DNA of 64,000 bases from assembly GCF_021502675.1 (NCBI RefSeq), contig NZ_JAKFHA010000005.1, forward strand, positions 139,596-203,595, in the 5' to 3' direction. The stretch's first letter is position 1, and each line of letters begins with the position of its first letter. Made by a program: the position numbers and the translations under genes. Under the pieces are notes generated by a model. That model was given only the letters and a program-made list of their open reading frames with translations, did not search any database and was not told the origin of the DNA. Below are positions 1 to 64,000 of this stretch, one piece after another. This stretch comes from Yinghuangia soli. GTDB taxonomy: Bacteria; Actinomycetota; Actinomycetes; Streptomycetales; Streptomycetaceae.

Positions 1-34
1 GGGGTTGGGGGGCCGCGCGGGGGTTGGGGGGCCC
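1..34 (+). repeat. G-tract direct repeat, potential G-quadruplex
   Basis: GGGGTTGGGGGGCC occurs at 1-14 and again at about 21-34, separated by GCGCGG. The four G runs, with loops TT, CCGCGC and TT, fit a canonical G-quadruplex pattern. It touches the window edge, so its full extent is unknown. It could also be a contig-end artefact. Confidence 0.5.
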
Positions 35-126
35 CCCCGAATCCTCCACGTTCAACCTCGTACTTGTTCTCGTCCTGCGGCTGTCTCCGGCCCGTCCGGA
101 CGCCACTTCTGCTTGCTGTGTGTGAA

Positions 127-154
127 GCGCCGCCGCCCGACGGGTCGGCGGCGC
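127..154 (+). terminator. Hairpin, terminator-like
   Basis: Perfect 9-bp arms GCGCCGCCG (127-135) and CGGCGGCGC (146-154) flank a 10-nt loop. A T-rich stretch (TTGTTCTTT) follows about 10 nt downstream on the plus strand. It could end transcription entering from the left of the window. Confidence 0.4.
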
Positions 155-410
155 AACATGCCTTGTTCTTTAGGCAGTTGGGCTCTTGCCCGTTGAGTTC
201 CGTTCAGGCACGGGGCTGCTCTGAGGGGCAGTGTCGGGGGAGCGCCGAGTTGGTGCCATATGCGTTTGCGGGGCGTCGGAGGTGGGTGTTTGTCGGCGAG
301 CCCGCGGACCGCGGCCTCGCCACAGCTCTCCATGCTTTTCCCGTACGCGCCCTCGCTGCGCGGCTGTCTCGGTCGTGCAGATTCCGCTCACTGCCTTGCC
401 TCGTGCGAAA

Positions 411-438
411 GCGCCGCGGCCTTAGGAGGCGGCGGCGC
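411..438 (-). terminator. Hairpin downstream of mgsA
   Basis: GCGCCGC (411-417) pairs with GCGGCGC (432-438). On the minus strand the stem is followed by TTTCGC. It lies about 45 bp beyond the stop codon of the methylglyoxal synthase gene, where a terminator is expected. Confidence 0.4.
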
Positions 439-482
439 GGCGTTCTTGTCTGCTTCAGTTGTGTCCGGGCGGCTGCGGGGTG

Positions 483-938
483 TCAGGAGGTGTGGCGGCC
501 GGCCAGGCGGGTGTCCACGTGTTCGCGGTCCGGGGCGGCCAGCAGCGGTGAGGTGATCACCAGGTCGGCGGTGGCGCGGTTGCAGGCCACGGGGACGTTG
601 GCCAGGACGGCGAGCCGGAGGAGGGCGCGGACGTCGGGCTCGTGGGGCTGGGCGGTCAGCGCGTCCCAGAAGAAGATGAGCAGGTCGATGTCGCCCTCGG
701 CGATGCGCGCGCCGACCTGCTGGTCGCCGCCCAGGGGGCCGCTGCGGAAGCGGACGACGGGGAGGCCGGTCTCGTCGGCGACCAAGCCGCCGGTCGTGCC
801 GGTGGCGTAGAGGCGGTGCTGCCCGAGGATGGCCTGGTGTTCGCGCGCCCACGCGACCATGTCGGGCTTGCAGCTGTCGTGGGCGACGAGGGCTATGCCC
901 ATCACGTCGGCCGCGGGCGTGTGGAGCTGGGTGGTCAT
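483..938 (-). CDS. mgsA: Methylglyoxal synthase
   Basis: This 151-residue protein should convert dihydroxyacetone phosphate to methylglyoxal and phosphate in the cytoplasm. The whole MGS-like domain is present. H20, D21 and K24 lie in the first strand motif (VAHDSCK), the phosphate-binding TGTT is at 46-49, and SGPLGGDQQ at 66-74 carries the expected catalytic Asp at 72. D92, H99 and D102 complete the active site. The ATG at 938 was chosen because a purine-rich GAAAGAGAG precedes it and family members start just before this domain; the frame stays open further upstream to 1010. It is monocistronic, and the divergent DUF488 gene lies 135 bp away. Identification is firm; physiological use (phosphate-starvation bypass) is inferred from the family. 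Confidence 0.9.
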
Positions 939-1073
939 CGACTCTCTTTCGTGGGAGGAGCGGGCGCGTCGCGTGCGTATTCGTGCTCGGTACGGCCCAG
1001 CTTCCCGCATTATCGATCAAGGCGGTGTGAGGGCGGTTGCCGCGGTCGGCCGGTGAGACGAGGGGTGGACGCC

Positions 1074-1439
1074 ATGTCCGGTTTCCGGGTGGCGCGGGTG
1101 TACGACGCACCCGCCGCCGAGGACGGGCAGCGGGTGCTGGTGGACCGGCTGTGGCCGCGCGGCCTCAGCAAGGACAAGGCCGAACTGGACGACTGGGCCA
1201 AGGAGGTCGCGCCGTCCACCGAGCTGCGCAAGTGGTTCCACGCCGCGACCGGGCACGAGCGCGACGACGAGTTCGCGGAGCGCTACGCGGCGGAGCTGGA
1301 CGGCGCCGAGCAGCAGACCGGGCTGGCGAAGCTGCGCGCCGCGGCGGAGAAGGGCACGGTCACGCTGCTGACCGCGGTCAAGGATCCGGCGGAGAGCTAC
1401 CTGTCGGTGCTCCTGGAGCGGCTCGCCGCGAAGAAGTAG
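1074..1439 (+). CDS. DUF488 family protein
   Basis: A 121-residue protein of the DUF488 family, whose biochemical role is not established. The family signature RVLVDRLWPRG (about residues 20-30) and the following W-x-K-x-x-x-P-S-x-x-L-R-x-W-F pattern are clear. The ATG at 1074 is preceded by AGGGG at 1061-1065. The longer open frame upstream overlaps mgsA on the other strand and is not credible. The stop codon lies two bases from the stop of the convergent acetyltransferase gene. No partner gene suggests a function. Confidence 0.85.
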   Translation: MSGFRVARVYDAPAAEDGQRVLVDRLWPRGLSKDKAELDDWAKEVAPSTELRKWFHAATGHERDDEFAERYAAELDGAEQQTGLAKLRAAAEKGTVTLLTAVKDPAESYLSVLLERLAAKK

Positions 1440-1440
1440 G

Positions 1441-1950
1441 TCAGGCCGGCCACAGGGCGTACTGCCAGTCGTTGCACTGCATGAAGTGCCCGACCGGGTA
1501 CTCGAACTGCTCCGCGCCCAGCAGCGTGAACCCGGCCTTGCGGCACACCCCGTTGGACGCCGGGTGGTCGACCGCCGGGTACGCGTGGACCAGGCGGTGC
1601 TTGCCGTGCGCCTTCGCTTCGGCGAGCAGCGCGGTCACCGCGGCGGCGGCCAGGCCGCGGCCCTGGAACTCGGGCAGTACGCCCCAGCCCGCCTCCCACA
1701 CGGTCGCGCCGTGCCACTCGCGCTCCCAGTAGCCGACCGTGCCCGCGGCGGCCTCGCCGCCGTCGGCCGGGACCATGATGCGGAACATCCGCCTGCCGTC
1801 CTTGCCGGCCAGCGCCGCGTACCGGACGTTGCGCTCGCGCACCTTCTCGTCGGTCTCGGGCCCGCCCAGGTGGTCGGTCATCTCCGGCGCGTTGTGCCGC
1901 ACGAGGAGGCCGAGGTGCTCGGGGGTGTCCTGCCAGAGTTCGAGGCGCAT
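1441..1950 (-). CDS. GNAT family N-acetyltransferase
   Basis: This 169-residue protein resembles the RimJ/RimL-like group of GNAT acetyltransferases. It should transfer an acetyl group from acetyl-CoA to an unknown amine. The acetyl-CoA pyrophosphate-binding motif A is visible as QGRGLA at about 96-101, within a strand-helix segment GWGVLPEFQGRGL. A later ASNGVCRKAGF segment matches the conserved N-x-x-S/C-x-x-x-x-x-K-x-G-F region near the C-terminus. The ATG at 1950 starts just before the first strand. It converges on the DUF488 gene with almost no spacer. Substrate unknown. Confidence 0.85.
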   Translation of the reverse strand: MRLELWQDTPEHLGLLVRHNAPEMTDHLGGPETDEKVRERNVRYAALAGKDGRRMFRIMVPADGGEAAAGTVGYWEREWHGATVWEAGWGVLPEFQGRGLAAAAVTALLAEAKAHGKHRLVHAYPAVDHPASNGVCRKAGFTLLGAEQFEYPVGHFMQCNDWQYALWPA

Positions 1951-2101
1951 GGGTCCGATCCTCGCCCATCGGTCCGACACGCGCCGCGGCAGGCCAGGGC
2001 GTCCGGCCCGGCAAATCGGGACGAAAGTCAGGTATGCCCCGCGCGACTCCCGGGCACCTGTTGCTCTGTCCCGTTTCCCGACGCCCGTGGGAGCACGCCG
2101 C

Positions 2102-3190
2102 ATGACCTCCGCTCCGTCCGCCGAGCCGCAGCCGGTCCTCCAGGCGGTCCTCGCACCTCTCACCAAAGCTGCGGTGTTCCTGGTCGTGACGGTCGACCCG
2201 GGCGGCGAGGAGCAGGTACGCGACCTGGTCCCGGACATCTCCGGGCTGGTCCGCTCGGTCGGCTTCCGGGCCCCCGAGGACGGCCTCACCTGCATCACGG
2301 GCATCGGCTCGGACGCCTGGGACCGCTTGTTCGGCGGCCCGCGCCCGGCCGAGCTGCACCCCCTCGCCGAGCGCACCGGGGCCGCCCACCGCGCCCCCTC
2401 CACCCCCGGCGACCTGCTCTTCCACATCCGCGCGCAGCGCATGGACCTGTGCTTCGAGCTGGCCACCCACCTGATGGCCCGGCTCAAGGGCGCCGTGACG
2501 GTACGCGACGAGGTGCACGGGTTCAAATACTTCGACGACCGCGACCTGCTCGGCTTCGTGGACGGCACCGAGAACCCGGTCGGCTCGCCCGCGCACCGTG
2601 CGGCGTTCACCACCGCGCAGGCCGACCCCGACTTCGCCGGTGGCAGCTACGTGATCGTGCAGAAGTACCTGCACGACATGGAGGCCTGGAACGCGCTGCC
2701 CGTCGAGGCCCAGGAGCGCGCGGTGGGCCGGACCAAGCTCTCCGACATCGAGATGAGCGACGAGGAGAAGCCCCCGAACTCGCACGTCGCGCTCACCACG
2801 GTCGAGGACGCGGACGGCGTCCAGCAGCAGATCGTGCGCCTCAACATGCCCTTCGGCACGCTGGGCCGCGGCGAGTTCGGGACGTACTTCATCGGCTACT
2901 GCGCGACGCCCTCGGTCACCGAGGAGATGCTCGACAACATGTTCCTGGGCAGCCCGCCCGGCGTGCACGACCGCCTGCTCGACTTCTCGACCGCGGTCAC
3001 CGGGTCGCTGTACTTCGTGCCGTCCCAGGACTTCCTGGACGACCCGCCGGGGCCGCCCGGTGAGACTGCCGCGGCGGAGACCGCCGGAGAAGCCGAGGCC
3101 GATGGAGAAGCCGACGACCCCGATTCCGTGACCGACCCGTTCGACGGCTCGCTGCGCATCGGCAGCCTGAAGAGGAGCAACGCGCGATGA
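2102..3190 (+). CDS. DyP-type haem peroxidase, encapsulin cargo
   Basis: A 362-residue dye-decolourising peroxidase. The diagnostic GFVDGTE motif (151-157) supplies the distal catalytic Asp154. H228 (NSHVALT) fits the proximal haem ligand and R246 (IVRLNMPFG) the distal arginine. After the catalytic domain (to about 312) comes an acidic Pro/Ala/Glu linker. The protein ends in DGSLRIGSLKR (348-358), the classical encapsulin targeting peptide. The ATG at 2102 lies just upstream of the domain. The stop overlaps the encapsulin start by four bases (ATGA), so the two are translationally coupled. No signal peptide is present, so it should act in the cytoplasm inside the protein shell. Confidence 0.95.
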   Translation: MTSAPSAEPQPVLQAVLAPLTKAAVFLVVTVDPGGEEQVRDLVPDISGLVRSVGFRAPEDGLTCITGIGSDAWDRLFGGPRPAELHPLAERTGAAHRAPSTPGDLLFHIRAQRMDLCFELATHLMARLKGAVTVRDEVHGFKYFDDRDLLGFVDGTENPVGSPAHRAAFTTAQADPDFAGGSYVIVQKYLHDMEAWNALPVEAQERAVGRTKLSDIEMSDEEKPPNSHVALTTVEDADGVQQQIVRLNMPFGTLGRGEFGTYFIGYCATPSVTEEMLDNMFLGSPPGVHDRLLDFSTAVTGSLYFVPSQDFLDDPPGPPGETAAAETAGEAEADGEADDPDSVTDPFDGSLRIGSLKRSNAR

Positions 3191-3993
3191 ACAACCTGCA
3201 CCGCGAACTCGCCCCGATCTCCGACGCCGCCTGGGCGGAGATCGAGGACGAGGCCCGCCGGACCTTCACCCTCCACCTGGCCGGCCGCCGCGTCGTCGAC
3301 CTGGACGGGCCGTCCGGGACCGGTCTGGCCGCGGTCGGCACCGGGCACGTCACGCCGCTCGGCTCGCCGGGCGCCGGCGTGCAGGCGGTCAGCCGCGACG
3401 CCCAGCGCGTGGTCGAACTGCGGGTGCCGTTCACGCTCGACCGCGAGGCCGTCGACGACGTGCTGCGCGGCTCCAAGGACTCCGACTGGCAGCCGGTCAA
3501 GGACGCCGCCCGCACCATGGCGCTGGCCGAGGACCGGGCCGTCTTCGAGGGCTGGGCGGAGGCCGGCATCACCGGCATCCGGGCCGGTGCCGACACCTCG
3601 CCGGTCGAACTCCCGGAGCGGGTCGAGGACTACCCCGACGCGGTCTCGCGCGCGCTGACCGGGCTGCGCCTGGCCGGCGTGGGCGGCCCGTACGCGCTGC
3701 TCCTGGGCGCCGACACGTACACCGCGGTCAACGAGACCTCCAACCACGGCTACCCGGTACGCGAGCACGTCGCCCGCGTGCTGTCCGGCGGCGAGATCGT
3801 GTGGGCGCCCGCGCTGGCCGGCGCGGTGCTGCTGTCGACCCGCGGCGGCGACTTCGAGATGCACCTCGGGCAGGACCTCTCGATCGGGTACGAGGCGCAC
3901 GATGCGTCCACCGTGCGCCTCTACCTGACCGAGTCGCTCACGTTCTCGCTCTACTCGCCGGAAGCGGCCGTGGCGCTCACCGCGGCCGGCTGA
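3187..3993 (+). CDS. Encapsulin shell protein, family 1
   Basis: A 268-residue HK97-fold shell protein of the linocin M18/encapsulin family 1. It has the usual length for shells that assemble as a 60-subunit T=1 particle about 24 nm wide. It opens with MNNLHRELAPIS and ends in the family's conserved YLTESLTFSLYSPEAAV. The start overlaps the peroxidase stop by 4 bp. The upstream gene's C-terminal targeting peptide identifies the cargo as that DyP peroxidase. No second cargo (ferritin-like protein, haemerythrin) lies in the operon. A role in peroxide or oxidative defence is inferred from characterised DyP-encapsulin pairs. Confidence 0.95.
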   Translation: MNNLHRELAPISDAAWAEIEDEARRTFTLHLAGRRVVDLDGPSGTGLAAVGTGHVTPLGSPGAGVQAVSRDAQRVVELRVPFTLDREAVDDVLRGSKDSDWQPVKDAARTMALAEDRAVFEGWAEAGITGIRAGADTSPVELPERVEDYPDAVSRALTGLRLAGVGGPYALLLGADTYTAVNETSNHGYPVREHVARVLSGGEIVWAPALAGAVLLSTRGGDFEMHLGQDLSIGYEAHDASTVRLYLTESLTFSLYSPEAAVALTAAG

Positions 3994-4003
3994 CCCGCGC
4001 GGC

Positions 4004-4522
4004 TCACTCGCCCGCGAGCACCTTCGGCTCGCCGGTGAACCACACGTTCTTCACGAGCAGGTGCCGCATCGCCCACCCGCTGCCGGTACGCACGAGCTCG
4101 ACGTCGTAGCGGTTCTTCAGCAGCAGGTGCCGGCTGTGGTCGTGCTTCGGCAGGTGCTGGGCCTCGACGATCGCGGTCAGGCGCGCCTCGTCGCCGTCGA
4201 CGGCGATGCGCACGTTGGTGACCGAGTGCGTGGTGTCGAGGTTCCAGCCGTCGTTGAAGTGCACCGCGAGGATCGCGTCGAAACCGTCCATGACCGGGAT
4301 TTCGAGGCCCAGGCGCTCCGCCACCGGACGGAAGTCGAATACCGCGTCCGGCGTGAACGCGCTGGTGAACACGTCCGGATCACGCTCGTCCACGCCGAGA
4401 CCGAACCTGAGGAGCGCGTCCGCGATCTCGGCCCGGTCGCGCAGTTCGCGGACCACGTCGTGGACCAGCTCGGAGTCGAGATCGGCGGACAGGGCGTTGG
4501 TGTTCGGGACGAACGCGGGCAT
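4004..4522 (-). CDS. SnoaL-like / NTF2-fold protein
   Basis: A 172-residue cytoplasmic protein with a single SnoaL-like, cone-shaped alpha+beta barrel domain. Typical signs are the N-terminal helix DRAEIADALLRFGLGVDERD, followed by FTPDAVFDF and the H-x-V-T-N-V strand (HSVTNVRI). The fold occurs in isomerases, dehydratases, polyketide-cyclase-like enzymes and ligand-binding proteins, so the reaction cannot be named. The ATG at 4522 follows AAGGGA at a good distance. It converges on the encapsulin gene with a 10-bp spacer. No partner enzymes are adjacent, so the role is unknown. Confidence 0.75.
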   Translation of the reverse strand: MPAFVPNTNALSADLDSELVHDVVRELRDRAEIADALLRFGLGVDERDPDVFTSAFTPDAVFDFRPVAERLGLEIPVMDGFDAILAVHFNDGWNLDTTHSVTNVRIAVDGDEARLTAIVEAQHLPKHDHSRHLLLKNRYDVELVRTGSGWAMRHLLVKNVWFTGEPKVLAGE

Positions 4523-4560
4523 GGGAATCCCTTCGGGACGGCGGAAAATCGGCGCAACCA

Positions 4561-4601
4561 AGCGGCGCCTGCCCCGGTGCAGCAACGGGGCAGGCGCCGC
4601 T
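4561..4601 (-). terminator. Strong hairpin between MHYT and SnoaL-like genes
   Basis: Arms 4561-4576 and 4586-4601 form a perfect 16-bp stem with a 9-nt loop (GTGCAGCAA). Both flanking genes are read on the minus strand, so it most likely ends the MHYT-gene transcript about 70 bp past that stop codon. There is no long U tract, as is common in high-GC actinomycetes. Confidence 0.75.
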
Positions 4602-4672
4602 ATTTCCGATTCCCGAAAGGGATTTGCCCGGCGTCCTCGGCTCGTTCGGCCTGCGCGGCCCGGTCCGCCCGG

Positions 4673-5482
4673 TCAGCCGGCGAAGTTCTCGTACGACTGC
4701 TCGCGGCCCCGGGTGAGCCGGTCCAGGCGCTCGTCGAAGTCGGCGTCCTCCAGCAGCTCGTCCTCGGTCGGGGACAGCGCCACGATGAACAGCGTCACGA
4801 CGGTGAACAGGCTGATGCCGGTGATCAGCGGCGCGATGAAGCTCGACGTCTCGGCGCCCGGCACGCTCGCCGCGGTCGCAGTGACCTTCGCGCTCAGCGC
4901 CGACATGCCCGTGTAGTGCATGCCGCACACCGCGACGCCCATCGCCAGGGCCGCGCCTGTGGTCGCGAGCGCACCGCGCACGTTCAGGGCGAACCACAGC
5001 GCCGCGGTCGCCGCCGCGATCGCGATGACCACGGAGGCCACGACGGTCGGTGTCGCATAGCCGAGCGAGCCGCGCATGTTCATCGCGGACATGCCCAGGT
5101 AGTGCATCGCCGCGACGCCCGTCCCGGTCAGCACGCCGCCCGCGACCAGGCGCGGCCACCGGGACCGGCCGGTCGCCGCGGTGACCAGGCCGGCCGCCAC
5201 GACCGCGACCGAGACCAGCAGGCTCACCACGGTGCGGGTCACGTCGTAGCGCAGCGGGGTGCCCTCGACCGAGAAACCCAGCATCGCGATGAAGTGCATG
5301 ACCCAGATGCCGGTGCCGCCGATCGAGACGGCGGCGAGGGCGAACCACCCGGAGCGCGACCACCCGGACAGCGCCCGGGCCCGCGACGTGCACAGCAGGC
5401 CGAGGGCGGCGCCCACGCACGACATCGCGTACGCGAGGACCGGGGTGAGCGGGCCGGAGGAGAAGTGGTGGATGTGCCCCAC
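4673..5482 (-). CDS. MHYT-domain integral membrane protein
   Basis: A 269-residue membrane protein with about seven transmembrane helices and three MHYT-type motifs at the ends of helices: V-M-H-F-I-A-M, A-M-H-Y-L-G-M and G-M-H-Y-T-G-M. The Met and His residues are thought to bind a metal such as copper, and the domain is proposed to sense O2, CO or NO. In many bacteria it is fused to GGDEF/EAL output. Here it stands alone with a short acidic and charged cytoplasmic tail (DEDELLEDADFDERLDRL-like), so any signalling partner must be elsewhere. Start at ATG 5482. Family call firm, function open. Confidence 0.85.
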   Translation of the reverse strand: MGHIHHFSSGPLTPVLAYAMSCVGAALGLLCTSRARALSGWSRSGWFALAAVSIGGTGIWVMHFIAMLGFSVEGTPLRYDVTRTVVSLLVSVAVVAAGLVTAATGRSRWPRLVAGGVLTGTGVAAMHYLGMSAMNMRGSLGYATPTVVASVVIAIAAATAALWFALNVRGALATTGAALAMGVAVCGMHYTGMSALSAKVTATAASVPGAETSSFIAPLITGISLFTVVTLFIVALSPTEDELLEDADFDERLDRLTRGREQSYENFAG

Positions 5483-5785
5483 GGCAGGGGTCCTTTCGGG
5501 CAGCGCGAAGCCGCGCCAGGAAAGCGGGAATGGGAGGGAGCCCCGGAATCCCCCCGGATTTCGGGCGCGGGCGTGCCGCGGCGAAGATGATAGACACGTC
5601 GACTTACCGGTGAGTACGGCGGGGGTCTACGCGGGTTGCCCGCCCTGCTGCGCAGACGCGGGGAAGCCCGCCGCGCGAGTACGCGGGCGGGCTTCCGAAA
5701 CGTCGTGCCCATCGGGGTTCCCCACCGCCCTGTCGGCCGGGGCATGTGCGGGATGCCGGCAGGGGACCGGGGCGGCGACAGCGAA
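5483..5785. other. Intergenic region upstream of the MHYT gene
   Basis: About 300 bp with no credible gene. It should hold the MHYT-gene promoter near its left end and the 3' end of the sigma-factor operon transcript (hairpin at 5662-5696). Confidence 0.5.
5662..5696 (-). terminator. Hairpin downstream of the ECF sigma operon
   Basis: GGAAGCCCGCC (5662-5672) pairs perfectly with GGCGGGCTTCC (5686-5696). The 13-nt interior can pair further through CGCG/CGCG. It lies about 90 bp beyond the stop of the proline-rich membrane protein on the minus strand. Confidence 0.65.
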
Positions 5786-7039
5786 TCAGCCTTGATCGGA
5801 CCCGTACTTGTACTCGCGCAGCAACTGACCGGCGCCGTCGTAGGCGCGCACCGTTGCCTCGACCCCTCCGAAGCTGAGGATCTTCCCGTCCGGGCCGATC
5901 CGCATCCCGACACCGAACTCACCGTGCGCGAACCAGTACCCGCCCCGCGTCGCGGCCAGCGCCAGAACACCGTCCGGGCCGGTGACCTCGATGCGCGCCA
6001 CATTGTCCGCGGCTCGACCCCACAGCGTGAACGATGTCCGGGGCAGCTCGGCGGGGACCGCCGCGATGCCGTTCGACGCGGCCGTGCGCGCGAACGTGGA
6101 GAACGCACCGTTCAGGTCGTCGGTGAGCCACCCGAGCGGCCCGTCCGGGAACGACGGCTCGCCCCTGCACGGAACCACCACTGGGCCATTCGCCTTGCCA
6201 ACGACGAATGGCACCAGCTTGCCGTCGGCGTCCGGCTCCCAGGCCGTGAACACCGGCTTGTACGCGGACTCCTTTTCGGGGAGCCCTCGCAGCATCGGGG
6301 CGGAAGAGCCCGGCTTGCCGGACCCCATCGCGCTTGCCCACGCGGTCGGAACGCCGGGTGGCGGAGACCACGACACACCGGGTGCCGGAGTCCAAGCCTG
6401 GCCGGCCGTCGGGGACCACGTCAGGCCGGACGGCATGGAGATGATCGTCGCGCTCGCCGGCATCTGCGCCGGCAGGTCGCTCGCGATCGGCGGCTCGGTC
6501 TTCCCGGGCACCGACCCCGGCGAGCCCGGCGACCCCGGCAACCCGGCCATGCCGCTTTCCGACGCCGCCGGCGGCGAGTAGAACGGCGCGTCGGGCGGCA
6601 GCTGCGACGCACCGGACCCGGGCCACGTCGGAGTGGCGTCGCTCGGCCGGGGCACCGCCGACGGGATCATGCTCGGCATCGGTGGCTTGGCGGTCGGGGA
6701 CAGCGTGGGCATCGGCGGCGGCGACCCGCCCTTGCGGCCGTTCTCCATGCACGTCCGCAACACCGCCTTCGCCACGTCCGCCGGCACCGGGTCGCCGGGC
6801 TTCGCCGACTCCCGCGGCACCCCCGCCTCCCCGGCGGTGGCGCTCCGCTGCGCGCCGTCCGCCCACGGCTGCGCGACGCCGACCCCCACGCCCGCGGCCA
6901 CCAGCACCGCGGCGGTGGCCATGAGCGGCACGGCGATGCGGCGCGGCTCGGGGGTGTACTCGTCCGCTTCCAGCAAGTCCATGAGTTCGCGGCGCCGGCG
7001 GTCGTGCCCGGGCAGCCTGTCGTCGTGGTTCGGGCTCAT
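5786..7039 (-). CDS. Proline-rich single-pass membrane protein, likely ECF sigma partner
   Basis: I do not recognise a named family. The 417-residue protein has a charged cytoplasmic N-terminus of about 35 residues, one transmembrane helix (roughly 37-58), and a long Pro/Ser/Gly-rich extracytoplasmic linker. The linker contains three W-S/T-P octads (TWSPTAGQ, AWTPAPGV, SWSPPPGV). A C-terminal globular region of about 170 residues follows, rich in beta-strand-like G-x-D-G turns. Its start overlaps the stop of the ECF sigma gene by 4 bp, which is the position of an anti-sigma factor. No zinc-binding H-x-x-x-C-x-x-C motif of ZAS anti-sigmas is present. A membrane anti-sigma role is an inference from gene order and topology. 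Confidence 0.7.
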   Translation of the reverse strand: MSPNHDDRLPGHDRRRRELMDLLEADEYTPEPRRIAVPLMATAAVLVAAGVGVGVAQPWADGAQRSATAGEAGVPRESAKPGDPVPADVAKAVLRTCMENGRKGGSPPPMPTLSPTAKPPMPSMIPSAVPRPSDATPTWPGSGASQLPPDAPFYSPPAASESGMAGLPGSPGSPGSVPGKTEPPIASDLPAQMPASATIISMPSGLTWSPTAGQAWTPAPGVSWSPPPGVPTAWASAMGSGKPGSSAPMLRGLPEKESAYKPVFTAWEPDADGKLVPFVVGKANGPVVVPCRGEPSFPDGPLGWLTDDLNGAFSTFARTAASNGIAAVPAELPRTSFTLWGRAADNVARIEVTGPDGVLALAATRGGYWFAHGEFGVGMRIGPDGKILSFGGVEATVRAYDGAGQLLREYKYGSDQG

Positions 7040-7617
7040 CGCTCGTTCTCCAACTCCTCCGGCACCAGCGTGCCGAGCCGTGCCCGCGCCCGGTGCATCC
7101 GGGCCTTGACCGTGCCGAGCGGAATCCCCAAGGCCACCGCGGCGGCCTGCTGGTCCAGGCCGCCCCACACGCACAGTTCGACGACGTCGCGCTCGTGGCG
7201 CGGCAGCCGGCCGACCGAGCGGCGCAGGGCCGCCGCGCGGCGCTCCGCGTCCAGCCGGGCCGCGACGTCGTCGGCGTGGTCCGGGACGTCGGGCGGCGGC
7301 GGTATGCGCTCGACCAGCGCCCGGTACCGGCGCAGCGCGCGCCTGCGGTTGGCCAGCGTGCGGTTCGCCGTGCCGAGCAGCCACGGCAGGACGCTCTCGC
7401 GGTCGATGCGCACCTCGGCCCGGCGCCGCCAGGCGGCCAGGAAGACCGCCGAGGTCAGGTCCTCGGCCTCGGTGTGCTCCCCGGTCCGGCGCAGCAGATG
7501 GCCGTACACCGCGCCGGCGTACCGGTCGAAGACGTCCGCGAACGCACCTCGGTCCCCCTCGGCGATGCGCAGCCACAGGGCCTGATCCGTGAGGTCGTGC
7601 CTCTGATGGGTCATCAC
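7036..7617 (-). CDS. ECF (sigma-70 family, group 4) RNA polymerase sigma factor
   Basis: A 193-residue ECF sigma factor with region 2 (about 25-95, including AEDLTSAVFLAAWRR and the W-L-L-G-T-A-N-R end) and region 4 (about 130-185). The region 4 helix-turn-helix reads L-P-x-x-E-R-D-V-V-E-L, A-A-A-V-A-L-G-I-P-L-G-T-V-K-A-R-M-H-R-A-R. GTG at 7617 and ATG at 7614 are equally possible starts; no strong ribosome site distinguishes them. The stop overlaps the start of the downstream membrane protein, implying a sigma/anti-sigma unit for an envelope signal. Regulon unknown. Confidence 0.9.
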   Translation of the reverse strand: MMTHQRHDLTDQALWLRIAEGDRGAFADVFDRYAGAVYGHLLRRTGEHTEAEDLTSAVFLAAWRRRAEVRIDRESVLPWLLGTANRTLANRRRALRRYRALVERIPPPPDVPDHADDVAARLDAERRAAALRRSVGRLPRHERDVVELCVWGGLDQQAAAVALGIPLGTVKARMHRARARLGTLVPEELENER

Positions 7618-7628
7618 ATCCCAGGAGT

Positions 7629-7641
7629 GTCCGGACCGGAC
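7629..7641. promoter_or_regulatory. 13-bp perfect palindrome upstream of the ECF sigma gene
   Basis: GTCCGGACCGGAC is perfectly symmetrical around its central base and lies 11 bp before the sigma-factor start. It could be an operator overlapping the ribosome-binding region. It could also be a chance GC-rich palindrome. Confidence 0.3.
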
Positions 7642-7660
7642 CGTCGGGTTGCCGGGAAGT

Positions 7661-8575
7661 TCAGGCGCCGGTACGCGCAGGCTCGGCGGCCTTCCGGAGC
7701 GCGGCCGCGAACGCCTCGGTGTACGGCAGGGCCCGGCCGCGCCGGGCAGTCGCGATCCCGAGGTACCGGGTGGGCCGGGGCGGCCGGAGCGGCACCACCG
7801 CGACGTCCGGCGGCAAGTTGACCAGCGACACGAACGGCACCAGCGTGACGCCGAGCCCCGCGGCGACCAGCGACACCGCGAAGAAGTAGTCGGTCGTGCT
7901 GCCCGAGACCTTCAGCTCGAACCCGGCCGTGGCGGCCAGCCGCCGCAGGTACGCCGCGGTCTTGCTGCAGCCCATCACCCAGGTGTCCTCGGCCAGTTCG
8001 GACAGGTCGACGGCGTCGCGCCCGGCCAGCGGATGCCCGGCGGGCAGCACCGCGGACATCGGGTCCTCCATCAGCGGCTCCCAGGCCAGCCCGGACCGGT
8101 CGCCCGCGCGGACCGGCACCGGCCCGTCGAAGTGGTACGCCAGTGCCAGGTCGGCGCCGCCCTCGCGGAGCAGCGGCAGCGCGTCCTCGGGCTCGTGCTG
8201 GACCACGTTCAGCTCGACGTCCGGGTGGCCGACCGCGAAGTGCGCGAGCGCGGCGGGCAGCAGGTGCCGGCCGCCGCTGGTGAACGTCGCCACGGTCAGC
8301 CGGGCCCGCCCCGCGGCGAGCCGGGCGATGCGGTCGCGCACGTGCCGGAGTTCGGCGGACACGATCTCCTCCGCCTCGACCAGCAGCCGGCCGGACTCGG
8401 TGAGCACCACGCCGCGCGGGCTGCGCTCGACCACCGCGGCGCCCAGGCCGCGTTCGAGTGCGGCGATCTGCTGGGACACCGCGGACGCGGTCACGTGCAG
8501 CGCGGCCGCGGCCTTGCTGAAGCTTCCGTACTGCGCCACCTCGCGCAGCACGCGCAGCCGCTGCAAGTCGGTCAT
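7661..8575 (-). CDS. LysR-family transcriptional regulator
   Basis: A 304-residue LysR-type regulator. The N-terminal winged helix-turn-helix (about 2-60) includes FSKAAAALHVTASAVSQQIAALE, and a periplasmic-binding-protein-like effector domain follows (about 90-295). The ATG at 8575 is the natural start; the open frame continues upstream but overlaps the divergent gene. It is divergent from the epimerase gene across only 72 bp, the usual arrangement of LysR regulators and their targets. The epimerase and aldo/keto reductase genes are therefore its likely regulon. Effector unknown. Confidence 0.9.
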   Translation of the reverse strand: MTDLQRLRVLREVAQYGSFSKAAAALHVTASAVSQQIAALERGLGAAVVERSPRGVVLTESGRLLVEAEEIVSAELRHVRDRIARLAAGRARLTVATFTSGGRHLLPAALAHFAVGHPDVELNVVQHEPEDALPLLREGGADLALAYHFDGPVPVRAGDRSGLAWEPLMEDPMSAVLPAGHPLAGRDAVDLSELAEDTWVMGCSKTAAYLRRLAATAGFELKVSGSTTDYFFAVSLVAAGLGVTLVPFVSLVNLPPDVAVVPLRPPRPTRYLGIATARRGRALPYTEAFAAALRKAAEPARTGA

Positions 8576-8584
8576 TAGGCCGTC

Positions 8585-8600
8585 CTTAAAGCCGAGTAAG
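8585..8600. promoter_or_regulatory. Candidate LysR-type operator (T-N11-A)
   Basis: CTTA-N8-TAAG (CTTAAAGCCGAGTAAG) lies in the 72-bp divergent intergenic region and contains the T-N11-A core of LysR binding sites. It is unusually AT-rich for this genome. Assignment rests on position and symmetry only. Confidence 0.4.
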
Positions 8601-8647
8601 CAAGTGACCAGTTCCGCTGAACACTCTATCCAGCCAGGATCGGTCGC

Positions 8648-9664
8648 ATGCGAAAGATCCTGGTCATCGGAGGCAGCCGGTACTTCGGCCGGCACCTCGT
8701 CGAACTGCTCCGCGACGCAGGCGACCGCGTCACGGTCCTCAACCGCGGCGCGTCGGCCCCGCCGGCCGGTGTCGGGCACATTGCCGCGGACCGCTCGGAC
8801 GGACCGGCGCTGGCCGCCGCGCTCGGCGGACGCACCTTCGACACGGTGGTCGACCAGGTGCTCTACACCCCCGCGGACGCGGCCACTGCGCGCGACGTGT
8901 TCGCCGGGCGCACCGCGCGGTACGTCGCCACCTCGACCATGGAGGTGTACGACCCGGCGACCGCCCCCGCGCTGTCCGGCGCGCGGCTGCGGCCGAGCGG
9001 GGCCGCACTGCGGGGCATCCCCGAGGACGCCGTCGACCCGCGGGAGTGGCCGGTCGACGCGGACCTGTGGCGCGACCCGGCCCGGGCCGCCGCCGCGTAC
9101 GACGAGGCCACGCACTACGCCGAAGGCAAGCGCCAGGCCGAAGCGGTCCTCGCCGCCCAGGCGGAGTTCGCCTTCGCGAGCGTGCGCAGCGCACACGTCG
9201 CGGGCGGCGGCGCACGGGACTTCACCGGCCGGCTCGCGCACTACGTCGACCGGATCGCCGACGGCCGCCCGGTCGCGGTGCACGCCGCACCGCAGCCGAC
9301 CTCGTTCATCGGGCACACCGAGATCGCCCGGGTGCTGGCCTGGGCGGCCGGCGCCGACTTCACCGGACCGGTGAACGCGGCGTCCCGCACCGCGCTGTCG
9401 GCCCTTGACCTCTCCGCCCGGATCGGTGCGCACCTCGGCCGCGAGCCGCGCTTCGCCGTCGTCGGCACTCCTGATGGCGCCGACCCCGGCACTCCCGGCG
9501 GCGCCGGCCCCGCCGAGGCCTCGCCGTACTCCTTCGACCGCTTCTACGCGATGGACAACCACCTCGCCGGCCGCCTCGGTTTCACGTTCTCCGACGTGTC
9601 CGACTGGCTGCCCGGCGCGATCGACGACGCGCTGCGCACCCGGCGCGCCGGGAAGGACGCCTGA
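8648..9664 (+). CDS. NAD-dependent epimerase/dehydratase family protein
   Basis: A 338-residue extended short-chain dehydrogenase-like protein. The N-terminal Rossmann motif is ILVIGGSRYFGRHL (4-17), a variant G-G-S-x-x-F-G-R typical of the CSP41/reductase-like subgroup rather than the canonical G-x-x-G-x-x-G. The catalytic Tyr of classical Y-x-x-x-K SDRs is not obvious at its usual place; YAEGK occurs in the middle of the protein and may be the equivalent. The stop is one base from the aldo/keto reductase start, so they are co-transcribed and probably act on the same sugar- or alcohol-derived substrate. Divergent from a LysR regulator. Confidence 0.8.
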   Translation: MRKILVIGGSRYFGRHLVELLRDAGDRVTVLNRGASAPPAGVGHIAADRSDGPALAAALGGRTFDTVVDQVLYTPADAATARDVFAGRTARYVATSTMEVYDPATAPALSGARLRPSGAALRGIPEDAVDPREWPVDADLWRDPARAAAAYDEATHYAEGKRQAEAVLAAQAEFAFASVRSAHVAGGGARDFTGRLAHYVDRIADGRPVAVHAAPQPTSFIGHTEIARVLAWAAGADFTGPVNAASRTALSALDLSARIGAHLGREPRFAVVGTPDGADPGTPGGAGPAEASPYSFDRFYAMDNHLAGRLGFTFSDVSDWLPGAIDDALRTRRAGKDA

Positions 9665-9665
9665 C

Positions 9666-10580
9666 ATGAAGACCCGCCGCATCGGAGACCGCACCGTCGG
9701 CGCCATCGGGCTCGGCGCCATGCCGCTGTCCATCGAGGGCCGCCCCGACGAGGCCCGGGCGATCGCCACGCTGCACGCCGCGTTCGACGCCGGCGTCACC
9801 CTGCTCGACACCGCCGACTCGTACCACCGCGATGCGGGCGAGGAGGGCCACAACGAAGCGCTGATCGCCCGCGCCCTCGCCGCCTACGGGCCGGGCGCCG
9901 AGCGGATCCTGGTGGCCACCAAGGGCGGCCGGGGCCGGCCGGGCGACGGCTCGTGGACGGTCGACGGCAGCCCCGGGCACCTGAAGGCCGCCGCCCGCGC
10001 CTCGCTGCGCCGCCTCGGCACCGACGCCATCGGGCTCTACCAGCTGCACAAGCCGGACCCGCGCGTGCCGTGGGCCGACTCGGTCGGCGCACTGCGCGAC
10101 CTGGTCGACGCCGGGGTGATCCGGGCCGCCGGAATCTCCAACGCGGACACCGCGCAGATCCGCGAGGCGCACACGATCCTCGGCCCGGCCCTGGTGTCGG
10201 TGCAGAACCGCTACTCTCCGGAAGTACGGGACAGCGAGCCCGAGTTGCAGCTCGCCACCGAACTCGGCCTGGCGTTCCTGCCGTGGAGCCCGCTCGGCGG
10301 GATCTCGCGCAGCGCCCTGGACGGTCCGGGCCCCGGAGCCTCCGGAGCTGCCGCACGGCCCGCCCACGCCACGGCGTTCCACAAGGTCGCCGCGCAGTAC
10401 GGCGTCAGCCCGCAACAGGTCGGCCTCGCCTGGCTGCTGGCCCGCAGTCCCGCGATGGTCCCGGTGCCGGGGGCGAGCAGGCCGCAGTCGATCACCGACT
10501 CGGCCCGGGCCGCGGACCTGGAACTGAGTGCCGCCGACCTGGCCCTGCTGGACGCCGAGGACGCACTCGCCCCGGCCTGA
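9666..10580 (+). CDS. Aldo/keto reductase
   Basis: A 304-residue (alpha/beta)8-barrel NADPH-dependent oxidoreductase. The expected tetrad is visible as D (LLDTADSY), Y of the same segment, K (ILVATKGGR) and H (LYQLHKPDP). The cofactor-binding C-terminal region includes VPVPGASRPQSI. The ATG at 9666 lies a single base after the epimerase stop. Substrate is unknown; carbonyl compounds produced by the neighbouring epimerase/dehydratase are the simplest guess. Ends near a convergent LysR gene. Confidence 0.9.
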   Translation: MKTRRIGDRTVGAIGLGAMPLSIEGRPDEARAIATLHAAFDAGVTLLDTADSYHRDAGEEGHNEALIARALAAYGPGAERILVATKGGRGRPGDGSWTVDGSPGHLKAAARASLRRLGTDAIGLYQLHKPDPRVPWADSVGALRDLVDAGVIRAAGISNADTAQIREAHTILGPALVSVQNRYSPEVRDSEPELQLATELGLAFLPWSPLGGISRSALDGPGPGASGAAARPAHATAFHKVAAQYGVSPQQVGLAWLLARSPAMVPVPGASRPQSITDSARAADLELSAADLALLDAEDALAPA

Positions 10581-10628
10581 CCCCCACGGCGGCAGGGCCG
10601 GAGCGCCGCAGAACCGCGCAGCCGCCGG

Positions 10629-11564
10629 TCAGAGCGCGGCGGGGCTCCCGGTCGCCGCGTCGTCCGCCGCGCGCAGCGCCGCCTGGACATCCTGGGCGGC
10701 CTGCGCGAAGGCGCGCACGCGGTGGTTCTCGCCGCTCTTGCGCCACACCAGCGCCCAGGTGACCTGCGGGTCCTCGGTGAGCGGCACGTACGCGACACTC
10801 GGCGTCGGATAGAACTTCGCCGCATGGCCGGAGACGTACGAGATGGCCTGCCCGGTCGACACCGCACCGAGCAGCTCGTGGAAGGTCGCCACCGTCGGGC
10901 CCTCCGGAATGAGCACCCCGCTGGGCGTGCGCCGGGGCGCATGCGCGTCGACCCAGTAGTCCGGGGCGGCACCGGGCTGCACCTTGACGATGCGCTCCTC
11001 GGCAAGCTCCTCCAGGTCCACCGACGCCCGGCCGGCGAACCGGTGCCGGGCCCCGACCGCGAGGATGATCGACTCGGTGCCGACCGCGGGCCCCACATGC
11101 AGATCGGCCTCGGCGATCGGCAGCCAGGCGACCGCGATGTCCACCTCGCCGTCCCGCAGCCGGCCGAACGGGTCGCCGAAGACGATCTCGCGGATCTGCA
11201 CCTCGCAGTCCGGATGGCGGCTGGCGAAGACGTCGAAGATGTCGAGCATCAGCTGCCCGTACGCGCCCATCAGGCCGAGCCGCAGCACTCCGCTCACGCC
11301 CCGGGCGGCAGCCACCGCGCGGGCGAAGCCGTCGTTGATGGCCTGGTGGTGCGGGGCTATGTCGGTGCGCAACTGGCGGCCGAGCGGGGTCAGCCGGACC
11401 TTGCGGCTGGTGCGCTCGAACAGCGGCGCGCCGACCCGGCGCTCGAGCTTCTGGACGGTCTGGCTCACCCGGGCCGGCGAGACCTGCAGCCGCTCCGCGG
11501 CCCGGCTGAAGTGCAGCTCTTCGGCGACCGCGAGGAAAGCCTCGATCTCATGGCGTTCCAGCAC
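10629..11564 (-). CDS. LysR-family transcriptional regulator
   Basis: A 311-residue LysR-type regulator with HTH (LHFSRAAERLQVSPARVSQTVQKLE, about 17-41) and effector-binding domain (about 90-300). The GTG at 11564 is preceded by GGAAGGAG five bases away, a strong ribosome-binding site that fixes the start. It converges on the aldo/keto reductase gene, and the upstream neighbour is the APH-type kinase gene in the same orientation about 290 bp away. No divergent target is present, so the regulon is not evident. Confidence 0.9.
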   Translation of the reverse strand: MLERHEIEAFLAVAEELHFSRAAERLQVSPARVSQTVQKLERRVGAPLFERTSRKVRLTPLGRQLRTDIAPHHQAINDGFARAVAAARGVSGVLRLGLMGAYGQLMLDIFDVFASRHPDCEVQIREIVFGDPFGRLRDGEVDIAVAWLPIAEADLHVGPAVGTESIILAVGARHRFAGRASVDLEELAEERIVKVQPGAAPDYWVDAHAPRRTPSGVLIPEGPTVATFHELLGAVSTGQAISYVSGHAAKFYPTPSVAYVPLTEDPQVTWALVWRKSGENHRVRAFAQAAQDVQAALRAADDAATGSPAAL

Positions 11565-11857
11565 GCGCGCTCCTTCCGGCCGGCCGTCCCGCGACGTGCC
11601 GGTCCGCCTTGCCCGATACGCCCGCCCGGCCGGGTGCCGGGGACGCCGCTGTCACATTACGCCTTCATGGGACAAGAATCTGAATCGCCGCAGGCCCTCG
11701 GCGCGGACCCGGGACCAAGGGCCCGGCGCACCGGCCGGAGCCGGGGACGCCCGGCCCGCTCACCACGCCGCCGCGGCCTCTTTCGCCGGCATGCTGCTGT
11801 AGTCGGGCACGTCGGCCCGCGCCGCGCGCAGCCGGTCGTGCGCCGGGCGGCCCGGCC

Positions 11858-12949
11858 TCAGCCGGCCTGGACCGGCACGTCGTCCGCCGCGTCGCCGTCC
11901 GCCTCGCTGTCTGCCTGGCTGTCCGTCTCGCCCGGTTCATCGCTCAGTTCATCGCCCAGCGCGTCGAGTTCGCCGGCCAGCAGCATGCCGACCCACTCGC
12001 GCAGCCCGGTCGCGGTCTCCTTGTCGTAGCCGCGGACCGCGCCCTCGGTCAGCATGATCAGGTAGAGGTAGATCCGGTACAGGCTGATCCGCCGCCGCAC
12101 TTCGGGGGTGAACTCGACGGTGCCGCCCGCCTCGCGGTAGCCGGCCAGGAAGTCGACGTCCGCCTCGATGTCGGCGAACAGCGCCAGCGAGACGAAGTCC
12201 GCGCACGGGTCGCCCCAGAACGCCCGCTCGGCGTCGATCACGCCGCCCACCCGGGCGCCGCCGCCGTCGCGCGCCACCAGGATGTTGCCGTCCCACAGGT
12301 CGAAGTGCACGAAGACCGGGCTGTCCACGTCCGCCAGCAGCCCGAGGTTGTCCTCGACCGCAGCGAGGATCTCGGCGGCCGGGCGCGTCAGGTCGGCGCC
12401 GAGCCGGGCGGCGTCCGCGAGCACCGCCTCGACCATGCCGCGGAAGGCGTCCGGCCAGCGGGCCGGCGCGCTCTCGCTCTGCGGGTAGCCGAACCGGATG
12501 CCGTGCACGGCGTGCATGCGGGCCACGATGCCGCCCAGATCGCGGCGTACCGCGGCCAGTTCGTCCGGTGAGAGGTCGGCGCGCAGGCGGTCCAGCGGGG
12601 TGCCGGGCAGCGCCGTCATGAACAGGTAGTCGCCGGGCATCAGGTTGCGTTCGAAGCCGGTGGACAGCACGCGCGGCGTCGGGACGCCGTCGACCTCGGC
12701 GAGCCGGGTGAAGAACAGCGACTCGGTGCGCAGGATGTTGTACTCGTAGCCCAGCCGCGGAGCGTCCGGCGCGGGGGCCGCCTTGAGCGCCACCTCGCGG
12801 CCGTCCGCGAGGGTCAGCCGGAAGACCGTGTTGTACATGCCCTCGGTCGCCTCGCGGCAGAGCGCGGGTAAGGCGGCGCCGCCGAACACGACCGTCACCA
12901 GCGCATCGAGAGTGGCCTGGTCGACGGTCGGCTTCGTGATGCTGTGCAC
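11858..12949 (-). CDS. Phosphotransferase of the aminoglycoside/choline kinase (APH) family
   Basis: A 363-residue protein-kinase-like phosphotransferase. The ATP-binding Lys is K56 (VALKAAPAP). The Brenner motif is H215-F-D217-L-W-D-G-N222, and the Mg-binding Asp is D239 in V-I-D-A-E-R-A. The GTG at 12949 is chosen because AGGAGG stands six bases before it; the frame stays open to 13039. The last 35 residues form a strongly acidic, low-complexity tail (DSQADSEADGDAAD), unusual for the family. It may phosphorylate an antibiotic, a sugar or a small alcohol; nothing nearby decides this. Confidence 0.85.
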   Translation of the reverse strand: MHSITKPTVDQATLDALVTVVFGGAALPALCREATEGMYNTVFRLTLADGREVALKAAPAPDAPRLGYEYNILRTESLFFTRLAEVDGVPTPRVLSTGFERNLMPGDYLFMTALPGTPLDRLRADLSPDELAAVRRDLGGIVARMHAVHGIRFGYPQSESAPARWPDAFRGMVEAVLADAARLGADLTRPAAEILAAVEDNLGLLADVDSPVFVHFDLWDGNILVARDGGGARVGGVIDAERAFWGDPCADFVSLALFADIEADVDFLAGYREAGGTVEFTPEVRRRISLYRIYLYLIMLTEGAVRGYDKETATGLREWVGMLLAGELDALGDELSDEPGETDSQADSEADGDAADDVPVQAG

Positions 12950-13373
12950 GCGCTGGACCTCCTGGGAGCGGACGACGGATCGGAGCGGAAACGCCCACGT
13001 GCCCAGACGTCCCCGCCTGCCGTGGCCCGACGGAATCATGCACTTGAACAGTTGTCAATACCACCTATCGACCGCACGGTTTAACGGAGTTCGGGTGGCT
13101 GCGCACCGCTGCCGCGGGTCTCCCGGACCGGCCGGGGCGGAGGCATGCGGGTGATAGGGGACATCATGTGAAGGTCATGACGAATGCCTGATGTGCTCGG
13201 ATGGTCATGGGATCGTCGGCGGCCCAACGGCCCGACCGGCGTTGCCCGTTCCCACGGGAGGGTGACACCGGGTGCGACGGGCCGACGGCGATACGTCCCA
13301 TTCGCCCGGCTACTGGATATCGTCGGTGCGGACCACTGGGCCCGCACAGGGCGCGAGAACCGGGTGAACCTCG
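12950..13373. other. Divergent intergenic region
   Basis: About 420 bp separating the APH-type kinase and the HATPase gene, with no credible gene. A plus-strand reading frame from 13184 overlaps the HATPase gene out of frame and looks compositional. The part around 13030-13085 (ATCATGCACTTGAACAGTTG and following) is relatively AT-rich, as expected for promoters. I could not place a convincing -35/-10 pair. Confidence 0.5.
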
Positions 13374-13859
13374 ATGAATCACGGCCGATCCGCCCTCGAC
13401 CGACGCATGCCCGTGGCCGGCGCCGCGCACCCGGCGGGGCCCTGGGCGGTCCCCGTCCCGCTGGACGCCCACCTGGTGCTGCGCACGCACGGCGCGGTCA
13501 GCCGCACGGTCCGCCGCTTCGCGGCCACGGTGCTGGAGGCCTGGCAGCACGCCGATCTCATCGACGACACCGAGGTGATCGTCTCCGAACTGGTCGGCAA
13601 CGTCCTGCGGCACACCGATTCCAGCCACCTCGCCGTCTCGCTGCGGGTCCAGCCGGAAGGCACCGCGCGCGGCACGCTGCTCGGCTCGGTCGCGGACTGC
13701 TCGCCCAAATTGCCCGGCATGCGGACGGCCGATGAGGGGGAGGAGGACGGGCGGGGGCTCTCGATCGTGGACCGGCTGGCCAAAGAGTGGGGCGCACGGG
13801 GCACCGGCTGCGGCAAAGAGGTCTGGTTCCGCCTCGCGGCGGGGCCGGTCATGACCTGA
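13374..13859 (+). CDS. HATPase-domain anti-sigma / regulatory protein (RsbW/SpoIIAB-like)
   Basis: A 161-residue GHKL ATPase-fold protein of the actinomycete anti-sigma-like family. The N box is E72-L-V-G-N76, the G1 box is around V-A-D108, and G2 is GRGLSIVD (126-133). The C-terminal strand GKEVWFRL is typical. Such proteins sequester SigB/SigF-type sigma factors and phosphorylate STAS antagonists. No antagonist or sigma gene is adjacent, but a SpoIIE-type phosphatase lies convergently 130 bp away and a SigB-type sigma factor sits at 52.6 kb. Target unknown. Confidence 0.85.
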   Translation: MNHGRSALDRRMPVAGAAHPAGPWAVPVPLDAHLVLRTHGAVSRTVRRFAATVLEAWQHADLIDDTEVIVSELVGNVLRHTDSSHLAVSLRVQPEGTARGTLLGSVADCSPKLPGMRTADEGEEDGRGLSIVDRLAKEWGARGTGCGKEVWFRLAAGPVMT

Positions 13860-13890
13860 CGGGCCGGGTGCCGCGCCCGCCGCGTCGGGA

Positions 13891-13927
13891 TGCGGTGCGC
13901 GCCGCGCCGGGGACGGCGCGCACCGCA
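13891..13927. terminator. Bidirectional hairpin between convergent genes
   Basis: TGCGGTGCGCGCCG (13891-13904) pairs perfectly with 13914-13927 over 14 bp, with a 9-nt loop. It lies between the stop codons of the HATPase and PP2C genes. Confidence 0.7.
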
Positions 13928-13990
13928 CTCGCACACGCGTCCCGGGACACGCCGCCGGGGCCGGCTGCATCCGGCCGAGCCGGTCCGGGA

Positions 13991-15781
13991 TCAGGCCAAG
14001 TGCGCGATCAGCAGCGCGACATCGTCCTCGGGGTCGCTGGGCAGCACCCGCAGCGCGGCGTCCCGCAGCCGGTCCGGGGACGGCACGCCCTCGGCGGCCG
14101 TGCAGGCGGCGTCCAGCGTGCCCGCCAGATCCTTGATGCCGGTGTCGATGTCGTACCCGCGGCGCTCCACCAGGCCGTCCGAGTACAGCACCACCGAAGT
14201 GCCCGGCGGCACCGTGCAGGACGTCTGCTCGAATGCGATGCCGCCGATGCCGAGGAGCGCGTTGGGCGGCGCGTCCAGCACCCGGCACGGCTGCCCGGGG
14301 GAGAGCAGCAGCGGCGGCGGATGCCCGGCCCGCGCCCAGGTCAGGACCCGGCGCTGGGTGTCGTACACCGCGTAGACGCAACTGGCCAGTTCACCGTCCA
14401 CCGCGAAGTCGTCCATCAGCGAGTCGACGTGCGACAGCAGCGCGGACGGCGGCAGGCCGAGCCGCGCGACCGCGCGCACCGCGACCCGCAACTGGCCCAT
14501 CAGCGCGGCCGCCTGCAGCCCGTGCCCGGTCACGTCGCCGACCACCAGCGCCACCCGGCCCGCGTTCAAGGGGATGACGTCGTACCAGTCGCCGCCCGCC
14601 AGCCGGTCGGTACGGGCCGGCTGGTACGCGTACGAGAACGCCAGGCCGCCGACCACCGGCAGGTCGCGCGGCAGCAGGTGCCGCTGGAGCGTGCGGACCG
14701 CCTGGCGCTGCCGGGCGTGCGCCTGCGCGTTGTCGATCGACGCGGCGGCGCGCATCCCCAACTCCTCGGCCGTGCGCACGTCGTCGGCCTCGAACGGCGG
14801 GCTGCCGGACAGCCGGCCGAACATCGCCACGCCGATCGCCCGGCCGCGTGCCACCAGCGGCGCCACGATCCGCGAGTGCAGGCCCTCGTCGAGGAGATAT
14901 TGGCGCAGCGGCGGGACGTCGCCGGTGCCCGCTCCTATCCCGTCCGCGCCGTGCCCTTCCGGCGGCGGCGCGGTGCTGCTGAGCTCGGCGCGCTGCAGGC
15001 GCAGCGCGGCCCGCGACTCCGGGGTGACCGGGAACGGGTGCGCGTAGTCGCGCGGCGTCAGCGAGCGCAGCGGCGGGCGGTCCGGGTGCAGGGCGGCGGC
15101 CACGATGCGCATCATGGTGCCGGGCGGCGGGTCGAAGCCGTTCTCCGGCACCGAGCTCGGCGGTAACGGGTGGTCGAACAGCCCTATGGCCGCGGCGTCC
15201 GCGAAGGACGGCACTGCGACCTGCGGCACCTGCTCGGCGCAGCCCACCACGTCCTGGCTGAAACCCATGCGCAACTCGGCCTCGTTGACCAGGGCCAGCC
15301 GGGCCCGCGCCCGTTCGAGCCGGGTCAGCGCGGCCTGGTCGCCGGACACGTCGGTGATCGTGACGCCGATGCCGCGCACCCCGTCCGCACCCCGGATCGG
15401 CCACACGCCGAACGTGCACAGGTACGAAGTCCCGGAGTCCCTGCGGTCGCCCCGGATCACCCGGTGTACCGACGGCTGACCCGTGCGGGCGCAGCCGCGC
15501 ACGACCTCCTGGACCTCGGGGTGCGCCAGCGGGCCGTCGAACCGGGCCGACGCGCGGCCGCGCAGCTGCTGCGGCACCACGCCGTGCAGTGCGGCCAGCG
15601 CGGCGTTCGCGGTCAGCACCCGGGCCCGCGGGTCGAGGACCGCCATGCCGAACGGGCAGTCCGCGAACACCGGGTCGGCCGCGAGGTCGGGCCACCACTC
15701 GGGCGGCTCCGCGCTGCCGGGGCCGGAGCGGGCGTGCACGATGCGCGCCGCGCCTGCCGCCGAGCCGGACAACCGTTCCAT
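13991..15781 (-). CDS. PAS-GAF-SpoIIE (PP2C) serine phosphatase
   Basis: A 596-residue cytoplasmic phosphatase of the RsbU/SpoIIE type. A PAS-like domain (about 30-150, with V-L-D-P-R-A-R-V-L-T-A-N) is followed by a GAF-like region (about 165-345) and the PP2C domain (about 370-595). The catalytic metal-binding segments A-G-G-D-W-Y-D, V-G-D-V-T-G-H-G, Y-S-D-G-L-V-E and the C-terminal D-D-V-A-L-L are all present, so it should be active. It would dephosphorylate a STAS anti-sigma antagonist to release a sigma factor. Convergent with the HATPase anti-sigma gene, a plausible functional pair. Confidence 0.9.
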   Translation of the reverse strand: MERLSGSAAGAARIVHARSGPGSAEPPEWWPDLAADPVFADCPFGMAVLDPRARVLTANAALAALHGVVPQQLRGRASARFDGPLAHPEVQEVVRGCARTGQPSVHRVIRGDRRDSGTSYLCTFGVWPIRGADGVRGIGVTITDVSGDQAALTRLERARARLALVNEAELRMGFSQDVVGCAEQVPQVAVPSFADAAAIGLFDHPLPPSSVPENGFDPPPGTMMRIVAAALHPDRPPLRSLTPRDYAHPFPVTPESRAALRLQRAELSSTAPPPEGHGADGIGAGTGDVPPLRQYLLDEGLHSRIVAPLVARGRAIGVAMFGRLSGSPPFEADDVRTAEELGMRAAASIDNAQAHARQRQAVRTLQRHLLPRDLPVVGGLAFSYAYQPARTDRLAGGDWYDVIPLNAGRVALVVGDVTGHGLQAAALMGQLRVAVRAVARLGLPPSALLSHVDSLMDDFAVDGELASCVYAVYDTQRRVLTWARAGHPPPLLLSPGQPCRVLDAPPNALLGIGGIAFEQTSCTVPPGTSVVLYSDGLVERRGYDIDTGIKDLAGTLDAACTAAEGVPSPDRLRDAALRVLPSDPEDDVALLIAHLA

Positions 15782-15999
15782 GCACTCGCATCCTCAAGAT
15801 CGCGGACTGGCCCGGGACCAGCATCGCCCACGCCGCGCCGAGCGGCCGGAAACACCGCCGCGATTCGCCTCGAACGGTTGCCGAGGCGGCCCGTTCGGCC
15901 CCTTCGGCCGCCGTCCGGAGGCGGCGTGCGGCGTCTGCGGCCGGCTGCCCTCCCGCGGGTCCCCGTGCCGTGCGCGAGGCCGTACGGGAAGTGCGGTGG

Positions 16000-16959
16000 T
16001 CAGGTCGAGGCCGGCTGCGGGGTGCCCACCTTGATGCCGTCGCGGACCGTGTCCATGACCGCCTTCGGGGGCCCCTTCGGGTCGGTGTACAGCGCGACGA
16101 ACACGACCGGGTAGGCGGTGGTGCCCTTGTACTGGAAAGGCGAGTCGACGAAGACGAGCTGCATCGTGGCGGTGCGGCTCTTCCCCGCGGCGTCCTTCTG
16201 GTTCTCCTCGATGTCGAAGGTCAGCAAATGGGCGTCGGCGCCGTCCGCTTTGGTCGCCTCGTCCTTGACCGTCTGCACCACACGGTAGTCGCTGTTCGTG
16301 TTGATGTCGCCGTTCACTTCGGCCACGACCCGGCTGAGGGACGGGCCTTCGACGTACACGACGTCGATTTCGCCGAGGTAGCAGTTGCCGTCGTCGTCCG
16401 GGGACGCCGACGCGCCGACCTCGCAAGGGATCTTGTCCTTGCGCTGCAGCGCGGGCGAATCGTCGTCGGTGGAGGCCTCCCAGCCCTTCAGTTTCGGGAC
16501 GGTGATGCCGGTCGTCGGATCCTTGACGGTGCCGTCGGTGGCCGGGCCGGGCGGCGGCGCCGGCGAGGTGTTCTTCCCGGGGCCGGTCGCCGGTCCGGGG
16601 ACCGTCGCGGTCGGGGTGCCGCCGGCCTGCTCGTCCTTCTTGTAGGCGCCGCCGCGGGCGGCGACGCCGCCCGCGCCCCGGCCGCCCACCAGGAGCAGTG
16701 CGACCACCGCGAGGATGATGTTCCGGTTGCGCTTGCCGTCCGGCGACGTGCCGGGGGCGGACGGGTAACCGCCGTACTGGACCGGCATCGGCGGCGGGCC
16801 CGCCGGAGCGGGCGGCATCGCCGCGGGGCCGGCCGCGGGCGGGAAGCCCTGGCCGCTCGGCGGGCGCGTCGAGTCGGTCCACTGGGAGCCGTCCCACCAG
16901 CGCTCCATGCCCGGCCCTGCAGGGTCGTCGTACCAGCCAGGGGGTATCGAGGAGGTCAC
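16000..16959 (-). CDS. DUF2510-containing single-pass membrane protein
   Basis: A 319-residue protein starting with the short DUF2510 motif (PPGWYDDPAG...MERWWDGSQWTD, residues about 6-30), which actinomycetes place at the cytoplasmic N-terminus of membrane proteins. A Pro/Gly-rich linker, one transmembrane helix (about 78-96) and an extracytoplasmic domain of about 200 residues follow. That domain has two cysteines (PCEVGA, GNCYLGE) that could form a disulfide. The GTG at 16959 places DUF2510 at the N-terminus; an earlier GTG at 16992 is in frame. Function unknown. The 218 bp down to the phosphatase gene hold no clear gene. Confidence 0.75.
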   Translation of the reverse strand: MTSSIPPGWYDDPAGPGMERWWDGSQWTDSTRPPSGQGFPPAAGPAAMPPAPAGPPPMPVQYGGYPSAPGTSPDGKRNRNIILAVVALLLVGGRGAGGVAARGGAYKKDEQAGGTPTATVPGPATGPGKNTSPAPPPGPATDGTVKDPTTGITVPKLKGWEASTDDDSPALQRKDKIPCEVGASASPDDDGNCYLGEIDVVYVEGPSLSRVVAEVNGDINTNSDYRVVQTVKDEATKADGADAHLLTFDIEENQKDAAGKSRTATMQLVFVDSPFQYKGTTAYPVVFVALYTDPKGPPKAVMDTVRDGIKVGTPQPAST

Positions 16960-17079
16960 GCGGGCAACGTACCGGCCTCTGCCGCGGTACACGAGCCTCG
17001 GTGCGGTATCGCCCGGCCACGGATGGCGAATTGCCCGTATTGGCAGCGAAATCGCAGGGAAGTCCCTCGATCCGCCCGA

Positions 17080-17784
17080 TCAGGCCAGCAGCGGAGCGAG
17101 TTCCGCGGCGCACATGTCCAGTTCGTGGACCAGCACCGGGTCGGGGACCGCGAGCCTCTCCGGCGGCGCCGACACCGCAAGCCCGGCGACCAGCGCCCCG
17201 CCGACCGGATCGCGGATCGGCACCGCGAGGCAGGCCCGGTCCGGGCGGGTGCCCCCGTGCTGTTCGATGCGCCCCCTGGCCACGTACCGGGCCAGATCCG
17301 CGGCCGCCAGCCGCGGATCGTCCCGTTCGGCCAGGAGCAGCCGGCCCAGCGCACTGTCCTGCGGACGGGCCGTCAGCACCCGGTCGTCGGTGGGCGGGTG
17401 GTCCGGATCCGGGTCGACCACGCATATGCGGTCGCCGACGAACACCGCCAGGTGCACGCCCCAGCGAGTGCGCCCGCGAAGCCGCGTCACACACCGGCGC
17501 GCGGCCAGCGGCGGCCGCGGGGGCAGCGCCGCGACCGCGAGGTCCGCGACCCGGCGGCCCAGCGCGAAGCCCTTCAGGTCCGGCAGCCGCACGAGGTACT
17601 CGTCCGCGACCAGCAGGTTGATCACCCGGTACGCGGTGGCCGGGGCCAAGCCCAGTGCGCCGGCAAGCTGCCGGGCGGTCACCCCGGGCCCGGCCCGCGC
17701 GACCTCCTCCAGCACCGCCAACGCGGCCCGCACGGCCCGCGGCTGACGGCCGGTCAGCGAGAGCGGGGACGGTTCGGCGGCCAT
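17080..17784 (-). CDS. IclR-family transcriptional regulator
   Basis: A 234-residue regulator with an IclR-type winged helix near the N-terminus (AALAVLEEVARAGPGVTARQ, then AGALGLAPATAYRVINLLVAD, about 18-65). A shorter-than-usual effector domain follows, containing VDPDPDHPP and R-A-C-L-A-V-P-I-R-D-P-V-G-G-A. The ATG at 17784 lies two bases after the stop of the upstream permease gene, so the regulator is co-transcribed with the transporter. The location suggests control of the amine/amino-acid uptake genes. A GAF-like effector fold is inferred. Confidence 0.8.
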   Translation of the reverse strand: MAAEPSPLSLTGRQPRAVRAALAVLEEVARAGPGVTARQLAGALGLAPATAYRVINLLVADEYLVRLPDLKGFALGRRVADLAVAALPPRPPLAARRCVTRLRGRTRWGVHLAVFVGDRICVVDPDPDHPPTDDRVLTARPQDSALGRLLLAERDDPRLAAADLARYVARGRIEQHGGTRPDRACLAVPIRDPVGGALVAGLAVSAPPERLAVPDPVLVHELDMCAAELAPLLA

Positions 17785-17786
17785 GC

Positions 17787-19205
17787 TCAGGCACCGAGGC
17801 GGCGGCCCGGTGCCGCGCCGAGCACGTCCGCCGCGGTCGTCTCGTCGTACGACCCCACCGCACGTACCCGCGCGGGCCGCAGCACCGCCGGCCCCGCCAG
17901 CAGCGCCAGGCCGGCGACGGCGAGCAGCCCGAAGATGCCGGGCATCCGCGGGTCGGCACCCGGCGCGGACGACTGCGCGTACGTCACCGCGGCGACCGCC
18001 AGCCCCGGTACCGCGACTGCCGCGGCCAGCACCGGACGCAGCGTCAACTCCCCGATCCGCCGCAGGAAGACCGGCGCCGCAAGGCACACCAGCAGGTAGG
18101 CGGTCATATGGCCGAACGTGAACAGCCCCGTCACCGCGCCGAACACCTCCCACGCCGACAGCCCCGCGGCGAGCAGCAGGCAGGGCACCCCGGCGACCAC
18201 CGGCATCGCGGCCAGCACCGCCACATGCGGCGTCCGATGCCGGGGATGCGCCGCCCCGAGCCGCCGAGGGCCTACCGCCTCACGGCCGAGGCAGAACAGC
18301 AAGCGGACCAGCGCAGTTCCCGAGGCAAGCGCGCAGGCGAAGAACGAGGACGCCAAGCCGGCATCCAGCAGCGCGGACGGCCAGGCGCCCGAGAACCCGT
18401 ACGCGGCAAAGCCGTCCCGGTTCCACGCCGGACCGCCGCCCCGCGTCAGCGCAATCGTGGCGAAGACGTACAGCCCGGCCACCCCGAGCACCGTGCCGCG
18501 CATGACGGCGGGCACCACCCGGAACGGCCGCCGCGTCTCGGCACCGAGCGCGGCCGCGCTCTCGAACCCGATGAACGCCGTCAAGGCGAGCGCCGTGCCG
18601 GCCGCCACGCCGCCGTCATTCCCCTGCGCCGCCCCGCCGCCCGGGACCCCTGCCAGCACGCACGACACCGACATGATCGACACGGCCTCGAACGCCAGCG
18701 CCACCCGCGAGGACACGCGCACTCCGCGCACCAGACAACCGGCGATCACCACCGCGGCGGCCGTCACGAGCAACCCGACCACGAGCCGTTCGGGCAGCAC
18801 CGGCCAACCCGCACGCACCGACGCGGACCGCCCGTACGCCGCACACCCCACCAGCGCCGCCATGGCCAGGAACGCGTATCCGACCAGCAGCGCCGCCGCG
18901 CACAGCAATCCCGGCACCGCACCCAGCCCCCGTGCCGTGAAGCTGTACAGCGACCCGGGGGCCGCCATCCGCCGCGCGAACTGCCCCACGCAGTCCGCCA
19001 CCAGCAAGGCCAGCACCGCTGCGACGACCACCGACCAGACAGCCGCGTCCCCGGCGGCGCCCAGCACCAGCACGGGAGTGGTGGCCATCGCCGCGGACGG
19101 GGCCACGGCGGAGACCGACTGCGTCCATACGTGGGCGGCAGGCAAGTTGCGCCGGTCCAGCCCGGCGACAGGCGAGACGCCGCGCACAGCCTTGGTGTGG
19201 TGCAC
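17787..19205 (-). CDS. APC-superfamily amino acid/amine permease
   Basis: A 472-residue integral membrane protein with about 12 hydrophobic helices, resembling the amino acid-polyamine-organocation family. Supporting segments are G-S-L-Y-S-F-T-A-R-G-L-G in the second helix region and F-I-G-F-E-S-A-A-A-L-G-A-E-T-R-R-P in the middle loop, the hallmark of APC permeases. The GTG at 19205 has GGAGG five bases upstream and fixes the start; the frame runs further to 19289. It is divergent from a second APC permease and the copper amine oxidase, so uptake of a primary amine is a reasonable inference. Confidence 0.85.
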   Translation of the reverse strand: MHHTKAVRGVSPVAGLDRRNLPAAHVWTQSVSAVAPSAAMATTPVLVLGAAGDAAVWSVVVAAVLALLVADCVGQFARRMAAPGSLYSFTARGLGAVPGLLCAAALLVGYAFLAMAALVGCAAYGRSASVRAGWPVLPERLVVGLLVTAAAVVIAGCLVRGVRVSSRVALAFEAVSIMSVSCVLAGVPGGGAAQGNDGGVAAGTALALTAFIGFESAAALGAETRRPFRVVPAVMRGTVLGVAGLYVFATIALTRGGGPAWNRDGFAAYGFSGAWPSALLDAGLASSFFACALASGTALVRLLFCLGREAVGPRRLGAAHPRHRTPHVAVLAAMPVVAGVPCLLLAAGLSAWEVFGAVTGLFTFGHMTAYLLVCLAAPVFLRRIGELTLRPVLAAAVAVPGLAVAAVTYAQSSAPGADPRMPGIFGLLAVAGLALLAGPAVLRPARVRAVGSYDETTAADVLGAAPGRRLGA

Positions 19206-19527
19206 AAGGACCTCCCGGCCGGGGAACAGGACGCCGAAGCGGGCAAGGCTTCCGAACCGAGGCGAGGCGGCGGCAGGACCCCAGGGCAATTCCGGTACCT
19301 CGTCCGGCGCGCGGGTGCAGTGGGCCGGAGGCTAGCCGGGGCGTGCTGCCGGCGTGTTTCGCCCGGATGACGACCGTGCACATGGCGAGTGGTAACTCCT
19401 GCGGCTGAATTCGCGCTTGCATTCCGCGGCGCGTTGATCGCGTCGTGACGGCCGGGAAACCGCGGCGGGACAGACTGCGGCCGTTCCGGTCCGCCCGCCC
19501 GGCGGCCGCCGACACCGCGGAGCCGCC
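19206..19527. other. Divergent promoter region between two APC permeases
   Basis: About 320 bp without a credible gene. Promoters for both transport operons must lie here. I found no strong symmetrical operator; frames crossing it are compositional. Confidence 0.5.
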
Positions 19528-20991
19528 ATGTCGCACGCAACTCCCACCAGACCCGCCGGATCCTCCGTCCCGCGGCCCGGCGGCCCGGCTGCCGAGCCGG
19601 CCGCCGCGCCGCGGCCGGGCCGGCTCGAAGGGGCGCTCGGCACCCGGTCCGTCGTCCTCATGGTGCTCGCCGCCGCGGCGCCGCTGACCGTGGTGGGCGG
19701 GTCCGCGCCGCTCGGCATCGCGATCGGCAACGGTGCCGCGTTCCCCGCCGCGTTCGCGGTGTGCGCGGCCGTCCTGCTCCTGTTCGCCGCCGGATTCGCG
19801 GCCATGTCGCGGCATGTGGCCGAGGCGGGTTCGTTCTACTCCTATGTCGAGCGCGGGCTCGGCCGGGCGCCCGGCCTCGGTGCCGCGATGCTCGCGCTGG
19901 TGTCGTACACCGCGATCCAGGTGAGCCTGTACGGGTTTGCCGGTGAGGCGACCCGCATGCTGGTCGTCGACCACGGGGGACCCGACTTCGCCTGGTGGCT
20001 GTGGGCCGCGGCGATGCTCGCGGTGGCCGGGTTGTTCGGCTTCCGGCACATCGAACTCAGCGGCCGGGTACTCGGGTTGCTGCTGATCGCCGAGATCGGC
20101 ATCGTGCTGGCGCTGGACGCCGCCGTACTGCTGCGCGGCGGCGAGGGCGGCATGTCGACCGCATTCGCGCGGCCGGACGAGTTCGCGAGCGGTTCGCCCG
20201 GCATCGGGATCATGTTCGCGATCGCCGGCTTCATCGGGTTCGAGGCCACCGCGGTGTTCCGCGACGAGGCCCGCGACCCGCACCGCACCGTGCCGCGCGC
20301 CACCTATCTCTCGCTGATCCTGATCGGCGTCTTCTACACGGTGTCGGCCTGGGCCGTGGTCAGTGCGTGGGGCGACCGCAACGCGGTGGAGCGTGCCCGG
20401 ACCTCGCCGGAGACGCTCACCGCCGATACCGCCGCGCGCTATCTGGGCAGCTGGTCCGACGACGCCGTGCAGATCCTCATGGTGACCAGCATGTTCGCAG
20501 CGCTGCTGGCCTTCCACAACGTGCTCGCCCGCTACATGTTCGCGCTCGGCAACGATGGTGTGCTGCCCCGCGCGCTCGGCCGCCGGCACGGCAGGCACGG
20601 CTCGCCGTACGCCGCCTCGCTCGTCCAGTCCGCCACCGCCGCGATCCTGGTCGGCGCGTGCGCGGCCGCCGGACTGGAGCCGATCGCCGAGGTCTTCACC
20701 TGGCTCGGCGGCGTCGCGACGCTCGGGGTCATGCTGCTGATGGTCCTGACCTGCGCCGCGGTGATCCGGTTCTTCCGCCGCACCCGGGCGGACACGCGGC
20801 TGTGGCACACCCTGGCCGCACCGCTTCTCGGCCTCGCCGGCCTCCTCGTCCTGCTGATCCCCGTGGTCGCCAACTTCCCGACTCTGGTGGGTGGTTCGGA
20901 GACCCGGGCGACGGTGATCGAAGTCGTGCTCGGCGCCGCGTTCGTGATCGGCGCCGTGCTCTCCCGCGTCAAACCCTTGGAGCGTCCGTGA
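19528..20991 (+). CDS. APC-superfamily amino acid/amine permease
   Basis: A 487-residue transporter with a proline/alanine-rich cytoplasmic N-terminus (about 35 residues) and about 12 transmembrane helices. Family markers are [14 protein letters not shown] near helix 3 and [17 protein letters not shown] in the central region. Its stop codon overlaps the GTG start of the copper amine oxidase (GTGA), so the two are translationally coupled. This gene order strongly suggests that it imports the amine oxidised by the next enzyme, such as phenethylamine or tyramine. The exact substrate cannot be read from sequence. Confidence 0.9.
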
Positions 20992-22997
20992 CCCTGACCG
21001 ATCCTCGCCGACCGACCACGGCGGCACTCGAGACACCTGAGGCACCCGCGGCACCCGCACCGCATCCGCTCGCCATGCTGACCGCGGACGAGATATCCGC
21101 CGCCCGCGGCATCCTGGACGCCGCCGGACTGCTCGGCGACACCGTGCGGTTCGCCTACTTCGGCCCCAGCGAACCGCACAAGGCCGAGGTCCTCGCCCAC
21201 GCGGCCGGCGGTCCGGTGCCGGACCGCCGCGTCCAGGCCCTGCTCCTCGACGTGGCCACCGGCGCCTCGTGCGAAGCGACCGTTTCGCTGACCCGCGCCG
21301 AGGTCGCGGCCGTAGTCCCGATCGACCCCGTCAAGGACGGGCAACCGCCCATCCTGGAAGAAGAGTTCGCCTCGATCGAGGAGATCCTCAACGCCGACGA
21401 GGGCTGGTGCGCGGCCCTCGCCAAGCGCGGCATCGACCCGGCCACCGTGCGGGCCGTACCGCTTTCCGCGGGCTCCTACGGCCACCCCGACGAGGCCGGC
21501 CGCCGCATCATCCGCTCGCTGGGCTTCGTCCAGAACCACCCCGCGGACCACGCCTGGGCGCATCCGGTCGACGGGCTCGCCGCGTACGTCGACACCACCA
21601 GCCGGCGCGTCACCCGCATCGTCGACGACCGCGTCCTCGCCGTGCCCGCGGAGAGCGGCAACTTCGACGACCCCGATTACGTCGGCACGCAGCGCACCAC
21701 ACTCAAGCCGATCGCGATCACGCAGCCGGAAGGCCCGAGCTTCACCGTCGAAGGCAACCTGGTGCGCTGGGAGAACTGGAGCCTGCGCATCGGCTTCAAC
21801 ATGCGCGAGGGCCTGACGCTGCACCAGATCGGCTTCCGGGACGGCGGCCGCGACCGACCGCTCGTCTACCGCGCCTCGATCGCCGAGATGGTCGTGCCGT
21901 ACGCCGACCCCTCGCCGGTGCGCTACTGGCAGAACTACTTCGACACCGGCGAGTACATGTTCGGGCGGTACACCAACTCGCTCGAACTCGGCTGCGACTG
22001 CCTCGGCGAGATCCACTACTTCGACGTGGTGCTGCCGGACGAACTCGGCGCGCCGCGCACGATACGCAACGGCATCTGCATGCACGAGGAGGACTACGGC
22101 GTGCTGTGGAAGCACACCGACCTCTACACCGGCTCGAACGAGACCCGCCGCCAACGCCGCCTGGTGATCTCCTTCTTCACCACGATCGGCAACTATGACT
22201 ACGGCTTCTACTGGTACCTCTACCTGGACGGCACGATTCAGCTGGAGTCCAAGGCCACCGGCATAGTCTTCACCTCGGCGCTGCCGGACGGGCCGCACGA
22301 CTTCGCCACCGAGATCGCCCCCGGCCTCGGCGCGCCGTACCACCAGCACCTCTTCTCCGCCCGGCTCGACATGACCGTGGACGGCACCGCCAACGCGGTC
22401 GACGAGGTCGACGCGGTCCCCGCGCCGATCGGTCCGGACAACCCGTACGGCAACGGCTTCCGGGCGCAACGCACCCGGCTGTCGCGGGAGTCCGAGGCGG
22501 CCCGCCTCGCGGACGGCAGCCGCGGCCGGGTCTGGCACATCGTCAACCCCGAGGTGCGGAACCGGCTCGGCCAGAACGTCGGGTACGCCCTGCACCCGCA
22601 AGGCCTGCCGGTGCTGCTGGCGGACGAGCAATCGTCGATCCGGGCGCGCGCCGCGTTCGCCGCCAAGCACCTGTGGGTCACCCGGTACGACCCGGCCGAG
22701 CGGTTCCCGGCCGGCGACCTGGTCAACCAGCACCCCGGCGGCGCGGGCCTGCCCGCCTGGACGGCCGCGGACCGCGACATCGACGGCCAGGACATCGTGC
22801 TGTGGCACACCTTCGGGCTGACGCATTTCCCGCGGCCCGAGGACTGGCCGGTCATGCCCGTGGACTACGCCGGATTCACCCTCAAGCCGGTCGGCTTCTT
22901 CGACCGCAATCCGACCCTTGACGTCCCCTCGACGGCGAAGAGGCACGCCGCCGCGCCGGATGCCGCCGAGGCAGGCACGGGGGATTGCTGCCACTGA
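20988..22997 (+). CDS. Copper-containing primary-amine oxidase
   Basis: A 669-residue copper/topaquinone amine oxidase that should oxidise a primary amine to the aldehyde, releasing NH3 and H2O2. The self-processing cofactor Tyr is Y403 in N402-Y-D-Y405. The catalytic base is D319 in YFDTGEY, and the copper ligands are H452 and H454 (HQH) and H613 ([11 protein letters not shown]). The spacing resembles the Arthrobacter phenylethylamine oxidase. No signal peptide is present, so it is cytoplasmic, matching uptake by the coupled permease. Start GTG 20988 overlaps the permease stop. A strong hairpin follows the stop. Confidence 0.95.
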
Positions 22998-23005
22998 CAT
23001 GCGGC

Positions 23006-23053
23006 GAAGGACCGCGGAACCGCCGGGGGAAGTCGGAGGTTCCGCGGTCCTTC
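23006..23053. terminator. Hairpin between convergent genes
   Basis: A perfect 16-bp stem, GAAGGACCGCGGAACC (23006-23021) with 23038-23053, and a 16-nt loop. It starts 8 bp after the amine oxidase stop and can serve both convergent transcripts. Confidence 0.75.
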
Positions 23054-23156
23054 ACGTTCGTGCCCGGGTGCGCGCCGCGTCCGCGCGGGCAGGGCACCGC
23101 AGGCCGCCACGTGCTGCCGGGCCCGGTCCGCACGGCAGTACGCGGCGGCGGCCCGG

Positions 23157-24605
23157 TCAGCCGAGTTGCTTCTTCTGCACCTTGCCCATCGCGTTGCGCG
23201 GCAGCTCCGCCATGAGGACCACGCGCCGCGGCCGCTTGTGGACCGACAACGTGCGGGCCACGAAGTCGCCCAGCGCCGCGGTGTCCACGCCGGGGTCGGC
23301 CACCACGTACGCGACGATCTCCTGGCCCAGGTCGTCGTGCGGCGCGCCGACGACCGCGGCCTCGCGCACTCCGGGGTGGGCCAGCAGCGCGCCCTCCACC
23401 TCGCCGGCGCCGACGCGGTAGCCGCCGCTCTTGATCAGGTCGGTGGACGCCCGGCCCACGATGCGGTGCCCGCCGTCCGGCGCGATGGTGGCGACGTCGC
23501 CGGTGCGGAACCAGCCGTCCGCGGTGAATGCCTCGGCATTCGCCTCCGGCAGCCCGAGGTATCCGTCGCTCAAGGTCGGCCCGGTGACCTGCAGTTCGCC
23601 GACCGTCGCGCCGTCGTGCGGCAGCAGCTCGCCGGCCTCGCCGACCAGGCGCGTCGACACTCCGGCGATCGGCGTGCCGACGGTGCCCGGGGCCTTGTCG
23701 CCGCTCGCCCGGGTGCTGACCGTGATCAGCGTCTCGGTCATGCCGTACCGCTCCACCGGCCGGTGCCCGGTGCGGGCCGCCAGTTGCTCGAACACCGGGA
23801 CGGGCAGCGGCGCGCTGCCCGAGACCAGCAGCCGTGCGGACGCCAAGGCGCTTGCCGCGGGCGCGTCTTCGGCGATCCGCGACCACACGGTGGGGACCCC
23901 GAAGAACAGCGAGCCGCCGCGGCCCGCCGCCTCGGCGTAGCCCGCGGGTGTGGGCCGCCCGGTGTGCACCAGCCCCGACCCGACGCGCAGCGCGCCGAGG
24001 ACGCCCAGGACCAGGCCGTGCACGTGGAACAGCGGGAGGCCGTGGACGAGGACGTCGTCCGGTGTCCAGTCCCACGCGTCGGCGAGCGCGTCGATGTCCG
24101 CCGCGATGGCCCGGTGCGACACCAGAACGCCCTTGGGGGGACCCGTGGTTCCGCTGGTGTACAGGATCAGCGCCGGGCTCGCCGGGTCAGGCACCGGGTG
24201 CGGGGACGACGCCCGGGCGCCGAGGTCGACCGGCCGGATGTCGAGGTCGACGTCGTCCCAGAGCGCGGCGCCGCCGGCCGGATCCGGATCGAGCAACAGC
24301 GTGGCCCCGGAGTCGCTCAGGATGTGCCCGCGTTCGCGCGGTCCGGCGTCCGGCGGGACCGGCACCACCGGCACGCCGCAGGTGAGCCCGGCGAGCACCG
24401 CGGCGACGGTCTCCAGGGACGCGGTGGCGCGCACCGCGACGGCGGGCGCTCCGGCGATGCCGTCGGCGATGGCCGCGGCGGCGGCACCGAGGTCTTCCCG
24501 GCTCAGACTCCGCCCGGCGACCTCGATCGCGCTGGGCTCGGTGCCGGACACGGGGGCGCTGTACGGGCCGGCGGGACGGGCGGACGAGGCGACATGCGGC
24601 GGCAC
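23157..24605 (-). CDS. Acyl-CoA synthetase, malonyl-CoA synthetase (MatB)-like
   Basis: A 482-residue member of the ANL adenylate-forming superfamily, ligating a carboxylate to CoA via an acyl-AMP. Motifs in order are the P-loop LYTSGTTGPPKG, YGMTET, GWFRTGD, SGGYRVGAGEVE and the C-terminal catalytic Lys in RNAMGKVQKKQL. The compact length and the HxHG-like HVHGLVLG segment are closest to MatB-type malonyl/methylmalonyl-CoA synthetases. A short-chain or aryl acid substrate cannot be excluded, particularly next to an amine oxidase that yields aldehydes. The GTG at 24605 follows GGAG five bases away. Confidence 0.8.
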   Translation of the reverse strand: MPPHVASSARPAGPYSAPVSGTEPSAIEVAGRSLSREDLGAAAAAIADGIAGAPAVAVRATASLETVAAVLAGLTCGVPVVPVPPDAGPRERGHILSDSGATLLLDPDPAGGAALWDDVDLDIRPVDLGARASSPHPVPDPASPALILYTSGTTGPPKGVLVSHRAIAADIDALADAWDWTPDDVLVHGLPLFHVHGLVLGVLGALRVGSGLVHTGRPTPAGYAEAAGRGGSLFFGVPTVWSRIAEDAPAASALASARLLVSGSAPLPVPVFEQLAARTGHRPVERYGMTETLITVSTRASGDKAPGTVGTPIAGVSTRLVGEAGELLPHDGATVGELQVTGPTLSDGYLGLPEANAEAFTADGWFRTGDVATIAPDGGHRIVGRASTDLIKSGGYRVGAGEVEGALLAHPGVREAAVVGAPHDDLGQEIVAYVVADPGVDTAALGDFVARTLSVHKRPRRVVLMAELPRNAMGKVQKKQLG

Positions 24606-24809
24606 GTGGACTCCGGGAGGGTGGCCGGCCGCGCGGCGAGCGCGCCGGCCGTGGAGCGGGGCGGACGCGCCCGGTCCGGGACCGTGCGCGGCGTCCAGAA
24701 TGGCCCGGCCGCCGGGGCGCGACAACGGAATGCAGGATTCCGACGGAAACGGCCGCCGGGCAGGCGAAATCCCGCACGGCACCGCAGCGGTGCCGGGGAC
24801 AGGGATGGC

Positions 24810-25796
24810 TCAGGCGAACTCGGGGGCTGCGTCGCTCAGCACCCCGCTGCGCTTGAGCGTGCGGATGACGAGCGACGTCTCGATCGCCTCGGTGTGCCGC
24901 ACCCACGGCGCCCGGGTCACGAACTCGTACAGCGCGGTGCGGTCGGGCACGGTGACGTCCACGACGATCTGGTGCTCGCCCATGACCGCCGCGACGTACC
25001 GCACCAGCGGCGAGACGAGCAGCGCCTCGCCGACCGCCTCGACCTTGGCCGGGGTGGCCTTGACCCACAGGATCGCCTGCACCGGCAGCCCGATCACCGC
25101 CGGATCCACCACCGCGCGGATGTGCAGCGCACCCGTACGCCGCATCCAGTCCACCCGGCGCCGCGCGGTCGGCTCGGAGACCCCCGCGATGCGGGCGATC
25201 TCCTCGTGCGTGCGCCGCCCGTCCAGTGCCAGCGCGCGCAGCATGGTGCGCTCCTCGCGCCCGAGCCCGGCCACCCGGTCGTCGGTGGGCAGCGGGGTGA
25301 GCGGGGGGTACTCGCGGACCGCGTCGGCCTCGGCGGCGGTGAGGATGCCGGGCTGCCAGTCGTGCACGGTCCGGAAGTAGCGCAGCACGGGCAGCGTGGT
25401 GCTCTGCACCAGGCCGGGGATGCCGGGGAGTTCGTCGAGGGTCAGGGTGGCCAGGCGGCCGGCCGGGCACATGACCTCGGCCAGGCAGTCCGCGGCACCG
25501 GTGAGCATGTACGCGAACGTCGTGTCCGGATGCCGCGCGAGTGCCCCCGCGGCGACCCGCGCCGCCGCCTGCAGGCACTGCCCGCGGACCAGGACCGCGC
25601 CGCCGCGGACCCCCAGCCCGGTGACCACGACCACGCGCTGCTCGAGCAGCCGTGCGCCGTGCCGGGCGACCGTGCGCTCGGGTTCGTCGAGGGCGGCGGC
25701 GATACGCCGCCACGACGCCCGGCCGTCGACCTGGAGCGCACCGATGATGCGGCGGTCCAGGGCATCGACGGTCTGGTGCTGGGTTTGTTCGACCAC
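24810..25796 (-). CDS. Two-domain Lrp/AsnC-family regulator
   Basis: A 328-residue regulator made of two tandem Lrp/AsnC units. The first HTH is near residues 10-50 (LDRRIIGALQVDGRASWRRI) and the second near 185-230 (LGREERTMLRALALDG then THEEIARIAGVSEPTARRR). Each is followed by an RAM-like ligand domain. GTG 25796 starts the protein just before the first HTH. It is read in the same direction as the acyl-CoA synthetase downstream (about 200 bp). A similarly built regulator sits at 34.2-35.3 kb. Likely effector: an amino acid or amine. Confidence 0.85.
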   Translation of the reverse strand: MVEQTQHQTVDALDRRIIGALQVDGRASWRRIAAALDEPERTVARHGARLLEQRVVVVTGLGVRGGAVLVRGQCLQAAARVAAGALARHPDTTFAYMLTGAADCLAEVMCPAGRLATLTLDELPGIPGLVQSTTLPVLRYFRTVHDWQPGILTAAEADAVREYPPLTPLPTDDRVAGLGREERTMLRALALDGRRTHEEIARIAGVSEPTARRRVDWMRRTGALHIRAVVDPAVIGLPVQAILWVKATPAKVEAVGEALLVSPLVRYVAAVMGEHQIVVDVTVPDRTALYEFVTRAPWVRHTEAIETSLVIRTLKRSGVLSDAAPEFA

Positions 25797-25875
25797 GGGC
25801 CCAGGATGAGGCCAAATCCGTCGCCCGTCCACCGCCCGGCGGCCGATACCGAAACAACAGGTGCATAGCGCCCGA

Positions 25876-25925
25876 GCGGGCCCGTGGTCGGTGCCGTCGT
25901 GCGACGGCACGGACCACGGGCCCGC
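25876..25925 (-). terminator. 50-bp near-perfect hairpin downstream of the amidase gene
   Basis: Arms 25876-25899 and 25902-25925 pair over 24 positions with a single G-G mismatch (25890/25911) and a 2-nt centre. The segment order is 14 bp, mismatch, 9 bp, TG. It begins about 45 bp beyond the amidase stop and ends about 80 bp before the Lrp gene start region, so it most likely terminates the amidase-ending operon. Confidence 0.75.
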
Positions 25926-25968
25926 CGGACTCATCGAATACCCGGGGTACCTCGGGCAGTCAGGGCAG

Positions 25969-27480
25969 TCAGGGCAGAACGGGCCTGCGGGCGGCGTGGT
26001 GGGTGGCCTGCTCGAAGGCGTAGCCGGCGCGCAGGACCGTCAGGTCGGCGCGCGGCGCCCCGACGATCTGGACACCGACCGGGAGCCCGCCCGCCGTGAA
26101 GCCGCCCGGCACCGACAGGGCCGGGCAGCCCGCAGCCGAGACCCAGTACGCGGACCGCATCCAGTCCAGGTACGTGTGCATCGCCTCGCCGGCCACCTCG
26201 TGCGGCCACTCCCACTCCACCGGGAACGGCACGAGCTGGCTGACCGGCAGCAGCAGCACGTCGTACTGCTCGAAGAACAGCCGCACCCGGTGGTAGAGCG
26301 CGGTGTGCAGCTGCTCGGCGCGGGCCAGGTCGGCGGCGGTCAACCCGCGGCCGGCCCGGATGTTCTCGGCCAGGTCGTACTTGACCGCATCCGGGTTCCG
26401 GTCCAGCACGCCGCCCAGCCCGGCCTCGAACTGCCAGGCCCGCAGCGTCCGGAAGACCTCCTCGGCGCTGGTGAAGTCCGGGCAGTCCCGCTCGACCGTG
26501 CAGCCCAGCTCGCCGAAGACCGCCGCGGCGTCCTCGACGGCCGCGACGACCGGGCGCTCCACCGGGAGGCCGCCCAGGTCCGGCGACCACGCCACCCGCA
26601 GGGCGGACACGTCCGCGTGCAGCGATTTGCGGAACGTGCTGCCCGGGGTCTCCAACGAGATCGGCGACCGCGGATCCGGGCCCGCGACGACCGACAGCAG
26701 CAGCGCGGTGTCCGCGACGGTGCGGGCCATCGGGCCCTGCACGGCCATCGTGGCCCACGCCATGTCCTCCGGCCAGGTCGGCACCCGGCCCGGCGAGGGC
26801 CGGAACCCCACGACGTTGCAGAACGACGCCGGATTGCGCAGCGAACCGCCCATGTCGCTGCCGTCCGCCAGCGGCTGCATCCCGCACGCCAGCGCCGCGG
26901 CCGCGCCGCCGCTGCTGCCGCCTGCCGACCGGGTCAGGTCGTACGGATTGCGGGTGGGCCCGAAGACCCGGTTGAAGGTGTGCGAACCCGCCGCGAACTC
27001 CGGCACGTTCGTCTTGCCGATGGTGATCGCCCCGCCGGCCCGCATGCGCTCGACGATCAGCTCGTCGTGGGCCGGCACGTTGTCGGCCAGCAGCGGCGTG
27101 CCGTAGGTGGTCCGGATCCCCGCGGTGTCGTGGGTGTCCTTGTGCGCCATCGGCAGCCCGTGCAGCGGCGGGAGATCGCCGCCGCGGGCCTGCAACTGGT
27201 CGGCGGCATGGGCCTGGTCCATCGCGTGCTCGGGGAGCAGCGTCACGATGGCGTTGACTGCCGGGTTCACCGCCTCGATACGCCGCAGGTGCGCCCCGAC
27301 GACCTCGCGCGCCGACACCTCGCCGGCCGCCAGCAGGGCGGCCAGTTCCCGTGCGGTGAAATCGCACAGCCCGTCGTCGTCGTACCCGCGTCCGGCAGTC
27401 GGAGGTCCGGCGGACCCCGGGCCGGGGCCCGGGAGTTCGCCGCGGTCGGTACGGGAGAGCGCTTCAGTCACCAAGCACAT
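25969..27480 (-). CDS. Amidase-signature family amidase
   Basis: A 503-residue amidase with the Ser-cisSer-Lys triad: K114 (MAHKDTHD), cis-S189 in SAGGSSGG, and nucleophile S213 in D-M-G-G-S-L-R-N-P. It should hydrolyse a carboxamide to acid and ammonia; the substrate is unknown. The ATG at 27480 lies inside the end of the esterase gene (17-bp overlap); GTG at 27471 is an alternative start. It is the last gene of the ABC transporter-esterase-amidase operon, suggesting breakdown of an imported amide or peptide-like compound. No signal peptide is seen, so it acts in the cytoplasm. Confidence 0.9.
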   Translation of the reverse strand: MCLVTEALSRTDRGELPGPGPGSAGPPTAGRGYDDDGLCDFTARELAALLAAGEVSAREVVGAHLRRIEAVNPAVNAIVTLLPEHAMDQAHAADQLQARGGDLPPLHGLPMAHKDTHDTAGIRTTYGTPLLADNVPAHDELIVERMRAGGAITIGKTNVPEFAAGSHTFNRVFGPTRNPYDLTRSAGGSSGGAAAALACGMQPLADGSDMGGSLRNPASFCNVVGFRPSPGRVPTWPEDMAWATMAVQGPMARTVADTALLLSVVAGPDPRSPISLETPGSTFRKSLHADVSALRVAWSPDLGGLPVERPVVAAVEDAAAVFGELGCTVERDCPDFTSAEEVFRTLRAWQFEAGLGGVLDRNPDAVKYDLAENIRAGRGLTAADLARAEQLHTALYHRVRLFFEQYDVLLLPVSQLVPFPVEWEWPHEVAGEAMHTYLDWMRSAYWVSAAGCPALSVPGGFTAGGLPVGVQIVGAPRADLTVLRAGYAFEQATHHAARRPVLP

Positions 27481-28471
27481 CCATGAGCATCGGGAACGAC
27501 TTGTGCAGGTGGTGCTGCCAGTACGGCATCGTGTGGGTGCCGGGGCCGAGAGCAGTGGTCATCCTGAGCCGGTGCCTGCGTCCGGCGGCCACGAAGTCGT
27601 TCGACATGGGACCGAACATCGCCTCGCCGGTGTCGAACTTGGTGCCGGGCGGGTCGAGCGGGCCGGGATTGCCGTCCCCTGCCGAGATATACAGCGGGAT
27701 GCCCCGCAGCCGCCAGGCCAGGTCGGTGGGATTGTTCGCGGCCCAGACCGCGGCCTGCTTGTACCGGTCGCCCCACAACCGCAGGTGGTCGGTGCCGTAG
27801 GCGTCGATGAACATCCCCTGCGCGGTGGCGAAGTCGGTGTCGCCGAACGGGCCGCCGATCACCACGCGCGGCGCGGTGGTGTTGAGCACACCGCTGTACG
27901 ACGCCGCCATCCGGAACATGCCGGGGCGCGCGGCCGCGTACTTGAACGCGCCCTGCCCGCCCATCGACAGGCCCGCGATCGCGCGGCGGGTCCCGGCACC
28001 GTAGTTGTGCTCCAGCAGGGTGCGCATCTCGTCGAGGTGGAAGGTCTCCCAGGCCGGGGCGCCGTAGGAGCCGTGGTTCCACCAGTTCGAGTAGTAGCTG
28101 AACGGCCCGCCGTCCGGGATCACCACGAGCACGTCGCGGTCCTCGGTGATCTCCGGCAGGTCGGTGCGCTCGCTCCACATGCGGTGGTCGCCGGTGGCGC
28201 CGTGCAGCATGTAGAGGACCGGCCAGCGGCGGTGGGTGCCCGGCTGCCAGCCGCGCGGCAGCAGCAGGCGGACCACCGCCTCGGCGCCGCCCAGCGCAGG
28301 CGAGGCGACGGTGAGGTCCAGGACGCGGCCGTCGCGGCGCTCGGACACCACGCGGATGCGGTCCCGGGTCCTGCCCGGGGATCCGTCGTGGGCCCGGGCC
28401 TGGCCGGCCGGGAGCGCGGCGGCGAGCGGGAGCGCGGCCAGCGGGGCGAGGAATCTGCGTCGGCTGATCAT
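27464..28471 (-). CDS. Tat-exported esterase of the antigen-85/EstA-like family
   Basis: A 335-residue alpha/beta hydrolase with a twin-arginine signal (SRRRFLAPLAALPLAAALP) and probable cleavage near ARA-HD at about 27. The nucleophile is S169 in GLSMGGQG. The segment SYYSNWWNHG (125-134) and the C-terminal GPGTHTMPYW, which supplies the probable catalytic His, are characteristic of this esterase group. It is secreted, while the overlapping amidase gene encodes a cytoplasmic enzyme. A close relative lies at 50.6-51.7 kb in this window. The natural ester is unknown. Confidence 0.88.
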   Translation of the reverse strand: MISRRRFLAPLAALPLAAALPAGQARAHDGSPGRTRDRIRVVSERRDGRVLDLTVASPALGGAEAVVRLLLPRGWQPGTHRRWPVLYMLHGATGDHRMWSERTDLPEITEDRDVLVVIPDGGPFSYYSNWWNHGSYGAPAWETFHLDEMRTLLEHNYGAGTRRAIAGLSMGGQGAFKYAAARPGMFRMAASYSGVLNTTAPRVVIGGPFGDTDFATAQGMFIDAYGTDHLRLWGDRYKQAAVWAANNPTDLAWRLRGIPLYISAGDGNPGPLDPPGTKFDTGEAMFGPMSNDFVAAGRRHRLRMTTALGPGTHTMPYWQHHLHKSFPMLMDVLGD

Positions 28472-28525
28472 GATCTGGTCGTCTCCCGAGTGCTGTGCTG
28501 GAAGGGGAAGCGGAAGTACGCCGGG

Positions 28526-28551
28526 ACCGGGCCCGGTTCCCGGGGCCCGGT
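28526..28551 (-). terminator. Hairpin after the second ABC ATPase gene
   Basis: ACCGGGCCC (28526-28534) pairs with GGGCCCGGT (28543-28551) and touches the ATPase stop codon. It may attenuate rather than end transcription into the esterase and amidase genes, which follow in the same direction after 79 bp. Confidence 0.4.
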
Positions 28552-29330
28552 CATGCGGCGTCCCGGCGGCGGCCGGGCACGCTGGCCAGGAGCAACTGCG
28601 TGTACGCCTCGCGCGGAGTGTCGAACACCGCCTGCGCGGTGCCGGACTCCACGATCCGGCCGTGGTGCATCACCGCCACGTCGTCGCTGACGTGCCGGAC
28701 CACGGCCAGGTCGTGCGAGATGAAGAGCATGGTCAGGCCCAGGTCCCGGCGCAGTGCGGCGAGCAGGTTGAGTACCTCGGCCTGCACCGAGCAGTCCAGC
28801 GCCGAGGTCACCTCGTCCGCGATGACCAGGTCCGGCTCGACGGCCAGCGCCCGGGCGATGGCGATGCGTTGGCGCTGCCCGCCGGAGAACTCGTGCGGGT
28901 ACCGGTCCGCCGCGTCCGCGCCCAGCGCGACCTGGGCGAGCCGCTCGGCGACCGCGGCGCGGTGCCGGGCCGCGCCGCCGCGCCGCGGGTCGATGGCCTC
29001 GGCGATGGTCTCGCCGACCGTCATGCGCGGATTCAGCGAGGCGTACGGGTCCTGCGGGACCAGTTGGACGCGGCGGCGCAGCGCGAAGAGGTCGGCCCGG
29101 CTGCGCAGCCGCGTCACGTCGGTGCCGTCCAGCGACACCTGTCCCGAGGACGCCCGGACCAGCCCCACGACCACCTTGGCGAGCGTGGACTTGCCGGAGC
29201 CGGACTCGCCGACCAGGCCGAGCGTGCGGCCGCGCGGCAGGGCGAGGTCGATGCCGTGCAGGACGTCCTTGCGGCGCGGTCCGTGCCCGAACGACACGTC
29301 GACGCCGTGGATCTGCAGGACGGGCGTCAT
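28551..29330 (-). CDS. Oligopeptide/nickel-type ABC transporter ATP-binding protein (DppF/OppF-like)
   Basis: A 259-residue nucleotide-binding protein. Walker A is GESGSGKST (about 40-48), the Q-loop VPQDPYASLNPRMTV is typical of the OppF/DppF group, and the signature is FSGGQRQR. Walker B LVIADEVTSALD has V in place of the common P after E. It should pair with the ATPase half of the fused upstream protein to power one importer. Its ATG at 29330 overlaps the upstream stop (ATGA). It lacks a clear long OligoHPY tail. Confidence 0.9.
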   Translation of the reverse strand: MTPVLQIHGVDVSFGHGPRRKDVLHGIDLALPRGRTLGLVGESGSGKSTLAKVVVGLVRASSGQVSLDGTDVTRLRSRADLFALRRRVQLVPQDPYASLNPRMTVGETIAEAIDPRRGGAARHRAAVAERLAQVALGADAADRYPHEFSGGQRQRIAIARALAVEPDLVIADEVTSALDCSVQAEVLNLLAALRRDLGLTMLFISHDLAVVRHVSDDVAVMHHGRIVESGTAQAVFDTPREAYTQLLLASVPGRRRDAA

Positions 29331-31387
29331 CGGGCGGCCTCCAGCGGCTTGTCCGTGCCGGTCTCTCCGGTACGCGCGCCGGCCTGCTCCAGGTGGCACA
29401 GGACGCTCAGCCCCGGTGCGGGGGAGTGCACCGGCGGCGGCGTGTCGTGGCAGGCCGCGAGCACCTGCGGGCAGCGCGGCGCGAACGCGCAGCCGGGCGG
29501 CCGCTCGTCGGGCTGCGGCGGCCGGCCGGGGATCGCGGCGAGGGTGCGCACGGGTTCGGCGGATGCCGGCTCCCCGGCCGATGCCTCCGGGCCGCCGGCG
29601 GACTCGGCGGGTGCGGCCGCGGCCGTGTCGAGCCGCGGTGTCGCGGCCAGCAGCGCCTGGGTGTACGGGTGCCGGGCCCGCCCCTCGCGGACGTCCTCGG
29701 CGGTCAGTTCCTCGACCAGCCGGCCCGCGTACATGACCAGGACGCGGTCGCACAGGTCGCCGACCACCGCGATGTCGTGCGAGATGAACAGCATGGCGGT
29801 GCCGTCGCGTTCGTTCGCGGCGCGGAGCAGGCGCAGCACCTCGGCCTGCACGGTGACGTCGAGTGCGGTGGTGGGTTCGTCCGCGATGATCAGCCGCGGC
29901 CGGGTGAGCAGTGCGGCGGCGATCATCGCGCGCTGCCGCATGCCGCCGGACAGCTCGTGCGGGTACTGCCGCAGCCGGGACGCCGGGTCGGTGAGCCGGA
30001 CGAAGTCCAGCTGCTCGATGGCCTGTTCGCGGGCCTCGCGGCGGGATGCCTTCAGGTGCACGCGCAGCGTCTCGGTGAGCTGGCCGCCGAGTTTGAGCGC
30101 CGGATTGAAGGACGCCGACGGATCCTGGTAGACGATGCCGATCTCGACCGCGAGGCGGCGCCGGGTCTCGGCGTTCTCCGCGCCCGGCGCGACCAGGTCG
30201 AGGGCCGCCGAGTCGGGGTGCCGCAGTTCCGCGGTACGGGCGGTGGCATGCAGACCGCCCGGCAGCAGCCGGGCCGCGGCCATCGCGGTCAGGCTCTTGC
30301 CGGAGCCGGACTCGCCGACCACGCCCACGATTTCGGCGGCACCGATGTGGAAGCTGACACCGTCCACGAGCGCGGTGCCGTCCTTGCGCAGCACGCGCAG
30401 GTCGTCGACCACCAGGACGGCGTCGTCCGGGACGGCCGGAGCGGTGCCGACCGCCGCGGCCGCGTTCGCCTCGGCAGGCTTGGTCGCCTTGGCCGGTGCG
30501 TCCGCACGCCGCGACCGGTTGGCCGCGGCGGCCAGGCCGTCGCCCACGAAGCTCGCGCTGAGTCCGGCCAGGACGATGGCGACGGCCGGACCGACCGCCT
30601 CGACCGGGTTGGTGTACAGGCTCTGCAGGCCGCCCGCGAGCAGCTGCCCCCAGTCGTAGTCCGGGAGTTGCACGCCGAGGCCGAGGAACGACAGCCCGGA
30701 CAGCGCCATCAGGGTGTGCGCGTACGACACCGACAGCAGCACCAGCAGCGGTTCGGCGATGTTCGGCAGGATGTGGCGGCGCATCAGCCGCAGCGGTCCC
30801 ACGCCGAGCAGCCGTGCCGAGCCGACGAAGTCGCGGCCCGCCACCGAGGCGGCCAGGTTCGCGGTCAGCCGGGCGAACGACGGGCTGCCCGCGGCACCGA
30901 TGGCGATCACGCAGGCCTTCGGTCCGGGGTCGAGGATCGCCGCGATGGCCAGCGCCAGGATCACCGCGGGGTACGAGATCATCACGTCGATCACGCGCAG
31001 TCCCACGGCCCGGATGCGCGGCCCGCTGACCCAGATCAGGGTGCCCAGGGTGATGCCGACGGTCGACGCGATGAGCGTGGCCAGCGCGGACAGTTCGAGG
31101 GTCAGCCGGGTGGCGACCATGGTGCGCGCGAAGATGTCGCGGCCCAGGGCGTCGGTGCCGAGCCAGTGCTCGCCGGACGACCCGAGGTGCACGGACGGCC
31201 CGAGTTCCTCGGCGCGGTCCCCCCAGATCCACGGGGCGACCACGGCGAGGACGACGAGCAGTCCGAGCCCGGTCAGGCCGAGTGTGAGCATCAGCCCGGG
31301 GCGGCGCCGGCGTTTGGTGCGCGCGGAGCCGGGCGACGGGCCGTCGGCCGGGCGCCGGTTCCGGGGCAGCAGGTTCGTCGCGGTCAT
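29327..31387 (-). CDS. Fused ABC transporter permease and ATP-binding protein (DppC-DppD fusion)
   Basis: A 686-residue fusion. Residues 30-290 are a DppC/OppC-type permease with about six helices and the ATPase-docking segment D-F-V-G-S-A-R-L-L-G (about 186-195). An alanine-rich linker (about 290-320) joins it to a DppD-type ATPase (about 325-600). Walker A is GESGSGKS (358-365), followed by YQDPSASFNP, the signature LSGGMRQR and LIIADEPTTALD. The C-terminus carries the OligoHPY region with G-C-A-F-A-P-R-C-P. In most bacteria these are two genes. It overlaps neighbours on both sides by 4 bp, so the frame is intact and intentional. Confidence 0.92.
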   Translation of the reverse strand: MTATNLLPRNRRPADGPSPGSARTKRRRRPGLMLTLGLTGLGLLVVLAVVAPWIWGDRAEELGPSVHLGSSGEHWLGTDALGRDIFARTMVATRLTLELSALATLIASTVGITLGTLIWVSGPRIRAVGLRVIDVMISYPAVILALAIAAILDPGPKACVIAIGAAGSPSFARLTANLAASVAGRDFVGSARLLGVGPLRLMRRHILPNIAEPLLVLLSVSYAHTLMALSGLSFLGLGVQLPDYDWGQLLAGGLQSLYTNPVEAVGPAVAIVLAGLSASFVGDGLAAAANRSRRADAPAKATKPAEANAAAAVGTAPAVPDDAVLVVDDLRVLRKDGTALVDGVSFHIGAAEIVGVVGESGSGKSLTAMAAARLLPGGLHATARTAELRHPDSAALDLVAPGAENAETRRRLAVEIGIVYQDPSASFNPALKLGGQLTETLRVHLKASRREAREQAIEQLDFVRLTDPASRLRQYPHELSGGMRQRAMIAAALLTRPRLIIADEPTTALDVTVQAEVLRLLRAANERDGTAMLFISHDIAVVGDLCDRVLVMYAGRLVEELTAEDVREGRARHPYTQALLAATPRLDTAAAAPAESAGGPEASAGEPASAEPVRTLAAIPGRPPQPDERPPGCAFAPRCPQVLAACHDTPPPVHSPAPGLSVLCHLEQAGARTGETGTDKPLEAAR

Positions 31388-32454
31388 GACGCGGCCTTCC
31401 CGGACAGGGTGCGCGGGTCCAGGAGGCCCAGCACGATGTCGATGAGCAGGTTGAGCAGGCAGGCCAGGACGCCGAGTACGAGGACCACGCCCTGGATGAC
31501 CGGCAGGTCCCGCAGCGTGATGGCCTCGACCACGCGCGTGCCCAGGCCGGGCCAGGCGAAGACGCTCTCGATGACCACGGTGCCGCCGAGCAGCCCGGCG
31601 AGCAGCAGGCCGGCCAGGGTGAGCGTGCTGGTCAGGAGGTTGGGCAGGGCGTGCCGCAGGTACAGCCGGCGGGCCGGCAGGCGGCGTCCGCGCGCGGTGC
31701 GCAGGTAGTCCTGGGCCAGGACGACGGATGTCTCACGGCGCACGATGCGCGCGATCGTGCACACGGGGCCGAGCGAGATCGCCACCACCGGGAGCACGAG
31801 TGCGGACGGGGTGGCCGCGCCGGCCACCGGCAGCCATTCCAGCTGGATGCCGATCACCAGCACCAGAAGGGTGCCGAGCACGTATTCGGGTGTCGAGCCG
31901 ACCAGGCCGGTGGCGAGTGTGAACCCGCCGTCGAGCCTGCGGCGGCGCCCGTCCCGGCAGGCGACCGCGATCGCCATGCCGAGCGGCACGCCGACCACCA
32001 GCACCACGGCCACGCCCAGCAGGGCGAGTTCGGCGGTGTAGGGGAGCCGGTCCGTGATGATGTCGGAGACCTTCTCCTCGGTCTGGAAGCTGTGCCCGAG
32101 GTCGCCGCGGAACAGCCCGGCGACGTAGTCGCCGAACTGCGCCGCGACCGACTTGTCCAGGCCCAGGTCGTGCCGCATCTGGGTGAGCTGCTCGGGGGTG
32201 GCGTTGTTGCCCGCCGCGACCCGCGCCGGGTCGCCCGGCATGAGCTGGACGATGGCGAACGTCAGGGTGACCAGGACGGTCAGCACGAGGGCCACGCCGC
32301 CGAGCCGCCGCATGGCGAACACCAGCCAGGGCGAGGCGAGTACGCCGCGCAGCCCGCCGGGTGCGGTCGGCGCGCCGGCCGTGCCGGGGGGTGCGGGAGG
32401 CCCTGCGGCGGCGCCCCCGGGCGCCGCCGCAGAGGGATGGTTCGCGAGTGCCAC
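31384..32454 (-). CDS. ABC transporter permease (DppB/OppB-like)
   Basis: A 356-residue inner-membrane permease. A Pro/Ala-rich cytoplasmic N-terminal extension of about 45 residues precedes the conserved first helix (RRLGGVALVLTVLVTLTFAIVQLMPGDPA). The ATPase-docking loop is Q-D-Y-L-R-T-A-R-G-R-R-L. The end, I-D-I-V-L-G-L-L-D-P-R, matches the DppB family. GTG 32454 lies three bases after the binding-protein stop. It forms the channel together with the permease half of the next gene. The N-terminal extension is longer than usual. Confidence 0.9.
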   Translation of the reverse strand: MALANHPSAAAPGGAAAGPPAPPGTAGAPTAPGGLRGVLASPWLVFAMRRLGGVALVLTVLVTLTFAIVQLMPGDPARVAAGNNATPEQLTQMRHDLGLDKSVAAQFGDYVAGLFRGDLGHSFQTEEKVSDIITDRLPYTAELALLGVAVVLVVGVPLGMAIAVACRDGRRRRLDGGFTLATGLVGSTPEYVLGTLLVLVIGIQLEWLPVAGAATPSALVLPVVAISLGPVCTIARIVRRETSVVLAQDYLRTARGRRLPARRLYLRHALPNLLTSTLTLAGLLLAGLLGGTVVIESVFAWPGLGTRVVEAITLRDLPVIQGVVLVLGVLACLLNLLIDIVLGLLDPRTLSGKAAS

Positions 32455-32457
32455 GGC

Positions 32458-34017
32458 TCAGCCCTTGACCCAGAGGAGCGTCAGGTCGGAGTAGCCGCCG
32501 GGGGTGACCGCGGAGATCCGCTTGGAGTAGATGTTCTTCTGCGGCACGGTGGACAGCGGGACCGTGTCGACGCGCTGGATCAGCGCGTTCTGCGCGTCCG
32601 TCCAGCGGGCGCAGTGCTCGGCCGGGTCGGTGGTGGCCAGCGCGGCCAGGAAGTTCTTGGAGTAGTCCGGGTTCTGGGTGCCGCCGATGTTGCGGCCCTT
32701 CGGCGGGTCCTCGCCGTGCATGAAGCTGCCCGGCGTGGTGAGTGTCGCGGACAGGTTGATGTTGATCATCACACCCAGGTCCCACTGCCCGGTGTTGCCG
32801 ATGAACTCGGTGGCCCAGGTGGCCAGATCGACGTTGCGCAACTCGACGCTGGCCCCGGCCTTTTCGAGTGCGGCCTGCAGGTATGCGGTGCCGGCCCCGC
32901 CGGAGACGACGTTGAGGCCGAGGATGCGGATCTTCTTGCCCTTGAGGATGCCCTCGGCGGTGGCCTTGTCCATGCCCGGGCCGGCGTACTCCCGCTGGAG
33001 CACGCACGGGCTGGTGGCGTCGGTGATGCTGGTGAGCATCTGGCCCTTGCCGCGTGTCGAGGCGTTGTTGAACGCGACGCGGTCGGTCACCGCGGCGATC
33101 GCCTTGCGCACCTCGGGGTCGGCGCCCGGGTGCCCGGGGCGCTGGTTGAACACCATGAACTGGTTCGAGCTGGACAGCGTGGTCGAGGCCCAGTCGGTAC
33201 CGAACCGGTCCATGTCCGGGCCGGTGATCGCGATGTGGTCCAGGTCGCCGGTGGTGAGCTTGTTGGCCGCGGTGCTCTCGTTGGGCACCACCGCGGCGAC
33301 CAGCGAGGTGGGCGGCTTGCCCTCGGGCATCTTCGAGAATGCCGGGCCCCACGTGTAGTCGGTGCGCCGGGTGAAGGTGTAGGTGGCCCCGCGCTGGCTC
33401 TCCGCGAGCGTGAACGGGCCGGTGCCGGGGGCCTTGCCGGCCGCCAGCGCGGCCGGGTCCTTGACGGCGCACACGATGCCGGTCTGCGGCATCGCGAGGC
33501 CGTAGAGCATGTCGGCCCAGGGGTGGTCGAGTTCGATGCGCACCGTATTGGCGGCGTCGTCGCCGGTCGCGGTGGTCTTGCCGGTGCCGAAGACCTGCTT
33601 GGCGGCCGGCGCCTTGGTCTCCGGGGCCGCGAAGTAGTTGAGCGACGCGGCGGCCGCGGTGGCGGTCAGCGGCGTGCCGTCCGAGCACTTGATGCCGTCC
33701 CGCAGCTTGAACTCGATCTTGTCGGGCGCGACGGTCCAAGTGGCCGCCAGGCCCGGGATGATCGTGCCGGCGTCGTCGCGGCGCACCAGCGTGTCGTACA
33801 GGACCCGGGCGGCCATGTAGTCGTTCAGGTTGTCGCCCTTGGCCGGGTCGAAGCTCTTGGGGTCGGACGTGAACGTGGTGCGCACCACCGTGCTGCCGCC
33901 GCCGGACGGGCCGTCGTCACCGGAGGAACCGGTGCCCCCGGTCGTACAGGCGGGAACCAGGAGCACCAGGGCGGCGGTCGAGACGCCCGCCGCCCAGCGC
34001 CGGTTGACTCGTGTCAT
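32458..34017 (-). CDS. ABC transporter substrate-binding lipoprotein (SBP family 5)
   Basis: A 519-residue extracytoplasmic solute-binding protein of the peptide/opine/nickel family 5. The N-terminal signal ends in a lipobox-like LLVPAC, lipidated Cys at about 24, followed by a Gly/Ser-rich tether. The family motif around DPAKGDNLNDYMAARVLYDTLVRRD is present. ATG 34017 follows GGAGGAGAG. It is the first gene of the transporter operon. The ligand is not predictable; the amidase and esterase at the operon end suggest an amide- or ester-bearing peptide-like compound. Confidence 0.92.
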   Translation of the reverse strand: MTRVNRRWAAGVSTAALVLLVPACTTGGTGSSGDDGPSGGGSTVVRTTFTSDPKSFDPAKGDNLNDYMAARVLYDTLVRRDDAGTIIPGLAATWTVAPDKIEFKLRDGIKCSDGTPLTATAAAASLNYFAAPETKAPAAKQVFGTGKTTATGDDAANTVRIELDHPWADMLYGLAMPQTGIVCAVKDPAALAAGKAPGTGPFTLAESQRGATYTFTRRTDYTWGPAFSKMPEGKPPTSLVAAVVPNESTAANKLTTGDLDHIAITGPDMDRFGTDWASTTLSSSNQFMVFNQRPGHPGADPEVRKAIAAVTDRVAFNNASTRGKGQMLTSITDATSPCVLQREYAGPGMDKATAEGILKGKKIRILGLNVVSGGAGTAYLQAALEKAGASVELRNVDLATWATEFIGNTGQWDLGVMININLSATLTTPGSFMHGEDPPKGRNIGGTQNPDYSKNFLAALATTDPAEHCARWTDAQNALIQRVDTVPLSTVPQKNIYSKRISAVTPGGYSDLTLLWVKG

Positions 34018-34044
34018 CGGACTCTCTCCTCCACGGGGACGAGC

Positions 34045-34066
34045 CCGCCGGGCTGTTCCCCGGCGG
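34045..34066 (-). terminator. Short hairpin between the Lrp gene and the binding-protein gene
   Basis: CCGCCGGG (34045-34052) pairs with CCCGGCGG (34059-34066) with a 6-nt loop. It lies between two minus-strand genes and just upstream of the binding-protein ribosome site. It is weak, with only 8 bp of stem. Confidence 0.3.
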
Positions 34067-34201
34067 TCGCGGCCGGTGCCCGCGCGGGGCACCGGTCCTT
34101 GGTGCGGATCAGGATCAAGGTCGGCGGCCCGGAAGCCGGTCTTCCGCCGGAATCGCCCGGCCGGGCCGCGGCGCACGCCGAAATCGCCCGCGGCGGCCCG
34201 C

Positions 34202-35290
34202 TCAGCGGGCGCGCCGCGCCGCGGGGAAGTCCCACAGGTCCATGGGCACATGCCGGACCGCGCGGCCCCGGTCGTCGAGGATGCGGCCCATCTGCTTCAC
34301 CATGCGCAGCGTCACGGCCCGGTCCATGACCGCGATGTCCCCGAAGCGCTCCAGGAGTTCGACCTCCAGGCGCGGGACGTCGGCGACGTGCCGCAGCCAT
34401 GCGACGAGCATGAGGTTGGCGCTGCCGGCCACCCCGGCGCACATCCGGACGCCGGGGTGCGCGGCGAGCTGCCGGGCGGTGGCGTCCAGTGCGGCGGGCG
34501 GTACGCGCAGCCACAGCGTGGCCCGGATCGGCCAGCCGGACAGCGGCTGGGCGACCTCGCAGCGCAGCCGGATCAGGTCGGCGGCGACCAGCCGCTGCAG
34601 CCGCCGGGCGACCGTGGTGGTGCTGCTCCCGGTGTGCGCGGCGAGTTCGGTGTGCGAGGCGCGGCCGTCCTCGCCGAGCGCCACGATCAGGTCCGGGTCG
34701 GCCGGGCCGAGGCCGCCCGGCGCGGGGCGGCTGCGCGGAGCCGGCGGGCCGAGTGCGGCGCGCTGCGCGGCATCCAGGGAGCGCAGCCGCCAGCCGCTCC
34801 CCTCGGCGTACATGTGGGTGACCAGGTGGGTGCGGGTGGCGGTGATGCCGGGGATCGCGGTGAAGCGGCGCTGCACGTAGTCGAGGAGGATCTCGACGCG
34901 CGAGGTCATGAGCGACACGAGCAGGTCGCGGCCGCCGGTCATGCGCTCCACCGAGACCGCGTACGGGTCGTCCGCGAGGCGGGCCGCGACCTCGTCCAAC
35001 GCACCCCGGCGCACGTCGATCTCGACCAAGGCGAGGCCGCCGTTCGCATCGCCGATGTGGCCGGGCCGCGGGTAGCAGGTGACCCACGCGCAGCCGTCCC
35101 GGACGAGACGGCGCCAGCGGCGGGCGAGGGTGACCGCGTCGACGCGGAGGACCGGGGCCAGCTCGGTCCAGGTGGCGCGCGGCCGCAGTTGGAGTGCGTT
35201 GATCAGGACCAGGTCGAGCTCGTCGGCGTCGGCGCCGGCGGAGCGGTCGATGTCGCCGTCCGCGGCGTAGGCGGTGCGGGAAGTTTGCAT
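34202..35290 (-). CDS. Two-domain Lrp/AsnC-family regulator
   Basis: A 362-residue regulator with duplicated AsnC units. The first HTH is at about 20-65 (LDLVLINALQLRPRATWTEL) and the second at about 205-245 (HTELAAHTGSSTTTVARRLQRL), each followed by an RAM-like domain. ATG 35290 is the chosen start; the frame extends to 35398 without an obvious ribosome site. It lies upstream of the ABC transporter operon in the same direction and is divergent from the nicotinate cluster. It could regulate either or both. Confidence 0.85.
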   Translation of the reverse strand: MQTSRTAYAADGDIDRSAGADADELDLVLINALQLRPRATWTELAPVLRVDAVTLARRWRRLVRDGCAWVTCYPRPGHIGDANGGLALVEIDVRRGALDEVAARLADDPYAVSVERMTGGRDLLVSLMTSRVEILLDYVQRRFTAIPGITATRTHLVTHMYAEGSGWRLRSLDAAQRAALGPPAPRSRPAPGGLGPADPDLIVALGEDGRASHTELAAHTGSSTTTVARRLQRLVAADLIRLRCEVAQPLSGWPIRATLWLRVPPAALDATARQLAAHPGVRMCAGVAGSANLMLVAWLRHVADVPRLEVELLERFGDIAVMDRAVTLRMVKQMGRILDDRGRAVRHVPMDLWDFPAARRAR

Positions 35291-35423
35291 GGGGTGCCCC
35301 TGGATCGTGGGAATCCTGCACAGGACCCTGGCTCGCCTCCCAGGGAACCGTGTCGCAAAGGGCAGCCGCCAGGCCATGAACGTGGCCGATTCCGTCACCT
35401 CGACGCCGGACGGGGCCGCAGAA

Positions 35424-35438
35424 CAACCGGACCGGTTG
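35424..35438. promoter_or_regulatory. 15-bp perfect palindrome
   Basis: CAACCGG-A-CCGGTTG is perfectly symmetrical. It lies 134 bp upstream of the Lrp-like gene and 300 bp upstream of nicX. A further half-site CCGGTT occurs about 29 bp to the right (35461). It is an operator candidate for the adjacent Lrp-like or the MarR regulator. Confidence 0.4.
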
Positions 35439-35488
35439 GCTCCGCTCGGAATGAAACATCCCGGTTAACTCGGCCGCAAGGCCTTGCA

Positions 35489-35524
35489 CGACGGAGATAG
35501 TACGTGTTCGGATTATCTCCGTCG
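35489..35524. promoter_or_regulatory. Inverted repeat upstream of nicX, operator candidate
   Basis: Arms CGACGGAGATA (35489-35499) and TATCTCCGTCG (35514-35524) are perfect over 11 bp, with a 14-nt spacer. Together they form a dyad of 36 bp in relatively AT-rich DNA. No U tract follows on either strand, so it does not look like a terminator. It lies 214 bp before the nicX start. Binding by the cluster's MarR protein, or folding in the 5' leader, are both possible. Confidence 0.5.
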
Positions 35525-35737
35525 GGCGGCCCGCCGCCCGGCTCAAGTACCGACGGCCGTGCTGTGCCCTGTGCTGCCTTGCGCTGCCCGCAGAGCCTCC
35601 CCGGCCCGCCCACCCCACGGATCCCGCGACTCCCGTACCCCGTCCCACCTGCACCGACCTGCTCGGGCCTGCCCAGGCCTGCCCGGGTCCGCGGGGGAGC
35701 AGGGCGCGGAAGTCCACCCCAGCCTTGGAGCGGCACC

Positions 35738-36766
35738 GTGTTCGATCTTTCCTCCGCCGACCTGCTCGACGCCTTCACCGCCGAGCTGAAGCTGTGCAAG
35801 CTCGTCCCCGGCGAGCACGTCGTGGTGCTGGCCGAACCGGCCAGCCGCGGCGATTACGTCGCCGCCGCGTTCGGCGCCGCGAAGGCCTGCGGCGCGCACG
35901 TCATCGCCGCCACGGTCCCCGGCGGCAGCCCCGCGCCGATGCCCAGCACGCACACCGGGGCCGGCCCCGGCCTGGTGTCGGTGCTCAACGACCGGGCCGC
36001 CCAGGACCTGCTCAAGTCCGCCGACCTGGTCGTCGACCTCACCTCCGAGGGCTTCATCCACGCCCCCGTGCAGCAGGAGATCCTGCGCAGCGGGACCCGC
36101 ATCATCTTCGTCTGCGACGCCCCGGACGTGCTGATCCGCAACCTGCCCAAGGCCTCCGACAAGGAGGACGTGCTCAAGGGCGTCGACCTGCTCAAGTCGG
36201 CCTCGGCCATGCACGTGCGGTCCGCGGCCGGCACCGACCTGGAAGTGCAACTCGCCGGAGCCAAACCCGAGTTCCAGTGCGGCTTCGCGGACGACCCGGG
36301 CCGCTGGGACCACTGGCCCAGCACGATGGTGCTGTGCTGGCCGGAGATCAGCAACGGCCGTATCGTGCTCGCCCCCGGCGACATCCTGCTGCCCTTCAAG
36401 GAGTACGTCCGCGACCCGGTCACGCTGACCGTCGCGGACGGCCGCATCGAGGACATCGCGGGCGGCGCCGAGGCGCACCTGCTCACGACCTTCTTCGCGG
36501 ACGCCGCCGACCCGTGGGGGCGCAGCCTCTCGCACATGGGCTGGGGCCTCATGCGCACCGCCGACTGGTTCGCCACCGCGATGTACGGCAAGGGCGACCT
36601 GATGGGCATGGACGCACGCGCATTCGCCGGGAACTTCCTGTGGTCCACCGGACCGCACCCGGTGCTCGGCCGCGAGTCCTACGCGCACCTCGACATCGCC
36701 ATGCGCGGCTGCACCGTGACCGTGGACGGCGCCGACGTCGTCGTCGACGGCAAGCTCCCCGCCTGA
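35738..36766 (+). CDS. nicX: 2,5-dihydroxypyridine 5,6-dioxygenase (NicX)
   Basis: A 342-residue protein of the NicX/M29-like fold. It should open the ring of 2,5-dihydroxypyridine with O2 to N-formylmaleamate using mononuclear Fe(II). H266 (LSHMGWG), H317 and D319 (AHLDIAMRG) coincide within one residue with the His265/His318/Asp320 iron ligands I recall for Pseudomonas putida NicX. GTG 35738 has GGAG seven bases upstream; the frame is open further but lacks homology-like sequence. It is the first gene of the catabolic cluster. No signal peptide is present, so it is cytoplasmic. Confidence 0.9.
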   Translation: MFDLSSADLLDAFTAELKLCKLVPGEHVVVLAEPASRGDYVAAAFGAAKACGAHVIAATVPGGSPAPMPSTHTGAGPGLVSVLNDRAAQDLLKSADLVVDLTSEGFIHAPVQQEILRSGTRIIFVCDAPDVLIRNLPKASDKEDVLKGVDLLKSASAMHVRSAAGTDLEVQLAGAKPEFQCGFADDPGRWDHWPSTMVLCWPEISNGRIVLAPGDILLPFKEYVRDPVTLTVADGRIEDIAGGAEAHLLTTFFADAADPWGRSLSHMGWGLMRTADWFATAMYGKGDLMGMDARAFAGNFLWSTGPHPVLGRESYAHLDIAMRGCTVTVDGADVVVDGKLPA

Positions 36767-36791
36767 ACAACGCATAAGGAGACAAAGAACC

Positions 36792-38063
36792 GTGGCCTCC
36801 ACCCAGTCGTACGAAGTCACCGTCGTCGGCGGCGGACTCGGCGGGCTGACCGCCGCGCTGGCCCTGCGCCAACGCGGCCTGCGCGTGACCGTGCTCGAAC
36901 AGGCGGCCCAGCTGGGCGAGATCGGTGCGGGCATCCAGACCGCGCCGAACGCCAGCCGCATCCTGCTCGGCCTCGGACTGCGCGAGCAGATGGAGGCCAT
37001 CCGCACCGAGCCGCTCGACCAGGTCCGGCGGCGCTGGGCGGACGGCAGCATCATCGGCCTCACTCCGCTCGGCGACTTCTGCACGCGCACCTACAACGCG
37101 CCCTACTGGCACTACCACCGCGCCGACCTGCACCGCGTCATCATGGACGCCTGCACGGACCCGGACGGCGCCGGACCGGTCGTCGAACTGCGCACCGACA
37201 GCCGCGTGGTCGGCCTGGACCGCGGCAACCCGAAGCGGCCCGCGGCGCTCACCGCGGACGGCAAGCGCCACGAGGCCGACGTGCTGATCGGTGCGGACGG
37301 CATCCGCTCCGCGGTCCGCGACCTGATGGGCGCCGAGGACACCCTGCGGTTCTCCGGCGAGATGGCCTTCCGGGCGCTCATCCCCGGCGACTCGATCGCC
37401 GCCGACCCGGCCACCCGCTGGCTCGTGGACCGCTACCAGAGCACCATCTGGTACGGCCCGGACCGGCATCTCGTGCACTACATGATCCGCGGCGGCGAGT
37501 TCCTCAACGTGGTCGGCTGCGTGCCGTGCACCGACGAGGTCGCCGAGCAGTGGACCGTCCCGTCCACCGCGCAGGACCTCGTCGACGCCTTCGCCGGCTG
37601 GGACGACCGGGTGCCGGCCATGCTCTCCAAGGCCAAGGACGACGTCGCGTGCTTCGCGCTCTACCACCGGCGCCGCGACCCGGTCTGGATGGACGGCCGC
37701 ATCGCGCTGCTCGGCGACTCGTGCCACGCCATGCTGCCCTACCAGGCCCAGGGCGCCTCCCAGGCCATGGAGGACGCGGCCGTGCTGGCCGAGGAGTTGG
37801 GCCGGGTGACCGCGGACGGTGCGGAGACCGCGCTGCGCCGGTACGTCGACCGGCGTGCCAAGCACGCGGGCATGGTGCAGGAGGCCTCGGTGCGCAACAT
37901 GGCCCTCTACCACCTGCCCGACGGGCCCGAACAGCGCGACCGCGACGAGAAGTTGCGGCGCGGGTTCACCGGGGAGTCGGACCTGTCGTACGACTGGCTG
38001 TGGTCCGGCACCCCGCTCGACGACCCCGACCTCGGCGCTTTCGCCTACCAGTTCGCGCGGTGA
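36792..38063 (+). CDS. nicC: FAD-dependent monooxygenase, probable 6-hydroxynicotinate 3-monooxygenase (NicC-like)
   Basis: A 423-residue single-component flavin hydroxylase of the salicylate/3-hydroxybenzoate 6-hydroxylase class. The Rossmann motif is VVGGGLGGLTAAL (11-23), the conserved D-G motif is VLIGADGIRS, and the second FAD motif is ALLGDSCHAMLPYQAQG (305-321). H226 and Y230 keep the four-residue spacing of the NicC active-site His/Tyr pair. Expected reaction: decarboxylative hydroxylation of 6-hydroxynicotinate to 2,5-dihydroxypyridine, feeding NicX. Q49 stands in GAGIQTAPN where I recall His47 in NicC, so substrate should be tested. GTG 36792 follows AAGGAG. Confidence 0.82.
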   Translation: MASTQSYEVTVVGGGLGGLTAALALRQRGLRVTVLEQAAQLGEIGAGIQTAPNASRILLGLGLREQMEAIRTEPLDQVRRRWADGSIIGLTPLGDFCTRTYNAPYWHYHRADLHRVIMDACTDPDGAGPVVELRTDSRVVGLDRGNPKRPAALTADGKRHEADVLIGADGIRSAVRDLMGAEDTLRFSGEMAFRALIPGDSIAADPATRWLVDRYQSTIWYGPDRHLVHYMIRGGEFLNVVGCVPCTDEVAEQWTVPSTAQDLVDAFAGWDDRVPAMLSKAKDDVACFALYHRRRDPVWMDGRIALLGDSCHAMLPYQAQGASQAMEDAAVLAEELGRVTADGAETALRRYVDRRAKHAGMVQEASVRNMALYHLPDGPEQRDRDEKLRRGFTGESDLSYDWLWSGTPLDDPDLGAFAYQFAR

Positions 38064-38148
38064 TGCGGATGCTCCCGCATCGCCCGCTGAATCGAACCAG
38101 CAGTACCACCCCCGCACCCCGTCCGACCCGGAAAGGAGGAGGAGCCTC

Positions 38149-39024
38149 ATGAAGCCTGCCTCGTTCGCCTACCACCGCGCCCGCGACGTGGCCGGCGCCG
38201 CCCGGCTCCTCGCCGAACTCGCGGAACGCGGTGAGGACGCCAAGCTGCTGGCCGGCGGCCAGAGCCTGATCCCGATGATGAACTTCCGGCTGGCCCGCCC
38301 CGGCCATCTCGTGGACATCGGGGGCCTTGCCGAACTGGCCTACCTGCGCCCGGACGGCACCGGCGGCCTGCGCATCGGCGCGCTCACCACCCACCACACC
38401 GTCGAGACCGCCGCCGAGGCGGTCCTCGGCCGGGACTTCGCGGTGCTGCGCGACGCCATGCCGTGGATCGGCCACCTGCCGATCCGCACCCGCGGCACGG
38501 TCGGCGGCAGCCTCGCGCACGGCGACTCCACCGCCGAATGGTGCCTGCTCGCCCTCCTGCTCGACGCCGAGATCACCGCCGTCGGACCGCACGGCGAACG
38601 CACCATCCCCGCGGCCGAGTTCTTCCACGGCTTCTACACCACCGCCCTGGAAGCCGACGAGGTCCTCGCCGAGATCCGCTTCCCGCGTCCCGCGCCGCAT
38701 GCCGCATTGGCCGAATTCGCGGAGCGGCGCGGCGACTTCGCCATCGTCTCGGCGGCCGTCGACCTGGACGTCGACGATGCCGGAGCCGTCGTCGCGGGCC
38801 GCGTCGCGCTCGGTGGCGTCGCCCCCGCACCGCTGCGCATCCCGGAAGCCGAAGAGGTCCTGGCCACAGGCGGCCCCGACCGCGCCGCGCTGTTCGCCGC
38901 CTGCGCGGACCGCGCCGCCGAGGCCGCCGACCCGCCGTCCGACATGAACGGCAGCGCCGACTACCGGCGCACCCTCATCCGCACCCTGATCCGCCGCGCC
39001 TGCGAGGAGGCGATCTCCCGATGA
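38149..39024 (+). CDS. Molybdenum hydroxylase FAD subunit (CoxM type)
   Basis: A 291-residue medium subunit of a xanthine-oxidase-family hydroxylase. The FAD-binding motifs A-K-L-L-A-G-G-Q-S-L-I-P (about 30-41) and T-R-G-T-V-G-G-S-L-A-H-G-D (about 111-123) are intact. It passes electrons from the iron-sulfur subunit to an external acceptor. ATG 38149 is preceded by AAAGGAGGAGG. It is followed by the large and small subunits with 4-bp overlaps in the order M-L-S, as in actinobacterial CoxMSL- or NdhLMS-like enzymes. The cluster context suggests nicotinate as substrate. Confidence 0.9.
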   Translation: MKPASFAYHRARDVAGAARLLAELAERGEDAKLLAGGQSLIPMMNFRLARPGHLVDIGGLAELAYLRPDGTGGLRIGALTTHHTVETAAEAVLGRDFAVLRDAMPWIGHLPIRTRGTVGGSLAHGDSTAEWCLLALLLDAEITAVGPHGERTIPAAEFFHGFYTTALEADEVLAEIRFPRPAPHAALAEFAERRGDFAIVSAAVDLDVDDAGAVVAGRVALGGVAPAPLRIPEAEEVLATGGPDRAALFAACADRAAEAADPPSDMNGSADYRRTLIRTLIRRACEEAISR

Positions 39025-41423
39025 GCCCCACCGCGCCGCACCCCGCGCCCGCGCCGCACGGCACCCACGGCAGCCCCGAAGGCGACCGCCTCGTCGGCCG
39101 GTCCGTACGCCGCCGCGAAGACCCCCGCCTCCTCACCGGGCGCGGCCGCTTCGTGGACGACATCGCGCTGCCCGGCATGCTGCACGCCCAGTTCGTGCGC
39201 AGCACGGTCGCACACGCCCGGATCGCCGAGCTGGACCTCGACGGGATCCGCGAAGTCCCGGGCGTGGTGGCCGTCTTCGATGCCGCCGACCTCGGCCTCG
39301 CGGACATCGCGGCCCGCCTGGACCGGCCGCTGCACGAGTTCGTGCCGACCGACATGCCCATCCTGGCCCGCGACCGGGTCCGCTACGTCGGCGAGCCGCT
39401 CGCCATCGTGGTGGCGCGCGACGCGTACGCGGCCGAAGACGGCATCGAGGCCGCCAAGGTCCGGTACGACATCCTCCCCCCGGTCGTCTCCGACACCGCC
39501 GCCCTGGCCCCCGGCGCGCCCCTCGTGCACGACGCGGCCGCCCGCAACACCCTCGTCGACGTCGCCATGTTCGCCACCGAGGGCATCGACGACGTCTTCG
39601 CCGCCGCACCCTGCGTGGTCGAGGTGCACACCACCACCGGCCGGCAGAACGCGCTGCCGCTGGAGACCCGCGGCGCGGTCGCCGCCTGGGACGCCAAGGA
39701 AGACCAACTCGTCCTGCACACCTGCACCCAGACCCCGCACCAGGTCCGCACCGTGGCGGCCGCCTGCCTCGGCCTGGACGAGCGCGCGGTCCGCGTGGTC
39801 GTCCCCGACATGGGCGGCGGCTTCGGCCAGAAGTGCGTGGTCGGCCGCGAGGAGATCGCCGCCGCGGCCGCCGCACTCCGGCTGGGCCGCCCGGTCAAGT
39901 GGATCGAGGACCGCAAGGACGCGCTCACCGCGTCCTTCCTGGCCCGCGAGCAGCGCTACGACGTGCGCGCCGCGTTCGCCGCCGACGGCACCATCCTCGC
40001 CCTCGACGCCGACGTCGTGTGCGACATGGGCGCCTACTCCTGCTACCCGTTCACCGCGGGCATCGAGCCGCTCATGGCCTCCGCCGAGATGCCGAGCGTC
40101 TACAAGGTCCCCGCGTACCGGGTCCGCGGCCGCGCGGTCACCACCAACAAGGCCCCGACCGCCCCGTACCGCGGTGTCAGCCGCCCGCAGTACGTCATGG
40201 TCGTCGAACGCCTCATGGAGCGCGCCGCCCGCGAACTCGGCATCGACGCGGTCGAGATCCGGCGCCGCAACGTCATCACCGAGTTCCCCTACACCGGCGT
40301 CAACAACATCACCTACGACCCCGGCTCCTACCTCGAATCCCTCGACCTGTGCGCCAAGGTCCTGCACGACGAAGGCTGGTACGCCGCCAAGGAGCAGGCC
40401 GCCGCCGAAGGCCGCCACCTCGGCATCGGCTACTCGTGCTTCAGCGAGCGCACCGGCTACGGATCCACCGCCTTCGCGGCCCGCAAGATGCAGGTCGTGC
40501 CCGGCTTCGACATCTCCGAAGTCCGGATGGACACCACCGGCGCGCTCACCGTCACCACCGGCACCCAGAACCACGGGCAGAGCCACGAGACCACGATGGC
40601 CCAGATCGTCGCCGACGAACTGCACGTCGACCTCGGCAAGGTCCGCATCCACCAGGGCGACACCGAACGCATCACCTACGGGTGGGGCACGTTCGCCAGC
40701 CGGTCCATCGTGGTCGGCGGCAGCGCCGTGCAGCGCGCCGCCGCGAAGCTCGGCGCCAAGCTGGTCGCCCTCGGCGCCCACCTCATGGACGCCAAGCCCG
40801 AGGACGCCGAACTGGGCGCGGGCTGCGTGCGGCTGCGTGCCGAGCCCGAGCGCACGGTCTCGTACGAGCGCATCGCCGAAGCCGCCTACCTGCGCTCCAA
40901 CCTGCTGCCCGACGGCATCGAACCCGGCCTGTCCGCGACCGCGAGCTTCGACGTCTTCGACGACGGCACCTTCTCCAACGCCACGCACGGCGTCGTCGTC
41001 GAACTCCACGAAGGCACCGGCCGCGTCGAGATCCTGCGGTACGTCTGCGTCGAGGACTGCGGCGTCGCGGTCAACCCGCAAGTGGTCGAGGGCCAGTGCC
41101 GCGGCGGCATCGCGCAGGGCATCGCCGGCGCGCTGTTCGAGCAGATCACCTACGACGCCCAGGGCGAACCGTCCGCGACCAGCTTCATGGACTACAAGGT
41201 GCCGACCGCCTGGGAGATCCCGGACGTCGCCATCCACCACCTGGAAACCCCCTGCCTGTTCACCACGACCGGGGCCAAGGGCGCGGGCGAAGGCGGCACC
41301 ATCGGCGCCCCGGCCGCCGTCCTCAACGCGGTCAACGACGCCCTGGCCCCGACCGGCGTCGAACTCGACAGCACCCCCATCACCCCCGAGACGGTGCAGC
41401 GCGCCCTGGAGAGCCGCCCATGA
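39021..41423 (+). CDS. Molybdenum hydroxylase large subunit, probable nicotinate 6-hydroxylase
   Basis: An 800-residue molybdopterin-binding subunit of the CoxL/xanthine dehydrogenase family. Hallmarks are GRSVRRREDPRLLTGRG near the start and D-M-G-G-G-F-G-Q-K, a moco contact. The active-site segment P-Y-R-G-V-S-R-P-Q differs from the A-Y-R-C-S-F-R loop of true CO dehydrogenases. The C-terminal K-G-A-G-E-G-G holds the catalytic Glu. So it is not a CO dehydrogenase. Being next to NicC and NicX, it most likely hydroxylates nicotinate to 6-hydroxynicotinate with water oxygen. No moco-insertion gene (CoxD/F, XdhC) is adjacent. Confidence 0.9.
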   Translation: MSPTAPHPAPAPHGTHGSPEGDRLVGRSVRRREDPRLLTGRGRFVDDIALPGMLHAQFVRSTVAHARIAELDLDGIREVPGVVAVFDAADLGLADIAARLDRPLHEFVPTDMPILARDRVRYVGEPLAIVVARDAYAAEDGIEAAKVRYDILPPVVSDTAALAPGAPLVHDAAARNTLVDVAMFATEGIDDVFAAAPCVVEVHTTTGRQNALPLETRGAVAAWDAKEDQLVLHTCTQTPHQVRTVAAACLGLDERAVRVVVPDMGGGFGQKCVVGREEIAAAAAALRLGRPVKWIEDRKDALTASFLAREQRYDVRAAFAADGTILALDADVVCDMGAYSCYPFTAGIEPLMASAEMPSVYKVPAYRVRGRAVTTNKAPTAPYRGVSRPQYVMVVERLMERAARELGIDAVEIRRRNVITEFPYTGVNNITYDPGSYLESLDLCAKVLHDEGWYAAKEQAAAEGRHLGIGYSCFSERTGYGSTAFAARKMQVVPGFDISEVRMDTTGALTVTTGTQNHGQSHETTMAQIVADELHVDLGKVRIHQGDTERITYGWGTFASRSIVVGGSAVQRAAAKLGAKLVALGAHLMDAKPEDAELGAGCVRLRAEPERTVSYERIAEAAYLRSNLLPDGIEPGLSATASFDVFDDGTFSNATHGVVVELHEGTGRVEILRYVCVEDCGVAVNPQVVEGQCRGGIAQGIAGALFEQITYDAQGEPSATSFMDYKVPTAWEIPDVAIHHLETPCLFTTTGAKGAGEGGTIGAPAAVLNAVNDALAPTGVELDSTPITPETVQRALESRP

Positions 41424-41923
41424 CGGACACTTCCTCGCGAGAGAACCACCTGCTGATCACGCTGGACGTCAACGGCGAACAGCACGAGATCCTCGTCGAA
41501 CCGCGCCGCACCCTCGTCGACGTGCTCCGCCACGACCTCGGCCTGACCGGCACGCACGTCGGCTGCGAACACGGCATCTGCGGCGCCTGCACGGTGCTCG
41601 CCGACGGCAAGCCGGTCCGCGCCTGCCTGATGTTCGCCGCCCAGGCCGAGGGCACCGCACTGCGCACCGTCGAATCGCTCGGCGACGGCTGCGGCGGACT
41701 CGGGGACCTGCAGCAGTCCTTCACCGAGCACCACGCCCTGCAATGCGGCTTCTGCACCCCGGGGTTCCTGATGCTCGCGGAAGGGTTCCTGGCCGAATGC
41801 CCGGACCCCGAGCCCGACGAGATCCGCGAGGTCGTCGCCGCCAACCTGTGCCGGTGCACCGGCTACCAGCCCATTGCCGAGGCCATCGGCCACTGCGCCG
41901 CCCGGCGCCTGAAGGAGAAGTGA
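41420..41923 (+). CDS. Molybdenum hydroxylase iron-sulfur subunit (CoxS type)
   Basis: A 167-residue small subunit with two [2Fe-2S] clusters. The plant-ferredoxin-type site uses C49, C54, C57 and C69 (GCEHGICGACTVL...RACL). The second site is C-G-F-C-T-P-G-F plus C-R-C-T-G-Y near the C-terminus. It conducts electrons from the molybdenum centre to FAD in the medium subunit. Its ATG overlaps the large-subunit stop, and its stop shares one base with the CoxG-like start (TGATG). All cluster ligands are present. Confidence 0.93.
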   Translation: MTDTSSRENHLLITLDVNGEQHEILVEPRRTLVDVLRHDLGLTGTHVGCEHGICGACTVLADGKPVRACLMFAAQAEGTALRTVESLGDGCGGLGDLQQSFTEHHALQCGFCTPGFLMLAEGFLAECPDPEPDEIREVVAANLCRCTGYQPIAEAIGHCAARRLKEK

Positions 41924-42759
41924 TGCGGTTCACCAGCACAGTGCCGGTCGCGGCCGCGCCCGACGCGGTCTTCGCACTGATCAACGACGTCGAGCGGGTC
42001 GCCACGTGCATGCCCGGAGCGGTGCTCCAGGGGCGTGACGGGGAGGCCTGGCACGGCGGAGTGAAGGTCAAGGTCGGACCGGTGACCGCGGCGTACGCCG
42101 GGACGGTGCGCTTCCTGGAGGTCGACCCCGCGCAGCGCACGCTGCGTGTCCAGGCCAAGGGCACCGACACGCACGGCAGCGGCGACGCCGAGGCCGAGGT
42201 CACGCTCGAAGTCCGCGACGACCCCGCCGGGGCCCGCCTGGAGCTGGTCACCGACCTGGTCATCCGCGGCAAGATCGCGCAGTTCGGCAAGGGCGCCATC
42301 ACCGCCGTGTCGGACCGGATCCTCCGGCAGTTCGCCCGCAACCTGGGCGGCCTGCTGGAAGGGGGGGACCCCGCACCGGCGCTGCCGAACGCCACCACGG
42401 CGGCGTCGGCGCGGGGTGGGACGGGGGGAGGCACGGGGGCCGGGGACTCGGGGGTCTTGGGGGACGGGACGGGGGACGGCGGCCGGCACCTTGCGGCTGT
42501 GGGGACGGTACGTACAGGACCGGCCGCCGCCCATGCCGATGCGGGCGGACATCCCGTGTCGTCCTCCGGCACACCGGCGTTCCAGCCGGTCGCCGGACCC
42601 GAACTCGACGGGCTCGCGCTGCTCGGCGGCCCCGCGGTCGCCAAATACGCGCCGATCGTCGGTGCCTTCGCCTTCGGCCTGTTCGAAGGCTGGCTCCTCG
42701 GCCGCCTGGTGAGCGTCGAGCGGCAGCTGCGGCAGCTCCGGGCACAAGGAAAGGCGTGA
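41923..42759 (+). CDS. CoxG-like SRPBCC protein
   Basis: A 278-residue protein with an N-terminal CoxG/SRPBCC domain (1-150; signatures DVERVATCMPGA and G-K-I-A-Q-F-G-K-G-A-I). A very G-rich-coded Gly/Ala/Thr linker (about 150-215) and a hydrophobic C-terminal segment (K-Y-A-P-I-V-G-A-F-A-F-G-L-F-E-G-W) with a charged tail follow. In CO-dehydrogenase systems CoxG helps tether the enzyme to the membrane. The C-terminal segment here fits that role for the adjacent hydroxylase. Alternatively it binds the hydrophobic substrate. It directly follows the small subunit. Confidence 0.8.
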   Translation: MRFTSTVPVAAAPDAVFALINDVERVATCMPGAVLQGRDGEAWHGGVKVKVGPVTAAYAGTVRFLEVDPAQRTLRVQAKGTDTHGSGDAEAEVTLEVRDDPAGARLELVTDLVIRGKIAQFGKGAITAVSDRILRQFARNLGGLLEGGDPAPALPNATTAASARGGTGGGTGAGDSGVLGDGTGDGGRHLAAVGTVRTGPAAAHADAGGHPVSSSGTPAFQPVAGPELDGLALLGGPAVAKYAPIVGAFAFGLFEGWLLGRLVSVERQLRQLRAQGKA

Positions 42760-43547
42760 CCGCCATGGGCGCATTGGAGAGCATCGGCGGGATCGGCCCC
42801 GCCGACACGGCCGGCCTGTACGGGTCGCCCACCGAAATCGTGTACGACCGGGCCGGGTTCGGTGCCGCCGCCGGAGTGGGCGTCCGCCCCGCGGTGGTCG
42901 TGGTGGACCTCACCCGGGGCTTCACCGAGGACGGCTTCCCGACCGGGACCGACCTGACCGACGTGGTCGCGGCCACCACCGAACTCATCGACGCGGCACG
43001 CTTCGCCGGCGCCCCGGTGGTCTTCACCGCGATCTCGTACACGGCCGCCGAAGCGGACGGCGACGCGGTGGCGTGGCTGCGCAAGGCCCCCGGCCTGCGG
43101 AGCCTGCGCGAAGGCTCCGCCGCGGTCGCGCTGGACCCGCGCCTCCCGCGGGAGGACGGCGACCACCTGGTGCTCAAGAAGGGCGCATCGGCGTTCTTCG
43201 GCACCTCGCTGGCCGCGCTGCTGTCCGGTCTCGGCTGTGACACCGCGGTGCTGTGCGGCGCCACGACCAGCGGCTGCGTGCGGGCCACCGCGGTGGACGC
43301 CGTGCAGTCCGGCTTCGCGGTCATGCTCCCCGCGGAATGCGCGGGGGACCGGGCCCGCGGCCCGCACGACGCGGCGCTCTTCGACATCCAGGCCAAGTAC
43401 GGCGACGTCGTCGGGCTCGACCAGGCGGTGGCGTACCTGCGCAGCATCGGCGGACGCCCGGACGGGCCCGCAGGCGCGGGATCGCGCAGGGCGTCCGGCG
43501 CGGCGCGGCCGATCGCGGGCGCCCGGCAGCGGGGAGGGGCACGATGA
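42756..43547 (+). CDS. nicF: Maleamate amidohydrolase (NicF), isochorismatase family
   Basis: A 263-residue cysteine hydrolase with the isochorismatase-fold triad D51 (VVVVDLTRGF), K142 (LKKGASAFFGT) and C174 (TTSGCVRATAVDA). Preceded by a cis-peptide G-A-T-T-S-G, C174 should attack the amide of maleamate, giving maleate and ammonia. GTG 42756 overlaps the previous stop; ATG at 42765 is an alternative. The C-terminal 25 residues are Arg/Gly-rich and probably disordered. The family also includes nicotinamidases and N-carbamoylsarcosine hydrolases, but the neighbours favour NicF. Confidence 0.85.
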   Translation: MTAMGALESIGGIGPADTAGLYGSPTEIVYDRAGFGAAAGVGVRPAVVVVDLTRGFTEDGFPTGTDLTDVVAATTELIDAARFAGAPVVFTAISYTAAEADGDAVAWLRKAPGLRSLREGSAAVALDPRLPREDGDHLVLKKGASAFFGTSLAALLSGLGCDTAVLCGATTSGCVRATAVDAVQSGFAVMLPAECAGDRARGPHDAALFDIQAKYGDVVGLDQAVAYLRSIGGRPDGPAGAGSRRASGAARPIAGARQRGGAR

Positions 43548-44440
43548 CCGCGCAGAATTCCGGCTTCGGGACTCCTGCGGCCCCGGTGGCCCCGGTGGCC
43601 CCGGAGCGGGTGCTGCCGCAGGCGGCACTCGCCGACCTGGCCGCGGTCCCGGCGACCAGCCGCTGGGTGCGCTCCGGCGCGCTGCGGCTGCACGTCCTGG
43701 ACTACGGCGGCGACGGCGTCCCGCTCCTGGTGCTGCCCGGCATCACGATGCCGGCCGTCGGCATGGACTTCGCGGTCCGCGAACTCGTCGGCCCCTACCG
43801 CCCGGTGGTGCTCGACCAGCGCGGCCGCGGGCTGTCCGATACGGGCGCCTCCTACACGCTGGAGGACTACGCCGAGGACGCCGAGGCGGTCGTGGCGGGG
43901 CTGGGCCTGGACCGGCCGGTCCTGGTCGGCCACTCGCTCGGCGCCCGCGTGGCGGCGGCCGCCGCGGTCCGCGGCAAGACCCCGCTGGGCGGCACGGTGC
44001 TGGTCGACCCGCCGCTCAGCGGGCCCGGCCGGGACCCGTACCCGACCACCGCGGCGGCGTTCCTGGGCCAGCTCGCCGAGGCGCAGCGCGGTACGGACGC
44101 CGACGAGGTGGCCCGGGCCTGGCCGCGGTGGCCGCGCCCGGAACAGGAGCTGCGGGCCCGCTGGCTGGCGAGCTGCGGCACGGAGGCGGTGGCCGCCACG
44201 CACCGCGGGTTCGAGGCGGAGGACTTCTTCCGCTGGTGGCCCGAGGTGCCGGCGCCTGCGGTGTTCGTGCGCGGCGCGGACAGCCCGGTGGTGACCGCGG
44301 CGGGTGCCGCGGAAGCCGCCGCGGCCAACCCCGGGGCGGTCTACGCCGAGGTGCCGGACGCCGGCCACATGGTGTTCTGGGACAACCCGCCCGCCGCTCT
44401 CGGCGCGCTGCGCGACGCGCTGCGCGACCTGACCCGCTGA
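43544..44440 (+). CDS. nicD: N-formylmaleamate deformylase (NicD), alpha/beta hydrolase
   Basis: A 298-residue alpha/beta hydrolase. The catalytic triad is S131 (VGHSLGAR), D155 (TVLVDPPL) and H275 (PDAGHMVFWD). Each is offset by exactly 30 from the S101/D125/H245 triad I recall for Pseudomonas NicD. It should release formate from N-formylmaleamate, giving maleamate for NicF. A strong GGGGAGGGG precedes ATG 43544, which overlaps the NicF stop by 4 bp. The first 30 residues are an extension rich in Ala/Pro/Val. Confidence 0.87.
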   Translation: MTAQNSGFGTPAAPVAPVAPERVLPQAALADLAAVPATSRWVRSGALRLHVLDYGGDGVPLLVLPGITMPAVGMDFAVRELVGPYRPVVLDQRGRGLSDTGASYTLEDYAEDAEAVVAGLGLDRPVLVGHSLGARVAAAAAVRGKTPLGGTVLVDPPLSGPGRDPYPTTAAAFLGQLAEAQRGTDADEVARAWPRWPRPEQELRARWLASCGTEAVAATHRGFEAEDFFRWWPEVPAPAVFVRGADSPVVTAAGAAEAAAANPGAVYAEVPDAGHMVFWDNPPAALGALRDALRDLTR

Positions 44441-44505
44441 CCTCGGGGAAGGGGCGTGGGCGAGGTGCACCGCGGAGCCGCGGAGCGGCGTGCTCAAATG
44501 GGCGC

Positions 44506-44985
44506 ATGGCTGATCAGACCGCGCCCGCACCGTCCGCTCCCGCGCCGCCCGCCGCCCTCGTCGCGGCCCCCGGCTACCAGGTCCGGCGCCTCTACCAGGC
44601 GTACCTCGCGGCCTGGGTCCGGTCGGTCGACCCGGTGCTCACCGGACCGCAGTTCGCGGTCCTCACCGCGGTGGACGCGGGCCCCGGACGGGACCAGCGG
44701 TCGCTGGCCTCGGCGGTCGCCCTGGACACCTCGACCATGGCGGACGTCGCGCGGCGCCTGGAGACGCGCGGACTGATCGTCCGCAAGACCGCGGCCGACG
44801 ACGGCCGCCGCAAGTTGCTCTACCTCACCGAGGAAGGTGAGCGGTCTCTGCACGAGGCCAACCTGCGCGCGCGGGCGCTCGACGAGCGGCTCCTGGAGCC
44901 GTTCGACGCCGAGCAGCGCGAGCAGTTGATGACGTCGCTGGCTGCCCTCGCAGGTCACTGGGAGGGCCTGACCGAGGCTTTGTAG
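44506..44985 (+). CDS. MarR-family regulator (NicR/BpsR-like position)
   Basis: A 159-residue winged-helix regulator of the MarR family. Recognition elements are GPQFAVLTAVDAGPGRDQRSLASAVALDTSTMADVARRLETRGL and the wing R-K-T-A-A-D-D-G-R-R-K-L-L-Y-L-T. It sits among the catabolic genes between nicD and nicE, as the NicR and BpsR repressors do near nic genes in proteobacteria, where 6-hydroxynicotinate is the inducer. ATG 44506 lacks a strong ribosome site. Repression of this cluster through the dyads upstream of nicX is an inference. Confidence 0.82.
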   Translation: MADQTAPAPSAPAPPAALVAAPGYQVRRLYQAYLAAWVRSVDPVLTGPQFAVLTAVDAGPGRDQRSLASAVALDTSTMADVARRLETRGLIVRKTAADDGRRKLLYLTEEGERSLHEANLRARALDERLLEPFDAEQREQLMTSLAALAGHWEGLTEAL

Positions 44986-45004
44986 CCGCCGCACTGGAGT
45001 ACGC

Positions 45005-45796
45005 GTGACGGACCACCCGCAGCACCCGAAGGACCACCACGTCGGACTGATCGTCCCCAGCTCGAACCTCACGATGGAGACCGAGCTGCCGCGCATGATG
45101 CGGGCCCGCGAAGCGCTGTTCCCCGATGAGCGCTTCGTGTTCCACAGCAGCCGCATGCGCATGAAGCACGTCACCCCGGAGGAACTGCGCGGCATGAACG
45201 CGCAGACCCGCCGGGCCGCCGCCGAACTCGCCGATGCGCGGCCGGACGCGGTCGCCACCGCGTGCCTGGTCGCGATCATGGCGCAGGGCCCCGGCTACCA
45301 CTGCACGGCCGAGGACGAGATCACCGGCGTGCTGCGCGAGGAAGGCGTCGCCGCCCCGGTGGTGTCCAGCGCGGGCGCGCTGATCACCGGCATCAAGGCG
45401 CTCGGTGCGCGGCGCGTCGCGATCGTCACGCCGTACATGAAGCCGCTGACCGCCCTGGTCGCGGAGTACCTGGAGGACGCCGGCACCGAGGTCGTGGACA
45501 CGCTCAGCCTCGAAGTGCCGGACAACATCGCGGTGGCCCGCCTCGACCCGCGCGACCTGCTCGGCCACGTGGGCAAGTTGGACCTCTCCCGGGCGGACGC
45601 CCTGGTGCTGTCGGCGTGCGTGCAGATGCCGTCGCTGCCGGTGCTGCCGGAGGTCCAGGAAGCCGTCGGCATGCCGGTGCTGTCCGCGGCGGCGGCCACC
45701 GCCTACTGCCTGCTCGCCGAACTCGGCCTGGAGACCGCCGTGCCCGGAGCCGGCGAACTGCTGACCGGCCGCTACCCGGTGCCTGCCGGGGCCTGA
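45005..45796 (+). CDS. nicE: Maleate isomerase (NicE)
   Basis: A 263-residue Asp/Glu-racemase-superfamily enzyme converting maleate to fumarate. The two catalytic cysteines are C87 (TACLVAIM) and C205 (LSACVQMPS). Their spacing of 118 equals that of C76/C194 recalled for Nocardia maleate cis-trans isomerase. It opens with the family start HVGLIVPSSNLTMETELP. GTG 45005 follows GGAG. It completes the route to the TCA cycle. A hairpin follows its stop directly. Confidence 0.9.
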   Translation: MTDHPQHPKDHHVGLIVPSSNLTMETELPRMMRAREALFPDERFVFHSSRMRMKHVTPEELRGMNAQTRRAAAELADARPDAVATACLVAIMAQGPGYHCTAEDEITGVLREEGVAAPVVSSAGALITGIKALGARRVAIVTPYMKPLTALVAEYLEDAGTEVVDTLSLEVPDNIAVARLDPRDLLGHVGKLDLSRADALVLSACVQMPSLPVLPEVQEAVGMPVLSAAAATAYCLLAELGLETAVPGAGELLTGRYPVPAGA

Positions 45797-45831
45797 CCCC
45801 GCGCCCGTGACCCCGCGTACAGGGCGCGGGG
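45797..45831 (+). terminator. Hairpin between nicE and the transporter genes
   Basis: CCCCGCGCCC (45797-45806) pairs with GGGCGCGGGG (45822-45831) over 10 bp with a 15-nt loop. It begins directly after the nicE stop. It would separate the catabolic genes from the importer genes, implying a promoter in 45832-45901. Confidence 0.55.
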
Positions 45832-45901
45832 CGATGCAGCACACCCTCGGTCAGGCGAAATGCCCGAAATACGGAGATTCTCGCAAGCATCGGAGTGACT
45901 C

Positions 45902-47167
45902 ATGCAATTTGACATGGCAAAGGTGAGGGCGGCCGCCGCGGCCGGCGCGGTCCTCCTGCTCGTCGCGGCCTGCGGCGGCAAGGACCCGTCCGCGAAGGGC
46001 GCCCCGGACGGGGACAGCAAGGCCACCGGCAGCAAGGGCAGCGTCACGGTCGGCCTGCTCAACCCGGCCACCGGCCCGTTCGCGGCACTCGGCACGGACG
46101 TCAACGCCGGTTTCGAGGCGTACCTCAAGAGCAAGGGCGGCGTGCTGTCCGGCTACGCCATCAAGGTCGCCAAGGCCGACGAGGGCACCGACGCCGCGCA
46201 AGGCACCACGAAGGCCCGGCAGTTGGTCGAGCAGGACAAGGCCCAGATAGTCATCGGCCTGGTCAACTCGGCGATCGCGTACGCGGTGGCGCCGTACATG
46301 GAGGACACCGCCAAGGTGCCGCTCCTCATCACTGTCGCCGGCGCGGACGGCCTGACCCGCAAGCAGAACGGCAACACCTTCCGGCTCTCCTACACGAGCT
46401 CGCAGGACTCGATGCCGCTCGGCCCGTACACCTGCAAGGACATGGGCAAGCAGAAGGCCGTCGTGCTCGGCCTGGACTACTCCTTCGGCTGGGAGGCCGC
46501 GGGCGGGTTCGCGCGCACCTACGAGGACGCCGGCTGCCAGGTCGTCCAGGAGATCTACGCCCCGCTCGGCACCCAGGACTGGGGCCCGTACGTCAACCAG
46601 GTCAAGAAGGACGCCGACGTCGTCTACGTCGTCGCCCCCGGCCAGGACGGCGTGCGGCTGCTCAAGGCGTACCGCGACTTCGGCGTGAAGCTCCCGATCG
46701 TCGCGCACGGTGCGACCGTCGACGAGACCATCCTGGCCACCGAGGGCTCCAGCGCCGACGGCGTCATCTCGTCGCTGCACTACACGCCGCAGATCGACTC
46801 GCCGCAGAACAAGGCCCTGCTCGACGCCGCCGACAAGGGCGGCAACCAGTACCTCGAGGACGGCTGGGCGGCCGGCATGACGCTGGAGGCCGCGCTCGCG
46901 ACGATCGACAGCGACCCGACCCCCGACAAGATCCGCGCCGCCCTCGCGGGCGTCAAGATCGAGGCGCCGCGCGGCCCGCTCTCCTTCGACGCCTACGGCC
47001 AGGCCGTCTACCCGGTCTACATCCGCAAGGTCGAGGAGAAGGACGGCAAGCGGGTCAACTCGATCCTCACCAGCGTCCCCAACGTCTCGCAGTTCGGCAC
47101 CTACGACCCGGCCACGTACCTCGGTTTCCCGGGCTACGAGAAGCTCAAGGGCTCGTGGTCCAAGTGA
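45902..47167 (+). CDS. ABC transporter substrate-binding lipoprotein (type I, LivJ/AmiC-like)
   Basis: A 421-residue periplasmic-binding-protein type I of the HAAT (branched-chain amino acid) family. The signal peptide ends in the lipobox LLVAAC, lipidated Cys at 24. The mature protein has V-G-L-L-N-P-A-T-G-P-F-A-A-L-G near its start, as in LivJ-like and aromatic-acid binding proteins. ATG 45902 is used; ATG at 45914 is possible. It is the first gene of an operon encoding a complete importer. The location makes nicotinate or a related pyridine the likely ligand, but family members also bind amino acids, urea and amides. Confidence 0.92.
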   Translation: MQFDMAKVRAAAAAGAVLLLVAACGGKDPSAKGAPDGDSKATGSKGSVTVGLLNPATGPFAALGTDVNAGFEAYLKSKGGVLSGYAIKVAKADEGTDAAQGTTKARQLVEQDKAQIVIGLVNSAIAYAVAPYMEDTAKVPLLITVAGADGLTRKQNGNTFRLSYTSSQDSMPLGPYTCKDMGKQKAVVLGLDYSFGWEAAGGFARTYEDAGCQVVQEIYAPLGTQDWGPYVNQVKKDADVVYVVAPGQDGVRLLKAYRDFGVKLPIVAHGATVDETILATEGSSADGVISSLHYTPQIDSPQNKALLDAADKGGNQYLEDGWAAGMTLEAALATIDSDPTPDKIRAALAGVKIEAPRGPLSFDAYGQAVYPVYIRKVEEKDGKRVNSILTSVPNVSQFGTYDPATYLGFPGYEKLKGSWSK

Positions 47168-47177
47168 GGGGCGCGGC

Positions 47178-48041
47178 GTGCTGACCTGGCTCACCCACTC
47201 GGTCAACGGACTGGCCTACGGATCCCTGCTGTTCCTGGTCGCCAGCGGTCTGACCATCACGTTCGGCCTCATGCGCACGGTCAACCTCGCGCATGGCGCC
47301 TTCTACCTCATCGGCGGATACCTCGCCTACGACCTGGCCACCGACGGCACCGACTACTGGCTGGCGCTGCTGGCCGGCGTGGTGGCCGCGGCGATCGGCG
47401 GGATGATCGTCGAACGGGCGTTCCTGCACCGCCTCGCGGGCCGCGAACTCCCGCAGATCGTCCTGACCCTGGGCGTCGCGTACATCATCGGCGACCAGAT
47501 CCTGGCCAACTACGGCGGCGACCCGGTCGCGCCGCCCACCCCGCCCGGCCTCGAAGGCCCGGTCACCATCGGCGACTGGATCTTCCCGAAGTTCCGGCTG
47601 GTCATGATCGGCGTCGCGATCGGCCTCGCGCTGGTCGTCGGCGCGCTGCTCAAGTACACCCCGACCGGCGCGAAGGTGCGGGCCGCGGTGGACGACGAGG
47701 AGATCGCCCGCGCGGTCGGCATCCGCGTCCCGCTGGTGTTCCTGCTCGTCTTCGGCTGCGGCACCGGGCTCGCCGCCTTCGCCGGGGTCTGGGGCGGCGC
47801 GTTCACCTCGCTCGCCCCGGAGAGCGGATTCGAGGTGCTGCTGCTCGCCCTCATCGTGGTCGTCGTCGGCGGCCTCGGCTCGATCGGCGGCGCCCTGACG
47901 GCCGCGTTCATCGTCGGCCTGGTGGACCAGTACGGCAAGGTCTGGTTCCCCGAATGGGCGCTGTTCACCCTGTACGCGTCGGTCGCCGCGCTCCTCGCGG
48001 TGCGCCCGAGCGGCCTGTTCGGCAAGGCGGTGTTCCGATGA
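47178..48041 (+). CDS. Branched-chain amino acid-type ABC permease (LivH-like)
   Basis: A 287-residue membrane permease with about eight helices. Conserved segments are N-G-L-A-Y-G-S-L-L-F-L-V-A-S-G-L-T-I-T-F-G near the start, N-L-A-H-G-A-F-Y, and the C-terminal G-G-L-G-S-I-G-G-A-L. These are the LivH signatures. GTG 47178 follows AGGGG and lies 10 bp after the binding-protein stop. It overlaps the LivM-like gene by 4 bp. It forms half of the transmembrane channel of the importer in the nic cluster. Confidence 0.92.
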   Translation: MLTWLTHSVNGLAYGSLLFLVASGLTITFGLMRTVNLAHGAFYLIGGYLAYDLATDGTDYWLALLAGVVAAAIGGMIVERAFLHRLAGRELPQIVLTLGVAYIIGDQILANYGGDPVAPPTPPGLEGPVTIGDWIFPKFRLVMIGVAIGLALVVGALLKYTPTGAKVRAAVDDEEIARAVGIRVPLVFLLVFGCGTGLAAFAGVWGGAFTSLAPESGFEVLLLALIVVVVGGLGSIGGALTAAFIVGLVDQYGKVWFPEWALFTLYASVAALLAVRPSGLFGKAVFR

Positions 48042-49063
48042 GGGGACTGTCCACCGGGCGCCTGACCGCCCTCGCCGCCGGCCTGGCGGCCGTCGCGGGG
48101 CTGGTCCTGCTGCCCTTCCTCACCGACTCCTTCTACACGTTCGTGGCCACCCGCATGCTGCTCCTCGGCCTGTTCGCCACGGCGTACAACGCGGTCTTCG
48201 GGTTCGGCGGGATGGCCTCGCTCGGGCACGCTGCGTTCTACGGCATCGGCGGCTACTCGGTCGGCATCGGCGTCACCCGCTGGGACTGGCCGCCGCTGGT
48301 GGTCCTGCCGGTCGCCATCGTGCTCGGCGCGGCGGCCGCCGCGGTGTTCGGGATCATGTGCCTGCGGGTGCGCGGCATCTACCTGCTGCTGCTCACCCTC
48401 GCGCTGGCCCAGGCCATCGCCGGCCTGGCGTTCTACCAGACCGAATGGACCGGCGGCGACAACGGCATCCCGAGCATCTCGCGCGACGGCCTGCCGTCCG
48501 CGGTCCGGGAAGGCGACGGGTTCTACTGGCTCAGCCTCGGCGTCGTCGCGGTCTGCGTCGCGCTGCTGTGGATGTACCAGCGGTCCCCGCTGGGCATGTC
48601 GGTGGTCGGCGTGCGGGAGAGCGAGGCGCGCATGAGCGCCACCGGCTACCGCACCGGGCGGCTGCGGATCATCGCGTTCACCGTCTCGGGCGCCTTCGCG
48701 GCGGTGGCCGGCGTCATGGAGGTCTACCTCCAGGGCTCGGTGTCCACCGCGAACATGCACTGGCAGATCAGCGCCGAGGTGCTGGTGTTCGCCATCCTGG
48801 GCGGCGCCCGGCACTTCCTCGGACCGTTCCTGGGCGCCGTCATGGTGACCGGGCTCGAGGTGTGGGTCAGCACCTACACCGACCGGTGGATGACCGTGCT
48901 CGGCATCGTCTACATCGCCACCGCGCTGTTCCTCGCGGACGGCGTGCTCGGCCGCGCGGGCTGGGCGGTCCGCCGGGCCAAGGACCTCCGGGCCGGCCCG
49001 GCGGCGGCGCCGGCCGCGGCACCCAAGGACCGCACCGAACTCCCGGCGGAGGCACCCGCATGA
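48038..49063 (+). CDS. Branched-chain amino acid-type ABC permease (LivM-like)
   Basis: A 341-residue permease of the LivM family. Typical segments are A-Y-N-A-V-F-G-F-G-G-M-A-S-L-G-H-A-A-F-Y-G-I-G-G-Y after the first helices and the docking-type R-E-S-E-A-R-M-S-A-T-G-Y. The last 35 residues are a cytoplasmic Ala/Lys-rich tail. It overlaps both neighbours by 4 bp and pairs with the LivH-like protein. Confidence 0.92.
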   Translation: MRGLSTGRLTALAAGLAAVAGLVLLPFLTDSFYTFVATRMLLLGLFATAYNAVFGFGGMASLGHAAFYGIGGYSVGIGVTRWDWPPLVVLPVAIVLGAAAAAVFGIMCLRVRGIYLLLLTLALAQAIAGLAFYQTEWTGGDNGIPSISRDGLPSAVREGDGFYWLSLGVVAVCVALLWMYQRSPLGMSVVGVRESEARMSATGYRTGRLRIIAFTVSGAFAAVAGVMEVYLQGSVSTANMHWQISAEVLVFAILGGARHFLGPFLGAVMVTGLEVWVSTYTDRWMTVLGIVYIATALFLADGVLGRAGWAVRRAKDLRAGPAAAPAAAPKDRTELPAEAPA

Positions 49064-49815
49064 CCGACTACGCCATCGCGGGCCGCAACCTGACCATGCA
49101 GTTCGGGACGTTCCGCGCCAACGACGACATCACCCTCGCGGTCCCCGCGGGGGAACGCCGGGCCCTGATCGGGCCGAACGGCGCGGGCAAGTCCACGCTG
49201 TTCAACCTGCTCGCCGGGCAACTGCGCCCGACCTCGGGCACGGTCACCCTGCTGGGCCGCGACGTGACCCGCGTCCCGGCCCACCGCAGGGCCCGGCTCG
49301 GACTCGCCCGCACCTTCCAACTCACGGACCTGCTGGACGAGTTGACGGTGCGCGAGAACGTCCAGCTCACCTTGGCGGCGCAGTCGTCCGCGCACCGGGT
49401 GTTCTGGCGGCCGCTCGGCTCGGTCGGCACGCTCGCCGCCGAGGCCGATGCCGTCCTCGCCCAGTGGGACCTGGGCGACTTCGGCGACCGGCTGGTGCGC
49501 GAACTCGCCTACGGGCAGCAGCGGATCCTGGAGATCGCCCTGGCGATGTCGCGGAACCCGCAGGTGCTGCTCCTGGACGAGCCCACCGCGGGCCTCTCGC
49601 CCGCGGACGCCCGCAAGCTCACCGGCCTGGTCGCGGCCCTGCCGCGCACCATCACCGTGGTCATGATCGAACACGACATGGAGGTCGCGTTCACGCTGTC
49701 CGACCAGGTCAGCGTGCTGCAGCAGGGCCGGGTCATCGCCGCCGGCACCCCGGACGAGGTGGCCACCGACAACCGCGTGCTCGAGGCGTACCTCGGGGAG
49801 GCAGCCGATGCTTGA
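49060..49815 (+). CDS. ABC transporter ATP-binding protein (LivG-like)
   Basis: A 251-residue ATPase with Walker A GPNGAGKST (about 39-47), the Q-loop L-A-R-T-F-Q-L-T-D-L and the signature-region L-A-Y-G-Q-Q-R. Walker B is V-L-L-L-D-E-P-T-A-G-L-S, with the H-loop I-E-H-D-M. LAYGQQR in place of LSGGQ is normal for LivG proteins. It powers import together with the LivF-like ATPase, whose start it overlaps by 8 bp. Confidence 0.93.
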   Translation: MTDYAIAGRNLTMQFGTFRANDDITLAVPAGERRALIGPNGAGKSTLFNLLAGQLRPTSGTVTLLGRDVTRVPAHRRARLGLARTFQLTDLLDELTVRENVQLTLAAQSSAHRVFWRPLGSVGTLAAEADAVLAQWDLGDFGDRLVRELAYGQQRILEIALAMSRNPQVLLLDEPTAGLSPADARKLTGLVAALPRTITVVMIEHDMEVAFTLSDQVSVLQQGRVIAAGTPDEVATDNRVLEAYLGEAADA

Positions 49816-50539
49816 ACTCCGTGACGTGCACACCTACTACGGCGCGAGCCACGTCCTGCAGGGCGTCTCGCTGACCGTCGGCGAGGGCGAAGTGCTCGGC
49901 ATCCTGGGCCGCAACGGCATGGGCAAGACGACGCTGGTGCACACCATCGCCGGCCTGCTCAGACCGCGGCGCGGGACGATCGAGTTCCGGGGCCGCCGGA
50001 TCGGCGGCGCCCCGGCCGAGCGCATCGCCCGCGCGGGCATGGCCCTGGTGCCGCAAGGGCACCGCATCTTCCCGTCGCTGACCGTGAAGGAGAACCTCAA
50101 GGTCGCGGTGCGCCGCGGCACCGCACCCGAGCCCTGGACCATCGACGACGTGGTGGACCGCTTCCCGGTCCTCGGCGAGCGCTTCGGCCTGTCCGCCGGG
50201 CTGCTCTCCGGCGGCCAGCAGCAGATGCTGGCCCTGGGCCGCGCCCTGGTCGGCAACGGCAGCCTCGTCCTGCTCGACGAGCCCACCGAGGGCCTCGACC
50301 CGCAGACCGTGGCCCGGGTCGGCGACGTGGTCGACGAACTCCGCGGCCGCGGCACGTCCGCGATCCTCGTCGAGCAGAAGGTCGACTTCGCGCTGCGCCG
50401 CGTCGACCGCGCGCTCGTCCTGGAACGCGGCCACGTCGTGCACACCACCGACAAGCCCCAGGAACTCCGCACCGACACCGCAGCGCTGCGCGAACTCCTG
50501 GCAGTCGGCGGCGCCCCATCTACCGCGCCGTCCGCCTGA
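49808..50539 (+). CDS. ABC transporter ATP-binding protein (LivF-like)
   Basis: A 243-residue ATPase with Walker A GRNGMGKTT (about 36-44), the LivF-specific V-P-Q-G-H-R-I-F-P-S-L-T-V-K-E-N-L, the signature L-S-G-G-Q-Q-Q-M and Walker B L-V-L-L-D-E-P-T-E-G-L. A GGGGAGG ribosome site inside the previous gene precedes ATG 49808. It is the last gene of the importer operon and is followed at once by a strong hairpin. Confidence 0.93.
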   Translation: MLELRDVHTYYGASHVLQGVSLTVGEGEVLGILGRNGMGKTTLVHTIAGLLRPRRGTIEFRGRRIGGAPAERIARAGMALVPQGHRIFPSLTVKENLKVAVRRGTAPEPWTIDDVVDRFPVLGERFGLSAGLLSGGQQQMLALGRALVGNGSLVLLDEPTEGLDPQTVARVGDVVDELRGRGTSAILVEQKVDFALRRVDRALVLERGHVVHTTDKPQELRTDTAALRELLAVGGAPSTAPSA

Positions 50540-50540
50540 C

Positions 50541-50573
50541 CGGCCGGTCCGGCGCGACCCGCCGGACCGGCCG
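50541..50573 (+). terminator. Terminator of the nic/importer gene cluster
   Basis: CGGCCGGTCCGGC (50541-50553) pairs perfectly with 50561-50573 over 13 bp with a 7-nt loop, right after the last importer gene's stop codon. Confidence 0.7.
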
Positions 50574-50645
50574 CATTACCCGGCGGCTTCCCGAAGCCGC
50601 TCAGCCCCCCGGATCCCTGTGCCTTCGAGTACGAGAGGCTCCACC

Positions 50646-51689
50646 GTGCACCGACCCCTGCCCCGCAGATCCGTCCTGGCCGCCGCCGCGGCCGCCGGAC
50701 CCGCCGCGATGCTGCTGTCCGGCACCGCGGCAGCCGCCGCCCCCGCGGCCGGCCCGTCCGGCGCAGTACCCGGCACTGCACCCGGCACCACGCCGGGCTT
50801 CACCCGTCCCGCCACCGTGGTGGCCGAACAGCGCCTGGACGCCCGCACCCTCGACCTGACCGTCGACTCCGCGGCGCTCGGCCGCACCGCCAAGGTGCGC
50901 CTCCTGCTCCCGCCCGGATGGGACCGCACCGCCCGGCGCACGTGGCCGGTCCTCTACCTCCTGCACGGCGCGTTCAGCGACCAGACAGCCTGGACCCGCT
51001 ACGGCGTCCGCGACATCGTCGGGGACACCGGCGTCCTGGTCGTCATGCCGGAAGGCGGCGCCACCAGCTACTACTCGAACTGGTGGAACCACGGGGCGTG
51101 GGGGACCCCGGCCTGGGAGGTCTTCCACACCCGCGAGCTGCGCCGCCTCCTGGAACGCGATTACCGGGCCGGCCCGCAGCGCGCCGCAGCCGGGCTGTCC
51201 ATGGGCGGGCAGGGCGCGTTCACCTACGCGGCCCGCAACCCGGGGATGTTCCGGGCCGCCGCGTCGTTCAGCGGCGTCCTGCACACCGCCATGGAATCCG
51301 GCGACCTGTCCGGCCCCGGCATCATCACCAAGTTCGTCGGCTTCTCCGGCGCCGACCCGACCGCGCTCTGGGGCGACCCGGTGGCGCAGCGGCACCTGTG
51401 GGCCGCGTTCAACCCGTACGACCTGGCCTACCTGCTGCGCGGGGTACGCCTGTTCGCCTCGTGGGGCACCGGGCAGCCCGGGCCGCTGGACGCCGCGGGC
51501 ACCAAGGTCGACGACATCGAGCGGCTGTGCGGCACGATGTCGCAGATGTTCGCGGACCGGGCCCGCCGGCTGCACCTGGACCTGACCGTCCGGAGCGGAC
51601 CCGGCACGCATACCAGCCCGTACTTCCGGCGCGGGCTCGTCGACGCCTTCCCCATGCTGATGTCCGCCATCGGGGCCGGCCGGCCCTGA
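50646..51689 (+). CDS. Tat-exported esterase of the antigen-85/EstA-like family
   Basis: A 347-residue secreted alpha/beta hydrolase, paralogous to the gene at 27464-28471. Shared segments include S-Y-Y-S-N-W-W-N-H-G, A-G-L-S-M-G-G-Q-G-A-F and G-P-G-T-H-T. The N-terminus H-R-P-L-P-R-R-S-V-L-A-A-A is a twin-arginine signal, ending near the Ala-rich stretch at about 35. The nucleophile is the Ser of GLSMGG. GTG 50646 is used, preceded by GAGAGG. It is a separate transcription unit bounded by hairpins on both sides. Substrate unknown. Confidence 0.88.
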   Translation: MHRPLPRRSVLAAAAAAGPAAMLLSGTAAAAAPAAGPSGAVPGTAPGTTPGFTRPATVVAEQRLDARTLDLTVDSAALGRTAKVRLLLPPGWDRTARRTWPVLYLLHGAFSDQTAWTRYGVRDIVGDTGVLVVMPEGGATSYYSNWWNHGAWGTPAWEVFHTRELRRLLERDYRAGPQRAAAGLSMGGQGAFTYAARNPGMFRAAASFSGVLHTAMESGDLSGPGIITKFVGFSGADPTALWGDPVAQRHLWAAFNPYDLAYLLRGVRLFASWGTGQPGPLDAAGTKVDDIERLCGTMSQMFADRARRLHLDLTVRSGPGTHTSPYFRRGLVDAFPMLMSAIGAGRP

Positions 51690-51698
51690 CCCCCGACC

Positions 51699-51742
51699 GG
51701 CCGGGCCCGCGCGGTGCATGCCGACACCGCGCGGGCCCGGCC
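51699..51742 (+). terminator. Strong terminator after the esterase gene
   Basis: A perfect 18-bp stem, GGCCGGGCCCGCGCGGTG (51699-51716) with 51725-51742, closed by an 8-nt loop. It lies 10 bp after the esterase stop. Confidence 0.8.
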
Positions 51743-51889
51743 ACCAGCTCGACCGCGAGCCCCGGCCAGGGTGATCATTAGCCCCTGCCTATCGTTAAGT
51801 CAGATGCATTGAGCGTTGTGGAATCCGTCGTTGATCGCCGTACCCCGCGGGCCGGAAGGTGGAGGTGCTACCGAACCAGGGGAGAAACA

Positions 51890-52531
51890 ATGGCTGCGCG
51901 ACACAGGCGCCCTGCAGAACAGGACACCGGGCAAGGCGATACAACCGGCCGTCCGGCGGCCGCCGGACGGGAGACCAGGGAGGAGCGCGACGCGCGCTTC
52001 GAGCGCGATGCGGTCGCGCATCTGAACCGGCTCTACGCGGCCGGGCTGCGGATGACCGGCAACCGGACCGAGGCGGAAGACCTCGTCCAGGAGACCTACG
52101 TGCGCGCCTACCGGGTCTTCGACCGGATCAGCTGCGATGCGGACCTCGCCGCGTTCCTGTTCCGGATGCAGAACAACGTGTGGGAGAACTCCTACCGGCA
52201 CGACGACAGCGCGCGCGAGGTGGCGCTGCTCGATGCGCCCGACGGGCACTACTGGCGCAGCTCGGAGATCGCCGCGTTCAAGCAGCTGTCCGATGCGGCC
52301 CTGGTCGATGCGTTCGCCGCGCTGCCTGCCGAGCTGCGCGTCGCGCTGTACTTCGCGGACGTCGAAGGCTACTCGTACCAGGAGATCGCGGAGATCACCG
52401 AGGTGCCGCGCAGCATCGTGATGACCCGGCTGTTCCAGGGCCGGCGGCGGCTGCGCGGGCTGCTGATGGAGCACGCCATGCGGCGGACGCTGCGCCGCGG
52501 CGTGCCCGACGACGGGCGCGTGGTGGCCTGA
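51890..52531 (+). CDS. ECF sigma factor, SigR-like
   Basis: A 213-residue ECF sigma factor. Region 2 contains N-R-T-E-A-E-D-L-V-Q-E-T-Y-V-R-A-Y-R. Region 4 is A-L-P-A-E-L-R-V-A-L-Y-F-A-D-V-E-G-Y-S-Y-Q-E-I-A-E-I, followed by the recognition helix S-I-V-M-T-R-L-F-Q-G-R-R-R-L-R. Region 4 closely resembles SigR, the thiol-stress sigma of Streptomyces. The conserved G-T-V-x-S-R-L-H-R-G is altered to SIVMTRLFQG, and no RsrA-like zinc anti-sigma gene follows. ATG 51890 follows GGGGAGAAACA. The N-terminal 35 residues are a charged extension. Confidence 0.88.
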   Translation: MAARHRRPAEQDTGQGDTTGRPAAAGRETREERDARFERDAVAHLNRLYAAGLRMTGNRTEAEDLVQETYVRAYRVFDRISCDADLAAFLFRMQNNVWENSYRHDDSAREVALLDAPDGHYWRSSEIAAFKQLSDAALVDAFAALPAELRVALYFADVEGYSYQEIAEITEVPRSIVMTRLFQGRRRLRGLLMEHAMRRTLRRGVPDDGRVVA

Positions 52532-52610
52532 TCCGCGGAACGAAGAGATGCGGTGCCGGGCCGGGGGCGGCCCGGCGGCGCACCCCTTCGGGCTGCGCCG
52601 GTGCCGCGCG

Positions 52611-53456
52611 TCAGCCGGCCATGAGGCCGTCGCGCAGCCGGGCGCATGTGCGGGTGAGCAGCCGGGAGACGTGCATCTGCGACAGCCCGACGACCTCGCC
52701 GATCTCCGACTGGGTCATGTCGTCGCAGAACCGCAGCGCCAGGATCTGCCGGTCCCGGGCCGGGAGTTGCGCGATCAGCGGGCGCAGCGCCACCAGATTC
52801 TCGGTCAGCTCCAGCGCGGGGTCCTCGCCGCCGTGCACCGCGTGCGCGGTGTCCGGGGCGTCCGGCCGCAGGGTGCGGTCCAGCGACGTGATGCGGTGCG
52901 CGTCGCCGAGCGCGATGCCCTTCCGCACCTGCTCCTCGGAGATGCCGAGCCGCTCGGCGATGTCCTGGTCGGACGGATCGCGGCCCAGCGCGGCACCGAG
53001 TTCGTCGCGGGCCTTGACCACCGCGAGGAACAGCTCCTGCTCGCCGCGCCGTACGTGCAACTGCCAGGTGTGGTCCCGGAAGTAGCGCTTGACCTCGCCG
53101 GAGATCGTCGGCATCGCGTACGCCAGGAAGCCGTTGCCGCGGCCCGGCCGGTAGCCGTCCACCGCCTTGATCAGGCCCACCACCGCCACTTGGCGCAGGT
53201 CTTCGCGCAGGTCGGGGCGGCGCCGGTAGCGGTTGCACACCACCGCGGCCAGGTTGAGGTTCAGCTCGACGATCTCGTTGCGCAGCGTGCGGTGCCGCGG
53301 GCTGCCCGGGGACAGCATCTGCATGCGCCGGAACAGCGCTTCGCTGCGTTCGCGGATCTGCGCGCCGGTGGTATCCGGGCCGGGCTCGCCCGCAGCGCCT
53401 CCGGTTTCGGAGGGGTGGGAGCGGGTCTTCGGGGCAAGCGCGGTGACATTCGGCAT
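52611..53456 (-). CDS. SigB/SigF/SigG-type (group 3) sigma factor
   Basis: A 281-residue alternative sigma factor. Region 2 includes D-L-R-Q-V-A-V-V-G-L-I-K-A-V-D-G-Y-R and F-L-A-Y-A-M-P-T-I-S-G-E-V-K-R-Y-F-R-D. Region 3 is around R-D-P-S-D-Q-D-I-A-E-R-L-G-I-S, and the region 4 HTH is M-T-Q-S-E-I-G-E-V-V-G-L-S-Q-M-H-V-S-R-L-L. ATG 53456 follows GGAGG. Such sigmas govern stress and sporulation and are held by HATPase anti-sigmas, so the proteins at 13.4-15.8 kb are potential partners. No anti-sigma gene is adjacent. It converges on the SigR-like gene. Confidence 0.9.
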   Translation of the reverse strand: MPNVTALAPKTRSHPSETGGAAGEPGPDTTGAQIRERSEALFRRMQMLSPGSPRHRTLRNEIVELNLNLAAVVCNRYRRRPDLREDLRQVAVVGLIKAVDGYRPGRGNGFLAYAMPTISGEVKRYFRDHTWQLHVRRGEQELFLAVVKARDELGAALGRDPSDQDIAERLGISEEQVRKGIALGDAHRITSLDRTLRPDAPDTAHAVHGGEDPALELTENLVALRPLIAQLPARDRQILALRFCDDMTQSEIGEVVGLSQMHVSRLLTRTCARLRDGLMAG

Positions 53457-53777
53457 CGAGGCCTCCACAAGCAGGCGGTCCCAAGGGCCGCCGAAGTGCC
53501 GGGAGGGCCGCTGCTCGACCCATACCGCAGGAGCCGCCGGCCGCGCCGCGCGAGGTCCGCGCACCGCCGCCGAACGGCATGTCTTCTCATGGCTACCACG
53601 ATTCGCCGAGGGCAATCCCGTTTGCCTCCGGAGGCTTGCGTTCCGCTCCTTGCGGCCGGATCGCCGAATGCCCCCAAGGCTTCGGGGTAGCGCGCCGGTG
53701 CCGGGACTTCCGGTCGGCCCCTCCGGCCGGCGGACCCGGCGGCAGAGACGCCATAGGCAACCGAAGGAGACACGACC
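53457..53777. other. Divergent intergenic region
   Basis: About 320 bp between the sigma-factor gene and the PRC-barrel gene, with no credible gene. GGGGTAG at about 53684-53690 resembles a SigB-type -10 box but lacks a matching -35 at the right distance, so no promoter is called. Confidence 0.45.
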
Positions 53778-54128
53778 ATGCCCGAGGACACCTGGGGCTA
53801 CCGCCCGGAGACCGGCTACCAGACCGGCATGGACCTCATCGGCTTCAAGGTCGAGGCCCTCGACGGGCACATCGGCAAGATCGACAAGTACAGCGACGAA
53901 GTCGGGGCTTCCTGCCTGGTGGTCGACACCGGCGTCTGGATCTTCGGGAAGCACGTGCTGCTCCCGGCCGGGATGATCTCCAGCATCGACGTGGAGGACA
54001 AGCGCGTCTACGTCGAGGCGAGCAAGTCCCAGATCGAGAGCGCCCCGGAGTTCGACCGCGACAAGCACATGGGCGACTCCGGATACCAGCGGCTGGTCGA
54101 GGAGCACTACGGCCGCCGCGCCATGTGA
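53778..54128 (+). CDS. PRC-barrel domain protein
   Basis: A 116-residue soluble protein with one PRC-barrel domain (about 18-95): LIGFKVEALDGHIGKIDKYSD, then CLVVDTGVWIFGKHVLLPAGMI and V-Y-V-E-A-S-K. The domain occurs in photosynthetic reaction-centre H subunits and RimM, and in small actinomycete stress-associated proteins of unknown role. ATG 53778 follows GAAGGAGAC. It is divergent from the SigB-type sigma gene, so control by that sigma factor is possible. Terminated by a 14-bp hairpin. Confidence 0.85.
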   Translation: MPEDTWGYRPETGYQTGMDLIGFKVEALDGHIGKIDKYSDEVGASCLVVDTGVWIFGKHVLLPAGMISSIDVEDKRVYVEASKSQIESAPEFDRDKHMGDSGYQRLVEEHYGRRAM

Positions 54129-54141
54129 CGCCGCCCGAAGG

Positions 54142-54176
54142 AGTGCCCCGGTGCGCCGACCGCGCACCGGGGCACT
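54142..54176. terminator. Bidirectional hairpin
   Basis: AGTGCCCCGGTGCG (54142-54155) pairs perfectly with 54163-54176 over 14 bp with a 7-nt loop. It lies between the convergent PRC-barrel and SDR genes. Confidence 0.75.
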
Positions 54177-54218
54177 TCGCCGCGCCGGCCCGGCAAGCCG
54201 CCGTGCCCGTACGGCCGT

Positions 54219-55001
54219 TCAGCGCATGTATTCGCCCGCATTCACCAGCAGCGTCTGGCCGGTGATGCCGCGCGCCCGGTCCGAGGCCAGGAAGACGACC
54301 GCTTCGGCGGTGTCCCCGTCGCTGGCCAGATACGGCAGCGCCATCTTCTGCTCGAGGTCGGCGAGGACCGCCTCGCGCGAGACCTGCTGCGCCGCGGACA
54401 TGTACCCCAAGTACGCCTCGACCGGCGGCCCGAGCATCCACCCCGGCGACACGGTGTTGACGCGCACCCGGTCCGGGCCGTACTCCTGCGCCAGATAGTG
54501 CGCGGCGGTGCGCAGCCCGGCCTTCGAGGCGGCGTAGGCCAGTTGCGGGTGGTCGACGACCACCTTCATGTCCACCTGCGAGCCGACGAAGACCACCGCG
54601 CCGCCGTCGCGCCGCAGCGCGGGCATCGCGGCCTTGGTCATCGCCAGGCTGCCCACCAGGTTGGTCTCCAGGACCGCGCGCAGGTCGTCCCACGAGGTCT
54701 GCTCCAGACCTCCCGCGACAGTGTCCAGCGCGGCGCAGTTGACCAGCGCGTCGATGGTGCCGAACCGTTTGACCGCGAGTGCGGCCAGCGCCTCGGTCTG
54801 CGCATGGTCGGTGATGTCGGTGGGCTGCCACACGACGCGGGCACCGGTGGGGTCGACTTCGTCGGCTATTTCCGCCAGCCGGTCCGCGTTGCGGGCGCCG
54901 AGAACCACGTTGGCGCCTTCGCGCATCGCGGCCAGCGCGATCTCGCGGCCGAGTCCGGGGCCGGTCCCGGACACGATGACGGTCTTGTCGGCGAGGAGCA
55001 C
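54219..55001 (-). CDS. Short-chain dehydrogenase/reductase (SDR)
   Basis: A 260-residue classical SDR. The cofactor motif is G12-T-G-P-G-L-G18, and N-C-A-A stands where NNAG is usual. The catalytic residues are S141, Y156 and K160 (YAASK). The C-terminal A-S-D-R-A-R-G-I-T-G-Q-T-L-L-V-N-A-G is typical. GTG 55001 follows AGAAGAGG; the frame continues to 55088 but overlaps the divergent regulator's promoter region. It is divergent from an IclR regulator that probably controls it. NAD versus NADP preference and substrate unknown. Confidence 0.9.
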   Translation of the reverse strand: MLLADKTVIVSGTGPGLGREIALAAMREGANVVLGARNADRLAEIADEVDPTGARVVWQPTDITDHAQTEALAALAVKRFGTIDALVNCAALDTVAGGLEQTSWDDLRAVLETNLVGSLAMTKAAMPALRRDGGAVVFVGSQVDMKVVVDHPQLAYAASKAGLRTAAHYLAQEYGPDRVRVNTVSPGWMLGPPVEAYLGYMSAAQQVSREAVLADLEQKMALPYLASDGDTAEAVVFLASDRARGITGQTLLVNAGEYMR

Positions 55002-55127
55002 AGGCGGGCCTCTTCTCCGGGCTGACGCGCCCTGGTACACATGTGGAATGCCGAATTCGAGGGCGTGCGATGGCGTGCAGGTAAGCACAGCCTGGCCGAA
55101 CCCTCAAGAGGCGGGCCCGAGTCGGCC

Positions 55128-56015
55128 ATGACGGAACGTCAGTCGCCGCCTACGCACCGCGTGGTGCAGGTCCTCGGGTTGCTGGGCGAGAACCCGCACC
55201 GGCGTCTGACGCTCACCCAGGTCGCCGAGCGCCTCGGGCTGAGCAAGCCGACCTGCCTGGGCATCCTGGCGGCCCTGGCGGAAGCGGAGTACGTGACCCG
55301 GGACGCCTCCAAGGCGTACGGCCTCGGCCCCGCGCTGCTGCGGCTCGGCTGGGCCGCGGAGACCGGCATCGCGGCGCTGGACCTGGTCCGGCCGCATGTC
55401 CGGGAACTGCACGAAGTGCTCGGCCGGCCGTGCATCCTGGCCGCGGTGCACGGCGACCGGATCGTGGTGGTGGACCGGCAGGGCCGGCCCGCGCTGGCCG
55501 GCAGCCGGGACCTGGTCGGCGAGCACTTCCCGTTCGTGCCGCCGCTGGGCATCGCCAACGTGGCCTGGCGCGACGACGATTCGGTGCGGGCGTGGCTGGC
55601 CCGCCCGCCGCTGGTGCCGATCGCGGCCGCCGAGGAGGAGACCTGGGCGCTGGTCCGCGCGGCGCGCCGGAGCGGCTACCTGGTCGAGCGGCGGAGCGGT
55701 GCCGCGCCGACCCAGAACATCATCCTGGCCAACCTCGAAGTGGCAGGCCTGCCAAGGCCGGTGCTGGCCGAGCTGCGCCGCCGCATGCCGCCCGCGGACT
55801 GGGCCGAGTTCGCCACCGGGCTGCCCGGGGAGCCGGGGGAGCCGGTCCCGGTGTCCGGCATCGCGGCACCGGTGTACGACCGGCACGGCGTGCAGCGCTA
55901 CAGCCTCACGGTGCTGGCCACCCGGTCGTGCGTGACCGTCGCGGAATGCCGCGTGTGGGCGGCGGCTCTGCTGGCCGCCACGGCGGCTGCGGGACGGGAG
56001 CTGGGCCGGGTGTGA
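55128..56015 (+). CDS. IclR-family transcriptional regulator
   Basis: A 295-residue regulator with an IclR winged helix (THRVVQVLGLLGE, LTLTQVAERLGLSKPTCLGILAALAEAEYV, about 8-55) and a GAF-like effector domain (about 75-280). ATG 55128 is the start nearest the HTH. It is divergent from the SDR gene across 126 bp. The effector domain contains A-A-V-H-G-D-R-I-V-V-V-D-R and ends with an R-S-C-V-T-V segment. Regulation of the SDR gene is inferred from arrangement. Confidence 0.88.
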   Translation: MTERQSPPTHRVVQVLGLLGENPHRRLTLTQVAERLGLSKPTCLGILAALAEAEYVTRDASKAYGLGPALLRLGWAAETGIAALDLVRPHVRELHEVLGRPCILAAVHGDRIVVVDRQGRPALAGSRDLVGEHFPFVPPLGIANVAWRDDDSVRAWLARPPLVPIAAAEEETWALVRAARRSGYLVERRSGAAPTQNIILANLEVAGLPRPVLAELRRRMPPADWAEFATGLPGEPGEPVPVSGIAAPVYDRHGVQRYSLTVLATRSCVTVAECRVWAAALLAATAAAGRELGRV

Positions 56016-56054
56016 CCCCGGCCCAGCCGCCCCTTCAGCCGGCCGCGGCCGGGG

Positions 56055-57482
56055 TCAGCAGCGGTCCCAGGGGCCGCGGATCGCGAACGTGCGGCCGACC
56101 AGCGCCTGCATGTTCACGAACATCGTCTCGCCGTCCGCGGAGAACGTCGCACCCGCGAACTCCGCGTCGTCGTCGCCCGCCCCGACGACCAGCTTCGCGA
56201 GGTCGTACAGCGCCCCTGAAGTGGTCACCCCGCGCAGGTAGTTGTCGCCGTCGCCGTCCTCGCACAGGATGAGCGTGCCGCTCGGCGAGCACGCGATGTT
56301 GTCCGGCAGGTCGAGGACCTGCGAGTGCGGCGACTCGTACACCAGGCGCAGCCGCTTCCGGCGCACGTCGTACGCCCAGACCTGGCCCCGGCCTTCGCCG
56401 AAGCGCGGGTACGGCACCGGCGGCAGCTCGTCGCCGGGTGCGGTAGCGCCGCCCTGGGTGGAGCAGAAGTAGACCGTGCCGTTGCAGTACGTGGCGCCTT
56501 CGAGCCGCGAGAACATCGCGGCCCCGGCGGCCAGCCCCTGCGAGCTGACCGCGGCCGAGGCCACGAACCAGCTGGTGCCGGGGGCGAACGACGGGTCGGG
56601 GTTCGGGATGTCGACCCAGTCCACGTCGTACGTCGTGCCGCGCTCGTGGCCGAGCTGCAGCGCGGCGTTGGGCTTCCCGCGGACCGCCAGCATCTGCAGC
56701 TTGCCGCCGTCGAGCAGGCGGCCGGCCTTCATCGGGTGCACCGGCGGGAGGTAGCGGTAGAAGCCGCACGGGGCCACGAAGTTGTCCTCGGTGAGGAACA
56801 CCGCGCCGGACACCGGGTCGAACGCCGCGGCCTCGTGCTGGAACCGCCCGGCGTTGCGGATGGGCTCGCGCTTCGCCTTGCGGTCCAGCGGCACCTCGAA
56901 GAGGTAGCCGTGCTTGCGGGTCAGCTTGGTGTTGTCCTGGCCGGGGAACGGCGAGACGACCTCGGGGCCGTCCACCGACTCCTCGCAGGTCACCCAGGCG
57001 CCCCAGGGCATCGGCCCGCCCGAGCAGTTCATGACGGTGCCGTTGAGGCTGACCCGGTGGTCCACCAGGCGGCCGCGGCGGTCCAGCGTGAGGGTGGTCG
57101 TGCCGCCCCCGCAGGACGCGTCGTAGGCGTCCGCGGTGTTGCCGAACGCCGGGGAGATGCCCGGCACTTCGTGATTGCGGACGAGGACCGTGCCGCCGTG
57201 CCGGCCGGGGAAGGCGGCCATGCCGTCGTGCCGGCCCGGGGTCGGCACGCCGTCGCTCATGGTCTCGCCGGCCACCCCGAAACTGCGGTAAGTGAATCCT
57301 TTCGGCAGCTGCAGGCGCACCACGCCGTCGGTGCCGTCCGGCACCGGCCGCAGCGCGCCGAACCCGGGGCCGCGCCGCGCGCCGCCCGAGTCGGCGTGCG
57401 CGACCAGGCCTTGGAAGGGACCCGCGACGAGGGCGGCACCGGTGACCGCCGCGCTGCGGGTGAGGAATGAACGTCGTTCCAT
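56055..57482 (-). CDS. PhoX-type (DUF839) secreted alkaline phosphatase
   Basis: A 475-residue PhoX-family protein with a twin-arginine signal M-E-R-R-S-F-L-T-R-S-A-A-V-T. Conserved PhoX segments include V-L-V-R-N-H-E-V-P-G, N-C-S-G-G-P-M-P-W-G-A-W-V-T-C-E-E, G-R-F-Q-H-E-A-A-A-F-D-P, V-F-L-T-E-D and D-N-I-A-C-S-P-S-G. They contain the acidic, Cys and His residues that bind Fe/Ca in PhoX. ATG 57482 follows GGAGG. It likely releases phosphate from organic esters outside the cell. A direct repeat upstream resembles a PHO box. Confidence 0.88.
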   Translation of the reverse strand: MERRSFLTRSAAVTGAALVAGPFQGLVAHADSGGARRGPGFGALRPVPDGTDGVVRLQLPKGFTYRSFGVAGETMSDGVPTPGRHDGMAAFPGRHGGTVLVRNHEVPGISPAFGNTADAYDASCGGGTTTLTLDRRGRLVDHRVSLNGTVMNCSGGPMPWGAWVTCEESVDGPEVVSPFPGQDNTKLTRKHGYLFEVPLDRKAKREPIRNAGRFQHEAAAFDPVSGAVFLTEDNFVAPCGFYRYLPPVHPMKAGRLLDGGKLQMLAVRGKPNAALQLGHERGTTYDVDWVDIPNPDPSFAPGTSWFVASAAVSSQGLAAGAAMFSRLEGATYCNGTVYFCSTQGGATAPGDELPPVPYPRFGEGRGQVWAYDVRRKRLRLVYESPHSQVLDLPDNIACSPSGTLILCEDGDGDNYLRGVTTSGALYDLAKLVVGAGDDDAEFAGATFSADGETMFVNMQALVGRTFAIRGPWDRC

Positions 57483-57573
57483 GGGCCGCCTCCGAGGGAC
57501 GGAAGGACAAGGGGAAGGACGGCGGCGCCTGCTCGGCACCGGAGGGCAACGCTCAACCAACAGCAGAAACCTA

Positions 57574-57589
57574 GTAAGCGGAAGGTAAG
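57574..57589 (-). promoter_or_regulatory. Candidate PHO box (11-nt direct repeat)
   Basis: Read on the minus strand, CTTAC recurs with an 11-nt period (ACTTACC then GCTTACT), the spacing of PhoP-binding direct-repeat units. Each unit matches the GTTCACC core only partly. It lies about 90-110 bp upstream of the PhoX-type gene. Confidence 0.35.
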
Positions 57590-57723
57590 TTACTGTTTCG
57601 AGATATTGGCGCGCCGTGTCCGCGGTCGTGGAAGCCGATCGTTGGGAGCCGTCACACTCTTGCCCCGCGTTCCGTCAATGCGGTGTCGGACCAAGCCCGA
57701 GCACGAAGACGAGGACGGACGCC

Positions 57724-58368
57724 ATGACCGCCGCCGCGAAGACCTTCCGCAACGACATGACGATGATGTTCGCGATCCACGACGCGCTGCGCCGCGAGCT
57801 CGAGCAGATCCTCCGGATCACCGAGCGCGCCGACGACGACCCCCGGCACATCCTGCATGCGGCCGCCGGATGGGAGCTGTTCAAGCACTACCTGCACATC
57901 CACCACGGCGCCGAGGACGACGTCCTGTGGCCCGCCGTCACCGAGGCCCTCGCCGACCGGCCCGACGACCTCGCGGTCATCGAGGCGATGGAGGCCGAGC
58001 ACGCCGCGGTCGACCCCGGCATCGCGTTCTTCGATGCGGCGATCGCCGACCCGTCGACCCGGCCCGAGAAGCTCGCCGCGATCGCCGACCGCCTGCACTC
58101 CGGTCTCGGCGGGCACCTCAGGCACGAGGAGGACGAGGCGCTGGCGATCATCGACGATGTCGCCACGCCCGGACTGCTGGCCCGCTTCGGTGCCGAGCAC
58201 ACCGCCCGGCTCGGCGCGGAGACCCCAACCTTCCTGCCCTGGCTGCTGGACGGCGCGACCGACTCCTCCCGTACCGCGGTCCTCGGCCAACTGCCGCCGC
58301 CGGTCCGCGACTTGTACACCGCGACCTGGGCACCCGCCTACGCCCGCCGGGCGATCTGGACGCCGTGA
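57724..58368 (+). CDS. Hemerythrin-like (HHE) domain protein
   Basis: A 214-residue all-helical protein with a hemerythrin-type domain. Candidate di-iron ligands are the His of A-I-H-D-A-L, the H-I-H-H-G-A-E-D cluster with nearby Glu, the His of E-A-E-H-A-A-V-D, and H-L-R-H-E-E-D-E near residue 125. About 60 further residues follow with W-x-P-x-Y-x-R near the end. It may bind O2 or protect against oxidative or nitrosative stress. ATG 57724 follows GAGGACGG; the frame is open further upstream. No operon partner. Confidence 0.82.
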   Translation: MTAAAKTFRNDMTMMFAIHDALRRELEQILRITERADDDPRHILHAAAGWELFKHYLHIHHGAEDDVLWPAVTEALADRPDDLAVIEAMEAEHAAVDPGIAFFDAAIADPSTRPEKLAAIADRLHSGLGGHLRHEEDEALAIIDDVATPGLLARFGAEHTARLGAETPTFLPWLLDGATDSSRTAVLGQLPPPVRDLYTATWAPAYARRAIWTP

Positions 58369-58407
58369 CCCGGCTCCGCGCGCACGCCCCCGGGCGCATC
58401 CGCCGTG

Positions 58408-59451
58408 TCAGCAGGACGCGCGGACGTACCCGGCCTGCCCGGGGGCGGTGACGCCGCGGTCGCGCAGGACCACGGACAGCCTGGCGCCGAACCCGGCGCA
58501 GGTCTTGTCGAAGTCGGCCTTCGTGTACTCCACGACGAAGACCCGGTTCGCATACGCCCCGGCGAACGCGCCGCACTCGTCGTACTGCCCGCACTCCTCC
58601 GACACCGCGAAGTCGAAGCCGACCGCGCCGCGGCGGTCCAGCATCTCGACGGTGTTCTTCTGCGCGATCGCCAGGCCCGCGGCATGCGCCCGCGCGGCCA
58701 GCAGCGTCGCGAAGGCGGCATTGTGGGCGAGCGTCAGCTTGCCGTGCGACCGCCCGAACGAGTCGAGGTTGTCCGGCTCCACGGCCTGGAACCCGCGCCG
58801 GGCGCACTCGTCGATCCACGGGCCGACCACACCGATCAGCGCATAGCGCTTCGCCTCGGTGGACACGTCCAGCAGGGCCTCACCCCAGTCCTCGTCCATG
58901 ACCACCGCACCGCCGTCGCGCAGCAGCAGGTCCGGGTGGTTCTTCTCCCACCAGGCCTTCGCATCCGGCTGCGCCTGGAAGGTGTTGACGTAGCAGACGT
59001 TGTACGCACCGGGCTGCGGTGCGGCGCCGCGGTCGCGGACCACGACCTGGACCCCGGGCGGCAGCGCGTACGGTCCGCCGATCTGGTAGTCGAACCCGGC
59101 GTTCGCGGGAGGCGGCGCGCCGGGCTTGCCTCCGGTCGCGGGGCCCGCGGGTGCCGCGGGGGCGGGCGAAGTCGGCGGGCTGCCGGGTGACTTGCCCGCC
59201 CCGGGGCTCCCGGAGGCGCCGGGCGCGGCGGACGAGGCCGAGGGCGAGGTCGCGTCCGAGGGGGCGGGGGAGGAGAGGGGCGCCTCCGGCGCCGGGGATG
59301 CCGCCGCAGCGCCCGGCGGAGCCGAGGCGGACGGCGCCGCCTTCTTGCCCCCGTCCCCGCCGCATCCGGCCGCGAAGGCCAGGAGCAAGGCCGCCGCGAG
59401 AGCGATCCGCGGGGAGGCAGTACGGGTGTTCGTCTCGGCCACGCGCGCCAC
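58408..59451 (-). CDS. Lipoprotein with GH114-like TIM-barrel domain
   Basis: A 347-residue exported protein. The signal peptide ends in the lipobox FAAGC (Cys about 30), and a 90-residue Ser/Ala/Pro-rich tether follows. The catalytic-type domain (about 125-347) is of the endo-alpha-1,4-polygalactosaminidase (GH114) kind. Supporting segments are C-Y-V-N-T-F-Q, M-D-E-D-W-G-E, A-V-E-P-D-N-L-D-S-F, N-A-A-F, K-N-T-V-E and the E-Y-T-K-A-D-F strand. Acidic residues in VEPDN and MDED are candidate catalytic groups. It could cleave a galactosamine-containing exopolysaccharide. GTG 59451 and 59442 are both possible starts. Confidence 0.8.
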   Translation of the reverse strand: MARVAETNTRTASPRIALAAALLLAFAAGCGGDGGKKAAPSASAPPGAAAASPAPEAPLSSPAPSDATSPSASSAAPGASGSPGAGKSPGSPPTSPAPAAPAGPATGGKPGAPPPANAGFDYQIGGPYALPPGVQVVVRDRGAAPQPGAYNVCYVNTFQAQPDAKAWWEKNHPDLLLRDGGAVVMDEDWGEALLDVSTEAKRYALIGVVGPWIDECARRGFQAVEPDNLDSFGRSHGKLTLAHNAAFATLLAARAHAAGLAIAQKNTVEMLDRRGAVGFDFAVSEECGQYDECGAFAGAYANRVFVVEYTKADFDKTCAGFGARLSVVLRDRGVTAPGQAGYVRASC

Positions 59452-59636
59452 CGTACCCCCGCGCCGCACACCTGGCGGCGACCCGGGCCGCGGACGCGAA
59501 CACCGATGCGCGATCCGGCCTTCCGGAGATCCGCGGAGCGTGAAGCGGGTCACAGTCGAACGGGCCGCGTGCGGGCGGGGGTTCGCACGCTCTAACATTC
59601 CGACTGACGGTATGTAACTGCTTCCGAGGAGGCCGC

Positions 59637-60944
59637 GTGGCATACGACGTGATCATCGTGGGCGGCCGGGTCGCCGGGTCCGCCACCGCGATGCTGCTCG
59701 CCCGGCGCGGCCTCCGCGTCCTGGTCCTGGAACGCGCCGGATTGCCGAGCGACACGGTGTCCTCGCACCAGATCCAGGTGCCCGGCGTCGCCCTGCTGCG
59801 CGACTGGGGCCTGCTCGACCGGCTCCGCGCGGCCGGCACGCCGCCCACCCGCCACGTCCGCTTCATTGCCGAGGACACCGTGCTGGCCGGGGACTTCCCG
59901 GAATTCCGCGGCGTCGACACGCTGTACAGCCCGCGCCGCACCGTCCTGGACGCGATGCTCGCCGATGCCGCCCGGGAGGCCGGCGCAGAGGTCCGCGAGC
60001 ACGTGCGCGTCGAGGAACTCCTGTGGCGCGACGGCCGCGTGGTCGGCGTACGGGCGCGCGGGCGGGGCGGCGCCGCGGTCGACGAGACGGCCCGGTACGT
60101 CGTGGGCGCGGACGGCAAGCACTCGTTCGTCGCGCAGGCCGTCCGGGCGCGGGCGTACCGGGAGCGGCCGCCGCGCGCCTTCGCCTGCTACGGCTACTGG
60201 TCCGGGCTTCCGATGGAGCACGGCGAGCTCTACCAGCAGCGCGGCCGCGCGGTCGCGGTCTTCCCCACGAACGACGATCTGACGATGGTCTACATGTCGG
60301 CGCCGATGGCCGAGTTCGAGGAATTCCGAGGCGGCATCGAGCGCGGCTACCTGGCCACCGCGGCGCGCTGCGGCGACCTGGGCGAGCGGCTGGCCGGCGC
60401 GACCCGGGCCGAACGCCTGCGCACCACGCCGGACCAGCCCAACCGCTTCCGGGTCCCGTACGGACCGGGCTGGGCGCTGGTGGGGGATGCCGGGGTGGTG
60501 ATGGACTCGGTGACCGCGCAGGGCATCACCAATGCCTTCACCGACGCGGCCCGGCTGTCCGGCGCGCTGGCGGACTGCCTGGGTGCCGGCGGCACGTTCG
60601 TTCCGGAGTCGGCCTCGGAAAGCCCGGCCGAGGCGCGGCCTGCGGGCGAGGGGCCGCGCGGCGTCCTGGCCGCGTACCACCGGGACCGGGACCGGGCGCT
60701 CGGCGGCATGTACGACCTCACGCTGCGGCTCGCCCGGCATCAGCCGGGCATCGCGGAGCGCCTGCTGCTCGCCGCGGTCGCCCGCCGGCCCGGCGAGGTG
60801 TCGCGGCTGCTCGGCGCATTCGCCGGCGCCGAGGCGCCGGAGCGCTACTTCGGCCCGGCCACGCTGGTACGCCTGCTCACCGGCTACCCCTGCGACCGCC
60901 GCGCGGCCGTGTCCGGACGGCGCGAAGGGCTCGGCTGGGGGTGA
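59637..60944 (+). CDS. FAD-dependent oxidoreductase, geranylgeranyl reductase-like
   Basis: A 435-residue flavoprotein with the FAD Rossmann motif IIVGGRVAGSATAMLLARRG (6-25). The second glycine motif is altered to G-G-R-V-A-G, as in geranylgeranyl-reductase/halogenase-like proteins. The D-G motif V-V-G-A-D-G-K-H-S and the third FAD motif A-L-V-G-D-A-G-V-V-M-D-S-V-T-A-Q-G-I are present. It may reduce a lipid or hydroxylate an aromatic compound. GTG 59637 follows GAGGAGG. It is divergent from the GH114-like lipoprotein and stands alone as a transcription unit. Confidence 0.85.
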   Translation: MAYDVIIVGGRVAGSATAMLLARRGLRVLVLERAGLPSDTVSSHQIQVPGVALLRDWGLLDRLRAAGTPPTRHVRFIAEDTVLAGDFPEFRGVDTLYSPRRTVLDAMLADAAREAGAEVREHVRVEELLWRDGRVVGVRARGRGGAAVDETARYVVGADGKHSFVAQAVRARAYRERPPRAFACYGYWSGLPMEHGELYQQRGRAVAVFPTNDDLTMVYMSAPMAEFEEFRGGIERGYLATAARCGDLGERLAGATRAERLRTTPDQPNRFRVPYGPGWALVGDAGVVMDSVTAQGITNAFTDAARLSGALADCLGAGGTFVPESASESPAEARPAGEGPRGVLAAYHRDRDRALGGMYDLTLRLARHQPGIAERLLLAAVARRPGEVSRLLGAFAGAEAPERYFGPATLVRLLTGYPCDRRAAVSGRREGLGWG

Positions 60945-60964
60945 CCCGGCCGAGCCCTTCGCGG

Positions 60965-60987
60965 CGGCCCGGCCGTCGGCCGGGCCG
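60965..60987. terminator. Bidirectional hairpin
   Basis: CGGCCCGGCC (60965-60974) and GGCCGGGCCG (60978-60987) form a perfect 10-bp stem with a 3-nt loop between the convergent flavoprotein and chaplin genes. Confidence 0.75.
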
Positions 60988-61004
60988 GAGGCCGAAGTGT
61001 TCGA

Positions 61005-61247
61005 TCAGCCGTGGTTCATGCACATGTTGCCGAACGCGGGGTTCAGCAGCGCGATGACGTCGGCGGTGTTGCCGCAGACGTTGACCGGGACGTGCACGTC
61101 GCCCTGGAGCAGGTTGCCCGAGACCACGCCCGGCGAGCCCACCGCGGCACCGTCGGACTCGGCCGACGCGTTGGCCGCACCCGCCGCCATGCCGACGACA
61201 CCCAGAGCGGTCGCGGTCACCGCGACGACCTTCTTCGCGCTGTTCAC
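61005..61247 (-). CDS. Short chaplin, aerial-hypha surface protein
   Basis: An 80-residue secreted protein. A Sec signal peptide (about 1-28, ending ...GAANASA) precedes one chaplin domain (about 34-79) with G-S-P-G-V-V-S-G-N, H-V-P-V-N-V-C-G-N-T and L-L-N-P-A-F-G-N-M-C. The two cysteines C58 and C76 form the conserved disulfide of short chaplins (ChpD-H type). Chaplins assemble into amyloid-like films that lower surface tension so hyphae can grow into air. GTG 61247 has GGAGG nearby. The C-terminal M-N-H-G replaces the usual V-N-x end. Confidence 0.93.
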   Translation of the reverse strand: MNSAKKVVAVTATALGVVGMAAGAANASAESDGAAVGSPGVVSGNLLQGDVHVPVNVCGNTADVIALLNPAFGNMCMNHG

Positions 61248-61336
61248 TGTTCCTCCACTGTTGACCCCGAGTCGGAATGCCTCGGCGTGCTGGAGAACGA
61301 GCAGCTCAGAGCAAGGAGACGCACTTCCTCCGGGAT

Positions 61337-62089
61337 TCAGCCATTTGTCCCTTTGGTGCGCTGTTCGGATGCGCCGAACGAGGGACCGGGCGGCGTGGCT
61401 TCACCCAAGGTGCGGACCAGCGCGCGGATGTCGTTCGTGATGATCGCGTCGACGCCTTTGCGGGCCAGCGACGCCATGCGCCGCGGCCGGTCGACCGTCC
61501 ATGCCGACACCCCCAGCCCGGCCGCGTGCGCGGCCCCGACCCGGCGCCGCGTCACCCAGATGTGCCGGAAGTTGAGGAAGTCCGGCCGTACGCTCCGCAT
61601 CAGGTCGGCGGGCGGCCGCAGCGGCGACTTCCAGCTCATCGCCAGCACCGCCTTCGGCGCCGCCGCGCGGATGCCGGCCAGCGCCCGCGGATCCCCGGTG
61701 AACACGACCCGGTCCAGGCAGCCGAGCTCGCGCACCAGGGCGGCGGAGGCCTCCCCTTCGGGCACGCCCGGCAGGTCCAGCATCAGCGATACGGGCGACG
61801 CGAGCACGAACTCCACGGCATCCCGCAGCGTCGGGATGCACCACTCGCCGCGGTCCACGGCCGCGGTCGCCCCGGCCAGATCGGCGCAGACCAGGTCCCC
61901 GACCCGCCGGTCCACCCGCCACAGCCGGCGCAGCGTGTCGTCGTGCAGCAGCACCGGGACGCCGTCCCGGGTGAGCTTGACGTCGACCTCGATCCAGTCG
62001 GCGCCGCCCTCGACCGCGGAGGCCAGCGACGGCAGGGTGTTCTCCCGCACCAGCAGCGGATCCCCGCGGTGCGCGATCTTGACGACCAT
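61337..62089 (-). CDS. Glycerophosphodiester phosphodiesterase
   Basis: A 250-residue (alpha/beta)8-barrel enzyme. The catalytic motif is A-H7-R-G-D...R-E-N-T-L-P-S, followed by W-I-E-V-D-V-K and L-L-H-D-D-T-L. The Glu/Asp pair and second His bind Ca or Mg and act in hydrolysis. No signal peptide follows the ATG at 62089, so it is probably cytoplasmic, releasing glycerol 3-phosphate from glycerophosphodiesters. The frame opens at 62134, but the shorter start begins directly at the barrel. It is divergent from the PNPOx-like gene. Confidence 0.88.
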   Translation of the reverse strand: MVVKIAHRGDPLLVRENTLPSLASAVEGGADWIEVDVKLTRDGVPVLLHDDTLRRLWRVDRRVGDLVCADLAGATAAVDRGEWCIPTLRDAVEFVLASPVSLMLDLPGVPEGEASAALVRELGCLDRVVFTGDPRALAGIRAAAPKAVLAMSWKSPLRPPADLMRSVRPDFLNFRHIWVTRRRVGAAHAAGLGVSAWTVDRPRRMASLARKGVDAIITNDIRALVRTLGEATPPGPSFGASEQRTKGTNG

Positions 62090-62171
62090 CGGACCTGCAC
62101 CGGCCTTTCGTCGGTCCCTCCAGCGTCCGTCCATCTTGACCGACGAACCCTCACCCGGCTTGCAGGTCCGT

Positions 62172-62226
62172 CGGGAGACCCGGGAGAGCCGGGGGAGCGG
62201 GAGAGCCGGGAGAGCCGTGGGAGGTC
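62172..62226 (+). repeat. Short imperfect tandem repeat (CGGGAGAGCC)
   Basis: About five imperfect copies of a 9-10-bp unit (GGGAGACC, CGGGAGAGCC, GGGGGAG, CGGGAGAGCC, GGGAGAGCC) lie between the divergent phosphodiesterase and PNPOx-like genes. The unit resembles a ribosome-binding sequence, but no start codon follows closely. Confidence 0.6.
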
Positions 62227-62359
62227 CGGGCGGGTGGCACGCCGGGTCCCTGTGGTGGCGTCCTCGGTCCCTCGTCCGCGGCCCGGGGGGCTCCTACCGT
62301 CGGAAGTGCCAGACCTCGCGTCCGACCCTGCGGACGTGCCGAGCCCACGAGGAGACCCG

Positions 62360-62869
62360 GTGCACGACACCCTCATGACCGCGGCGCAACCCGCCGCGGG
62401 CCCCGACCGCATCAGCGCCGACGACCGGCTCTTCCTGCAACTGCGCGACAGCCTCTGCCTGGCCGCGGTCGACTACGCCGGCCGCCCCGAGATCGTGCAC
62501 CGCGGCGGGCCGATCGGCTTCATCCGGGTGCTCGACCCGCACACGATCGCCGTCGCGGAGTTCGACGTGCCGGCCGAGGCCTCCGGATACGCCGGGCCCG
62601 TCGCGCTGTTCCTGGCCGACTACACGCTCGGCACCGCGGTCACCGTGCACGGCCGGGCCCGGACCGTCCCGCTCGCCGCGGTGCCCGAACTCGTCGCGGT
62701 GCTGCCCGGGAACGTCCGCGGCGCGGGGATGGGCGCGGAACGCGCACTCGTGGTCGCCGTCGACACACTCGTCCGCGAACGCCCCGTCAGCCTGCCGCTG
62801 CTCTACTCGCGCGACGCCGTGCACACCGTGGTCAACCGGCTCCGCACCCGCGCGGCCGGGGCGGCCTGA
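62360..62869 (+). CDS. PNPOx-like split-barrel flavin-binding-fold protein
   Basis: A 169-residue single-domain protein resembling the pyridoxamine 5'-phosphate oxidase split-barrel family. Supporting segments are C-L-A-A-V-D-Y-A-G-R-P near the N-terminus, G-F-I-R-V-L-D-P-H-T-I-A-V-A-E and V-A-L-F-L-A-D-Y. Members bind FMN, F420 or haem, and the cofactor here is not evident. GTG 62360 follows AGGAG six bases away. It is convergent with the PP2C gene at the window edge. Function unknown. Confidence 0.65.
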   Translation: MHDTLMTAAQPAAGPDRISADDRLFLQLRDSLCLAAVDYAGRPEIVHRGGPIGFIRVLDPHTIAVAEFDVPAEASGYAGPVALFLADYTLGTAVTVHGRARTVPLAAVPELVAVLPGNVRGAGMGAERALVVAVDTLVRERPVSLPLLYSRDAVHTVVNRLRTRAAGAA

Positions 62870-62893
62870 GCCCGGCCACAGCAGCCGCCGCGG

Positions 62894-64000
62894 TCACGCA
62901 TCGCCGGGCGGCCGGTGCGTGACCGCGACGATCGCGACGTCGTCGTCGAGGGTGTCGCCGGTCCACTGTGCGACCGCGGACAGCAGTGCGTCCGCGGCGG
63001 AGTCCGGGTCGGCGAACCGCCGGCCGGCAAGCGCCGCGGCCGGGTCCAGGAAGGTGCCCGCCGCGTCCCTGGCCTCGGTCACTCCGTCGGTGAACAGCAG
63101 CAGGGTGGCCCCGACCGGGAAGGAGTGCTGGTCCAAAGCCGCATCGTCCTGCGGCGGGACCGTCCGGCCCAGCAGCCGCCGAGGCAGCGTCAGCGGCAGT
63201 TCGTACGTGCCCGGTTCGAGGACCCGGACGCTGCCGTCCGGACCGACGAGGACCGGTCCCGGATGCCCCCGGTTGAGGATCCGCAGCTCGGCGGCGCCAT
63301 GCGGGATCTCCGCGAACACCGCCGTGGTGAACCCCTCGGCGGCATCGATGCCGCCCCGGCGCAGCCCCTCGCGGTCCAGCGACAGCTCGGTGCGGTGCAC
63401 TACGTGCGCGAAGTCGCCCACGTAATGCGCGGCCTCGCGGAACGCCCCGAGCAGCACGCTGACCGCCTCGATCGCTCCCAGCCCCTTGCCGCGCACGTCC
63501 GCGACCACCACGCGCACGCCGAACACGGTGTCCTCCACCGCGTACGCGTCCCCGCCGATCCGCGCCTCGCTGCGCGCCGCCCGGTAGCGCCCCGCACAGG
63601 CCAGGTTCCCGGCCCGGGCCGGCGGCGTGCGGACCACGCAGTCCTGCAGCAGCTCGGCGAGCGTGTGCAGCGAGGCCAGTTGCCGGGCGTCCCGGCTCCG
63701 CAGCCGGGCCAGCACGAGGCAGGTCACGCACACGACGAGCACGCCGATCAGGTCCACCACGCCGTGCCCGTGGAACTCGTCGCGGTCCTGCAGCGTCAGC
63801 GCCCCGGCGATGGCCGCGGTCGCGGCGACCAGCACACACGTCTGCCGGAACGGCAGCGTGCCGACCGCGATGGCCGGCGCCGCGGCCAGGAACGGTCCGG
63901 CCGTGTACTGCGGCGGCGTGCTCAGATCGAAGACCGCGGCGGCCGCGAGCAGCACCAGCAGGCCCGCCCAGACGCCGCCTACGGGCGCGCCGCGGCGCTG
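62894..64000 (-). CDS. Membrane-anchored SpoIIE/PP2C phosphatase, 5' end outside window
   Basis: At least 368 residues, truncated by the window: the frame stays open to 64000 and the real start lies beyond. An N-terminal hydrophobic region of about four helices, including T-C-V-L-V-A-A-T-A-A-I-A-G-A and V-L-V-V-C-V-T-C-L-V-L-A, is followed by a PP2C domain. Conserved segments are I-G-G-D-A-Y-A, V-A-D-V-R-G-K-G, F-T-D-G-V-T-E and D-D-D-V-A-I-V. It should dephosphorylate a partner-switching antagonist and may sense a membrane signal. A possible first codon inside the window (GTG 63955) would remove part of a helix. Confidence 0.88.
   Translation of the reverse strand, partial: QRRGAPVGGVWAGLLVLLAAAAVFDLSTPPQYTAGPFLAAAPAIAVGTLPFRQTCVLVAATAAIAGALTLQDRDEFHGHGVVDLIGVLVVCVTCLVLARLRSRDARQLASLHTLAELLQDCVVRTPPARAGNLACAGRYRAARSEARIGGDAYAVEDTVFGVRVVVADVRGKGLGAIEAVSVLLGAFREAAHYVGDFAHVVHRTELSLDREGLRRGGIDAAEGFTTAVFAEIPHGAAELRILNRGHPGPVLVGPDGSVRVLEPGTYELPLTLPRRLLGRTVPPQDDAALDQHSFPVGATLLLFTDGVTEARDAAGTFLDPAAALAGRRFADPDSAADALLSAVAQWTGDTLDDDVAIVAVTHRPPGDA

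Follow-up and report, generated by a model that had tools for sequence, protein, structure and literature searches.

The nicotinic acid route via 2,5-dihydroxypyridine was limited to Gram-negative strains in the accessible text of a 2017 paper, which gave no nicotinate operon for actinomycetes there (PMC5343071). The same text proposed that nicotine routes via 2,5-dihydroxypyridine belong to Gram-negative bacteria, gave, as a test that would overturn this proposal, activity of the lower-pathway homologues from a Gram-positive strain, and printed linked ndpHFG homologues of Streptomyces rapamycinicus, which are actinomycete lower-pathway genes, as a possible nicotine route (PMC5343071). The fungal route, that of the Aspergillus nidulans hxn pathway, has been described as quite different from the bacterial routes. 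Its step from 6-hydroxynicotinate to 2,5-dihydroxypyridine is assigned to HxnX by genetics in the available part of PMC9304392. The Pseudomonas-type clusters used for comparison here were the plasmid copies carried by Pseudomonas sp. BYT-5 and Azospirillum lipoferum 4B, and the gene names follow the nic cluster of Pseudomonas putida KT2440. In the two plasmid copies, the first step is encoded as a 2Fe-2S protein and a 1195-aa molybdopterin-cytochrome c fusion, a MarR gene lies beside nicX, and the transporter gene is of the MFS type.

The window, a 64,000-nucleotide stretch of the genome of the soil actinomycete Yinghuangia soli, carries 15 genes on the + strand between positions 35738 and 50539, namely, nicX, nicC, three molybdenum hydroxylase genes, coxG, nicF, nicD, marR, nicE, and five genes for an ABC importer. 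The named genes were located on that strand, and their order and coordinates agreed with those of the original prediction; their coding frames were supported by high third-position GC. Spacing within blocks ranged from -8 to +25 bp, with larger gaps between nicC and hydM (85 bp), nicD and marR (65 bp), and nicE and the importer genes (105 bp). Every gene in the run but nicX had a Pfam match; no NCBIfam model reached its curated cut-off among the matches listed for the 10 proteins scanned.

The gene set is best explained, as originally proposed, by a complete aerobic maleamate pathway from nicotinate to fumarate accompanied by a MarR regulator and an importer, and we consider it highly probable from the sequence that the operon serves the uptake and complete breakdown of nicotinate, or vitamin B3. 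The importer would take up nicotinate, and the molybdenum hydroxylase would place a hydroxyl group at C6, beside the ring nitrogen, to give 6-hydroxynicotinate. NicC would then exchange the carboxyl group para to this hydroxyl for a second hydroxyl, with the same geometry as in vanillate 1-hydroxylation, to give 2,5-dihydroxypyridine. NicX is predicted to open the ring, and NicD, NicF, and NicE are predicted to convert N-formylmaleamate to maleamate, maleate, and fumarate; strong homology points to these last steps. The reaction set is the same as that of the two plasmid nic copies, and the gene order differs. Identities to the plasmid proteins were 54-55% for NicE, 43-47% for NicF, 40-42% for NicX, and 33-38% for NicD, but just 34-35% for NicC and just 23-31%, in pieces, for hydL; the MarR protein was 36% identical to one plasmid copy and had no match in the other. 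The lower half is homologous to that of Pseudomonas, and the first two enzymes and the importer, perhaps together with the regulator, would come from other lineages.

The lower-pathway enzymes were the most readily assigned, and for NicX, NicD, and NicE the top PDB chain is labelled with the predicted activity. NicX (342 aa; 35738..36766, + strand) matched the 2,5-dihydroxypyridine 5,6-dioxygenase 7cn3 over its full length (E 6.5e-71), and H266, H317, and D319, which we take to be iron ligands, align with identical residues of that chain. NicD, a predicted N-formylmaleamate deformylase of the alpha/beta hydrolase type (298 aa; 43544..44440, +), matched 4l0c, labelled as a deformylase (E 1.3e-42). 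The NicD triad S131/D155/H275 is present, and D155 and H275 align with the same residues of 4l0c; at S131, the 4l0c chain has an Ala, perhaps because it is an engineered variant, and the next chain, 3kxp, has a Ser. NicE, the maleate cis-trans isomerase (263 aa; 45005..45796, +), matched 4fq7 (E 3.2e-78) and 2xec (E 4.8e-64), and its two cysteines, C87 and C205, align with the same residues of 4fq7. All eight residues named in the original prediction were at their places and support the functions of these three enzymes, although this support does not extend to NicC, which departs from the Pseudomonas active site. NicF, a predicted maleamate amidohydrolase with an isochorismatase fold (263 aa; 42756..43547, +), was placed at the level of family: its top match, 4l07 (E 1.9e-60), presumably a maleamate amidase, is labelled just as an isochorismatase-family hydrolase, the N-carbamoylsarcosine amidohydrolase 26st was a close second (E 5e-54), and 3ot4/3uao followed (E 6.4e-40).

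The predicted nicotinate 6-hydroxylase is encoded by hydM for the FAD subunit (291 aa; 38149..39024, +; PF00941, PF03450), hydL for the molybdopterin subunit (800 aa; 39021..41423, +; PF01315/PF02738/PF20256), and hydS for the two-[2Fe-2S] subunit (167 aa; 41420..41923, +; PF00111, PF01799, and cysteine motifs), so that the FAD, Mo, and two-[2Fe-2S] subunits of a three-subunit molybdenum hydroxylase are encoded together. They are followed by a gene for a CoxG-like SRPBCC protein (278 aa; 41923..42759, +; PF06240, E 1.8e-15). The closest solved relative of HydL was quinoline 2-oxidoreductase 1t3q (E 2.2e-169, residues 23-800 aligned), and the nicotine-route dehydrogenase 7dqx matched less well (E 7.3e-114). 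Because 1t3q hydroxylates an N-heteroaromatic compound next to the nitrogen, this kinship supports the nicotinate reading. The subunit make-up is shared with quinoline 2-oxidoreductase and related three-subunit molybdenum hydroxylases; unlike quinoline 2-oxidoreductase, the window enzyme has nicotinate as its predicted substrate and a CoxG-like partner in the operon. The FAD subunit and the lack, in the window hydroxylase, of the cytochrome c fusion of proteobacterial NicB rule out a NicAB-type enzyme. The CSFR loop in the large subunit is a motif of Form I CO dehydrogenase; the CSFR string was not found in HydL, and that class was rejected. Four XdhC-family genes elsewhere in the Yinghuangia soli genome were counted in favor of the nicotinate reading.

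The NicC-like protein, an FAD-dependent decarboxylative monooxygenase (423 aa; 36792..38063, +; PF01494), is predicted to be a 6-hydroxynicotinate 3-monooxygenase. Its best PDB matches, headed by 8x38 (E 2.7e-75), are benzenoid-acid enzymes labelled decarboxylative vanillate 1-hydroxylase and 4-hydroxybenzoate decarboxylase; the solved NicC 5eow matched more weakly (E 1.4e-50), and 8twg and 8twf, which also carry the 6-hydroxynicotinate 3-monooxygenase label, matched only at E 9e-8 and 3e-7. Three positions of the Pseudomonas active site differ in the alignment: in the window protein, His47 is replaced by Gln, Cys202 by Ser, and the His in the PHMAQG motif by Tyr. Gln occupies the His47 place in 13 other actinobacterial rows as well, whereas the two plasmid NicC proteins have His; the solved Pseudomonas chain 8uiq also has Gln, presumably as an engineered variant. 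In the tree, the window NicC fell outside the proteobacterial clade (support 100/100, long branches), and an orthologue of NicC with His47 was ruled out by the Gln and the separate clade. HxnX likewise carries Gln in the place of His47 and retains the substrate His/Tyr pair, as far as it is described in the available part of PMC9304392, our source for this protein, and the window NicC shows the same Gln/His/Tyr pattern. By analogy with HxnX, the window protein may have the same function as Pseudomonas NicC despite the missing His47. With a NicC that departs from the Pseudomonas site and a hydroxylase, claimed originally as a pathway step, that is not orthologous to NicAB, it is the gene context that points to the substrate of the first two steps.

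Clusters of this kind are sporadic yet widespread. NicX of this kind was present in only 11 of 297 family genomes, but the arrangement is not peculiar to the strain, as 40 of the 79 named loci had nine core genes together within the stretch examined (34 from Streptomyces, 4 from Janibacter, and one each from Yinghuangia and Sphaerisporangium), with Embleya in addition. Similar operons occur in dozens of genomes from Streptomyces and its relatives. That such an arrangement is little documented in actinomycetes, as the original prediction supposed, agreed with the literature that could be searched, including the accessible text of PMC5343071. In clusters of the Rhodococcus, Nocardia, and Gordonia type, nicF, nicD, and nicE lie outside the stretch examined, so the link between the upper module and the lower route does not hold everywhere. 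A plasmid of the actinobacterium Rhodococcus pyridinivorans YF3 carries a pyridine-type cluster with homologues of NicX (41%), NicE (60%), and NicF (NicF-like, 48%), but this cluster includes ring-dioxygenase genes and lacks a match to NicC or NicD, and hydL is just 34% identical. At two loci, L043 and L046, a VanA-type Rieske oxygenase takes the place of the hydroxylase beside the same lower genes.

Neither HydL nor NicC is orthologous to its Pseudomonas-type counterpart (NicB and NicC, respectively), so the pathway could start from another 3-substituted pyridine. The operon might degrade a nicotine breakdown product, 3-hydroxypyridine, 2-hydroxypyridine, or picolinate, each entering at 2,5-dihydroxypyridine, with nicotinate not the main substrate. 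This compound is common to the nicotine and nicotinic acid routes (PMC5343071, accessible text) and lies on the 2-hydroxypyridine route (PMC7356986, accessible text), and the match of HydL to 7dqx and the Rieske-associated loci are in keeping with such a substrate. However, a decarboxylating monooxygenase would be superfluous for 3-hydroxypyridine and 2-hydroxypyridine by established chemistry, and the YF3 cluster pairs its NicX homologue with ring-dioxygenase genes instead of NicC. The solved nicotine enzyme HspB matched NicC at just E 4.6e-10. The picolinate route uses an amidohydrolase-type decarboxylase, and none was among the Pfam matches of the run. The nearest relatives of NicC act on para-hydroxy ring acids, of which 6-hydroxynicotinate is one, and we regard another pyridine as an improbable main substrate. 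The labels on the best NicC matches could also suggest that benzenoid acids are the substrates of NicC and the hydroxylase, in a mixed aromatic-acid island with just a partial link to pyridine breakdown, and the importer binding protein resembles Liv-type proteins, several of which presumably bind aromatic acids. We find this very hard to credit, as no benzene-ring-opening family was among the Pfam matches of the run, NicX, NicD, NicF, and NicE are pyridine-route enzymes, and nine core genes remain together within the stretch examined in 40 of 79 loci.

Beyond the nicotinate reading of this operon, we tentatively suggest, with rather less than even confidence, that Actinobacteria built their own nicotinate route, in which unrelated upper enzymes were combined with a lower half that Proteobacteria also have, under one MarR-controlled promoter. 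The front ends would be interchangeable, with a quinoline-oxidoreductase-type hydroxylase in most of the clusters surveyed, and transporters would be swapped likewise. Streptomyces hirsutus and Streptomyces sp. B-S-A6 have a Rieske demethylase-like front end and an additional isochorismatase-type amidase gene nearby. As part of the same suggestion, these two activities could turn N-methyl-6-pyridone-3-carboxamide, a niacin excretion product, directly into 6-hydroxynicotinate and bypass the hydroxylase. The operon, together with the 40 named loci that contain nine of its genes, supplies concrete strains and genes for the test named in the accessible text of PMC5343071. If the nicotinate reading is true, both hydroxylations, that of nicotinate and that of 6-hydroxynicotinate, were recruited repeatedly, and actinomycetes would have a candidate nicotinate-responsive switch in the conserved promoter/operator described below.

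The MarR-family protein (159 aa; 44506..44985, +; PF12802/PF01047), a predicted repressor of the operon, had PcaV as its best PDB match (E 1.3e-22) and matched 6pcp and 6pco, which we take to be BpsR, weakly (32-33 bits). In BpsR, Tyr15, His23, Arg26, and His32 bind 6-hydroxynicotinate and are not conserved in P. putida NicR, according to the accessible part of PMC6837509. Upstream of nicX, the sequence reads as a -35-like hexamer TTGCAC (35484..35489, +) followed after 18 bp by a -10-like TCGGAT (35508-35513, +). The latter lies inside an 18-bp operator core, TAGTACGTGTTCGGATTA (35498..35515, +), with the dyad TAnTnCG-4-CGnAnTA. The core is enclosed by an inverted repeat with perfect 11-bp arms and a 14-bp spacer (35489..35524), the arms of which are shorter or imperfect in most relatives. 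The core had a single exact match in the 9.7-Mb genome and one further match within 3 mismatches, at 3. Of 81 sequences, 54 had an operator-like site upstream of nicX, and at 15 of the 18 core positions at least 51 of 53 sites agreed. TTG, counted in any of three registers, stood at the -35 place before 53 of the 54 sites upstream of nicX and all 11 divergent sites.

The MarR protein is the probable repressor of the operon; it would occupy the nicX promoter at this candidate operator and release the site when a pathway intermediate accumulates. The hexamers inside the site would also suit a strong conserved promoter, or a site bound by another regulator, with the MarR protein acting elsewhere; this would alter the account of regulation only. 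A divergent Lrp/AsnC gene in the window is an alternative candidate, and the site before nicX is missing in five loci with a marR match (L049 and four from Janibacter). Yet the core is dyad symmetric, its conservation extends beyond the two hexamers, and copies occur about 1.5 kb ahead of hydM in a locus whose hydroxylase block stands apart (L052), directly before nicE (L040), and behind marR near the locus end (L049), with weaker copies that lack TTG in L071 and L095. The Lrp gene had one match among the 79 loci, at 29% in L028. We consider control by another regulator or a bare promoter unlikely, though less so than the alternative substrates.

The importer is of the HAAT/Liv type and comprises a substrate-binding protein (421 aa; 45902..47167, +; PF13458, E 1.9e-68; PDB 4evs, 4f06, 4zpj, and 4evq), two permeases (47178..48041 and 48038..49063, +; PF02653), and two ATPases (49060..49815, +; PF00005, PF12399; and 49808..50539, +; PF00005). 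Nicotinate is its predicted ligand from the gene context. Most Streptomyces clusters have an MFS gene as the transporter gene, as do the plasmid nic clusters, and no orthologue of the Streptomyces-cluster MFS transporter was found in the Yinghuangia soli genome. The ABC importer adjoins the nic genes in just three genomes found, those of Y. soli, Y. seranimata, and Embleya. An esterase-like gene (50619..51689, +; PF00756), which, like the CoxG-like gene, was absent from the original gene list, also adjoins the importer in Y. seranimata (72%) and Embleya (79%).

Third-position GC and ORF structure indicated that a single run of genes on the + strand extended from nicX to an esterase-like gene (35738-51689), which bore out the original prediction that the nic genes were clustered in one direction. 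With start codons of our own choosing, the run comprised nicX (35738-36766), nicC (36792-38063), the molybdenum hydroxylase genes hydM (FAD domain; 38149-39024), hydL (molybdopterin domain; 39021-41423), and hydS (two-[2Fe-2S] domain; 41420-41923), the CoxG-like gene coxG (41923-42759), nicF (42756-43547), nicD (43544-44440), marR (44506-44985), and nicE (45005-45796). Next came the importer genes, which encode a substrate-binding protein and two each of permeases and ATPases and end at 50539; the esterase-like gene (50619-51689) was located directly 3' of the importer. Chance or spurious ORFs were ruled out because coding frames, family matches, and conservation were all concordant. All eight catalytic residues that had been named for NicX, NicD, and NicE were present at the predicted numbers. 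Based on homology and the conserved gene set, the operon was judged probable to be what had been proposed, an apparently complete nicotinate-to-fumarate cluster. Its upper half and transport depart from those of the textbook pathway, and its control probably does too.

Comparisons with solved structures suggested good assignments for the four lower-pathway enzymes. NicX was a full-length match to 2,5-dihydroxypyridine 5,6-dioxygenase 7cn3 (E 6.5e-71), the best solved match of NicD was the deformylase 4l0c (E 1.3e-42), in which an Ala occupied the position of NicD Ser131, and for NicE two maleate isomerases scored best, 4fq7 at E 3.2e-78 and 2xec at E 4.8e-64. The NicF assignment is the least specific of the four; its best solved match was 4l07 (E 1.9e-60; chain 4l08 is almost identical), with N-carbamoylsarcosine amidohydrolase 26st next (E 5e-54) and then the 3ot4/3uao protein (E 6.4e-40). 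We take 4l07, 4l0c, and 4fq7 to be Pseudomonas putida S16 proteins and 2xec to be a Nocardia farcinica protein.

In the case of the three-subunit hydroxylase, HydL showed strong similarity to CO dehydrogenases (best E 9.6e-140), but quinoline 2-oxidoreductase 1t3q scored higher (E 2.2e-169; the best solved relative) and the CSFR string was absent from HydL, which ruled out a CO dehydrogenase. The match to 6-hydroxypseudooxynicotine dehydrogenase had an E of 7.3e-114. A Pseudomonas plasmid carried, beside nicX, genes for a 2Fe-2S protein and for a molybdopterin protein of 1195 aa that has cytochrome c domains, and HydL matched the Pseudomonas and Azospirillum plasmid counterparts only piecemeal (23-31% identity). 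Because of this piecemeal likeness and the domain make-up, a different enzyme lineage, with an FAD subunit in place of cytochrome c, would carry out the first step, provided that this step is nicotinate 6-hydroxylation. Four XdhC-family genes were located elsewhere in the window's genome (9.7 Mb in 91 contigs).

As matches to the second-step enzyme, NicC, decarboxylative vanillate 1-hydroxylase 8x38 (257 bits) and 8gsm, which is labelled 4-hydroxybenzoate decarboxylase (249 bits), outscored Pseudomonas NicC (8uiq, 178 bits; 5eow, 176 bits), and matches to 8twg and 8twf, both labelled 6-hydroxynicotinate 3-monooxygenase, were far weaker (E 9e-8 and 3e-7). Like 4-hydroxybenzoate and vanillate, 6-hydroxynicotinate carries its hydroxyl group para to the carboxyl, which makes the chemistry similar, and we infer that NicC would work on 6-hydroxynicotinate by the same para-hydroxyl chemistry. 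In the alignment, NicC retained the His/Tyr pair (His211/Tyr215 in P. putida NicC numbering). The His47 place was occupied by Gln in the window NicC and in all 13 other actinobacterial rows and by His in both plasmid NicCs, and the His of 'PHMAQG' was replaced by Tyr in 13 of the 14 actinobacterial rows (window included) and by Phe in the L088 row, a 37% match that is probably not the own NicC of that cluster. The solved chain 8uiq likewise had Gln at the His47 place, presumably as an engineered variant. A tree of the window NicC, the 13 hand-picked actinobacterial rows, two proteobacterial rows, and four of the five solved chains (8r2t was left out) placed the three proteobacterial NicC rows apart from all others (support 100/100); given the long branches, we were unsure of deeper placings. 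According to excerpts of PMC9304392, Aspergillus HxnX is assigned to the same step by genetic evidence and, like the window NicC, has Gln at this place (Gln59) and keeps the His/Tyr pair. Because HxnX shares these residues in the list given there, the residue and tree departures of NicC were no argument against 6-hydroxynicotinate activity.

The survey of actinomycete genomes suggested with the original prediction showed that the operon is real and recurs in many actinobacterial genomes. A NicX scan with one genome per species, which favored close relatives, found at least 81 matches, of which 80 were kept, giving 79 distinct loci; the list is thus no census. The nine core genes (nicX to marR) were found in at least 40 of the 79 listed loci (34 Streptomyces, four Janibacter, one Yinghuangia, and one Sphaerisporangium), and at least 32 of these 40 also contained nicE, both counts being lower bounds because many loci reach no further than 10 kb from nicX or run into a contig end. 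Presence was scored within the stretch examined, irrespective of gene order, with identity thresholds of 40-60% that we set by gene; nicC above threshold was missing in 10 of the 79 loci. The whole set, with importer and esterase, was also present in the same order at 65-93% identity on a replicon from Embleya that is catalogued as a plasmid. The GC profile, our sole look at horizontal transfer, was flat. NicX of the window type (at least 78% identity) was found in 11 of 297 family genomes, its own counted, and two more had matches at 26% only. At E 1e-30 or better, NicX was found in 8 of 396 phylum genomes, namely its own and seven with 35-42% identity, which, judged by sequence, are of a more distant NicX type. 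One family genome (that of L015) encoded a second NicX-type protein, 39% identical and thus comparable to those of the seven phylum genomes, at L020.

Only nicX, nicC, the hydroxylase genes, and coxG were found in 12 of the 79 listed loci. In one of these, L034, a contig end truncates the locus; the remaining 11 came from Rhodococcus/Rhodococcoides (nine), Nocardia (one), and Gordonia (one). Four Rhodococcus/Nocardia/Gordonia clusters that kept this set were L056 (7307-10020 and 18062-19246), L062, L078, and L080. L056 additionally contained a transporter gene and xdhC, and upstream of its nicX lay a flavin-reductase-like gene together with two frames of the carbon-nitrogen hydrolase family. 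NicE had no match at E 0.001 in three of these four genomes, and NicD had none at E 1e-15 in any of them, which is weak evidence from a search run without a positive control. A different lower pathway seems possible in these clusters.

Two further Streptomyces clusters, L046 (S. hirsutus; 102-5679) and L043 (Streptomyces sp. B-S-A6; 8078-9998), contained nicX-nicC-nicF-nicD-marR, with nicE also present in L043. No hydroxylase genes were found within the stretch examined; genome-wide, HydL had no match at E 1e-60 in the L043 genome and a best match of 40% in that of L046. Both loci contained genes for a VanA-type Rieske oxygenase and ferredoxin (and a reductase in L046), oriented divergently behind a second operator copy, and an isochorismatase-type gene nearby (27-30% to NicF). 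The Rieske system may demethylate an N-methylpyridone or methoxypyridine to 6-hydroxynicotinate.

Excerpts of PMC5343071 placed the nicotinic acid route via 2,5-dihydroxypyridine only in Gram-negative strains, suggested that Gram-positive homologues be tested, and noted linked ndpHFG in Streptomyces rapamycinicus. Our search of titles and abstract beginnings in the open-licence literature found no publication describing the operon. The 2-hydroxypyridine pathway of Rhodococcus rhodochrous PY11 reportedly goes via 2,5-dihydroxypyridine; if this is right, the intermediate itself is not limited to Gram-negatives. That pathway is cited in the excerpts of PMC9304392 and PMC7356986.

Upstream of nicX, we identified a candidate operator with the core TAGTACGTGTTCGGATTA (35498-35515), a dyad of the form TAnTnCG-4-CGnAnTA that is flanked in the window by longer inverted arms. 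The window's genome contained one exact copy and one further match with three mismatches. With up to four mismatches allowed, 54 of 81 sequences (the 79 listed loci, Embleya, and the window) had one site each, 127-379 bp 5' of nicX on the same strand, and 11 of those 54 had a second, divergent copy. Twenty shuffled patterns, which preserved base composition but not dinucleotides, gave a mean of 1.35 and a maximum of 7 matches in 1.52 Mb (80 sequences, window excluded). TCGGAT, which we take to fit a Streptomyces-like -10, occupied the -10 position in 53 of the 54 sites before nicX and in 11/11 divergent sites, and 53/54 (Embleya has TTT) and 11/11 had TTG in the -35 position, allowing for three registers. 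A generic sigma-70 scan of 35380-35760 found no promoter; the -35/-10 pair is proposed from conservation. A riboswitch in the long nicX leader was rejected because Rfam gave no match at gathering scores in 35300-50700. Five more operator copies were found in other places. L040 had one immediately ahead of nicE, L049 had one past marR at the end of the locus, and L052 had one some 1.5 kb ahead of hydM; the copies in L071 and L095, both preceding nicE, were weaker and lacked TTG. No site preceded nicX in the other 27 sequences, which came from two Streptomyces (L049, and L094 with a NicX at 58-59%), nine Rhodococcus/Rhodococcoides, six Janibacter, four Mycobacterium/Mycolicibacterium, two Gordonia, and one each of Nocardia, Modestobacter, Amycolatopsis, and Nonomuraea; L049 and four Janibacter loci (marR 45-49%) among them nevertheless had a marR match. 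Most simply, the MarR protein of the operon would cover the nicX promoter at the candidate operator.

The nicC-hydM gap was 1.0-2.2 kb in 53 of the 60 sequences with both genes, less than 200 bp in six (L035, L037, L047, L051, L073, and L123), and 4.6 kb in L052. The gaps that we read, in L025 and L056, each contained a major-facilitator-type (MFS) transporter gene (Pfam for L025 only). The L025 transporter had a best match of 29% identity in the window's genome (E 4.6e-20); beside nicX, it was matched at 64-76% in three genomes and found itself in a fourth. One short string used as a query found no transporter between the operator and hydM in L052. In the window, Y. seranimata, and Embleya, the ABC importer genes came after nicE; they did not in seven other family genomes (about 19 kb read in each), two of which had single ATPase matches (34-35%) on the opposite strand. 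We read this as replacement of the MFS transporter by the ABC importer in the Yinghuangia/Embleya line, although the MFS gene is not universal, since four short-gap loci lie outside that line. The best solved relatives of the importer binding protein were 4evs, 4f06, 4zpj, and 4evq, several of which presumably bind aromatic acids.

Divergently upstream of nicX, the - strand (29327-35398) carried peptide-type (SBP_bac_5/BPD_transp_1) transporter genes and a gene for a double-domain Lrp/AsnC regulator, for which the sole match across the 79 listed loci was 29%, in L028. At the other end of the run, the esterase-like gene also adjoined the importer in Y. seranimata and Embleya, and its product could free nicotinate from esters outside the cell.
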